Part shown: positions 1 to 39,912 of the stretch, piece after piece
Layout of the letters: each line of letters starts with the position of its first letter
How positions within the stretch are numbered: position 1 is the stretch's first letter
Origin: Planctomycetota bacterium
GTDB lineage: Bacteria > Planctomycetota > Planctomycetia > Pirellulales > Pirellulaceae
Direction: 5' to 3'
NCBI GenBank assembly: GCA_026692885.1
Contig: JAPLNJ010000351.1
Location: forward strand, 1 to 39,912
Length of the DNA stretch: 39,912 bases
The notes under the pieces: generated by a model
Told to the model about the DNA's origin: nothing
The model's input: only the letters and a program-made list of their open reading frames with translations
Databases searched by the model: none
Translations under genes and position numbers: made by a program

Positions 1-275
1 TCGTTTCAGCACGGTAGCCCTGCAAGGGCGAAACGAATCGGTTCATCCCGCATGCATCGTTCGTCCGCTGCGGCCAAGGCTTGTTTCGCCCCTTCAGGGC
101 TGGTGTGCTCCATTCGCTCCTAACCCAGGGCGGCGCTACGCGGCTACGCCGCTCCGCTCTGCCCTGGGCTGATTTGTGGCTGCCCCGTTGGGGCGAAAAC
201 CTGTGGATCACCAGCAGGGGTGCCGCTCGGTCATCCTGGATTGCGTAATCACTCCGCGAAACAAACCTGGTGATT

Positions 276-386
276 GTGAGCGGCAAGGCGCTAGCCGCCG
301 GTGGATTGGCTTGTGAGCGGCAAGGCGCTAGCCGCCGGTGGATTGGGCTGTGAGCGGCAAGGCGCTAGCCGCCGGTGGCGTTCGGA
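276..386. repeat. Three tandem units with a 37 bp period
   Basis: Copies begin at 276, 313 and 350, exactly 37 bp apart, each with the same 27 bp core (GTGAGCGGCAAGG... to ...GCCGCCGGT). The first two units also share the following GGATTGG and differ only in the last three bases. The third core runs into the palindrome at 350-413. The near-identity of the linkers shows local tandem duplication, not repeats with unique spacers. Confidence 0.9.
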
Positions 387-413
387 ACCGGCGGCTAGCG
401 CCTTGCCGCTCAC
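350..413. repeat. 64 bp palindromic element, copy 1
   Basis: Two perfectly complementary 27 bp arms (left arm starts GTGAGCGGCAAGG, right arm ends CTTGCCGCTCAC) flank a 10 bp loop GGCGTTCGGA. An identical 64 bp copy including the loop lies at 11524-11587. Identity of both arms and loop suggests a recently dispersed REP- or MITE-like element. Confidence 0.92.
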
Positions 414-656
414 GCATTGCGCCCCCAACTCGGGGCGAAAACCTGGGATCACGATCAGGGGTGCCGTGAGGAGCCACTCGGTCATCCTGGATTTCGTAAT
501 CACTCCGCGAAGCAAACCAGAATGGGACCGCAAGCCACGGACGCTCGGCGTCCTTGGGCAGACGACGCGGAGCGTCAAAACACTTGCGTTCCCACGCGGA
601 GCGTGGGAACGAGAGAAGCCCCCCGGCGTTAACGCGCCAGCTCCGCTGGCTCCCGG

Positions 657-3600
657 CTACTGGGCCTCCGGCCTGGACTGGACGGAACTACGGGCGACAC
701 GGAAGCCCAGGTCGTCGTCCCGGTCGGACGGCCCGTGCCCGCCGCGGTACGCCGACCGGCAGTCCCCGGCCGCGTAGTACCAGCTCCCGCCCCGGTGCAC
801 CCGGAGCGAGCCCTCGTCTGAGACGAATGGATCGGCCACTGGCAAGTCCGTGTATGCTGCGTACCAGTCGTGGCACCACTCCCACACGTTGCCGTGCATA
901 TCGAACAACCCCCAGCCATTGGGCAGCTTCCCGCCCCCGGGCCAGGTGCGTCCGGTCGAGTTGTTGTAATAGTAGCCGTATTCAGCCAGCAGCCGGTCGT
1001 CGTCACCGAAGCTGTACTGCTTGTGACTGACCGCCCGGCAGGCGTATTCCCACTCGGCTTCGCTGGGCAGGCGGTAACCGCCGGCATCCACAGCTAGATC
1101 ACATTTCCAGTTGCTTCCGCTGTCCGGCCGGATTTGGTAACAAGGCGTCAGCCCTTCGTAGCGGCTCAGCCAGTTGCAGAACGCGACCGCCTGAAACCAG
1201 CTGACCATTTGCACCGGGCAGTCGTCCTCTGGACTCTTCTCTTTCTCTTCCCCTTTCCAGCTCTTGGCGATCGCCTTCTCCGCGTCCGTGCTGTTCGGAA
1301 GATCCGCAACCCTTTGGACGAATTCCTTGAACTGCCCGACGGTAACCTCACGATCGCACAGGAAGAAATCCTTCGTAAGCGTGACCTTGTGTCGCGGCTT
1401 TTCGTTGCTGGCGGCTTGGCTGCTGTCATCCCCCATCATGAACGATCCCTTGGGGATGCGGATCATCGTCATACCCCGGCTGTTGACGAGCCAGCCGCGA
1501 TCGTCCGTTGGGCGCAACGAGGAAGGTTTCAGGACTGCAAAGTCTGCTGGAATTGCTGTCTCTTGTCCCCAATGCTTCAGCGCGAACCAAGCCGCGCTGT
1601 GCGTGCCGCCGTCGGGCGCATCGGTGTACAGTTCCACCAACGTGTTCCGCAGGGCCACCTGTTCCTCGCCACCGATCTCATCCCAGAGGATCAAGCCCAA
1701 CGCGGCGCACAGGCCCGAGCGGAAGTCGGCCGCCGCAGGATCGGCCTTCGCCGCTTGCAAAGCCTTGGCTGCCTCCGTCAAGTCACCGTGAAATCGCGGA
1801 TAGCCGTGAATGAACTTCGTCCGCCCCGAGGGATCTTCCGCCAAGGCGAGCACCGGCCGCGCGGCGTTGACACTGTCCCCAAACGTGGCCAGCGCCAGCG
1901 CCGCATTTCCCCTCTGGCTGGCCGAGAGATCTTCGTTCGCGAGGATCTCACGCAGCGGCGCCAGGGCACCGGCTCGATACGCTCGCAGATCCTCGACAAG
2001 CTCTGGGAAGTGCTCGTCTGGAGCGGTCACCGTGGCTTTCACGAGGACCTCGGTCTGTCTGCGCGAGCTGCGTACGAGTTGGATGGACAGGAACCCCGCG
2101 ATCGTTAGGCTGATCAGCGCCGCCGCGGCGACAGCCAGGGCAATGCGAGTGAGTTTCCGTTGTCGTCGGGAGATCTCGCGTTCCCGCTCCAGCTCCTGCT
2201 GGCGAGCCGCCTCTTTTTCCTGGCGCTCGCGTTCCTCTCGGCTCCGGCTTTCCTCCAGGTAGCGATCGACCAAGGCAAACTCAGCGGGTTGGACGTGACG
2301 CGCGGCCCAGGCAGCCGTGGGCTTCTGCCGGTCGCGCCACCGCAGCAAGACGCCCAACTCGGGTTGTTGTAGCCTACCTCGATCACCGGCATCCCAGCTC
2401 CGCGCGTCGCGCACCAACCGCTGCAGTTCGTCGGCCGAAACGGCTTCCGCCTGGACCCAACCGCGGAGTCGCTGCCACTGCCGCAGCAGGCTTTCGTGGC
2501 TGATGTCCAACCACGTGTCGGCCGCCAGCGAACTCGGGGCCGGCGGCGTCAGGAAGCAGCAATCGGGATGGCGGAACGCCTCGACGACGGCGATCACGCG
2601 GTCGACCGGCACCTCGGCCACCTCCGCCACGACCTCGATCGGCGTCGGGCGGCGCACGTCGCGGCGGCTCGCGTCGCGCGTCGTCAAGCACTGGAACAAC
2701 AGCCGCGCCACGCGTTTGTCACCATCCGTGTCGTCCACGCCGGCCAAGCGGCCGAAGACTTCCTCGGCGTGGTGGTCCAGGGCCTGCGCCACGCCGCCAA
2801 TCTCCGGCCGGTCGTACTCGACCAGGGTCAATAGGGTCGGAAGTCTCTTTCCGTCATACGTTTCGCCATTCGCGTCGGAATCGGTCTCCGGCGGGCACGC
2901 TGCGCGCCGCGTGTAGGATGGACCTCCAGGTCCGTCCGGGCAGTCCGGCTCGTTTCGACGGACCTGGAGGTCCATTTCACTTCGACGGACCTGGAGGTCC
3001 ATCCTACTTTGATGGACCTGGAGGTCAGTCCCACTTCGACGGACCTGGAGGTCCATCCTACTTGGGTTGCCAGCGGCCAGGTCCCAGGTGCGCTTCAGGG
3101 CGTGCTGCAGCAGGGGCAATTGGTCGGAATCGGTGCCCACGTCGTTCAACAGGCGGGTGACCAGCAGCGGGTCCGAATCGACGTCGAAGATCCGCGCCGG
3201 ACCCTCGATAGCTGCCTGGATATCACGCGGCAGCAGCCGCGAGACCAGGAACTGGCCCGCGTTCAAGACCTCCGGCAGCCCGGGAAACAAAGCACAATCG
3301 CCCAGGAAATCGGACCGCATGGTGATCGCCACGTACACGGGCCAAACCGGCTGGGCGGCCAGATCCAGCAGCGAACTGACGAAGGCCTGAGCCAGGCCCG
3401 CGTGCTGCGTGTCCTGGAAGCGGAACAGTTCCTCGAACTGGTCGACCAGAATCAACAGGTTGCCGGCCGGTTCGCCTTGCGCCTGCTCCCACAGCCGCAG
3501 CAACTGGCCCGGACCCGACTGCAAGCGCGCGGCTAGGGCCGGCACGTTAGCCGCATCGGCCGCGTCCCACCGCTCGCCCAGCAAGCCGGACTGCAACAAC

Positions 3601-3944
3601 CCCTGGGCCAAGCCACGGAAGGGGTGGTTTCGCGGCTGCATGTCCGCGACAAACCAGCGCGAGGCGGACCAGGTGGGCCAACGCGCGGCCCAAGGCAGAT
3701 CGCGGGTGACCAGGAAGCCGCTGTCCAGGGCCGGGAACAGGCCGGCGCGGACCAGCGACGATTTGCCGCAGCCCGAGCTGCCGACGACGCCCAGGAAACG
3801 CACCGTGCGGAGCTTCTCCTGCATCTGGTCGATCTGCCGCTCGCGGCCGAAGAAGATCAACGACTCGCGGCGCTGATAGGGCCGCAAGCCCGGATACGGA
3901 CCCTGGATGCCCAGACTCAGGGCGACCTCGCGTTGGCGACTCAT
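657..3944 (-). CDS. nSTAND1 NTPase with membrane segment and C-terminal FGE-sulfatase-fold domain
   Basis: A 1095-residue protein. The N-terminus has the nSTAND1 signature PYPGLRPYQ (about 16-24) and FFGRE, a Walker A GSSGCGKSS (55-63) and a Walker B LLILVDQFEE (about 163-172). A charged coiled stretch precedes a single hydrophobic segment (about 597-622), then a HEAT-like helical stretch. From about 815 to the end is an FGE-sulfatase/SUMF1 fold with IPKGSFMMG, YRLPSEAEWEYA, GNVWEW and RGGSW motifs. The paired catalytic cysteines of true formylglycine-generating enzymes are not evident, so this domain probably binds ligands. STAND NTPases of this type act as switch ATPases in bacterial immunity or signalling. 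AAAGGAGG lies six bases before the ATG. A 4 x 9-residue repeat encoded by a dispersed DNA repeat sits at about 294-330. The remnant of a TIR domain lies immediately upstream. Confidence 0.88.
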   Translation of the reverse strand: MSRQREVALSLGIQGPYPGLRPYQRRESLIFFGRERQIDQMQEKLRTVRFLGVVGSSGCGKSSLVRAGLFPALDSGFLVTRDLPWAARWPTWSASRWFVADMQPRNHPFRGLAQGLLQSGLLGERWDAADAANVPALAARLQSGPGQLLRLWEQAQGEPAGNLLILVDQFEELFRFQDTQHAGLAQAFVSSLLDLAAQPVWPVYVAITMRSDFLGDCALFPGLPEVLNAGQFLVSRLLPRDIQAAIEGPARIFDVDSDPLLVTRLLNDVGTDSDQLPLLQHALKRTWDLAAGNPSRMDLQVRRSGTDLQVHQSRMDLQVRRSEMDLQVRRNEPDCPDGPGGPSYTRRAACPPETDSDANGETYDGKRLPTLLTLVEYDRPEIGGVAQALDHHAEEVFGRLAGVDDTDGDKRVARLLFQCLTTRDASRRDVRRPTPIEVVAEVAEVPVDRVIAVVEAFRHPDCCFLTPPAPSSLAADTWLDISHESLLRQWQRLRGWVQAEAVSADELQRLVRDARSWDAGDRGRLQQPELGVLLRWRDRQKPTAAWAARHVQPAEFALVDRYLEESRSREERERQEKEAARQQELEREREISRRQRKLTRIALAVAAAALISLTIAGFLSIQLVRSSRRQTEVLVKATVTAPDEHFPELVEDLRAYRAGALAPLREILANEDLSASQRGNAALALATFGDSVNAARPVLALAEDPSGRTKFIHGYPRFHGDLTEAAKALQAAKADPAAADFRSGLCAALGLILWDEIGGEEQVALRNTLVELYTDAPDGGTHSAAWFALKHWGQETAIPADFAVLKPSSLRPTDDRGWLVNSRGMTMIRIPKGSFMMGDDSSQAASNEKPRHKVTLTKDFFLCDREVTVGQFKEFVQRVADLPNSTDAEKAIAKSWKGEEKEKSPEDDCPVQMVSWFQAVAFCNWLSRYEGLTPCYQIRPDSGSNWKCDLAVDAGGYRLPSEAEWEYACRAVSHKQYSFGDDDRLLAEYGYYYNNSTGRTWPGGGKLPNGWGLFDMHGNVWEWCHDWYAAYTDLPVADPFVSDEGSLRVHRGGSWYYAAGDCRSAYRGGHGPSDRDDDLGFRVARSSVQSRPEAQ
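2954..3061. repeat. Four 27 bp tandem repeats inside the nSTAND gene
   Basis: Four 27 bp units (2954, 2981, 3008, 3035) share the near-palindromic core GGACCTGGAGGTCC. An inverted copy lies at 2913-2936. As 27 is a multiple of three, the array keeps the frame and encodes 9-residue repeats of the form RMDLQVRRS. The same kind of motif is typical of intergenic repeats, so this looks like a repeat that entered a coding region without breaking it. Confidence 0.9.
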
Positions 3945-3960
3945 CGGGGGCCTCCTTTCC

Positions 3961-4224
3961 TTGTTTCGACAGCAGGACGATCAGGACCGCGGTAGATTGA
4001 AGCGCCTGCCGGATACCGTCGTCGAACCGATCGCCGCACGACAGCCGGTTGCGATCCAGCCAGATATCCAGCGTCCGCTTGTGACGGACCTCGCGCTGCA
4101 GCTCGGCGCGGAGTTGCTCCTCGAAGGCCTGGACCCAGCCGCGTTTCTGGTGGTAGGGGCCGCCGTTGTCCGCCACGGCGTAGCTGAGGAACACATCATG
4201 CTGGAAGCCAAGTGCATAGGCCAT
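3961..4224 (-). pseudogene. Truncated TIR domain, out of frame with the downstream nSTAND gene
   Basis: The frame starting at the ATG at 4224 encodes a clear TIR N-terminal half: HDVFLSYAVAD, then GWVQAFEEQL, LDIWLDRNRLSCGDRF and a strand ending VLIVLLSK (about residue 86). Homology then stops. The frame continues only as a shadow of the nSTAND gene to 3547. The nSTAND ATG lies about 20 bases after the last TIR-like codon, in a different frame (offset 280 nt, not a multiple of three). The part missing normally holds the serine/tryptophan/cysteine segment and the catalytic glutamate of NADase TIRs. GGAG lies 12 bases before the ATG. The likely history is a TIR-nSTAND1-FGE gene that lost half its TIR by deletion; a translated, coupled short protein is a less likely alternative. 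Confidence 0.72.
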
Positions 4225-4240
4225 GCGGCAGACAAGCTCC

Positions 4241-4347
4241 TATACTGCCCGCGGGCAGGTCTGTCCCTTCGTAGAGCGGAATTTATTCCGCTTTTCACTG
4301 AACGGATTGAAATCCGTTCTACGACAAAACTGCCCGCGGGCAGTATA
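4241..4347. repeat. 107 bp foldback element upstream of the TIR remnant
   Basis: The ends are inverted 18 bp copies (TATACTGCCCGCGGGCAG at 4241 and its complement ending at 4347). Inside are two smaller hairpins, GAGCGGAATTTATTCCGCT and AACGGATTGAAATCCGTT, flanked by GTAG and CTAC. Terminal inverted repeats without coding capacity are MITE-like. The left end lies at the ribosome-binding region of the TIR remnant, so insertion may have altered its expression. The rest of 4225-4580 shows no gene. Confidence 0.8.
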
Positions 4348-4580
4348 CAAGGCGACAGACTGCATCGCGAAGACGACGGAACAGGGGATTACAGTCCGCA
4401 TCATCTTAGTGGTCGGGGCTGAAGCGGAATAGACACCTGTCTTTGACAACACACCCCAGACCGCGTCTGTTGCAGCGTCGGTCTGGCCCGTACAATACGG
4501 GACTTTGCTTTTGCGAAGATCCTGGCAGGTCGTGGCGTTTTCCTCCCCTGCCGCTGTTTGCTTGTCCACTTGGTCCGCCC

Positions 4581-5585
4581 ATGCACGATCCACCCGTCAT
4601 CGAAGTCGATTCCCTGAGCAAGGTGTACCGCGACGGCTGGCTGCGGCGCCGGCGGCTGGAAGCGCTCCGCGGGCTGACGCTGGCCGTGCGTCCGGGCGAG
4701 GTCTTTGGGCTGCTCAGCCCCAACGGCGCGGGCAAAACCACGTTTATCAAGATCCTGCTGGGCATCGTGCGGAAATCCGGCGGCCAGGCCCAATTGCTCG
4801 GCCTGCCCGCGGGCCACCGCCGCAGTCGGCGGCTGGTGGGATTCCTGCCAGAGAACCTGCGTATCGCGCGGCATCATTCGGCACTCACGGCTCTGGACTA
4901 CTACGGCAAGCTGAACGGGCTGTCCGCGCGTCAGGTGCGGCAGCGCGGAGCCGATCTGCTGCGTCTGGTGGGCCTGGCCGACCGGGCGCGCGACAGCGTG
5001 GCCAAGTACTCCAAAGGCATGCTCCAACGCCTCGGCCTAGCGCAAGCCCTGCTGCACGATCCCCAACTGGTGTTCCTGGACGAACCGACCGACGGCCTGG
5101 ATCCCGTGGGGCGCGCTCAGGTCCGCGGCATCATGCAGCAGCTCAAGACGCAAGGGAAAACCGTGTTCCTGAACAGCCATCTGCTGCAAGAAGTGGAGCT
5201 GGTCTGCGACCGCGTGGCGATCCTCGACAAAGGTGCCTTGCGGTACCTCGGGCCGGTCCAGGAGATCACGAACGCGGGCGTGGGCACCCTGCTGGCCGGC
5301 GAGGCCGAAGCGGATGTGATCCTGGAACTCGCGGGCGAGGAACCGGCCATTCGGGCTGGGCTGACGGGGGCCGTGATCACGTCCTCGCAACTCGCCGCGC
5401 CGGGGGTCGTGCGCGTGACCGTCAAATCCCTGCGCCAGGCCGACGTGGACCGTTGCCTCGATCGACTGCGCAGTCAGGGCGTGAGCATTGTGGGTCTGTC
5501 GCGCGTGCGACGAAGTTTGGAAGACGCTTTCCTGGCGATTGTGGCCGAGCCGGTGGAGGGATCATGCGCCCCTATCTCGCGGTGA
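4581..5585 (+). CDS. ABC transporter ATP-binding subunit
   Basis: The chosen ATG gives 334 residues starting MHDPPVIEVDSLSKVY. Upstream in-frame codons lack family similarity. Walker A is SPNGAGKTT (46-54), the signature is YSKGMLQRLGLAQAL and Walker B is LVFLDEPTDGLDP, followed by an H-loop in LNSHLLQEVE. This is the layout of the CcmA/DrrA-type exporters that drive ABC-2 permeases. The C-terminal ~100 residues resemble the accessory domain of such ATPases. The stop overlaps the start of the permease gene by 22 bases, so the two are translationally coupled. The substrate cannot be told from sequence. Confidence 0.93.
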   Translation: MHDPPVIEVDSLSKVYRDGWLRRRRLEALRGLTLAVRPGEVFGLLSPNGAGKTTFIKILLGIVRKSGGQAQLLGLPAGHRRSRRLVGFLPENLRIARHHSALTALDYYGKLNGLSARQVRQRGADLLRLVGLADRARDSVAKYSKGMLQRLGLAQALLHDPQLVFLDEPTDGLDPVGRAQVRGIMQQLKTQGKTVFLNSHLLQEVELVCDRVAILDKGALRYLGPVQEITNAGVGTLLAGEAEADVILELAGEEPAIRAGLTGAVITSSQLAAPGVVRVTVKSLRQADVDRCLDRLRSQGVSIVGLSRVRRSLEDAFLAIVAEPVEGSCAPISR

Positions 5586-7885
5586 TCCAAGACTCGTTTC
5601 GGGAAGCGCTCGCCTCGCGCGTGCTGTGGGTGCTGCTCGTGTTGATCACGCTGCTGTTGCTGGCGCTGGCGCCGTTCGGCTATCGCCCGCAAGTCACCTG
5701 CGGTCTGGGCGAGCACGAGGTGCGCGAGTGGCCGCAGTTCATCCTCCACGTGCGCGACGCCGCCAAGTCGCCCAAGCCATCGCCGTCGCGGCGCATCGTC
5801 GAGTCGCTGGACGAACCCCTGCGCAACGAGTTGCAGGCGTTCCGCATGCCGGGCGAGGGCGAAGCCAGCGCGGTCTTCAAGATGCTCCGCGTGATGCAGG
5901 AGTTCCGTCAGGCGCTGAACCAACAGCTCGCACGCCGTGACTTCTATGACCGGGACGCCTGGGGCAAGACCCGGCTGCTGTCGGAAGAGGGACGCGAGTT
6001 GGCGAAACAGGACGTGGCCAAGCTGTCTGACGACGAAGTCGGCCGCTGGAATCGGCTGGCCCTGGAAGCGGCCTTCCCGGACTACGTGGCGGTCAGCCCG
6101 CCGACCTCCGTGCGGTTCCGCTACCTGGGGTACGATGTTGGCGAACCGCTGCCGATCCGCAAGAGCGACTTCCGGGGGCTGGTGGAGACGATCGTCGAGC
6201 GCGTCACGAAATGGCTGGTCGGCACGCTGGGGGTCTTTGTGGCGGTCCTCGTCACGGCCTCGATCATCCCGCAGACCTTCGATCCCGGTTCGCTGAATCT
6301 GCTGTTGAGCAAGCCGATCCGGCGCTCGCTGCTGTTCCTGGCCAAGTTCCTCGGCGGCTGCATGTTCATCCTGCTCAACGCGAGTTACCTGGTGCTCGGC
6401 GCGTGGCTGATCCTAGGCTGCCGCTTCGGCCTGTGGAACGGCCGGATCCTACTCTGCATCCCGGTCTACGTGTTCGTGTTTGCGATCTACTACACCGTGT
6501 CGGCCCTGACGGGTCTGCTGTGGCGCAATGCCATCGCCTCGGTGATCGTGACGATCGTGTTCTGGCTGGCCTGTTTCGTGGTCGGCGTCAGCAAATCGCT
6601 CGTCGAATCGATGGTGCTCAACAAGACCCGCATCGTGCAGTTGATTCCGGCCCAAGAGGAACTGCTCAGTGCCGACGAAATGGGGCTGACCCACCGCTGG
6701 AATGACACGACCGGCCACTGGGACGAAGTCTTCCGGATGGAGAACGAAGAGCACCTGCAGCGGCGGATCGCGCTGGCCGTCATCCCGGCCGTGCCGGCCG
6801 AATTGCGGCCCGTCGGCCCGGTGTACGACGAGCCACGCGACCAATTGGTGTCTGCCGTCCGTTCGTTCAATGGGCAGATGCTGCTGCAGGTGGGGCCGCG
6901 TCAGAAAGAGTGGCAAGCGGTTTCGGGCGGCACGGCGTCGCTGGGCACGCGGGCCTTGTTGCGCGAAGCCGACGGCCGGATTCTGGTGGTCTCCAGCCTG
7001 GGCCTGTACCGTTTGGTCGGCGATCCCAAGGCCGTGGCCCCCCACATCAAGCTGTTCGGGTTCTCGATCCCGGCGCCGGCCTCGGATCCCTTTGTTTCGA
7101 TCGGGCCCGACCCGGCGGTGGCCGTCCTGGGCGCCGCGGCAGCCGCCATCAACCGGGACACGGGCGAGTTGGCGATCTACAGCCGCGGCCTGATCACCCT
7201 GCTGCGGACGAACCAGGCGGGCCGCTACGAGCGGCGCCTGGAGCACAAACTGGGGCCGGAGAACCCGGGCGCCGCGGTGTTGGCGTTTGGCGGCGATACG
7301 CTGCTCGTCGGACGCGACGACGGTCAGATCATCGCCTACGATGCCCAGACCCTGGAACCTCGCCAGGCCTTCGCGGTCGAAGGCCAGAATCAGCCCCGCT
7401 TCGTCACCGCGGCGCCCGGCGGCCGCACCTTCGCTGTGGTCTTTCACCACGGCACGCTGTGGATCTACGATCGCGACGCGGACGAGCTGTTCCGGCCGCC
7501 GATCACGGGTCAGCGCGACATCTCTGGCTGCGTCTTTCCCGCACCTGATCGCGTGCTGGTGGCCGACCGGGCGACGCGCGTGACGCAGTACGAACTGCCG
7601 ACGTGGCAAGTACTGCACCGCTACTCGCCGCCGCTGTCGCTGGTGGAAACCATCTACCGCTACGCGCTCTCGCCGCTGTACACGGTCTTCCCGAAACCGG
7701 GCGAATTGGACAAAACCGTTCAGTACCTCCTGTCCGGGAAGGAGACCGCGGGATCGGATTCCCGCGGCGACTTGGCCACCGCCCAGCAAAGCCTGCACCC
7801 CTGGCGACCCGTTTGGAGCAGTCTGGCGTTCATGGTCGTGGTGCTGGCGTGCGGCTGCCTCTATTTGGAGCGTCAGGATTTCTGA
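5564..7885 (+). CDS. ABC-2 type permease with a large propeller-like insert
   Basis: A 773-residue partner of the upstream ATPase; GGAGG lies just before the ATG. A membrane segment at about 15-38 is followed by a ~170-residue extracytoplasmic stretch. A cluster of membrane helices comes next (about 215-360, including GTLGVFVAVLVTASIIPQ and the FDPGSLNLLLSKPI motif seen in ABC-2 permeases). A ~350-residue region of short strands follows, with phrases such as LLVGRDDGQIIAYDAQ and LWIYDRDADE that look like WD40/PQQ-type blades. A last membrane helix sits at about 750-768. A beta-propeller inside an ABC-2 permease is unusual, and the blade assignment is by eye only. Confidence 0.85.
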   Translation: MRPYLAVIQDSFREALASRVLWVLLVLITLLLLALAPFGYRPQVTCGLGEHEVREWPQFILHVRDAAKSPKPSPSRRIVESLDEPLRNELQAFRMPGEGEASAVFKMLRVMQEFRQALNQQLARRDFYDRDAWGKTRLLSEEGRELAKQDVAKLSDDEVGRWNRLALEAAFPDYVAVSPPTSVRFRYLGYDVGEPLPIRKSDFRGLVETIVERVTKWLVGTLGVFVAVLVTASIIPQTFDPGSLNLLLSKPIRRSLLFLAKFLGGCMFILLNASYLVLGAWLILGCRFGLWNGRILLCIPVYVFVFAIYYTVSALTGLLWRNAIASVIVTIVFWLACFVVGVSKSLVESMVLNKTRIVQLIPAQEELLSADEMGLTHRWNDTTGHWDEVFRMENEEHLQRRIALAVIPAVPAELRPVGPVYDEPRDQLVSAVRSFNGQMLLQVGPRQKEWQAVSGGTASLGTRALLREADGRILVVSSLGLYRLVGDPKAVAPHIKLFGFSIPAPASDPFVSIGPDPAVAVLGAAAAAINRDTGELAIYSRGLITLLRTNQAGRYERRLEHKLGPENPGAAVLAFGGDTLLVGRDDGQIIAYDAQTLEPRQAFAVEGQNQPRFVTAAPGGRTFAVVFHHGTLWIYDRDADELFRPPITGQRDISGCVFPAPDRVLVADRATRVTQYELPTWQVLHRYSPPLSLVETIYRYALSPLYTVFPKPGELDKTVQYLLSGKETAGSDSRGDLATAQQSLHPWRPVWSSLAFMVVVLACGCLYLERQDF

Positions 7886-7903
7886 TTCGAGACAAGCCCT
7901 CCC

Positions 7904-10900
7904 ATGCATCCAGCACCGCCACAATTCGAAAGTCCGCAACGCTCGCCGGAATCGGTGGGGCCCTTTAGCCTGGCGGCGTTGGAGCACGCGGTGCGCGCGG
8001 TGGAACCCGCCGCGCTGCTGGTGCCGCCGCGAATTCTGCGGCGGGTGATCAAAGAGGACCGCGAATTGCCGGGGTTAGGGTACGACGTGCCGCATCCCAA
8101 GTCCTACGTGATCGGCCGGGAACCCCTGTTGCGCATCGCCGATCATGCGGATCTGGGTCTCGCAGCCGATGCCGTACTGCCCGCTCAACTGGTGCTCTTG
8201 GCTCGGCCGGATGCGGAGACCTTGGCCGCCTTGACGGCGGGCGAGGCGCTGGTGGACTGCTGGCGACAACTGTTTCACGCGCGCGTCCACGTCGCGCTGC
8301 AAGCGCGGATCGACGCGGGCCGGCTCCCGGTCTCCGAGGTCCGGCGGCGGATTCAGCAATTGGGTGCAACCGAGTTTGACGAGATCCGGTCGGTGCTGCA
8401 GCAGGAAGAACTGCTGCTGCCGCCGCCCGACGAGCGGGCCGTGTACGTCGAGTTCGCCGGGACCTACTTGGAGTTGCTGTATTTTGACTGGCCTCGACTG
8501 CGGTACTTCTTTCCCGGCCTGGCGCAGGGCGGATCGGCGACGGAAGTGCTGCAGCAAGATGTCGACGCTCCGCAGCTGTTTCTGGCCACGCGGCCGACCG
8601 GCGCGCCGGATCCCGTACCGGAAGCGAGCACACCCGTCTTGGAGCCGGACGATCTGGAGGCCTGGCCCGTGGAAATCGAGGGGCAGGCCCAGTCTTGGGT
8701 CCGGCCAGCTGCGTCCCCTTCGGAAGACAAGTATCGCCGCCTGATCCGGCGGGCCGAGCGGGCGGCCGCGCGCCGCAACATCGTTCGGGCGCTGATGTGT
8801 CGAGCGCGGGCTGAAGCCGTGGTTCCGCCGCGGCTGGCCGAGCCGTCGCTGGCCGAGTTGCACGCGGACCTCGATCGCTTCGTCAACCGGTTGCAGACCG
8901 CCCTGGGCGAACCGGTGCGCGATCCGCAACGCTGGCGCGAGGTGCTGCTGGCCCTGGTCCGCCGCACGACGCCCGGCATCTGGACCGCCGAAGCCAAGCT
9001 GCTGTACGACCTGCAAAAGGTCTGTGACGACTTCGAACGCGACGTGTACACGGTGGACCTGGTCGAGTGGGCCCGCTCGCTGGGACGACGCCCGATCCAG
9101 CGTTTGCTGCCGAATCAGCGCGACGTGATGATGTGCAAGCACCTCCGCACCGTGGCCCGGCGTTTGACCACAGTCCGGCTTTCCGACTATCACCGGCACC
9201 TGCTTTCGGAGTTGATTCACGCGGCCTCGGAGCAAGCCGAAGAACGGCTCCGCGTACGCTTGCGGCCGTTGATCGTCCAGGTGTTGGACGAGGTGCAACT
9301 CCTCCCGCTGAACATCCCGGAGCGGATCGCACACGGCAAACTGGTCGAGGAACTCCTGGACCGGATCGCCGAACATGGCTTGCTCACGATGGGTGACCTG
9401 CGCGATGCCGTCTCGCGGAACAATCTCAAACTGGCCGATTATGCCTTCCGAGCGGATTTCCTGAACGGCGATCAATTGCTCCGGGCGGATGCACGGCTAG
9501 CAGTCGCTCTGGACGGCGTGTACAACGGCGGCGAAGTCTATCGGCGGTGGATGCAGCAACTGAGTTCCTGGGGCTTCGGCACGAACACGGGCCGTTTCAT
9601 CACCCGCTTCGTCGCGGTGCCGTACGGCGGAGCGTACTTGGCCCTGGCCGGGCTGGAGCATCTGGTCTCGCTGTTTTCCGGCAGCGAAGCGGCGGCCTCA
9701 TCGTGGCCGGTACTGCTGCTGCAGGTGTTCTTGCTGGGGCTGTTTCTGACGGGCTTGATCCATCTCGAGCCGTTCCGCCGGCGCGTCTGGCAAGGACTCA
9801 AGGGCGCATTTCGCGCGGCGCGGGAGGCGGTCGTGCTGTCGGTTCGCTGGCTGAAGGAATCTCCCTTGGTGCAGCTGCTCTTTCGCAGCCGCCTGTTCAA
9901 GCTGGGGATGCGGTTCCTGATCAAGCCCCTGCTGCTGACCTGGCTCATCTGGCTGCTGTTCCCCTGGAAGCAGGGCAGCCCACAGGCGTCGTGGGGACGC
10001 GGCGCGATGATCTTCGTGGGGGTCTGCGCGCTGCTCAACTCCCGGCTGGGGCGCAACCTGGAAGAGCTGACCGCCGAATGGCTGGTCGAGAGTTGGCAAC
10101 GCTTCGGGCTCCGTTTCTTCGCCAACCTGTTTCTGCTGATCGTCGATGTTTTCAAACGGGCCGTCCAGGCGACCGAGCGTGTGCTGTACTCGGTCGACGA
10201 GTGGCTGCGGTTTCGTAGCGGCGAAAGCCGCCTGGTGCTGGCGGGCAAGGCCCTGTTGGGCGTCGTCTGGTTCGCCTTCACCTACGTGACGCGGTTCTGC
10301 GTCAACCTGTTGATCGAACCGCAAATCAACCCGATCAAACATTTTCCGGTGGTCACGGTCGCGCACAAGCTGTTGTTGCCTTTCATTCCGCACCTGGGCT
10401 ACATGCTGTCGCTGACCATCGAAAAAGCTCCGGCCTACGCGATCGCCACCACGGTAATCACGGCGATTCCCGGCATCTTCGGGTTCCTCGTCTGGGAGTT
10501 GAAGGAAAACTGGCGGTTGTACGGCGCCAACCGTCCCAGCCGGCTGAAACCCGTGCCGATCGGTCACCACGGCGAGACCCTGTCGCGGCTGCTCAAACCG
10601 GGTTTCCGCTCCGGAACCTTGCCCAAGCAGTACACCAAGCTGCGCCACGCCGAACACAAGGCCCGTCAGACGGGCAACTGGCGGGCCGTGCGCAAGCATC
10701 TGCAGGCGCTGCAACAAATCGAACAGGCGCTGCGGCGTTTCATCGAACGGGAGTTCCTGACGCTGTTTGCCCAAAGCCCTGCCTGGCAGGGGCATCCGGT
10801 CACTCTGGAGCGGATCACGCTCAGTTCGAACCGCGTGCGGATGGAACTAGCCTGCCCGGACGTGGCGCCAGCCCGCTTGCAACTTGAGTTCGGGGTCCAG

Positions 10901-11341
10901 TCCGGTTGGCTGCAGGCGACGGTCGCCGAGCCAGGCTGGTCCGAGCAGCTCTCTCCGCCGCAACGCCTCGTCTTTCGGACGGCCCTGCTCGGACTGTACC
11001 AGCTGGGTGGCGTGGATCTGATCGCCGAACAGATCGAAACGCTGTTCTCCGGCGCGCTGGTGGGCTACCAGTGCAATAATGCGGGGCTGGTGGTCTGGCC
11101 CACGGCGTCGCGGGAGGTCGAGGCGTTGTACGACCTGCGCAGCGAGGCGCTGCTGATGACGCCGCGGATCAGCGGCGCGCCACTCTACTTCATGCCCGCG
11201 ATCGAGCGGGCACGGCTGCTGTTGAGCGACACGCCCATCGGCTGGCAACCGTGGGTCGCAGCCTGGCAGCAAGCACCGGCCGGTTCAAACTCGCTGCCCG
11301 ATCTCCTATCCGAAGTCCGCCTCCTGCCGGAGCCGCCGTAG
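7904..11341 (+). CDS. Large multi-spanning membrane protein of unknown function
   Basis: A 1145-residue protein starting 18 bases after the permease stop, so very probably in the same operon. The first ~550 residues are soluble, proline- and arginine-rich and largely helical, with no recognised motif. Hydrophobic segments occur at about 560-580, 600-625, 670-690, 700-715, 735-750, 780-805 and 830-870, followed by a ~250-residue soluble C-terminus. I do not recognise a family. Its position after an ABC-2 ATPase and permease suggests a membrane-embedded or envelope-facing accessory of that exporter, but this is only context. Confidence 0.8.
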   Translation: MHPAPPQFESPQRSPESVGPFSLAALEHAVRAVEPAALLVPPRILRRVIKEDRELPGLGYDVPHPKSYVIGREPLLRIADHADLGLAADAVLPAQLVLLARPDAETLAALTAGEALVDCWRQLFHARVHVALQARIDAGRLPVSEVRRRIQQLGATEFDEIRSVLQQEELLLPPPDERAVYVEFAGTYLELLYFDWPRLRYFFPGLAQGGSATEVLQQDVDAPQLFLATRPTGAPDPVPEASTPVLEPDDLEAWPVEIEGQAQSWVRPAASPSEDKYRRLIRRAERAAARRNIVRALMCRARAEAVVPPRLAEPSLAELHADLDRFVNRLQTALGEPVRDPQRWREVLLALVRRTTPGIWTAEAKLLYDLQKVCDDFERDVYTVDLVEWARSLGRRPIQRLLPNQRDVMMCKHLRTVARRLTTVRLSDYHRHLLSELIHAASEQAEERLRVRLRPLIVQVLDEVQLLPLNIPERIAHGKLVEELLDRIAEHGLLTMGDLRDAVSRNNLKLADYAFRADFLNGDQLLRADARLAVALDGVYNGGEVYRRWMQQLSSWGFGTNTGRFITRFVAVPYGGAYLALAGLEHLVSLFSGSEAAASSWPVLLLQVFLLGLFLTGLIHLEPFRRRVWQGLKGAFRAAREAVVLSVRWLKESPLVQLLFRSRLFKLGMRFLIKPLLLTWLIWLLFPWKQGSPQASWGRGAMIFVGVCALLNSRLGRNLEELTAEWLVESWQRFGLRFFANLFLLIVDVFKRAVQATERVLYSVDEWLRFRSGESRLVLAGKALLGVVWFAFTYVTRFCVNLLIEPQINPIKHFPVVTVAHKLLLPFIPHLGYMLSLTIEKAPAYAIATTVITAIPGIFGFLVWELKENWRLYGANRPSRLKPVPIGHHGETLSRLLKPGFRSGTLPKQYTKLRHAEHKARQTGNWRAVRKHLQALQQIEQALRRFIEREFLTLFAQSPAWQGHPVTLERITLSSNRVRMELACPDVAPARLQLEFGVQSGWLQATVAEPGWSEQLSPPQRLVFRTALLGLYQLGGVDLIAEQIETLFSGALVGYQCNNAGLVVWPTASREVEALYDLRSEALLMTPRISGAPLYFMPAIERARLLLSDTPIGWQPWVAAWQQAPAGSNSLPDLLSEVRLLPEPP

Positions 11342-11523
11342 GGTGCATCGAGCCAGCGCTTGGGCCTGCGGCAGCCGTGATCAGCAACCGCCGCCCAACG
11401 TCCCTCGCTGGGAATCGCCGGTTGCCGCTGGCGACGATGCACCGCATTTGGCTGGGTGCATCGAGCCAGCCGTGTTCCTGCGTTATTCGCTCGGTTGCCT
11501 CTTCAAGGCTAAGATCGTGGGTT

Positions 11524-11587
11524 GTGAGCGGCAAGGCGCTAGCCGCCGGTGGCGTTCGGAACCGGCGGCTAGCGCCTTGCCGCTCAC
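11524..11587. repeat. 64 bp palindromic element, copy 2
   Basis: Identical over all 64 bp, loop included, to the element at 350-413. It lies in the 281 bp gap between two convergent genes, where it could also act as a bidirectional transcription stop. The same gap carries a direct repeat of GGGTGCATCGAGCCAGC at 11341 and 11456. No gene is seen in 11342-11622. Confidence 0.92.
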
Positions 11588-11622
11588 GCATCGCGTCCCA
11601 AACTCTTAGCCTTGAAGACGCT

Positions 11623-12549
11623 CTAGCCCTGTTTCAGGAACCGCTCCATCTCGATCGGCAAGGGCGCGGCGAACCGCAGATGCTGCTGCGTGACCGGATG
11701 CTCAAAGCCGAGTTGCCGGGCGTGGAGTGCCAGCCGTTTGTAGCGCCAGCGGCGATGGGTTGCCAACACGGGCTCGTAACGCGGATCCCCCAGCACCGGA
11801 TGCCCCGCCTCAGCAAAGTGGACCCGGATCTGGTTCCGCCGCCCGGTTTCCAACCAGACGCGCACCTGGGTGGCATCCGACCAGCGCTGCAGCACGCGGA
11901 AATGCGTGACCGCCCGTTGACCGATCTCCTGATCGTCGGTGGAGTAACGGTTCAAGTCCCGGTCGGTCGCCAGCAGGCTGTCAAACGTGCCCTCCTCCTG
12001 CTGCAGTTGGCCTGCCACAATCGCCGCGTATTCACGCTCTGGCTTGTGGAGGGCGAACTGGTCCCGCAGCGTCTGCGACATCTCCAGCGTTTTGCCGAGC
12101 ACCAGCAATCCCGATACGCCGCGATCCAGCCGGTGGGCTGTAAACGCCTGCCGCCCTCCGCCGACATGTCGTACGTACTCGGACACTTTATCGACCAAAG
12201 TGTTCTTCTCGCCCCGTAGCGTCGGTACCGTCAAGAGTTCCGGCGGCTTCACCACCACGATCAAGTGCGGGTCCTCGAACACGATCTCGAAACCCAAGTT
12301 CCGCCGCGGCTTGTTGAGCGCGTGATAGCGCTGGTGGGGGTCGTACTGCAACTGCACCTGGTCTCCCGCCTCCACGCGCTGACCGGGAAACCGACACTCG
12401 GCGGCATTCAACTGCACGCAACCGTGGTCGAACAGTCCGGTCACCTGTGCCCGCGACAGGCCGCACAACGTCTGCACAATGCGGTCCACGCGCACCCCGA
12501 TCTCTGCGGAATGGAGCGCCACTGTGAAAGATTTTCTGACCTGGGGCAT
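11623..12549 (-). CDS. RluA-family pseudouridine synthase
   Basis: Modifies uridine to pseudouridine in rRNA or tRNA. The 308-residue protein has an N-terminal S4 RNA-binding domain (about 16-72: VDRIVQTLCGLSRAQV) and an RluA/RluD catalytic domain. The catalytic motif is HRLDRGVSGLLVLGKT with the aspartate at 142. C-terminal family motifs GHPVLGDPRY and LALHARQLGFEHP are also present. The ATG at 12549 is preferred because GGTGA lies eight bases upstream; a GTG four codons earlier (12561) is possible. Which uridine it modifies cannot be decided from sequence. Confidence 0.93.
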   Translation of the reverse strand: MPQVRKSFTVALHSAEIGVRVDRIVQTLCGLSRAQVTGLFDHGCVQLNAAECRFPGQRVEAGDQVQLQYDPHQRYHALNKPRRNLGFEIVFEDPHLIVVVKPPELLTVPTLRGEKNTLVDKVSEYVRHVGGGRQAFTAHRLDRGVSGLLVLGKTLEMSQTLRDQFALHKPEREYAAIVAGQLQQEEGTFDSLLATDRDLNRYSTDDQEIGQRAVTHFRVLQRWSDATQVRVWLETGRRNQIRVHFAEAGHPVLGDPRYEPVLATHRRWRYKRLALHARQLGFEHPVTQQHLRFAAPLPIEMERFLKQG

Positions 12550-12700
12550 GGGAAACTTCACCGGTGAGGGTCACTAACGAAAAACCATCGGGCCGAGTGC
12601 AGCACTCGGCCAGTGCCGAACGCCCCCGCTACTCCGCCATCGTGTTCGGTACAGCCGTTACTGGCAAGGGGGAGGAAACCGCCTCAACCTGTATCCTTGT

Positions 12701-12860
12701 CCCTAATCTCTCACCCTAATCTTTCACCCTAATCTTCCCCCTTCCGAATCGAATCGCGTGTCGAGGTAGCGAGATGGGATGCGGGGGGGAGAAAGAGATT
12801 AGGGTGAAAGATTAAGGTGAAAGATTAAGGGGTGAAAAATTAAGGGGGGGAAGATTAGGG
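12701..12860. repeat. Inverted arrays of a 13 bp unit (AAGATTAGGGTGA)
   Basis: Three or so copies of the complement (CCCTAATCTTTCACC) at about 12701-12741 face five or so degenerate copies of AAGATTAGGGTGA at about 12790-12860, with a 50 bp spacer. The two arms can fold into a long stem. The gap 12550-12922 between divergent genes holds this structure and no gene. Confidence 0.85.
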
Positions 12861-12922
12861 GCAGCTGGGCCGACGCAGAAGGTTCCTTGCCCCTCCGTCT
12901 CGATACGATACACTGATGGCTG

Positions 12923-14074
12923 ATGGAACCGATCTACCTGGACCATAACGCGACCACCAAGATCGACCCGCGCGTGGCGCTGGCCATCGACGAATGCCAC
13001 CGCGCCGGCCATGTCAACCCGGCCAGTCCCCATCAAGCCGGACGGCGCACCAGACGCGTGCTGGAGGAAGCTCGCGAAAGCATTGCTCGCGTTCTGGGCT
13101 GCCGGTGTTCCGACGTCCAGGCGGATCGAGTGCTCTTCACCAGCGGCGGTACGGAATCGAACAATTTGGCCATCTTCGGCCTGGCCGGTCCCTCACCCGG
13201 TCGCGTCATTATTTCGTCGATCGAACATCCCAGCGTCAGCGGTCCCGCCGAACGGCTGCAACGGTGCGGCTTTGATCTGCAACGCTTGCCCGTTTCGCGA
13301 GACGGTATCGTGGAAGTCGGTCGGCTGCGAGAACTTCTGACCAAAGACACCCGGCTGGTCAGTGTCATGTTGGGCAACAACGAGACCGGCGTCCTGCAAC
13401 CGATCCAGGAGCTTGCGGCACTGTGCACCGAGGCCGGCGTACCCTTGCACACCGATGCCGTGCAGGCGGTGGGGAAAGTACCGGTCGATTTCCGGCAACT
13501 CAGCGTAACCGCTTTATCACTTACCGCCCACAAGTTCCACGGCCCCATCGGCATCGGCGTACTGGTTGTCCGCCCGGAAGCACAACTAAGACCGCTGCTC
13601 TTGGGAGGATTCCAGCAAGCTGGTCTTCGTCCGGGCACCGAACCCGTCGCACTGGCAGTCGGTTTACAGAAGGCCCTCGAACTTTGGCAACAAGAGGCCG
13701 CTGTCCGCTTTGAGCATATCGCCGCTCTGCGAGACCGGCTGGAAAACTCGCTACGTGCCGAGTTCGCCGAGTTGGTGGTCAGCGGTGCCGGTGCGGCCCG
13801 ACTTCCCCACACGACGAATATCGCCTTTCCAGGTCTGGACCGCCAAGCCTTGCTGATGGCTCTGGACCTGGCGGGCATCGCCTGTTCCACAGGTTCGGCC
13901 TGTGCCAGCGGTTCCAGCGACCCCTCGCCAGTGCTGTTGGCGATGGGTCTGCCGACCGCGGTTGTCAACAGCTCGCTACGATTCAGTCTGGGCGCCTTCA
14001 CCACGGACGCGGAAGTCGAAGAGGCTGTTCGTCGTATCTCGCAGATATTGAAAGACTTGCACCGAAGAAAATAG
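12923..14074 (+). CDS. Cysteine desulfurase (NifS/IscS family)
   Basis: A PLP enzyme that takes sulfur from cysteine for Fe-S cluster or thio-cofactor synthesis. All 383 residues are colinear with the family: YLDHNATT at the N-terminus, TSGGTESNN (73-81), cofactor-stacking H102, D178, PLP lysine K204 in LTAHKFHGP, and the active-site cysteine C327 in STGSACASG. The short active-site loop resembles the NifS/IscS group. It lies 115 bases upstream of the dnaA-like gene in the same direction, and no scaffold gene is adjacent. Confidence 0.94.
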   Translation: MEPIYLDHNATTKIDPRVALAIDECHRAGHVNPASPHQAGRRTRRVLEEARESIARVLGCRCSDVQADRVLFTSGGTESNNLAIFGLAGPSPGRVIISSIEHPSVSGPAERLQRCGFDLQRLPVSRDGIVEVGRLRELLTKDTRLVSVMLGNNETGVLQPIQELAALCTEAGVPLHTDAVQAVGKVPVDFRQLSVTALSLTAHKFHGPIGIGVLVVRPEAQLRPLLLGGFQQAGLRPGTEPVALAVGLQKALELWQQEAAVRFEHIAALRDRLENSLRAEFAELVVSGAGAARLPHTTNIAFPGLDRQALLMALDLAGIACSTGSACASGSSDPSPVLLAMGLPTAVVNSSLRFSLGAFTTDAEVEEAVRRISQILKDLHRRK

Positions 14075-14119
14075 TCCCTTTAACCGCTTTCGCCGTCTCG
14101 CCACAGGGGGAAAAAACGC

Positions 14120-14125
14120 TATAAT
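14120..14125 (+). promoter_or_regulatory. Possible -10 element upstream of dnaA
   Basis: A perfect TATAAT sits 65 bases before the dnaA GTG in otherwise GC-rich DNA, just after an A-run (GGGGGAAAAAACGC). No convincing -35 hexamer is found 16-18 bases upstream, so the call is weak. Confidence 0.4.
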
Positions 14126-14189
14126 CTCGGTTTCGTAGCGTTCCGAAATCCGGGCTCGTCCGCCCAGATCGTCAATAGGTACGAAATCT

Positions 14190-15287
14190 GTGGTCGTCAG
14201 CGACGTTTTCAGCATACCCCTGCACGTGAACGGACCTTCGCTGGTTCAGCCTACGGATCGAGATCCGCAGTCGTCGTGGGACTTGCGGGAATTCATCGGC
14301 GGACAGGAAAATTCGCTCTGCCGAGTCGCCTCCGAATCCCTGTTCCAAGACCCGCCACGATACAATCCACTGGTCTTCTTTGGTCCTGCTGCCACGGGAA
14401 AATCCGCTCTTGCTCGCGGACTCGCCGCTCGCTGGAAACAACTCAATAGAAGTGCCAAGGCGGTCGTCACTTCGGGAGCCGACTTTGCCCGCGATTACAG
14501 CCACGCTCTGGAGACGGACTCCTTGGCGGACTTCCGAGCCAAGTATCGTCGCGCCTCGCTGCTGGTCATCGATGACTTGCATCAACTGGGCGAAAGAGCC
14601 TCGGTGCAAAACGAATTGGCCTGTACTCTTGATGTCCTGCTAGACCGCGGTCATCGGATCCTCGTCACCCTGCCGCAAATGCCGACCGAATGCAGTTCGC
14701 TGTTGAGCGGCCTGGCCAGCCGGTTGTCAGCGGGACTAACCGTCCCGCTCGTGGTTCCCGGTCCAACCGCCCGACGGCAGATTCTGATGCGTCTGGCGGA
14801 GTTCCATCAGCTTCATCTTTCTGAAGAGCTGCTCGCGTGGATCGCCAACCATCCATCCAACGGTGCAAGTCCAGCGGCGACCGTGCCTGAAATCCACAAG
14901 TTGATGCTGCAATTGGCGCAGGTCAGCCAGCAACAGGGGCGCCCCCTGGATGCCAGACTGCTTCGCAAACTCTTCGCCGCGCACAACAAAGTTCCCAAGA
15001 CTCCACTCAGGTCAATCACGAGACTCGTCTGCAAGTACTTCCATTTGCGAAACGCCGACCTGAAGGGACCCACTCGCCAACAACGCATCGTCCGCGCCCG
15101 CGGTGTCGCCATGCTGTTGGCTCGACAATTGACCGGCGAGAGCCTCGAACAAGTTGGCCGACACTTCGGAAACCGCGATCACACCACCGTACTGCACGCT
15201 TGTCGCAAGACGGAATCGTTGATCGAACACGATCCGGCCATCCGTCAAGCTGTCGAAGATTTGACCCTGCAACTGTCCGCGACATGA
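14190..15287 (+). CDS. dnaA: Short DnaA-type replication initiator
   Basis: A 365-residue DnaA homologue next to dnaN. The AAA+ domain begins WDLREFIGG, which aligns with the YTFENFVVG of standard DnaA. It has a Walker A variant GPAATGKS (65-72) and Walker B LLVIDDLHQL (124-133). Domain IV at the C-terminus has the DnaA-box-binding signature GRHFGNRDHTTVLHAC. Standard DnaA is about 440-470 residues; here the ~100-residue domain I/II that recruits helicase is essentially absent. The GTG start is the best available: AGGT lies eleven bases upstream and the preceding in-frame codons look unrelated. A dciA gene for helicase loading lies three genes on. Confidence 0.88.
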   Translation: MVVSDVFSIPLHVNGPSLVQPTDRDPQSSWDLREFIGGQENSLCRVASESLFQDPPRYNPLVFFGPAATGKSALARGLAARWKQLNRSAKAVVTSGADFARDYSHALETDSLADFRAKYRRASLLVIDDLHQLGERASVQNELACTLDVLLDRGHRILVTLPQMPTECSSLLSGLASRLSAGLTVPLVVPGPTARRQILMRLAEFHQLHLSEELLAWIANHPSNGASPAATVPEIHKLMLQLAQVSQQQGRPLDARLLRKLFAAHNKVPKTPLRSITRLVCKYFHLRNADLKGPTRQQRIVRARGVAMLLARQLTGESLEQVGRHFGNRDHTTVLHACRKTESLIEHDPAIRQAVEDLTLQLSAT

Positions 15288-15319
15288 ACATCAAGATTCA
15301 ATCAATCACTGAAAACGAC

Positions 15320-15328
15320 TGTGCAAAA
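15320..15328 (-). promoter_or_regulatory. DnaA box
   Basis: The minus strand reads TTTTGCACA, which matches the relaxed consensus TTWTNCACA at every position. It is the only full match I found in the dnaA-dnaN gap. Confidence 0.5.
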
Positions 15329-15558
15329 TCTGTCAGCAGAAGGTGCAGGAACGTCGACAATTCGCCGCCGGTGAACAGACGATTTTCAGCGTCCCAAATC
15401 CGCCACCAAGTACCAACTCAGCATCAACCGTATCGCGACAGCCTGTCGACATGTTGTGCACGCTAATAAAGAACTCCACTGCTTAACACAAACGCTTCCA
15501 AAACAAGAAGTTACTGCGTCAACTCGACCTGCGATCCTGTCACATTGCCGACGCTTTA

Positions 15559-15570
15559 CTACTACTACTA
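15559..15570 (+). promoter_or_regulatory. CTA repeat tract, DnaA-trio-like
   Basis: Four consecutive CTA triplets on the plus strand (TAG on the minus strand, that is 3'-GAT-5' repeats) precede an AT-rich stretch 60 bases before dnaN. This is the form described for DnaA-trio elements, but a chance triplet run cannot be excluded. Confidence 0.4.
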
Positions 15571-15632
15571 AGATGAAATGAATTAGAAGAGTAAATTCCC
15601 GGAGGAGAACCCCTTAGCAAAGGTCCGAAACC

Positions 15633-16751
15633 ATGAAGATCACTTGCGATCGCGAACAACTGTTGTCGGCGTTTCAAACTGCCGCCATGGTCGCTCCCAG
15701 CCGCAGTCCGAAACCCATTCTGCAAAATGTCAAAATGGAAGTCACTGACCGAGGTGCCATCCTGATGGCGACCGACATGGAGATTGGCATTCGTATCGAG
15801 GTGCGGGGGCTTGAGGTAGATGCGCCCGGCAGCGCCGTCTTGCCGGTGGGCCGGTTCGGGTCCATTCTGCGTGAGAGCAGCGATGAGAAACTGCGGATCG
15901 AGGTGGATGCACAAGGCGTCAAAGTCAAGGGCGAACGCAGTGAGTTCAAACTGTCTGGTGGAAACCCGGACGAGTTTCCGTCCGTCGTATCGTTCACCGA
16001 GGATAAGTACCACAAGGTGCCGGCGCGGCTGTTCAAAGAACTGGTCCGCCGCACGTTGTTTGCGACCGACACGGAAAGCAGTCGTTACGCCCTGGGAGGC
16101 GTGTTGTTGGAGATGGAAGCCAACAAAATCAACGCAGTCGGCACCGACGGCCGCCGTTTGGCCAAGATGGAAGGTCCCGCCGAAGCGGTGAATGGCCATG
16201 CGACTGGCGAGATCATGACCATCGTCCCGACGCGGTCGATGCAGTTGATGGAACGTTCTTTGACCGACCCGGAGGCCGAGGTTTGGGTCGCCGCGCGGGC
16301 GAATGACATCCTGGTCAAGAGTCCCACGGCCACGATCTATTCGCGATTGGTCGAAGGCCGGTTCCCCCGCTGGCGCGATGTCTTTCCCGTGCGGCAACAG
16401 TCGGTTCGTATCGACATCGCGGTGGGACCGATGTACTCGGCGTTGCGGCAAGCGGCCATCGTTGCGGACGATGAGAGTCGTGGCATCGATTTTGCTTTTG
16501 GCGACGGCAGGCTGGTCCTTAGTGGCTCGACGGCTGAAGTCGGGGTATCTCGCGTGGAGTTGCCTATTTCGTATTCAGGCCAGACCATTACCGTCACGAT
16601 GGACCACCGTTTTGTGAGCGATTTTCTCCGCGTGCTGGACGCCGAGAAGATGTTCACCGTGGAGATCGAAAACGATGCGTCGGCCGCCGTGTTCAGCACC
16701 GACGATGGTTACGGCTACGTCGTGATGCCTCTGGCCCGTGAGAAAAGGTAG
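15633..16751 (+). CDS. dnaN: DNA polymerase III beta subunit (sliding clamp)
   Basis: The ring-shaped processivity clamp that tethers the replicative polymerase to DNA. It has 372 residues, the family's normal size, with three clamp folds. Typical motifs are MKITCDREQL at the start, RYALGGVLLE and AVGTDGRRLA in the second domain, and a YVVMPLAR-type C-terminus that forms part of the partner-binding pocket. AAAGG lies nine bases before the ATG, with a second purine-rich GGAGGAG further up. It is the normal chromosomal copy and a useful reference for the diverged clamp-like protein at 21960-23477. Confidence 0.97.
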   Translation: MKITCDREQLLSAFQTAAMVAPSRSPKPILQNVKMEVTDRGAILMATDMEIGIRIEVRGLEVDAPGSAVLPVGRFGSILRESSDEKLRIEVDAQGVKVKGERSEFKLSGGNPDEFPSVVSFTEDKYHKVPARLFKELVRRTLFATDTESSRYALGGVLLEMEANKINAVGTDGRRLAKMEGPAEAVNGHATGEIMTIVPTRSMQLMERSLTDPEAEVWVAARANDILVKSPTATIYSRLVEGRFPRWRDVFPVRQQSVRIDIAVGPMYSALRQAAIVADDESRGIDFAFGDGRLVLSGSTAEVGVSRVELPISYSGQTITVTMDHRFVSDFLRVLDAEKMFTVEIENDASAAVFSTDDGYGYVVMPLAREKR

Positions 16752-16935
16752 GGTGGGCTGTGCCCACCAGCCGCTCCCCTCATGTCGGTACTCCTGGGAG
16801 GGGAGCCTGGGTTGATGGGCGTTCGACGGAAACGTTGTCTCCCCTCGCCCCGGTACTCCGGGGAGAGGGGTTGGGGGTGAGGGGTGTTCGACGGCGGAAG
16901 GATCTCAAACCTAGTGCTGGGGAGCCGCAGTCAAA

Positions 16936-16992
16936 TAGGTCAGGCTTTCCAGCCTGACGCGGAGTAGCTGTCAGCCTGGAAAGGCTGACCTA
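16936..16992. repeat. 57 bp hairpin repeat in the dnaN-dciA gap
   Basis: The arms begin TAGGTCAGGCTTTCC and end GGAAAGGCTGACCTA, complementary but for two positions, around GCGGAGTAGCT. Each arm contains a smaller inverted pair. The 270 bp gap also has a GGTGGGC/GCCCACC hairpin right after dnaN and a G-rich stretch of the CTCCGGGGAGAGGGG type. No gene is seen between 16752 and 17021. Confidence 0.85.
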
Positions 16993-17021
16993 CAACTGGT
17001 TCGGTGCAGCGAGAGGACGGG

Positions 17022-20070
<3,049 letters not shown>

Positions 20071-20097
20071 TCTTGATCGCTGGTGTGGGACACTAAT

Positions 20098-20150
20098 GTT
20101 GTCAAAATTTCACTTTTCACTGTCAAGCTTTTCACTTTAATTTTGTCAAC
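20098..20150. terminator. AT-rich inverted repeat after gyrB
   Basis: GTTGTCAAAATT (20098-20109) faces AATTTTGTCAAC (20139-20150), complementary except at one position, with a 29-base loop holding two TTTTCACT copies. It is a strongly AT-rich island starting 28 bases after the gyrB stop. A transcription stop is the simplest reading; a protein-binding site is also possible. The rest of 20071-20289 shows no gene. Confidence 0.45.
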
Positions 20151-20289
20151 CCTCCATACCGGTCGGGGGGAACTGCGTGGCGGACATGTCGCCGGCATGT
20201 CGTTGGCGATTAGACTTAGTCCAGCGGAGAACACGCGGCCGCGTTGTCGGCCGATCGGCCACGCAATACGAAGGCAGGCAGCGTCGCCC

Positions 20290-20907
20290 ATGGCTACCGC
20301 AATCCTCATCGCCGATCAGATTGAAATCCCCGCGATGGCGCAGGGACTGGTTGACTTCCGGCGCTGGGCGATCTCGGATGACTTTCCGGAACGGGGTCGC
20401 ATCGACTTCGTGGGCGGACGAATCGAGGTGGATCTGTCACCGGAAGACCTGCATACGCACGGAACGACCAAAGTCGAGATCCTTGCCGTCCTGGCAGGCC
20501 GGATAAGGCAACTGGAACTGGGCGAGATCTACACGAGTCGCGCACGTGTTTCCTGCCCGATGGCCGACCTCTCGGTGGAGCCGGATATCCTGTTCGTTTC
20601 GTACGACGCGATGGACAGTGATCGCGTGCGGTTGATCCCGAAACCAGGTGTGCCAGAGTGCTACGTGGAATTTGAAGGTTCGCCAGATCTGATCGTGGAG
20701 ATCGTCAGCGATTCGACCGAGGGCAAGGACACCCAGCGGTTGCCCACGGCGTACTGGCAGGCCGGGGTTCGAGAATTCTGGCTGGTGGACGCTCGTCGCT
20801 CGGAACTGTGCTTCCGCATCCATCATCGCTCCGCCGCCGACCGACGACGATTCGTATCAGTATTCGGCCGTCCTCGGCTGTTGGTATCGGCTGGAGCGAC
20901 TGCGTAA
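20290..20907 (+). CDS. Uma2-family (DUF820) endonuclease-like protein, frameshifted C-terminus
   Basis: 205 residues from the ATG at 20290. It matches the PD-(D/E)XK-like Uma2/DUF820 family: GRIDFVGGRIEV, SVEPDILFVS, DLIVEIVSDST and REFWLVDARR. These proteins are abundant in cyanobacteria and planctomycetes, and their function is poorly known. The final ~18 residues are arginine-rich and unlike the family. In another frame the DNA encodes the usual ending, YSAVLGCWYRLERL and LRYALLEKAG, stopping at 20953. A single-base indel near 20840-20850 therefore seems to have swapped the tail. The catalytic core is untouched. Confidence 0.85.
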   Translation: MATAILIADQIEIPAMAQGLVDFRRWAISDDFPERGRIDFVGGRIEVDLSPEDLHTHGTTKVEILAVLAGRIRQLELGEIYTSRARVSCPMADLSVEPDILFVSYDAMDSDRVRLIPKPGVPECYVEFEGSPDLIVEIVSDSTEGKDTQRLPTAYWQAGVREFWLVDARRSELCFRIHHRSAADRRRFVSVFGRPRLLVSAGATA

Positions 20908-21042
20908 CGACCATGGTCGGCTGAGATATGCGTTGCTCGAAAAAGCCGGCTAGAGTTCTGCGATGCGGGTTGCGGGATAGCCCTGTGGTCACGTTTACCC
21001 AAATGCAAAGAGAGTGTCCGGACTGCGAAGACGCTGATATCT

Positions 21043-21082
21043 AAAAAAAGGGACCAAGCTGGGCCGCCCGCAGGCGGCCCAG
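21043..21082 (-). terminator. Hairpin and T-run ending the leftward operon
   Basis: A perfect 10 bp stem CTGGGCCGCC/GGCGGCCCAG with a four-base loop (21059-21082) is followed on the minus strand by CTTGGTCCC and seven Ts. It sits 66 bases past the last leftward gene. The nine-base gap between stem and T-run is longer than ideal. Confidence 0.6.
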
Positions 21083-21147
21083 CCGGGAATCTTGTGGGGC
21101 ACTGTTCGTGCGCGTGATGACAAGCAAGCGTAACGTCGCGCACGTGA

Positions 21148-21276
21148 CTACCGGCGGCGCCAACGCCGGCCGTGTCGGCCGACGTGGAATCCGCGGATAC
21201 TGCCGGTACGCTTGCCCGAGCGATAGCAGGCGTAGGCCACCCAGGCAACGACGGCCAAGACGATCAGGATTTCCAT
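21148..21276 (-). CDS. 42-residue single-span membrane peptide
   Basis: The ATG at 21276 follows GAAGGAGA at six bases, a strong ribosome site. The peptide starts MEILIVLAVVAWVAYACY, one membrane helix, and ends in a very basic tail rich in arginine, glycine and histidine (GRHGRRWRRR). It is the last gene of the leftward block, 55 bases after the 184-residue gene. I recognise no family. The positive tail would sit in the cytoplasm and could touch nucleic acid or phospholipid. Confidence 0.6.
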   Translation of the reverse strand: MEILIVLAVVAWVAYACYRSGKRTGSIRGFHVGRHGRRWRRR

Positions 21277-21331
21277 AAGGTCTCCTTCGAGGTTCTAATC
21301 AGCCAGTGGGTTGGACCGACGGAACAGCCGA

Positions 21332-21886
21332 CTACTCGTCAGCCACCGGCGGGATGGCCAGGGCGTCGCGCTCCAGTTGGGTCGGTTCATCGCCCAGCAG
21401 TTCCGCCACTTTGGACCAGAGGTCCTTGACCTGCCTCGGCGAGGTCGCGAGCCAAATCGCGTCCAAGAGGCTCTCGCGCTCGGCGCGCAGCTTCAGGATC
21501 TGGCGGCCCAAGTCGGTCTGGCCCAGCAGCTCGTCTTCGACCACGACCTTCCGCTTGTCGATGGCCTGATCGACGTCGTTGCTGTAGCGGCCGTAGTAGG
21601 AGCCGTCGTCGAGATCCTCGACGGCGACGCCCCGCACGACCGCCACCATCTCGCGCTCGATCCGCACTTTCTGCTTCTGGCACTCTTCTTCCTGCTTCTC
21701 GATGGTCTCCAGGCGCTGGGAGAGTTCGGCCAGTCCGAGACTCTGGAGCGTCTGCACGCGGGCCTCGCGGTTCAGTCGGGTGAACAGGCCGGGATCGGAA
21801 GCCTTGAGGACCTCGATCTTGCGTTCAATCCGCTTGGCGAGGCGGTCTTTCCAGTGTTCTTTCTCCGTGACGGTCAGTCCGGGCAT
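21332..21886 (-). CDS. Conserved-looking 184-residue coiled-coil protein, function unknown
   Basis: Starts MPGLTVTEKEHWKDRLAKRI, with AAGGA eight bases before the ATG. The protein is highly charged and helical. Residues about 10-85 are predicted coiled coil (HWKDRLAKRIERKIEVL, RLETIEKQEEECQKQK). A central segment with DDGSYYGRYSNDVDQAI follows, then a helical C-terminus (LRAERESLLDAIWLATSP). The codon pattern and clean start make it real. No family is recognised. It lies 73 bases after the clamp-like gene and may be a partner of that protein. Confidence 0.7.
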   Translation of the reverse strand: MPGLTVTEKEHWKDRLAKRIERKIEVLKASDPGLFTRLNREARVQTLQSLGLAELSQRLETIEKQEEECQKQKVRIEREMVAVVRGVAVEDLDDGSYYGRYSNDVDQAIDKRKVVVEDELLGQTDLGRQILKLRAERESLLDAIWLATSPRQVKDLWSKVAELLGDEPTQLERDALAIPPVADE

Positions 21887-21959
21887 GGGTCGATCCTTGT
21901 ACCAGGGAGGTCAATTGATGGGTGTAACTGACGTGTGTTGGCTCCGAGCGAGTCTTCGG

Positions 21960-23477
21960 TCAGGCGGCGTCGAGGCCCTGGAGTTGCTGGAGCGAGCTGA
22001 GCGTGGAGCGGACCAGCTTGAACTGCCGCTGGTGCTGCTTGAGTGCGGTGGACAAGGTGCGCAGCTTGGCATCGGCCTCGCGCAGCGCCGTCCGCGCGCC
22101 CTCGACCAGGGACGCCAGATCCCCGTTCGTGGCCGCTTCGGGTTGTTCGCGGTCTTTGCCGCGGACGGACTGCTCGGCGGCGGCGGTGGTCGTTTTGCGG
22201 TCGGTGGAGTTCTCGGACATGGGTGGTTCCTTGCGTAATGAGTCGGCAGGTGGTTTCAATTCGGTGTCCATCTTGCCCGGTGCGGTAGCACCGCCTTGGC
22301 TGCGGTCCGGCCGCCTCCGGTTCTTGGTGCGAGCCACGCCGGTGGTGGACGGTTCGCCGCCGGGTGCCGCGACGGTAATCGCTTTGGCGGACGGCTTGAT
22401 GGCAGAATCAGGTTCGAGGACGGCCCACAGGTAGTGGCGGGCTTCGTCGCTGCACTGGACGGGGGCGTTGGCGGCGTAGAACAGCAATTCCCGAAACCCG
22501 AGCCGCAGGGCGCGGGCCAGGTACCGGCGGTCCGTGCTGATCCGCAGGGGATCGCCGATGCGTTCGGACTGACTGAGCAACAGCTCGGTCGGTTGGGGTT
22601 GGTCGTCGCCGCGGACGCGGATGGCGATCTGCCCGTTCATGTCGAGCGTGATAGCGCGGTAAGCGTCGTCGTTGCCGGGCAAGCGCGGCAGCGACTGGTC
22701 GAGGAACTGCGCGTCGGCTGGCGCGACCTGCAGCCGAGCCACCGCGCCGGTGGGCGACTGGAGGTGGTCCGCGACTTTGGGGAACCGCAAGTCCTTGCCC
22801 AGCTTCACGTGGTAGAGCCAGGGTCCAATGCGGACCGCCAGCCATTCCTCGGTCTTGCCGATGGCGATCGCGGTCGGCTGGATGTCTTTGTGTCCGTACA
22901 GGGTGCTGCGCGGCACCAAGACTTTGCCCTGCCACGGGAAACGGAAGCCGGTCTGCACCAACACTTGCCGGCTGTCGGTGGCGCAGATGGTGCCGGAGTC
23001 ACCGCACATTTCCAGATGGTCCAGGGCGAACCGGATCGAGGCCGCCTCAGCCGTTTCGCTGGCATCCCGCAGAGCGGTCAGCAAGGACGCGGGATTGTCG
23101 GTCATCGACTCGGGCGGTGCCGGAAAGTCAGCCAGTTCGGCCGCATCCGGGGGTGTGTAGCGCATCACCACTGGAACGCTGGCATCGTGCCAAGTGGCGA
23201 TCAGATCTCCATCCGCTTGCCGTTCGATGGAGACGACTTGATCCGAGCGGCCTTCGCAGTCCGCCAACAGCTCGCCAGGAACCAGGATTTCATCGGCCGG
23301 ACAATCTCCCGGCACCGAGCGTTCGATGGCCGCCATGCCGCTCTTCGAGCGGATGGTCAGGCCCTGTTGATCGGCCCGGAACAACACCGCGGGACAGCGT
23401 CCGCGCGGCGACGTTCCGAGCGCATGGCGAAAGACGGCCCGCACTTGGCGGGCCAGATGGCGTGTGAGGGTGATCAC
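21960..23477 (-). CDS. Highly diverged sliding-clamp (DnaN)-like protein with helical C-terminal tail
   Basis: 505 residues from the GTG at 23477, chosen because GAGG lies nine bases upstream; the open frame extends further but overlaps the neighbouring gene. The order of elements follows a beta clamp. RFALDHLEMCG (149-159) aligns with RYALGGVLLEM of the chromosomal DnaN, CATDSRQVLVQ with GTDGRRLAKM, then VLVPRSTL with IVPTRSM. LYHVKLGKDLRFPKV lies where clamps have SRLVEGRFPRW, and YLWAVLEP (349-356) lies where DnaN ends YVVMPLA. Residues ~360-420 are a disordered linker and the last ~60 a coiled coil. An internal ATG at 22220 with AAGGA seven bases upstream could also give an 86-residue tail protein. 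Clamp assignment is by eye from motif order; identity is low. Confidence 0.6.
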   Translation of the reverse strand: MITLTRHLARQVRAVFRHALGTSPRGRCPAVLFRADQQGLTIRSKSGMAAIERSVPGDCPADEILVPGELLADCEGRSDQVVSIERQADGDLIATWHDASVPVVMRYTPPDAAELADFPAPPESMTDNPASLLTALRDASETAEAASIRFALDHLEMCGDSGTICATDSRQVLVQTGFRFPWQGKVLVPRSTLYGHKDIQPTAIAIGKTEEWLAVRIGPWLYHVKLGKDLRFPKVADHLQSPTGAVARLQVAPADAQFLDQSLPRLPGNDDAYRAITLDMNGQIAIRVRGDDQPQPTELLLSQSERIGDPLRISTDRRYLARALRLGFRELLFYAANAPVQCSDEARHYLWAVLEPDSAIKPSAKAITVAAPGGEPSTTGVARTKNRRRPDRSQGGATAPGKMDTELKPPADSLRKEPPMSENSTDRKTTTAAAEQSVRGKDREQPEAATNGDLASLVEGARTALREADAKLRTLSTALKQHQRQFKLVRSTLSSLQQLQGLDAA

Positions 23478-23572
23478 AATGCAGATCCTCAAAGAAGTCG
23501 ACACACGGGGCGCATCCAGCTCGCTCCGCAGGCGAGCGAGCTGACAGGGCGAGATCAAACAATCGCAGCGGT

Positions 23573-23767
23573 CTACGCCGCACAGGCACGGACCCGTGGA
23601 CGGCGCAGACTGACGCGACGGTCGGCATCGAGCCGATCCCAATCGATGCCGAGCGGCTCGCGTTCGATGGGGATGCGGGTCAGGACGACGAATCCCATCT
23701 GGGCGATGGTGTCCACGGATTCTCCGGTGGCGCAGGCCACCTCACGATTCAAATCGGCTTGGGTCAT
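23573..23767 (-). CDS. 64-residue protein of unknown function
   Basis: The ATG at 23767 (MTQADLNREVACATGESV) is preferred over a longer frame because GGAAGG lies seven bases upstream and the upstream codons read as hairpin DNA. The N-terminal ~30 residues (LNREVACATGESVDTIAQMGF) look like a small helical bundle of the histone-like or HTH kind, and the C-terminus is arginine-rich (RVSLRRPRVRACAA). Planctomycete genomes contain short proteins with a similar opening, but I cannot assign a function. Confidence 0.6.
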   Translation of the reverse strand: MTQADLNREVACATGESVDTIAQMGFVVLTRIPIEREPLGIDWDRLDADRRVSLRRPRVRACAA

Positions 23768-23818
23768 AAGGCATCCTTCCGGCGAAAAAGGCACACAGTC
23801 ACGGGGGGGAAACAACAA

Positions 23819-23841
23819 GGGCTCCGCGTCGCGCGGAGCCC
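23819..23841. repeat. GC-rich hairpin between leftward genes
   Basis: A perfect 10 bp stem GGGCTCCGCG/CGCGGAGCCC with a three-base loop lies between the 84- and 64-residue genes. No T-run follows on either strand, so it is more likely an RNA-stability or attenuating hairpin than a terminator. Confidence 0.7.
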
Positions 23842-23884
23842 TGGGAACGCAGAACAAAGGAGACAGGGTTTGCGGCGCTCCCGC

Positions 23885-24139
23885 TTAGGCCGGAGCGTCC
23901 GCAGTCAACAGCCAATACCTCCGCAACCAGTCGACTTCGGCAGTCAACGCTTCACTGCGCAGAACGAATGGCCCCAGGACGGGTCCATCCACGGGCGACA
24001 GATCCGCCTGCCATTGGCCCTGGTCGGTCGGCTCCACATGCGAGGCCCGGCGGATCGTGACCTGCCCAAGCGGCGACAGATCGAGGGTCTCGTCGTACAG
24101 ACAGAGCAGGGACCCGTCGGTCTGGACGACCAGTTCCAT
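23885..24139 (-). CDS. 84-residue protein of unknown function
   Basis: Starts MELVVQTDGSLLCLYDETL; the ATG overlaps the upstream stop as TGATG, so translation is coupled to the DUF3150-like gene. The sequence alternates short strands (RIVRASHVEP-type, QWQADLSPV, LGPFVLRSEAL) and ends with a helix EVDWLRRYWLL. This suggests a small beta-rich fold. No known family is recognised. Tight coupling implies it works with its neighbour. Confidence 0.7.
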   Translation of the reverse strand: MELVVQTDGSLLCLYDETLDLSPLGQVTIRRASHVEPTDQGQWQADLSPVDGPVLGPFVLRSEALTAEVDWLRRYWLLTADAPA

Positions 24140-25101
24140 CAGGCTGCCTCCCGTTGCACGGCTGGCCGCCGGAGGATGTTGCGACGAGGGCGATCGATCA
24201 TCAGCGCGTCCAGCGAGCTTTGGACCTCGGCCAGTTCGCTGGCCACGGTCTGCCGCAGCACTTGGTTGTTGCGCAGCGACTGCGGCTCGACACCTTGGAC
24301 GATCTGCTCGGCTTGGGATACCAATTCGTCCAGCTCTTGGTTGGAACGGACATTGAGCTGGCGGAAGCGGCGGAAGAATTCGATCAGGTTCTCGATCGTG
24401 GAGTCGCGGAAGACCTTGGGCTTATTGTCGTTCTGGCCCGTGAGCCGCTCGGTCAGATGCTCGACCAGGCCGGTCAACTCGCTGACGAAAGCTTGCTCCG
24501 CCAACTGCACGGCCTCGTCGAACCGGGCGGCGACCCGCTGGCACTCCTCTTCGTACAGAGCCGGATTGAGGTGCTCCAAATAGGACGGGGGTTCGATATT
24601 GGGAAAATCCCACGTCACCCCGAACAGGCCGCGGAGCGATTCCGGGTAGTCGCTCGGATTGAACAGGCTGCCGAGCCGCTCACGCGCCGCGGACTTGAGC
24701 TCGACGTAGTGTTCGTCCAATTGCGCGACGGCCTCGTCGAGGTCCTGGCGCAGTTCGCTCATACGCCGGTTGAACTCGTCGATCTTGTCCTGGCGGATGA
24801 GCCGGACGCTGGCTTCCGGGTAGGGGAGCGACATTGACTGCCAAGTGGCCACGAGTTGGTGGCGGACGTTGGTCACGGCGAGGAAGGCCGGATGGCGGGT
24901 GTTCAACAGTTTCTTACCCGCGGACAAGTACTGGCCTTCGGCTCCGAACGTGTCGGCGGCTTGGGCCTTCTGTTCGGGCGTGAGGGTTTTGCGCACGCCG
25001 AACCAGCAGAAGGCCACGCGGGCGGCCGCCATGGTGGCGCGGAGCCGTTGGGCCGGAGAGGTGGAGGGACGGACAACCGGTTGGTCACGGACAGTAGTCA
25101 T
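24139..25101 (-). CDS. Helical protein resembling DUF3150
   Basis: 320 residues; AGGAGAT lies nine bases before the ATG. The layout recalls DUF3150: a conserved opening FCWFGVRKTLTPEQ, a GKKLL segment, then a helix-rich region with EFNRRMSELRQDLDEAV and LDEHYVELKSAARERL. A central WDFPNIEPPSYLEHLNP and a long charged helix pair follow. DUF3150 genes tend to sit beside MoxR/CobS-type AAA+ ATPases in mobile elements, and here a Ycf46-type AAA+ gene is two genes upstream. The family match is from memory of its pattern and needs a profile search. Confidence 0.55.
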   Translation of the reverse strand: MTTVRDQPVVRPSTSPAQRLRATMAAARVAFCWFGVRKTLTPEQKAQAADTFGAEGQYLSAGKKLLNTRHPAFLAVTNVRHQLVATWQSMSLPYPEASVRLIRQDKIDEFNRRMSELRQDLDEAVAQLDEHYVELKSAARERLGSLFNPSDYPESLRGLFGVTWDFPNIEPPSYLEHLNPALYEEECQRVAARFDEAVQLAEQAFVSELTGLVEHLTERLTGQNDNKPKVFRDSTIENLIEFFRRFRQLNVRSNQELDELVSQAEQIVQGVEPQSLRNNQVLRQTVASELAEVQSSLDALMIDRPRRNILRRPAVQREAA

Positions 25102-25232
25102 GAGCGGTGATCTCCTGGGACTGTGGATCAGGGTTTGTTACTCCATCGCCGTCACCGCCGGGCTCCGCGCGCACCGTCAGCGGCATGGGGACAGGGCGGA
25201 CGGTGACGGAGAGGGAAGGGAAGCAAGATGCG

Positions 25233-25544
25233 TCAGTCCAGTTCCCAGTGAGCCTTCAGCTCTTCCTGGGTCTGGAACCGTTCGCAGCCGATTGTGGCGG
25301 GCGGGAAGATGGCTTGGAGGGCGACGAAGTAGTCGCCGTCGTGGCGGCCCAAATAGAAGCCGAAATCCCCGTCGCGCACGTCGTCGCCACACGGGTAATC
25401 GCGGCCAATGCGGCGCACTTTAAGCAGGTGCGAATCTTCGCCGCCGAAGTCAGAACGATCGTGCCGGGGTTTCAGACGCCCGGTCATGGGTGTGGCCAGT
25501 GCCAGCGCGAGTGCCTGGCTGGCCGCCTCCGTCGAGATTGTCAT
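25233..25544 (-). CDS. 103-residue protein of unknown function
   Basis: Starts MTISTEAASQALALALATPM with AAGGGA about nine bases upstream. The C-terminal half is well structured: DGDFGFYLGRHDGDYFVAL and TQEELKAHWELD. An acidic stretch DYPCGDDVRDGD sits in the middle. It lies between the AAA+ and DUF3150-like genes. No family is recognised. The preceding hairpins at 25581-25627 separate it from the ATPase gene. Confidence 0.65.
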   Translation of the reverse strand: MTISTEAASQALALALATPMTGRLKPRHDRSDFGGEDSHLLKVRRIGRDYPCGDDVRDGDFGFYLGRHDGDYFVALQAIFPPATIGCERFQTQEELKAHWELD

Positions 25545-25580
25545 GGCGAGGTTCCCTTCGTAGGCGCGTCAGAATCAACG

Positions 25581-25627
25581 CGCGCGGCGCCGCGCGGGCA
25601 GGAGCGACATGGTGCCGCTTCTGCCCG
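25581..25627. repeat. Two adjoining GC-rich hairpins downstream of the AAA+ gene
   Basis: A perfect 16 bp palindrome CGCGCGGCGCCGCGCG (25581-25596) abuts a hairpin with arms CGGGCAGGAGCG (25595-25606) and CGCTTCTGCCCG (25616-25627), one mismatch. They fill the gap between two leftward genes. Their mutual overlap at 25595 means only one of them can fold at a time. Confidence 0.65.
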
Positions 25628-25649
25628 GCGACGCAGCGGGAGGGATGCG

Positions 25650-27149
25650 TCAGTTGCTGAGCGGACTGCGGGCCACCTTGCGGCGGGAACTGGGTTGGCT
25701 GTCCTTGCGGGTGTAGATGCCCGGTTGATCGGCGTTCAGGCATCGCCCGCTGGCCCAGGTGCGCAAACGATCCACCGACTCGGCGGCCGTGACCGCCACG
25801 GGCACGACGTTCTGCGCGGCTTGCACCAAGGGCACGTCCAACAGGGCGGACAACCGGCAGCAGGCGCGAATCTCGGCTCCGGTCCACTGTTCATCGTTGG
25901 GCAGCTTCTGCTCCGGGTCCAACTCGAACTGTCCCAGATAGAGGTTCCAGATCGCGCGTCGCTGCTCGGCATTGGGCAGGTTCAGAAAGAAAACGCCGTC
26001 AAAGCGTTCCGCACGCGCGAACTCCGGTGGCAACTTGCTGATGTCGTTGCACGTGGCGACCAAGTACACGTCCGATGTGTGATCGTTCATCCACGTGAGC
26101 AGGGAGCCAAAGAGCCGCGCGGACACGCCGGAGTCGGTCTGCCCGGAATTGGCCACGCCGCTCAACGCCTTCTCGACCTCGTCGCAGAACAAGATACAAG
26201 GCGACATGGCGTCAGCGATCCGCAACGCCTGCCGGATATTGGCCTCGGTGGAGCCCACCAGCGAACCCATGAGCGAGCCGATGTCGAGCACCAGCGTGGG
26301 GCGGCTCGTCTCGCGGCCGAGCGACTTGGCAAAAGCACTTTTGCCGGTTCCGGGAACCCCGAGTAACAGCACGCCGCGCGGCCGCTTGAGCGGGTTGCTG
26401 CGGCCGGGCTGCAGCAGCGACCGTTTGCAGAACGCCTTGAGGGACGCCAGGCCACCCAGGCTGCTGAAGTCCTCGCTGCCGCGATACAGCGACAACAGGC
26501 CGGACTTCTTGAGCATCCCGCTCTTCAATTCCCAGACCGCCTCCGGCGTGACCCGGCTGTGACGCACGAGCGACAGACTGAAAGCCGCTTCCGCTTCGTA
26601 GCGAGTCAGTCCCGCCGCCGCGTCGAGGACCGTGTCCAACTCCGTGCCCGAGGGCAGTTCATTGTCCTCCGTCGCAATGCCGCGCGCGATCTGGTGCAGT
26701 TGCTCACGATCGGGGAGCTGGTGCTCGATGACCAGGAACAGCTTCTCTAATTCCGTCGGGATGGCCACGACGGGCGAGAGGATCACGATGAACGTGCGGT
26801 TCTGCTTTCCCGCGGTGATCTGGTGGATCAGCGCTTGGACGATTTCGGGCGACTGCAGAAAGCGGTGGAAGTTCTGGAGGAGCAGCAGTGCCGAGCCATC
26901 GGCGCTGGCTAGCGCGTTCACCGCGCGGATCGCGGCCAACGGATCTTGGCCACCCGCGTCACCGGCAGCCGGCGCCGGCTGCCCAGGGATGTGCAGGCCG
27001 CATTCGATGTCCCAGGCCGCCAGGCGCCATCCTTCCTGGCGGCAGAGTTGGGCGATTTCGGCCGTGGCGTCGGTGTGCTCATGACTCTCGATCCAGATGC
27101 CCGTGAAACAGGCCCGGACGAGTTCGGCGAGTTTGCCTGCCAATTGCAT
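25650..27149 (-). CDS. Ycf46-like AAA+ ATPase
   Basis: 499 residues from the ATG at 27149, where AGGAG precedes by seven bases. The N-terminal domain begins like plastid/cyanobacterial Ycf46 (LAELVRACFTGIWIESHE), where this region is a degenerate ATPase. A linker has LTRYEAEAAFSLSLVR and LKKSGLL, both Ycf46 hallmarks. The C-terminal AAA+ module has Walker A GVPGTGKS (264-271), Walker B ILFCDEVEKA (D323/E324) and a sensor-1 asparagine in ATCND. Ycf46 is linked to photosynthesis regulation in cyanobacteria. Here it forms a block with DUF2997 and Ycf35-like DUF1257 in a non-photosynthetic context, so a remodelling role on another substrate is likely. Confidence 0.85.
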   Translation of the reverse strand: MQLAGKLAELVRACFTGIWIESHEHTDATAEIAQLCRQEGWRLAAWDIECGLHIPGQPAPAAGDAGGQDPLAAIRAVNALASADGSALLLLQNFHRFLQSPEIVQALIHQITAGKQNRTFIVILSPVVAIPTELEKLFLVIEHQLPDREQLHQIARGIATEDNELPSGTELDTVLDAAAGLTRYEAEAAFSLSLVRHSRVTPEAVWELKSGMLKKSGLLSLYRGSEDFSSLGGLASLKAFCKRSLLQPGRSNPLKRPRGVLLLGVPGTGKSAFAKSLGRETSRPTLVLDIGSLMGSLVGSTEANIRQALRIADAMSPCILFCDEVEKALSGVANSGQTDSGVSARLFGSLLTWMNDHTSDVYLVATCNDISKLPPEFARAERFDGVFFLNLPNAEQRRAIWNLYLGQFELDPEQKLPNDEQWTGAEIRACCRLSALLDVPLVQAAQNVVPVAVTAAESVDRLRTWASGRCLNADQPGIYTRKDSQPSSRRKVARSPLSN

Positions 27150-27185
27150 GTACGGTCTCCTAGGTGGGAATCGCACTGCCGGTCG

Positions 27186-27377
27186 TCAACCGGCGTGCTG
27201 TTGTTGCTGAACGGTGGTGGCCGCATGGTGGAACTCGGCCGTGAGTTGTTCCTTGGTCCGCTGGCCGAGCGCCTGCTCCAGGAAGCGGCTGGCTTCCTGG
27301 CACGTTGCTCCGGCGAACCCTTTGGTTTGGACGCGGGCCTCGCCTTGCGGGCTGATGATGATCTCGATGACCTTCAT
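27186..27377 (-). CDS. DUF2997 protein
   Basis: 63 residues starting MKVIEIIISPQGEARVQTKG and continuing FAGATCQEASRFLEQALG, which matches the DUF2997 pattern closely. The ATG overlaps the DUF1257 stop by four bases (ATGA). The C-terminus ends in a glutamine-rich QQQQHAG. DUF2997 is regularly found beside DUF1257 and a Ycf46-type ATPase; the molecular role is unknown. Confidence 0.85.
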   Translation of the reverse strand: MKVIEIIISPQGEARVQTKGFAGATCQEASRFLEQALGQRTKEQLTAEFHHAATTVQQQQHAG

Positions 27378-27745
27378 GCGGCACCTCCGGCGACCTGGAC
27401 GGTCAGCTTGATGCTGCCATCGGCCAAGGCTTGCTCGGTCACGACATGGCCCTTGCGGCGCGCTTCGATTTTGGTCTTCTCGACGGCATAACTCTGCAAG
27501 AACACGTCGAGGTACTTCTGTTCACCCCAGTGGCCTTTGAAATTGTCAAAGTGCACCTGCCCGGTGCCGACATCGCAGACGACGGGATAACGCCACTTGG
27601 GCAGCTGCACGGCGAGCCCGGTGGCCTGGTTGGTGAACAACTTGTGGGTGCCCTGAACGGGCTGCGAAAGTCGCAGGCGTTGGCACGCCGCTTGGATCGC
27701 CGCGGGATCGCGGATTTGGACTTTGAGCGAGACGATGTGGCTCAA
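27374..27745 (-). CDS. Ycf35-like protein (DUF1257)
   Basis: 123 residues from a TTG at 27745. The start is chosen because the family opens MSHxxxxKxQ and here the TTG gives SHIVSLKVQIRD, with AAGAGGAGA six bases upstream. Conserved features follow: KWRYPVVCDVGTG and a C-terminal segment ending LTVQVAGGAA. DUF1257 includes Ycf35 of plastids. The overlap with the DUF2997 start shows coupled expression. Longer frames starting at 27832 ignore the strong ribosome site. Confidence 0.85.
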   Translation of the reverse strand: MSHIVSLKVQIRDPAAIQAACQRLRLSQPVQGTHKLFTNQATGLAVQLPKWRYPVVCDVGTGQVHFDNFKGHWGEQKYLDVFLQSYAVEKTKIEARRKGHVVTEQALADGSIKLTVQVAGGAA

Positions 27746-27801
27746 GTTGAGTCTCCTCTTGCTGGCGGTGGTGAAGAAGCGAAGCGATCTGGGCAAACGG
27801 C

Positions 27802-27960
27802 TCAGGACCGTGTGGCGATCTGCGCTGCCCACAGTCCGACACCGATGCCCAAGAGCACGATCGGCCAGTGGGACACGCTTCCGGTCACAACGCTGATGCA
27901 GAAGGCACTGCCGATGATCGCGGTGACGAGTCCGAATAGGCCGCGGTTGGAGTCACGCAT
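27802..27960 (-). CDS. 52-residue membrane peptide
   Basis: Starts MRDSNRGLFGLVTAIIGSAF and has two hydrophobic stretches (LFGLVTAIIGSAFCISVV and WPIVLLGIGVGLWAAQ) separated by a short turn, so a two-helix hairpin. GGAG lies ten bases before the ATG. It sits between the sigma-like gene and the DUF1257 gene. No family is recognised. It may be a membrane anchor for the AAA+ module. Confidence 0.6.
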   Translation of the reverse strand: MRDSNRGLFGLVTAIIGSAFCISVVTGSVSHWPIVLLGIGVGLWAAQIATRS

Positions 27961-27991
27961 GAAGGTTCGCTCCGGAGGGGGTGATAAGCAG

Positions 27992-28609
27992 TTAGGCGCG
28001 CGAGGAGTCGCCCTGGAACTCCCGCCACGCCGTTTCCAGTTCGCGGCGGGTTTGCGAGATACGACCCGGGCTGACCCCGAACTTCCGTGCCGTGGTCTTC
28101 GTGGTTTCGTTCTTGGCCAGGGCCTCCGCGACGCGGCGTTTGTGCTTGGGCAGCGTGTCGAACCAGTCCGCAATATCGATGCGGGCTGCCGCCGTATCGG
28201 AGGGGCCCGCGTGACGGTCCTCGAGGAGCACTTCGCGCCAGCAGCCCTCACGCTCATCGAAGTGGTCGAGCCTTTCGACCCGAAAGTGTTTCATCCGCTG
28301 CGCGTAACCGGACGACACGTCATGCACACAGAGCTTGGCACCGACGCGGCGGCCATCGCGAATCTGCTTGATGGCGAACTGTGCCAGCGGCGTCGCCTGA
28401 GCTACGTCGATCAGGCCACGGTCCACGAGTCGGACCAAGGCGGCCCAGCAGTTGGCGACGACCTCGGCGATCAGTTCCTCGCGCTGCTCCGCGCCTTCGC
28501 GCCGGAAGGCGAAGCGCGCTTGTTCCTGAATCTGGGGCAACAGGGACAGGAACTTCGTTGTGCACGCACACACAGCGGCCTGTCGCATTTTATTGGCCTT
28601 AGCGATCAT
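27992..28609 (-). CDS. Sigma-factor-like HTH protein
   Basis: 205 residues; GAGGAGAT lies about nine bases before the ATG. The N-terminal part is helical, with a REELIAEVVANCWAALVRL segment that resembles sigma region 2. The C-terminal part has WFDTLPKHKRRVAEALAK followed by TARKFGVSPGRISQTRREL, a typical region 4 helix-turn-helix. It is diverged from standard ECF sigma factors. Sigma-like proteins of this kind often occur in planctomycete mobile regions. It may control the island's own genes, but no matching promoter was identified. Confidence 0.7.
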   Translation of the reverse strand: MIAKANKMRQAAVCACTTKFLSLLPQIQEQARFAFRREGAEQREELIAEVVANCWAALVRLVDRGLIDVAQATPLAQFAIKQIRDGRRVGAKLCVHDVSSGYAQRMKHFRVERLDHFDEREGCWREVLLEDRHAGPSDTAAARIDIADWFDTLPKHKRRVAEALAKNETTKTTARKFGVSPGRISQTRRELETAWREFQGDSSRA

Positions 28610-28633
28610 GGTGGGCTATCTCCTCAGAGGTGA

Positions 28634-28653
28634 GGCCGCCCTGCGGGGCGGCC
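28634..28653. repeat. GC-rich hairpin upstream of the sigma-like gene
   Basis: A perfect 8 bp stem GGCCGCCC/GGGCGGCC with loop TGCG lies between the lipoprotein stop and the sigma-like start. No T-run follows, and it ends about ten bases from the sigma-like gene's ribosome site, so it may affect translation. Confidence 0.6.
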
Positions 28654-28714
28654 GTGTTGGCGAACACGAAACCGTCCCGCGTCTGCGAGACAGGAGTAAG
28701 AAGAGTCGAAGCAG

Positions 28715-29287
28715 CTAATCGGACACCGGCTGCTGTTCCTCCGAACTGCCCAGGGGGTCATCGGGGTCGCGCGGCGGCTGGTCCAGTAGCGCGTGCGGTG
28801 AGTGGGCCGGCAGTAGTACCGGGTGATCGCTGATCAGATCCTGCACCAGGAACTCCGCCAGGGCCGCCTCGGCTTCGCCATCGAGGGGCGGACGACGCAA
28901 CAGGGCCCAGCACAACAACAGGGGTAGCAGGCAAGCCAGGATCAGCCCGATGCTGGTGATGGCCGCAGCGATCAGCGGATCGCGGTGGCGCTGTTCGGCG
29001 ATTTGGCGACGATCCGTTTCCAATTGGTCGCGTTGCCGACCGATTTCGGCTTGGTCTTGTTGCAGATCACGCTGCAAAGCGGCCAGCTCAGTGCGCGCTT
29101 TGGAATCCGATTCGACCAACTGGCTGGCGCCGCGTGCCACGTCGGCCTGCATCTGAGCTAACTGGCGCTGTTGCTCGGCCGATTGTTTGGCCGCCTCGCG
29201 GGCGGCTTTGGCCAGCTCATCTTCCTCGCAACCGCAGAGTGCGGCCAACAACAGACTGGCCAGAAGTACGAACGGGAGTCTATTCAT
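28715..29287 (-). CDS. Lipoprotein with coiled coil and C-terminal membrane segment
   Basis: 190 residues. The N-terminal signal MNRLPFVLLASLLLAALCGC ends in a lipobox LCGC with C20 as the acylation site. Residues ~25-100 are a glutamine- and arginine-rich coiled coil (QRQLAQMQADVARGA, LQRDLQQDQAEIGRQRDQLE). A second hydrophobic segment lies at about 105-130, followed by an acidic tail with PDDPLGSSEEQQPVSD. The start overlaps the 47-residue gene by eight bases. Function unknown. Confidence 0.7.
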   Translation of the reverse strand: MNRLPFVLLASLLLAALCGCEEDELAKAAREAAKQSAEQQRQLAQMQADVARGASQLVESDSKARTELAALQRDLQQDQAEIGRQRDQLETDRRQIAEQRHRDPLIAAAITSIGLILACLLPLLLCWALLRRPPLDGEAEAALAEFLVQDLISDHPVLLPAHSPHALLDQPPRDPDDPLGSSEEQQPVSD

Positions 29288-29423
29288 GGTGCATCGGTCT
29301 CCATTTGTCGAGAAGGCGACGAAGCAAGCCCTGCAAGGCGCGACGGAGTCGGACCTCGCGGACCAGGGCCAGGACGAGCACGACGGCCAGGGTCGAACTG
29401 GCCAACAACACGGGCATAGTCAT
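29280..29423 (-). CDS. 47-residue membrane peptide
   Basis: The ATG at 29423 follows GGAG at nine bases. The peptide is one hydrophobic helix (MPVLLASSTLAVVLVLALV) followed by a basic helix (REVRLRRALQGLLRRLLDKW). Its stop overlaps the start of the lipoprotein, so the two are translationally coupled. A longer frame to 29711 reads through repeat DNA and is not supported. Confidence 0.55.
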   Translation of the reverse strand: MTMPVLLASSTLAVVLVLALVREVRLRRALQGLLRRLLDKWRPMHHE

Positions 29424-29634
29424 GCGGCAACTCCGGTGGTGAGGAGGGGACTGTGGGGACGCGGCGATGCGACGGAGGCGACGCCGAATTGTGCGCTCGG
29501 CGCGGGTCTCCGACCCCGCCGTGACCGCCGACCGAAGGTCTCCCGTGATCCCGGTGACCTTCCGTCGGTCGGGTGGCTCGGTAAGGAGACCGGCCACGGC
29601 GCCGGTTCTTCGGCAGCAGGCTCGGCGATAGGAA
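29424..29634. repeat. Repeat-bearing gap after tniQ
   Basis: No gene. The block GCGCTCGGCGCGGGTCTCCG...CCGCCG near 29497-29525 recurs inverted near 36552-36580, beyond the other side of the transposition genes. A second inverted pair CGACCGAAGGTC/GACCTTCCGTCGGTCG lies at about 29528-29572. These are dispersed intergenic repeats of the genome found inside the island. Confidence 0.7.
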
Positions 29635-31584
29635 CTACGCGGCAGCGCGCCGGCGTGGTGCGGCGCGGAGAAGCTCAACGTCCGCGCGTCGGTACAAGTA
29701 CAGGCCGGCATAGGGTGTGACGCGGTTGGGGAAGACGGGGAGAATCCGTCCGGCGTCCTGCCAGGACCTGAACGTCGTGCCGGCGATGCCCAGGACGCGA
29801 AGGGCCTCCGCGCGTAGGCAATAGGTCTCGCGAAACCGTCCTATCTCGGCAGTCGTGGCCATTCGCGCCCGACCGACCTGTTGTGTTTCGAGCAGGCCGG
29901 CGTCAATCCATCTCTTGAGCACGTCGACCTTCACGGGGCGTCCCGGGAAGAGAATCTTGGCGAGCCGATGTATGGGATATCCAAGAAGCTCGTCCCGACG
30001 GAGTCGCACATCCGGCAAGACGGTCTCCACGTCGTGCTGGGCAACCACCAAGCCGTGAAGCCGCTGTTCAGGATTCACCAGGCGCGCGGCGACTTTGCCG
30101 GCTTGGATCAGGGCCAGCAGCTGGCTGAGCGTTAGACCCGTTGGGCCGAAGATCCGAGTAGCTTCCCGAAGCGAGATCCACGAAGCACTGCGATCTTCGC
30201 TGGTCGGAGTTTCCCGGAACAATGCTTCCAACGAGGACAGGGAACTGACCGGAATCCGCCAGCCGTGGTTGATCCGTACGACTCGAGGCAGCACGCCGTC
30301 GTGGATCAGGTCGCGCATGGCCGTTGTGCCGATTCCCAAGCGACTGGCAGCTGTGGTAACACCCACGGCACTCTGCAACTCACGCCGCAGGTTCTCCACC
30401 GACTCGCGCAGGACTAATCCCACCGATCGACCACGGTTGCCTGCCGGCTGAACTTGGCCGGTGAGAATGCCTTGCTGGGTCAGCTGAAAGATGGCCCCAT
30501 TTCGCACCTTCAATACGGTCGCCGCTTCGGTCTGGGTGATCCAGGTCCGCTCGCGTAGCAGTTGGCGATCTTCGGGGCGTTGGAAGAGGCAGACTTTGCG
30601 GCTGAGATGACCGGCGGCGTAGCGCCCCAATAGATATTGTCTCAGCGCCTGGGCTGGGGCGGGAAAGCCGACATCCTCCAGTCGGGTCGCTTCCCGTAGT
30701 AGCAGGCCAAATCGTAAGGCCATGCCTGTGGACGAGTTGCGGTGTTTGGGGACCTGCTGGAACGCGTCGAGGAACTCGTAGAGCCGATCGGGCCAATGGA
30801 CAAGCATCTCGGCGGCGGCCAGCCAGGCAATGGAGTCGTCCCCTGACTCCGACCCTAATTCCAGTCGCTCGCGGGTCTGCAGAATCCATGCGGGCGTCTT
30901 CCCAGCCGCCATCGCCAGCCGCTCCATCCACCAACACAGGGCCGCCGCGGACATCTCAGGTAGGCAGCTTATGCCCTGTACGAATAAGGTATGAAGTGTC
31001 TCCACCAACTCTATCGCCGGGGCACCCAGGCAATTTGGCTCCACATCGACGAGCGACTTCCCGCAGCGGCAGACGGATACGGCTGGCCGCTCCGGTCTGA
31101 GCGGTCGTCGGCAGGCCGGACAGAGGGCGATAAGCGAACATCGATGTTCACGGCAAACGGGCAGCGCGTACAGCGACCATGCCAAGCGTTCGTACGGAGC
31201 GGCGTCCTGCCTCAAGCAAGCCGGGCAGACTGAGAACTCCCCCCGCGCAAAGTATTTGAGCGTGGTCTTCGAATCACAGAGCGACGCCGTTTGCGACGGC
31301 TCCCCCGGGAACACGAGAGTTGGCGCAAGACGGTTGACGGTCATGCTCAGCAGCATCTCCGGTGACTGCCGGAGGAGCATAGCCAAAACGTCCAGAATGG
31401 GACCGGGGCGGAGAAAATTGACGTTTGCCTGGACCTTGCCGACGTCGACAAGCAGAGCACGTAGCCGGTGTGGTCCCTCGTAACACATGGCAGCCGCCGT
31501 GCGGCGTACCAGGCTGATGAGCGACTCTCCCGGGAGCGGCACGACGCGAGCAGGTAGAGCCCTGACGGATGGAATGACGTTCAT
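29635..31584 (-). CDS. tniQ: TniQ/TnsD-type target-selection protein with a tandem HTH array
   Basis: 649 residues. The N-terminal TniQ domain has the GESLISLVRR opening and zinc ligands C120/C123, C144/H147, C155/C158 and C172/C174. The C-terminal half contains about five helix-turn-helix or MerR/excisionase-like modules (roughly 349-400, 408-455, 470-522, 536-585, 590-640), each followed by a wing-like arginine- or glycine-rich segment. In Tn7 such a protein reads the attachment site and recruits TnsC. The ATG overlaps the tnsC stop by four bases. The modular array suggests recognition of a long specific site rather than a guide RNA. The target itself is not known. Confidence 0.88.
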   Translation of the reverse strand: MNVIPSVRALPARVVPLPGESLISLVRRTAAAMCYEGPHRLRALLVDVGKVQANVNFLRPGPILDVLAMLLRQSPEMLLSMTVNRLAPTLVFPGEPSQTASLCDSKTTLKYFARGEFSVCPACLRQDAAPYERLAWSLYALPVCREHRCSLIALCPACRRPLRPERPAVSVCRCGKSLVDVEPNCLGAPAIELVETLHTLFVQGISCLPEMSAAALCWWMERLAMAAGKTPAWILQTRERLELGSESGDDSIAWLAAAEMLVHWPDRLYEFLDAFQQVPKHRNSSTGMALRFGLLLREATRLEDVGFPAPAQALRQYLLGRYAAGHLSRKVCLFQRPEDRQLLRERTWITQTEAATVLKVRNGAIFQLTQQGILTGQVQPAGNRGRSVGLVLRESVENLRRELQSAVGVTTAASRLGIGTTAMRDLIHDGVLPRVVRINHGWRIPVSSLSSLEALFRETPTSEDRSASWISLREATRIFGPTGLTLSQLLALIQAGKVAARLVNPEQRLHGLVVAQHDVETVLPDVRLRRDELLGYPIHRLAKILFPGRPVKVDVLKRWIDAGLLETQQVGRARMATTAEIGRFRETYCLRAEALRVLGIAGTTFRSWQDAGRILPVFPNRVTPYAGLYLYRRADVELLRAAPRRRAAA

Positions 31585-32642
31585 TGACGGCCTCCGAGGT
31601 AGTCTGTCGCCGTGGCCGGCCGGCGTTTAGCACCGCTGGCGCGAGGCGACAAGCCGACACCGGCGGCGCGGGTCTGGTCGGCGGCCTGCACGCGATCCAA
31701 GGCGGCTTTGTCCAGGTCGCCGATGAAGGGGTTCGATTGCTCGGCCAGCACGCGCTGTTGCGCGAGACAACGCTCGAAGATGCGCGCTAGGTCGTCCATC
31801 TCGATTTGTTCGTTGCCACGCTGTAGCGCTTCGGCCGCAGCCCCGCGCACCAGCGTCATCAAGTAGTCCGGCACCCCGCGGCTGGCCAGATAGAACCGGC
31901 CGGCCAAGTCGGCGTTTGCCAAGCTGGATGTTTCGGCCAGCGGAAGCGTCTCGTCGAGCTTCTTCAGCATGCCACAGAACTCCCGCTGACCTTGTGGCGT
32001 GCGCCACGTGAAGCAGCGCAATGTCAGCCGCTGCTTGAAGCGGCGTTCGGTGTGCTCGGCGCTCAGCACGTACTCGGCTTCGGGCATGCCGCAGACGACC
32101 ACCGGCAGGCCCGTGTTGACGATCAGCACCTTGAGCCACTGTGACGCCTTGGTCATGACCTTGGCCCGGTCGACATCGAACAGGTGATGAAACTCGTCGA
32201 GCACAATCAACTCGACGCCGCAGTGTTTGAGTAACCGGGCGGCACGGTTGGTCAGACTCTCCACCGTGCCGCTACTCCAGGCGGGATCACCCAGGGCCAG
32301 GAGGAGATCCGCGGCAATGCCCTCGGGCCGGGCATCGGGCTGCAGAGTGACCCTGAGGACCGGTTGGCAGTTGGCCGTGTCGGTCTCGCGTGGCGGATGC
32401 AGGCGGCGGTAGTGGTCCACCACGCTCGTCTTGCCGACGCCCGAGGAGCCGAGGATGGCGCCACAGACGGGCTCCCCCGCTTGCTTGCTGGACTGATGAC
32501 AGCGTTCCAGCAACGCCACGGCTTCACGGAATCGCGGATGCAGGACGAGCAGCTTATTGGCGTACGCGATGCGTTCGGCCGTCGGCCGCTGCCGCCATTC
32601 GCGACGGTCTGTGGGTGACTTCGAGCTGGTACCTCCGGACAT
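31581..32642 (-). CDS. tnsC: TnsC/TniB-type AAA+ transposition regulator
   Basis: 353 residues. Walker A is GSSGVGKTS (65-73), Walker B ELIVLDE (144-150) followed by FHHLF, and the sensor region contains VVVCGMPEAEYVL. TnsC oligomerises on target DNA with ATP and links the TniQ/TnsD complex to the TnsAB transposase. The length is short for Tn7 TnsC (555) but matches TniB-sized and CAST-type TnsC. It is coupled to tniQ and separated from tnsB by 77 bases holding a strong hairpin. Confidence 0.9.
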   Translation of the reverse strand: MSGGTSSKSPTDRREWRQRPTAERIAYANKLLVLHPRFREAVALLERCHQSSKQAGEPVCGAILGSSGVGKTSVVDHYRRLHPPRETDTANCQPVLRVTLQPDARPEGIAADLLLALGDPAWSSGTVESLTNRAARLLKHCGVELIVLDEFHHLFDVDRAKVMTKASQWLKVLIVNTGLPVVVCGMPEAEYVLSAEHTERRFKQRLTLRCFTWRTPQGQREFCGMLKKLDETLPLAETSSLANADLAGRFYLASRGVPDYLMTLVRGAAAEALQRGNEQIEMDDLARIFERCLAQQRVLAEQSNPFIGDLDKAALDRVQAADQTRAAGVGLSPRASGAKRRPATATDYLGGRQ

Positions 32643-32681
32643 GGCGATGCCTCAGGGTGAAGGGAAGACGGAAGAAAGCCC

Positions 32682-32709
32682 GGGCGGGGCGCCCGAAGGC
32701 GCCCTGCCC
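32682..32709. repeat. GC-rich hairpin between tnsB and tnsC
   Basis: A perfect stem GGGCGCC/GGCGCCC with loop CGAA extends with GGGC/GCCC after one weak pair. On the minus strand it is followed by GGGCTTTCTTCC. It could lower expression of tnsC and the genes beyond it relative to tnsB. Confidence 0.7.
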
Positions 32710-32719
32710 AGGTGACGAT

Positions 32720-34777
32720 TTACAGATCGGGACCGGCCACTTCCCAGTCATCCACGTTGACCTCGGACGGGTCCCCGGGATGGGCGTCGGCGTTCCCGAT
32801 GGATTCGGGAGCGCCGGGAACCAGAGTCTCTGCGCCGGGCGCCGCCGACTCGCCGGGAGACGAGCCTTCTCCGGACCCGTTGTCGGATTCCTCCGGCTCA
32901 CCCGTGAGGGAAGGGGCAGGTTGAAGGAAACGGGCTGCCCGCACGCGGCGTTGGCGCGAGGGTCTTTGCATGGCCGCCTCGACCACGTCGCGGATGGCGT
33001 TCCGCCCAGCCGCCAGATTGAGCAGATGATCGGGCTGATCAAATCGCTCGCGGATCGCCCGTTTCAACACCCGCCACTGATACTCGGTCAGGCCTTTCAT
33101 CGCCGGGTCCACCGTGGAAGCTTTGAGGTAGGTGTTTTCCATGTGGATCGGGTTCAGCACCCACACCTCGCCCAAGTCCCAGGGGTTGTAACGCACGGCG
33201 ATACGGTCAGCGTCCAAATTGTGACTGGCCAGTTCGGACCGCAGGGCCATCAGCTCATCGCTGGTGTAGAACATGCCGCCCAGTTCGATGCCGCGGGGCG
33301 ACAGCGTTCGGTCGGCCCGCTTGGACAGGAGCACCAGCAGCTGGTCGGGTGTGGCCGGGATGCACGGCGGAAACACGGCCGCGCTGTCTTGCCACATCTC
33401 CAGACGAGTCCCCGGCGCCGTGGGGTGTTTGCTGGCCGCGTACACATCGACCAGATGGATGTGGATGATTTCCAGCAGGGCCTCATACGTGATCAGCGGG
33501 CCGTCGTCCGGTCGATAGTCGGCCCGTTCGACCCAACTGCGAAACGTCCGTCCCGGCAGCGCCGATGCCAACTGGTCATTTAGCCCATCGAAGAACGATT
33601 CCACGGTGCCTTTGAAATGCGGCGTCCGCGGCGGGTTGAAGTCCAGCTCGATGCCCAGTTGAAAGGCGGCATCCTCCAGGTCCTTGCTGGTCAGGTCAGG
33701 CCCACGGTCCGAGACCAACTTTTCCGGAAGTCCAAAGCAGGGCCACGAGCCTTGGACGCGTGGATAGCGCTCCTTGAGATAAGACTTGGGCAGAATGGCA
33801 TGCCGCAGGGCCTCCATGAGCACGGCATACGAGGGCGGCTCGAACTCCAGACAGAAGCCGACGACCATGCGGCTGTAGTAGTCGATGAGCAGGGACAGCC
33901 ACGGCTGGCCGATGGGACCGGCATCCGTGCCGACGACGACTTTCAGCGGGCTGTGGTCCATCTCGACCCGCTGCAAAACGCGCGTGGACAATTGCTGCGG
34001 TGACGTGGGGGCGTGGCGGCGGTCGGCGATCTTCCGGCCCCAGCGCTGTCGGTCGACTTCCCACGGATCAAGCTGGCCGATGCGCCGGGCGATGGCCCGG
34101 CTGAGGGCCGATTGACGCGGTACCGGAACAGCTTGGGCGGCCGGCAGCCGTGAGTTGAGCCGCTGGAGGTCTTCCAGCACACGGCGCGTGACGGCGGAGA
34201 TGGGCCGACGAGCCTTGGTCAGGTAGACGGTCTGGATGGCTTCGTCGACGAGCTTGCGAATCTGAGGGTGCTTCTCCAGGATCGCCGTTTTGCGTACTCC
34301 ATTTTTCCGCCGCCGTCCCTCGTTGCGTGGCACGAGGGCCATCCGATCCTTGCCGGCCTGCAACCACGCATGGAAGTAACGCCGAAGCGTTCGTGCCGAG
34401 AAGCACTTGTCGTCGCGTTCCATTTCGGCTGCCCGGTTGGCGTAGTCACTTTCCTGAGGCACGAGGCCTGACTGCGTGAGTGGTTCGATCGCCTGCCAGC
34501 GGCGCTGCAGCACGCGTTTCTGCTGCGCGGTCAACTCGTGAATAGGCGCGGGTTTGGCAGGTGCCGGTTTACGTTGGGGTGCTTGTGCTTCATCGCTCGC
34601 GAACCGTAACCGGCCGGCCGAGTAGTGGGCGAGCAGTTCTTCTTGCGAAAACTCCTGTTCTACGAGGAACTTGACATCTTGGGCGACGAAACGGTCGGGG
34701 GCGAGTTGGCGGACCACACGCCAGGCCCGCCCGTCGAGCAGCCATTCGGTGCCCACACCGAGTCGAACGGGTCCCAT
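32720..34777 (-). CDS. tnsB: TnsB-type DDE transposase
   Basis: 685 residues. The strand-transfer transposase that binds the element's ends and joins the 3' ends to target DNA. The N-terminal DNA-binding domains are followed by an RNase-H fold with a complete triad: D274 in VEMDHSPL, D357 in LVSDRGPD and E393 in FKGTVESFF, the last two 35 residues apart. A Mu-transposase-type C-terminal beta barrel follows (VRYNPWDLGEVWV), then an acidic, glycine/serine/proline-rich tail of ~70 residues, the region that contacts TnsC. GGAGGTG lies eight bases before the ATG, inside tnsA. Length is close to Tn7 TnsB (702). Confidence 0.93.
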   Translation of the reverse strand: MGPVRLGVGTEWLLDGRAWRVVRQLAPDRFVAQDVKFLVEQEFSQEELLAHYSAGRLRFASDEAQAPQRKPAPAKPAPIHELTAQQKRVLQRRWQAIEPLTQSGLVPQESDYANRAAEMERDDKCFSARTLRRYFHAWLQAGKDRMALVPRNEGRRRKNGVRKTAILEKHPQIRKLVDEAIQTVYLTKARRPISAVTRRVLEDLQRLNSRLPAAQAVPVPRQSALSRAIARRIGQLDPWEVDRQRWGRKIADRRHAPTSPQQLSTRVLQRVEMDHSPLKVVVGTDAGPIGQPWLSLLIDYYSRMVVGFCLEFEPPSYAVLMEALRHAILPKSYLKERYPRVQGSWPCFGLPEKLVSDRGPDLTSKDLEDAAFQLGIELDFNPPRTPHFKGTVESFFDGLNDQLASALPGRTFRSWVERADYRPDDGPLITYEALLEIIHIHLVDVYAASKHPTAPGTRLEMWQDSAAVFPPCIPATPDQLLVLLSKRADRTLSPRGIELGGMFYTSDELMALRSELASHNLDADRIAVRYNPWDLGEVWVLNPIHMENTYLKASTVDPAMKGLTEYQWRVLKRAIRERFDQPDHLLNLAAGRNAIRDVVEAAMQRPSRQRRVRAARFLQPAPSLTGEPEESDNGSGEGSSPGESAAPGAETLVPGAPESIGNADAHPGDPSEVNVDDWEVAGPDL

Positions 34778-35508
34778 GTGATCACACCTCCGGGATAGAT
34801 AAGGGTCTGGTCTGAGATGGGCTCCTGCCGCGGATCAAAGCTCAGGTCACCAACGGCCAACAGGTGGAAGATGTGCATCCGTGCGCGGGTCGAATCGGAC
34901 TGGTCAGCTTGTCGGCACAGATCCGCCAGCGGCACGCCGCGTTCGGAAACCAGACGTTGAACCGTAAGCAGCAGAGCGGCGTCCGTGCTGGCCTGCCGGT
35001 AGCGACCGACCAGTTGCACGTTGCTCAGCAGCGGTCCTGGAAGCAGTTCCTTCTCCGTGACCAGGTGAAACGCCCAGCCCTCGGTGGCGGCGTATTGCCG
35101 GGCCACCGAGAGCTTGCGTTGCGCGAGAGGTTTTGCCAACCGATCGGAAGGCTTGACCTCGACGAGCCGCTTCTGGCCGCTGGTCATCTCCACCAGGAAA
35201 TCGGGCTCGATGTAGCTGCAACCCGCGTTGGCTTCCTTGCGGGGCCGCGACTCCGGCGCGGCTTGGAGCAACTGGATGTGCAGGGTGTTGCCCTGCTCAC
35301 GCCACTGGTACCAGATGGTCAGCGGTTGCTCTTGGATGTGAGTCACTGCCGGACACGCCACCAGGATCGTAGCGGCCGCGCCTTCCAGTTGACCTTGGCA
35401 CCGGATCGACCGTCCTTGTCGCGGGCACGGGACCAAGAGAAACGACCCCGGCGTGCGCCGCCGCAGGTGAAATGTAGAGACGACTTGGTTGCGAGGGTCT
35501 GCGGACAT
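34660..35508 (-). CDS. tnsA: TnsA-type endonuclease
   Basis: 282 residues from the ATG at 35508 (GGGAG upstream). TnsA cuts the 5' ends of the element so that excision is complete and insertion is cut-and-paste. The PD-(D/E)XK residues are E60 in THIQEQPL, D103 in IEPDFLVEM, and E117/K119 in RLVEVKP, matching E63/D114/Q130/K132 of Tn7 TnsA. The C-terminus is a helical DNA-binding domain. The 3' end overlaps the tnsB start by 118 bases, so the last ~39 residues are encoded in a second frame of tnsB, an unusually long overlap. Confidence 0.87.
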   Translation of the reverse strand: MSADPRNQVVSTFHLRRRTPGSFLLVPCPRQGRSIRCQGQLEGAAATILVACPAVTHIQEQPLTIWYQWREQGNTLHIQLLQAAPESRPRKEANAGCSYIEPDFLVEMTSGQKRLVEVKPSDRLAKPLAQRKLSVARQYAATEGWAFHLVTEKELLPGPLLSNVQLVGRYRQASTDAALLLTVQRLVSERGVPLADLCRQADQSDSTRARMHIFHLLAVGDLSFDPRQEPISDQTLIYPGGVITWDPFDSVWAPNGCSTGGPGVWSANSPPTVSSPKMSSSS

Positions 35509-35556
35509 GGGAGGCTCCCTTGGAAGGGCGAACACGAGGATGGCGCAGCCATTCCG

Positions 35557-36396
35557 CTACGCCGCCGCGCGTTGGCGACGCGGTGCCGATGGCTTCGACT
35601 CCGGCGTTGCCCGTGCCACGGTCAGCGCCGGCTTGCCGTTCCGCTTCGACGCCTTGCCATTGGCGCCCCGCAGCTTGGCCTCGACCAACTGAGCCAGCCG
35701 GGCATCCGTGTCATCCCGCAGTTCCTGCCAACGGATCGGCTCGTCGATGGATTCGATCCAGCGGGTGAGCGCGTCGACCTCCTTCCGGTCGATCTGCACG
35801 GCATCCTGATCCACCGGCATCGCGGCGCGGCGTTGGGCCGGATCGAACAGCGTCTGGACGAGCAGCACTTCTTCCGCGGGGTAGACGATCACCAGTTGAC
35901 GCTTGCTGGAAAAGACGGTCCGACCGAGCGCCCACTTGTCGGCGCGCAGCAGGGCTTGGCGGATCACGACGAAGGGCTTCATTGCCGCCGGATGGGCCGG
36001 CGCGAGGTACAGGCTGCGCCCGGCCAGCAGCGTCAGGTCGAATTCGGTCGGGGAGAGGAAGTGTTCCAGGTGGATGGTCTTGTCGTCGGTCGGCTCCAGC
36101 GTCGCCAGGTCTTCCTCGGTCAGCGCGACGCACTGCTCGGCGCTGTAGGGATAGCCTTTGGCGATTTGGTCGGCCGGCACGCGGCCGTGCTTGGGGCAGC
36201 ACTTGTGATACTCGATGTGTTCCCCGCAGCCGGCGTGGAGTTGGCGCAGGGAGACGGCGGCGGTGGAACTGATCGTGGGATAAGCCTTGACGGGGACACA
36301 GCAGGAGCCGAGCCGCAGTTGGCCAGACCAGCTGGCGCGGCTGGCGGGTGGCGCGGTGGCCACGGGCGGCGGATCAACGAGCAGGGTGGTGGACAT
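35557..36396 (-). CDS. ku: Ku-family DNA end-binding protein
   Basis: 279 residues; GGAGGAG lies six bases before the ATG. Bacterial Ku forms a homodimeric ring that threads onto double-strand DNA ends and normally recruits LigD. Matching features: ASWSGQLRLGSCCVPVKAY opening, LRQLHAGCGEHIEYHKCC (a Cys/His-rich loop), QCVALTEEDLATLEP, then AMKPFVVIRQALLRADKWAL and the LLVQTLFDP strand. The basic C-terminal tail (~245-279) is typical. The residues after ~20 are colinear with mycobacterial Ku. The gene lies 48 bases upstream of tnsA and leads the operon. No ligD is present in the window. Confidence 0.9.
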   Translation of the reverse strand: MSTTLLVDPPPVATAPPASRASWSGQLRLGSCCVPVKAYPTISSTAAVSLRQLHAGCGEHIEYHKCCPKHGRVPADQIAKGYPYSAEQCVALTEEDLATLEPTDDKTIHLEHFLSPTEFDLTLLAGRSLYLAPAHPAAMKPFVVIRQALLRADKWALGRTVFSSKRQLVIVYPAEEVLLVQTLFDPAQRRAAMPVDQDAVQIDRKEVDALTRWIESIDEPIRWQELRDDTDARLAQLVEAKLRGANGKASKRNGKPALTVARATPESKPSAPRRQRAAA

Positions 36397-36883
36397 GGGG
36401 TCTCCTCCAAAAGGTAACAGCTAAGCAGGGGCACCGAATGCGCAACAGAAAAGGCCGCGAGGCAGCCAGCGCTGTGGCCGGTCTCTGACCGAGCCACGAG
36501 GTAGGACCGCAGGTCTCCCGGCAAAATTAGAGACCTGACGGTCAGACGTTTCGGCGGGGTCGGAGACCCGCGCCGAGCGCGGCCAGGAACTGCAGCACAG
36601 GACCGTCGCGAGACGGTTCCCCGCGTACTGGCCGGTCACAGACCGAGCCAGAAAGCGGCGTGGTGGGTAGACTCGCGCGGAGCGAATCGGCCCACCGTCG
36701 CCCTCTCACCCCTCGCGACGCAAGACGCGAGGGATGAGAGGGCACCGGTGAGAGCTATGCTGCAGCACCTACATATTATGCCACAAAAGAGGGGTTTATT
36801 TAGCGCGCTCGGGCGTCGTGGAGTGGCGCTCGCGGCATCGGGCGAAGTCGGTGGGCGCCGGAGACGCGAACGTCATGGGCTGA
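36397..36883. other. Non-coding gap upstream of Ku; possible right end of the transposon
   Basis: No gene. It contains paired motifs GGCCGGTCTCTGACCGAGCCA (about 36476-36496, 21 bp with a variant GGCCGGTCACAGACCGAGCCA near 36631-36651), the inverted copy of the 29424-29634 repeat, and a long hairpin at 36703-36740. A short AT-rich stretch (ACATATTATGCC then GGGGTTTATTTAG at about 36771-36803) stands out against the GC-rich DNA. In Tn7 the tns-proximal end faces the target gene's 3' end; here this stretch lies about 80-110 bases from the AraC stop codon. That is the most plausible place for the right end, but no ACA end with a target duplication could be proved. No clear promoter was found. 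Confidence 0.4.
36703..36740. repeat. 15 bp-arm hairpin between Ku and the AraC gene
   Basis: The arms CTCTCACCCCTCGCG and CGCGAGGGATGAGAG are complementary with one mismatch and an 8-base loop; two flanking C-G pairs extend the stem to 36701-36742. No T-run follows. Confidence 0.75.
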
Positions 36884-37798
36884 TCAAGATGCTCGCTGAT
36901 GGCGATACGCCTGGGGAGAGCAACCCGTGCGGCGTTTGAACAGCTCGGAGAAGTAGTAGACGGTCTGGAAGCCGAGCCGTTCCGCGATCTCCCCGACCGG
37001 CAGCGTCGTGCCGGCCAGCAGTTGGCTCGCCCGGTGAATGCGGTGGTGTAGCTGGAACTGACGCGGCGAAAAGCCCGTGTACTCCTTGAATACCTTGCGG
37101 AACCACGTGTAGCTGACCTTCAACTCCCGCGCCAGCCCCGGCAAATCGACGTTGGCAGTCAGGTTTTCGACGAGGACGCACTTGGCCCGGCTGACAACCG
37201 CGCCGACGGCGTCGCTGGCAAAACGTCGGCGTCCCTGGGCGGCGATGGCCAGGGCCAACACCTGCAGCGCCAGCCCGGCCAGTTGGTACTCAAAACCGTA
37301 GGCTTCCTCGCGAACACAGTCGATCGTCGCCCCGAACAGGTCGATGAACCGATCGTCCAGCCCGACATTCAGGATGGGTGCCGATGGTCGGAGGTCCTTT
37401 TGGGCCAAGAATCGCTGTGCGCAGTCACCGTCGAATTCCACCCAGTGCTCGTCCCAGCCGGTGGCCGAATCGGGACTGTAGCGGTGCCATACACCGGGGA
37501 AGAGTACGAACAGGTGGCCTTCCTGGACCTTCTGCGAACCGCTGGCCGACGATTCGAACACGCCCTGCCCGCGGGTGATGTAGACCAAGGTCGGCGCGGC
37601 GAGTACGCGACCCTGGACCCACGTGAAGTGATGATCAGCCGGATGCTGGGTCGGCGGATACGGGTGGCCTTCTGGGATTCGGGAGTATCCCACGCTGGCC
37701 ACGTACATGCCCCAGTCCCGCAGTCCTTCGCTGACCGGCAGGTAGCGGAAGAAGGTCTCGGCTTTTCCTCGGCTGCGAGGCGGTTTCGTCGCGGTCAT
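36884..37798 (-). CDS. AraC-family transcriptional regulator
   Basis: About 304 residues from the ATG at 37798; an in-frame ATG at 37819 is possible, but it would put operator-like repeats inside the gene. Neither start has a clear ribosome site. The N-terminal half is a cupin-type sugar-sensing domain (LVYITRGQGVFES, GHLFVLFPGVWHRYSPD). The C-terminal AraC DNA-binding domain has two HTHs: LARELKVSYTWFRKVFKEYTG and IAERLGFQTVYYFSELFKRRTG. It diverges from the GH106-like gene and probably controls it in response to a sugar. It lies outside the transposon operon. Confidence 0.9.
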   Translation of the reverse strand: MTATKPPRSRGKAETFFRYLPVSEGLRDWGMYVASVGYSRIPEGHPYPPTQHPADHHFTWVQGRVLAAPTLVYITRGQGVFESSASGSQKVQEGHLFVLFPGVWHRYSPDSATGWDEHWVEFDGDCAQRFLAQKDLRPSAPILNVGLDDRFIDLFGATIDCVREEAYGFEYQLAGLALQVLALAIAAQGRRRFASDAVGAVVSRAKCVLVENLTANVDLPGLARELKVSYTWFRKVFKEYTGFSPRQFQLHHRIHRASQLLAGTTLPVGEIAERLGFQTVYYFSELFKRRTGCSPQAYRHQRAS

Positions 37799-37929
37799 AT
37801 TACGTAAATCCACGGGCATTTTGCGTATTTACATCCGGGAATTCGCCCGCCCACAATACTACCAGATATTGTAATGCGATTCGATGGCGGCGTTTTGTAG
37901 CGATGGAGTTCCTGGAAGGAGACAGCGTC
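37799..37929. promoter_or_regulatory. Divergent promoter region with AraC-type operator repeats
   Basis: On the minus strand GGATGTAAATACG and GGATTTACGTAAT are near-direct repeats about 25 bases apart (37799-37836), as expected for an AraC-family dimer site. A short inverted pair CAATA/TATTG lies at about 37855-37873. The region is AT-rich against its surroundings. Exact -10/-35 boxes are uncertain. Confidence 0.5.
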
Positions 37930-39795
37930 ATGCTCAAGAAATTCACGCTGGCAGTCCTGCTGCTGGGGGCATTCAGCGGCAGCGCGGTCGCGGCGGACGA
38001 ACTGGCCGATGGTTTCCGCAGTCCGCCAGACGCCAACCGGCCGTCGTGCTTCTGGTGGTGGTTCAATAGCCTGGTCGACAAGGCAGGCATCACCCGCGAC
38101 CTTGAGGAGTTCAAGGCCAAGGGGATGGGCGGGGTCATGCTGATCTGTTCCGGCAATGATTACGGTGTGGCGCCCATGCCGCGCGGTCCGGTATTCCTGT
38201 CGCCCGATTGGCGCGAGTTATATCGGCACGCCGTCCAGGAGTGCGCCCGGCTCGGCCTGGAGCTGGGCGTCAACTTCTGCGGCGGTGGCTGGTGCATGGG
38301 CGGCTCGTGGATCAGGCCAGAGCATAGCTCCCGTTGGTACGTGCAGTCGCATGTGGTTGTGGAGGGTCCCCGAAGGTTCTCGGAGCGACTACCGTTACCG
38401 GGACATCGAGACGGTTACGAGCTGCCATACCATGGCAATGTCGGGCATTACATAACCTGGCCCAAGGAGAAGGCCGATTATCGTGACACCGCTGTGGTCG
38501 CCTTCCGCGAGGCCGATGGCGGTGTCTCGGACCTAGGGCCCGAGCGGCGCAAACATCTCCCGGCGAAGAGCAACCGCTGGGACGGGGGCTTTAACACCTC
38601 GTCCGCCACACTGCAGAAGGCCACGTTGTCGGTCTGGTCGGCGATGCCTGGCGACCGGCCCATTGGGCCCGGAGAAGTCATCGACTTGACCGCCACGCTT
38701 AAACCTGACGGCTCACTGGACTGGGATGTCCCGGCGGGCCGCTGGACGATTCAGCGCCTGGGTCACGTGGTCATCGGGTGCGATGTGCGCTGCGTGCTGC
38801 CGGAGGTCGGTTACGTCCTGGAGGTCGACTGGCTGAACCCGGAGGCCGTGGACGAGATGTTCATCCATCTTGGCAGGGTGTTGCTGGAGGACGCCGGGCC
38901 GCACGTCGGCAAGACGCTCAAGTTCTTGCACACGGACAGCTTCGAAGACGGCTTCCCGAACTGGACGGGACGGCTCCTCGACAAGTTCCAGCAGTACCGC
39001 GGTTATGATCCCAAGCCCTATTTGCCGGTCCTCGCGGGGAAGATCGTCGGCAGCGCGGAGATCGCCGACCGTTTCCTCTACGATTACCGAAAGACCGTCG
39101 CCGATTGTCTGGCCGACGGGAACTACGGCCATTTTGCGGCGCGCTGTGCCGCGCATGGATTGGAGAGCCAGTGTGAGGCGGGCGGGCCGGCCTGGTCGGG
39201 AACGGTCTGTATGGACGCCTTGAAGAACCTGGGACGGTGTGACCGGCCGATGGGGGAGTTTTGGACGGGTGGATTGAACGTTTCCAAGCAAACGGCCATC
39301 GCGTCGCATATCTATGGACGACGGACGGCCTCGGCGGAGGCTTTCACGGGCTTTGCACACTGGCGGGAGGCACCGAGCCATCTCAAGCCGATCGCCGACC
39401 AAGCGTTTTGCGATGGGATCAACCGATTTCTCTTCCACACGGCGACGTGCCAGCGGGCCCAGGATGGCAAGCCCGGCTACGAGTACGGGGCCGGCACGCA
39501 CTTCAATCCCAATGTGACTTGGTGGCAGCAGGCGGCCGGGCCGTGGCTGAGCTACGTGAGCCGCTGCCAGGCGATGTTGCAGTCGGGCCTCTTTGTCGCC
39601 GACGTGCTCTACTACTATGGCGACTGGGCCCCCAACCGCGTCGATCCCGTCCGAGACCCATCCCTGAAAGGCTACGACTACGACGTCTGCAATGCGGAAG
39701 TGCTGCTGACACGGCTGTCGGTGAAGGAGGGTCGAATACTACTGCCAGACGGAATGAGTTACCGGCTGTTGGTTGATGCGCCCCGGATTTTTTGA
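37930..39795 (+). CDS. Secreted GH106-like glycosidase, apparently 3'-truncated
   Basis: 621 residues from the ATG at 37930, with GGAAGGAGA eight bases upstream. A signal peptide (KKFTLAVLLLGAFSGSAVAA) is followed by the family opening RPSCFWWWFNSLVDKAGIT and FKAKGMGGVMLI. Later family motifs include KFLHTDSFEDG and EFWTGG. GH106 enzymes such as alpha-L-rhamnosidases are usually about 900-1100 residues. This frame ends in RLLVDAPRIF followed by TGA, where family members continue. The beta-sandwich C-terminal part is missing. The protein may be a decayed copy or the gene may have been broken by a rearrangement. Substrate is not certain. Confidence 0.8.
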   Translation: MLKKFTLAVLLLGAFSGSAVAADELADGFRSPPDANRPSCFWWWFNSLVDKAGITRDLEEFKAKGMGGVMLICSGNDYGVAPMPRGPVFLSPDWRELYRHAVQECARLGLELGVNFCGGGWCMGGSWIRPEHSSRWYVQSHVVVEGPRRFSERLPLPGHRDGYELPYHGNVGHYITWPKEKADYRDTAVVAFREADGGVSDLGPERRKHLPAKSNRWDGGFNTSSATLQKATLSVWSAMPGDRPIGPGEVIDLTATLKPDGSLDWDVPAGRWTIQRLGHVVIGCDVRCVLPEVGYVLEVDWLNPEAVDEMFIHLGRVLLEDAGPHVGKTLKFLHTDSFEDGFPNWTGRLLDKFQQYRGYDPKPYLPVLAGKIVGSAEIADRFLYDYRKTVADCLADGNYGHFAARCAAHGLESQCEAGGPAWSGTVCMDALKNLGRCDRPMGEFWTGGLNVSKQTAIASHIYGRRTASAEAFTGFAHWREAPSHLKPIADQAFCDGINRFLFHTATCQRAQDGKPGYEYGAGTHFNPNVTWWQQAAGPWLSYVSRCQAMLQSGLFVADVLYYYGDWAPNRVDPVRDPSLKGYDYDVCNAEVLLTRLSVKEGRILLPDGMSYRLLVDAPRIF

Positions 39796-39912
39796 GACGG
39801 GAAGTGCCAGATTGTGTGAGATGGCCGGGGCAAACAATATCCCGCAGTCGATCAACGGGGATGGAGTGGGAAGAGGAAGAGGCGGGACCTCCGTGTCCCG
39901 GTGTCTTAGCCC
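39796..39912. other. Short non-coding tail
   Basis: No gene or family similarity to the truncated glycosidase is visible. A small inverted pair CGGGAC/GTCCCG lies near 39882-39901, part of an intergenic-type repeat. Confidence 0.5.

Follow-up and report, generated by a model that had tools for sequence, protein, structure and literature searches.

Introduction

Tn7 inserts at glmS, and its TnsE protein uses the host clamp. How cut-and-paste elements of this kind handle their own double-strand breaks is an old question. Phage Mu Gam, a relative of Ku, holds or protects DNA ends, and the Paramecium transposase that is coupled to Ku is PiggyMac. The bacterial ubiquitin-like conjugation systems include type II CBASS and Bil. 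The coupling of Ku to a DDE transposase in Paramecium is described in the accessible part of PMC4148214. The accessible text of a survey of 6,549 elements (PMC8649781) makes no mention of gyrB, Ku70 or end joining and has one planctomycete host species, and that of PMC10293859 does not mention gyrB, gyrase, parE, Ku70, NHEJ or planctomycetes.

The window analysed here is the whole 39,912-nt stretch of contig JAPLNJ010000351.1, and all positions are window coordinates. Judged by its genes and its location, it probably carries a patchily distributed Tn7-like transposon of planctomycetes that is inserted downstream of gyrB and has Ku in its core.

Results

Ku is part of a conserved transposon core

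The ORF listing of the window has 18 ORFs on the minus strand between 36396 and 21148. A preliminary description had counted about 17 one-strand genes with overlaps in this range; the single strand and overlaps of up to 118 bases were confirmed, the count was corrected to 18, and the overlaps (118 for tnsA/tnsB, 4 for tnsC/tniQ, and 8, 31, 4 and 1) went down to a single base. The range covers the gene run and misses the gyrB-proximal end of the transposon at 20081. The tight packing was seen again in relatives.

The run begins with Ku (35557..36396; Pfam 2.7e-31, TIGR02772 170.5 bits at a cut-off of 150), followed by the TnsA endonuclease (34660..35535; Pfam TnsA N-terminal domain 1.7e-13), the TnsB DDE transposase (32720..34777; Pfam rve and Mu-transpos_C), the TnsC/TniB AAA ATPase (31581..32642; Pfam TniB 1.9e-26) and a TniQ/TnsD-type target selector with an HTH domain (29635..31584; Pfam TniQ 6.5e-17, HTH_17 2.6e-9). 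TnsA, TnsB, TnsC and TniQ were all above the Pfam cut-off and make up the gene set of a Tn7-like element; the earlier labels for these four, for Ku and for the DUF2997 and AAA proteins held above cut-off in Pfam/NCBIfam. Cas families were not found among the window ORFs scanned with Pfam/NCBIfam, and neither Rfam families nor tRNAs turned up when the window was scanned for them.

Ku adjoined tnsA in 13 of 13 loci reaching that far, the window included, and in two further genomes (G013, G251) its distance from TnsB was no more than about 1.5 kb. Since no more than five of 98 class genomes had a Ku of any kind, the linkage of Ku to TnsA is not background. Ku-TnsA-TnsB-TnsC-TniQ is a conserved five-gene core.

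The transposon Ku differs from the host Ku

The Ku beta-barrel core is present in the window protein (Pfam, TIGR02772). An intact core domain would suit an ordinary role in NHEJ, where Ku recruits the host LigD and the donor site is resealed after cut-and-paste excision, and so would two other observations: four of the 14 related hosts, whose genomes are of unstated completeness and mostly drafts, had a LigD over the cut-off, and the isolated Ku core of M. tuberculosis still binds LigD, according to the accessible part of PMC9638933. However, the same four hosts own a full-length host Ku, and no LigD over the cut-off was found in the other 10 of the 14, most of them drafts. The window Ku matched positions 1-233 of the 259 in TIGR02772, and the conserved minimal C-terminal region was not recovered in it. 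The model match ended at 229-242 in the transposon Ku proteins, whereas the host Ku proteins reached 259, and the stretch NLM(D/E)AL occurred in six of nine host Ku and in none of 15 transposon-type Ku. With these differences, we regard the NHEJ role as unlikely.

In a tree, which left out two host Ku from mis-cut ORFs (G031a, G031b) and the Ku fragment of G001, transposon and host Ku formed separate clades with a support of 100/99. In G011 a host-type Ku alone was found, and its element breaks off inside tnsB. The separate clade, the missing C-terminal end and the 10 hosts without detected LigD together point to a LigD-independent, transposon-dedicated Ku. That this Ku would be an end-binding protein, holding or protecting the DNA ends made by TnsA and TnsB, is a proposal on which we are evenly divided.

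The transposon end lies at a fixed distance from gyrB

The target gene gyrB is on the plus strand at 17374..20070 and provides the attachment site at its 3' end. The gyrB-proximal transposon end (20081..20150, plus strand), a TGGTNNNNGACA terminus with repeated GACAYAAA-type sites, starts 10 nt past the gyrB stop codon; the site repeats are spaced about 22 bp apart and have diverged in the window. The end motif was found 10 nt after the stop codon also in G400, G009, G001 and G010 and 11 nt after it in G007. In the 397 genomes of one planctomycete class, at least 13 had the motif 10-12 nt past gyrB, with a spacing of 10 nt in 12 genomes and of 12 nt in G335. The element therefore shows the site-specific insertion of Tn7-like transposons, at a fixed gyrB 3' position.

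A stricter end pattern gave 19 matches in seven genomes and none for the reversed control. A looser pattern (8-13 nt allowed) gave 52 rows over the 397 class genomes and was not commoner than its reversed control (about 46 rows, counted from the table). The looser-pattern rows lay at gyrB in 12 of 13 cases with a spacing of exactly 10 versus 1 of 25 examined with other spacing; only the gyrB position and the spacing distinguish these ends from the control. Six of the genomes that have an end at gyrB (G188, G195, G239, G305, G335, G399) yielded neither TnsB nor Ku. In G239 a clamp match next to gyrB proved to be the host dnaN and was dropped.

An array of repeated sites was present at the gyrB-proximal side in the window and its relatives and, of the Ku sides, only at those of G002 and G007. 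Searches of the window, of 100 kb of G400 and of the first 70 kb of the G009 contig found no end on the Ku side, and a part of the copies may therefore be immobile. Taken with the fixed site by gyrB, this would fit an old, immobile and domesticated island near the origin that is retained for the function of its accessory block. Against such an island stand the patchy distribution of TnsB (7 of 397 class genomes, a lower bound because the search scored only two TnsB candidates per genome), the element ends that adjoin each other in G001 and G007, and the likely DDE residues D274, D357 and E393, which were invariant in 37 aligned TnsB sequences; we consider the island improbable, to about the same degree as the NHEJ role of Ku. 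In G001 the sequence ACCGTT, a possible target-site duplication, is repeated by gyrB and between the element ends, where the assembly breaks.

Beyond the end, a Uma2-family nuclease-like cargo gene is located on the plus strand at 20290..20907 (Pfam Uma2 5.4e-19; listed as ORF 20083-20907, start uncertain).

An accessory block follows tniQ

The remaining genes, all on the minus strand, continue from tniQ towards gyrB. A lipoprotein-like coiled-coil protein, as judged by eye (lipo, 28715..29287), is followed by an HTH or sigma-like protein (27992..28609) with relatives in L012 and G002; its earlier sigma label rests on a sub-threshold HTH match of 5e-4. The DUF1257 (Ycf35)-like protein (27374..27832) is likewise a weak assignment (Pfam 0.0053, 17.4 bits, below the cut-off of 22.2). 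It precedes the DUF2997 protein (27186..27377; Pfam 1e-16) and a Ycf46/Vps4-like AAA ATPase with an N-terminal domain (25650..27149; Pfam AAA 4.6e-27). For the 103-aa ORF at 25233..25544 no relatives were seen at the compared transposon loci or transposon-free block loci. The conserved, helical o24139 (320 aa, 24139..25101) had been called DUF3150-like, a name we could not maintain: it had no Pfam match, and no known fold matched it with an E-value under 0.19. Next to it lies the conserved o23885 (84 aa, 23885..24139).

The clamp homologue (21960..23477, start codon uncertain) was recognised as such before. Though without a Pfam match, it has the DnaN fold by profile (5.7e-9) and by its predicted structure (Foldseek 1.5e-21, TM-score to target 0.75), and is a sliding-clamp paralogue with a C-terminal helix. 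The 184-aa o21332 (21332..21886) has no assigned family; its relatives were located upstream of Ku in L005, L006, L013 and, as a fragment, L004, whereas L114 and G001 (the latter with a fragment) have it downstream of the block.

The three tiny membrane peptides noted earlier exist as ORFs, and their membrane character was judged by eye: a 47-aa peptide upstream of lipo that is partly conserved (29280..29423), a 52-aa peptide from the ORF listing (27802..27960) and a 42-aa peptide that is hydrophobic near its N-terminus (21148..21276). A peptide resembling the last one can be read, by eye, at the transposon end in G400.

The order Ku-TnsABC-TniQ-lipo-DUF1257-DUF2997-AAA-o24139-o23885 was kept across divergent relatives with 55-65% identical TnsB, with insertions in G002, G007 and L014 and without a detected lipo in G400. 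Of the 13 informative loci, 12 had the DUF1257-DUF2997-AAA block after tniQ, and the Tns genes and the Ycf block are thus not always apart; in L012 the Tns genes were present and the AAA block was absent. TnsB diverged with the AAA protein as closely as with TnsC (r 0.90 for both, host phylogeny uncorrected). In the AAA tree, two database proteins (P0003, P0005) were labelled transposon copies solely on the ground that their contigs are as long as contigs with TnsB matches. The gene block is genuine and inherited largely together, and the earlier view that it is not random cargo was confirmed by the recurring order and the co-divergence with TnsB.

The block also occurs without the transposon

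AAA homologues numbered 5331 of 7999 scored candidates at E 1e-3. The block AAA was present in 44 of 148 genomes, a range that far exceeds that of the transposon. At all 20 fetched transposon-free block loci Ku and TnsABC were absent, and o23885 and a DUF1257-like gene were both present at every one; eight had the clamp, and a serine recombinase was near the block at five (direct search) or seven (ORF clustering). DUF1257-DUF2997-AAA-o24139-o23885 is therefore a separable module, long co-inherited with the transposon and also found without it. Since many genomes have the Ycf block without Ku and TnsABC and L012 has the reverse, the earlier proposal of one functional unit found no support; a transposition module with Ku and a separable, probably defensive module are probably the better reading.

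Among the transposon loci the clamp was found in the window and G400 only, and nine carry an E1 instead. In some relatives a ThiF-type E1, a ThiS-type UBL and an E2/RING-like protein (the latter assigned by eye) are located by the block, in L119 together with a JAB protein; ubiquitin-like conjugation genes were not seen in the window.

In a comparison with PADLOC at 1e-20, 121 of the 164 ORFs flanking transposon-free blocks matched 154 models, and 105 of the 247 control ORFs matched two models, both from one ORF. What is counted here is models and not proteins; the 154 models fall on few proteins, with one or two ORFs matched by each of the 25 models listed. The flanks include E1/E2-type genes of variant blocks, and the control windows had round coordinates in nine of about 11 sampled genomes and were not random draws. 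A set of nine hand-picked proteins included block neighbours of the Gabija, type I RM, Hma, Pbe and SIR2 types. The window block proteins themselves had no specific PADLOC match: they resembled IetA in the AAA domain generally (1.3e-22), matched other models weakly through coiled coils, and so were not assigned to a described anti-phage system. No relative of the AAA protein was confirmed in one scan of viral contigs, and its plasmid and phage relatives were all below 60% identity.

The tight linkage and co-divergence could also mean that the block is a transposition accessory, a remodeller or a means of replication-linked targeting via the clamp, and a DnaN-like clamp is reminiscent of Tn7 TnsE. 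This is difficult to reconcile with the blocks that lack Ku and TnsABC and in part keep the clamp, with their defence-rich surroundings and nearby recombinases, with the E1 in place of the clamp at nine transposon loci, and with L012; we hold the accessory role to be rather improbable. Because the block sits among defence genes, an anti-phage or anti-element role appears likeliest, by a slight lean towards it, and the transposon may long ago have taken up what is probably a defence module, one part of which varies.

Very improbable is a transposon limited to the 7-kb Ku-TnsABC-TniQ segment with the Ycf block outside: the 116-bp inverted repeat (29493-29605 and 36466-36580; blastn 2e-19) flanks exactly these five genes, but it was rejected as the transposon ends because it is absent from 10 other elements tested, and the relatives have different end arrays, a gyrB-fixed position and a block conserved past tniQ.

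Discussion

We tentatively propose a Tn7-like branch in which Ku is a core, LigD-independent transposition protein that would protect or pair the excised ends. This branch would be stably associated with a modular defence system not described before (AAA/DUF1257/DUF2997/o24139), which would act through either a sliding clamp of its own or a ubiquitin-like conjugation cascade. TniQ would recognise the gyrB 3' end, and TnsA and TnsB would cut and paste the element under the control of TnsC. Ku would then hold or protect the ends much as Mu Gam does, with no need for LigD. In the second module, the AAA ATPase with DUF1257 and DUF2997 would sense or remodel, and the exchangeable part would act, the DnaN-like clamp here and the E1/E2-RING/UBL set in others.

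A Ku-carrying transposon in hosts without detected LigD makes break handling directly testable in bacteria, and its Ku could reveal that Ku also serves purposes other than end joining. Tn7-type tools would gain another safe landing place in the gyrB site, and planctomycete defence genes would have in the block a common neighbour that has yet to be characterised.

Compared with bacterial ubiquitin-like conjugation, some relatives share E1, UBL, E2/RING-like and, in L119, JAB proteins, whereas the window has the clamp-like protein. With bacterial Ku-LigD NHEJ the element shares the Ku core domain, but its Ku lacks the C-terminal end of the model and is tied to tnsA, not ligD, mostly in hosts without LigD over the cut-off. 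Like Mu Gam and the Paramecium Ku-PiggyMac pair, it ties a Ku-type protein to a DDE transposase; here, however, the Ku gene adjoins tnsA in a bacterial Tn7-like element. With Tn7 and Tn7-like elements it shares the TnsA, TnsB, TnsC and TniQ genes, the arrays of repeated end sites (in the window at the gyrB-proximal end) and the insertion immediately downstream of an essential gene, and it differs from them by Ku as a fifth core gene, the gyrB 3' site and the accessory AAA/DUF1257 block.

Gene content of the block

The minus-strand block from window position 36396 to 21148 had been described as about 17 genes with several overlaps, and 18 minus-strand ORFs with overlaps of up to 118 bases were counted. 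The identities proposed for Ku, TnsA, TnsB, TnsC/TniB, TniQ, DUF2997 and the AAA ATPase were backed by Pfam and NCBIfam. For DUF1257 the Pfam match stayed under the cut-off, the sigma-like label is weak, and neither Pfam nor a fold search supported the DUF3150 label of the conserved ORF o24139. The suggested clamp homologue has no Pfam match; it was recognised as DnaN by a profile of 10 sequences (5.7e-9), and its predicted structure (mean pLDDT 79.7) resembles beta clamps (Foldseek 1.5e-21).

Genes resembling dnaA, dnaN and gyrB, read from the ORFs and reused as queries, directly precede the block. Beyond Ku, an AraC-type regulator and a GH106 rhamnosidase-like gene (36884-39795) are either cargo or host genes. 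The AAA protein (25650-27149) matched phrog_8638, a phage family, along almost its entire length (8e-86), so viral homologues of the same build exist. Short tandem repeats precede the dnaA-like gene (12701-12736 and 12802-12861), and the 5' region of gyrB contains a repeat of 57 bp (17408-17590). An imperfect inverted repeat of 116 bp (77%) containing a GGTCTC-motif dyad is found after tniQ (29493-29605) and before Ku (36466-36580). It was missing from the 10 other elements tested; paired operators are one possible reading, a small mobile repeat another.

Linkage of Ku, the Tns genes and the AAA block

TnsB relatives were found at 14 loci in the genome scan, 13 in planctomycete-named records and one in a record named 'bacterium'. 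A class-wide TnsB search added genome G400, and TnsB relatives occur in at least 7 of the 397 class genomes. Ku was located immediately upstream of TnsA at all 13 loci of sufficient length (11 of the 14 scan loci, G400 and the window). In G013 and G251, Ku and TnsB lie no more than about 1.5 kb apart; the G251 TnsB shows just 41% identity, over a fragment. DUF1257-DUF2997, with AAA where the contig permitted, followed tniQ at 12 of 13 informative loci; L005, L009 and L013 are too short at this side and stand outside the count. Insertions interrupt the order in G002, G007 and L014. At L012, the Tns genes are followed by the lipoprotein-like ORF, a sigma-like gene, an E2/RING-like gene and then an end, and the AAA block is absent.

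When pairwise distances were compared among 9-11 elements, correlation with TnsB was r 0.90 for TnsC and 0.89 for TniQ, and within the block 0.90 for AAA, 0.90 for DUF1257, 0.87 for o24139, 0.80 for DUF2997 and 0.79 for o23885, and it was 0.83 for the lipoprotein-like ORF, 0.66 for Ku and 0.52 for TnsA (all p <=0.003; raw distances, which still include host phylogeny). Placing the transposon copies on the AAA tree takes 3 changes versus 10.6 in shuffles, so these copies have long been partners and exchanges have been few; they do not form one clade.

The gyrB site and the transposon ends

The block is oriented convergently with gyrB in the window, in G400 and in G009. In all three a TGGTNNNNGACAYAAA-type sequence, in the window GACACTAA, lies past the gyrB stop codon and is followed by repeats spaced about 22 bp. 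The TGGTNNNNGACAYAAANNNTG pattern gave 19 matches in seven genomes versus 0 for the reversed control, and is placed 10 nt past the gyrB stop in G400, G009, G001 and G010 and 11 nt in G007. A looser end pattern, with a spacing of 8-13 nt permitted, matched 52 rows from 44 of the 397 class genomes, and by itself was not enriched over the reversed control (about 46, counted from the table). At a spacing of exactly 10, gyrB was present in 12 of 13 rows (G005, G008, G009, G010, G012, G188, G195, G239, G251, G305, G399 and G400), the sole row away from it being G039. Of the 39 rows with other spacings, 25 were examined, and gyrB was found in 1 of these (G335, spacing 12).

The AAA block adjoins the gyrB-side end in the window, G400 and G009, as does the block or its o24139/o23885 part in G005, G012 and G251. 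This places the block between the Tns genes and the end next to gyrB. The Ku-side end was not found for the elements of the window, G400 or G009; G002 and G007 show ends oriented toward the Ku side. Neighbouring element ends occur in G001 and G007 as back-to-back pairs (G001 C196:50886-50964; G007 C181:19258-19302) and, together with what may be a duplicated ACCGTT in G001, are signs of tandem insertion. The genomes G188, G195, G239, G305, G335 and G399 have a gyrB-adjacent end, and a search of them found neither TnsB nor Ku; these ends may belong to other elements, be remnants or reflect parts that were not assembled.

The transposon Ku and LigD

Among 98 class genomes, a Ku of any type was detected in 5 (G009 is one of them), whereas all 14 TnsB genomes have one. 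The transposon type is present in 13 of these 14; G011 shows only a host-type Ku because its element stops inside tnsB. The TIGR02772 match ends at position 229-242 of 259 in the transposon type (n=14 plus the window) and reaches 259 in host Ku (n=11). Of 9 host proteins, 6 carry the NLM(D/E)AL stretch, which none of the 15 transposon-type proteins has, and the two types split in the tree with a support of 100/99. LigD ligase and polymerase domains scored over the cut-off in 4 of the 14 TnsB genomes, whose completeness is unstated, and these are the same four that hold the full-length host Ku. According to PMC9638933, the minimal C-terminus of Ku is enough for an interaction with LigD in B. 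subtilis and P. aeruginosa and it stimulates ligation, though the M. tuberculosis Ku core by itself also binds LigD. We infer a LigD-independent role of the transposon Ku at the transposition ends.

The block without the transposon

The AAA gene was detected in 44 of 148 class genomes with up to 7 copies each, and two of the 44 (G009 and G010) also have TnsB. Twenty transposon-free loci were sampled from 11 genomes lacking TnsB matches, five of them from G148. DUF1257, DUF2997, AAA, o24139 and o23885 were present at 20/20 loci; Ku, TnsA, TnsB and TnsC were found at none, and a short TniQ C-terminal match at two. A DnaN-like clamp adjoins the block at 8/20 loci and a ThiF-type E1 at 5/20 (L112, L114, L118, L119 and L121). 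Among the transposon loci, the clamp occurs in the window and G400 and the E1 in nine (G001, G002, G004, G007, G009, G010, L006, L009 and L013). Some loci encode a ThiS-type UBL and an E2-like protein with RING-like fingers, read by eye and given no such family name by Pfam. Several E1 variants also have the UBL-like and E2/RING-like proteins, and L119 has a JAB protein.

A serine recombinase is near 5/20 transposon-free blocks by direct search and 7/20 by ORF clustering (Pfam applied to L107 only). G148 holds five AAA/DUF1257 block copies (L103-L107); direct search placed a large serine recombinase near L104, L105 and L107, with which L103 and L106 group by clustering. A PD-(D/E)XK (Cas4/RecB-like) nuclease, assigned by clustering, is near the block at L109, L110, L111, L113 and L114 (Pfam on L114 only).

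A scan of 121 of the 164 ORFs flanking the transposon-free blocks matched 154 PADLOC models at 1e-20, many models falling on few proteins, versus 2 for control ORFs of the same genomes (105 of 247 scanned), both SspA/DndA models from one cysteine-desulfurase-like protein. Nine neighbours at 7 loci were chosen by hand; they match GajA and GajB (5e-235 and 5e-191), type I RM M and S, DrmD, HmaB, PbeC, mad6 and a SIR2-type candidate (SIR2 by eye). Among the window's block proteins that were tested, none is a defence protein described so far. The case for a defence function of the block is thus one of guilt by association.

Comparison with known systems

Text searches, with most subscription papers outside their scope, returned no report of Ku as a core component or gyrB as a site of Tn7-like elements, nor did term searches of PMC8649781 and PMC10293859; two papers among the matches listed contain both Tn7-like and gyrB. 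The three literature matches for DUF1257/DUF2997/DUF3150 concerned, judged by title, photosynthetic or soil bacteria; for Ycf46, the word was absent from the 12 papers listed. These searches do not prove novelty, and we file the element as a variant of the Tn7-like transposons with an uncharacterised module.
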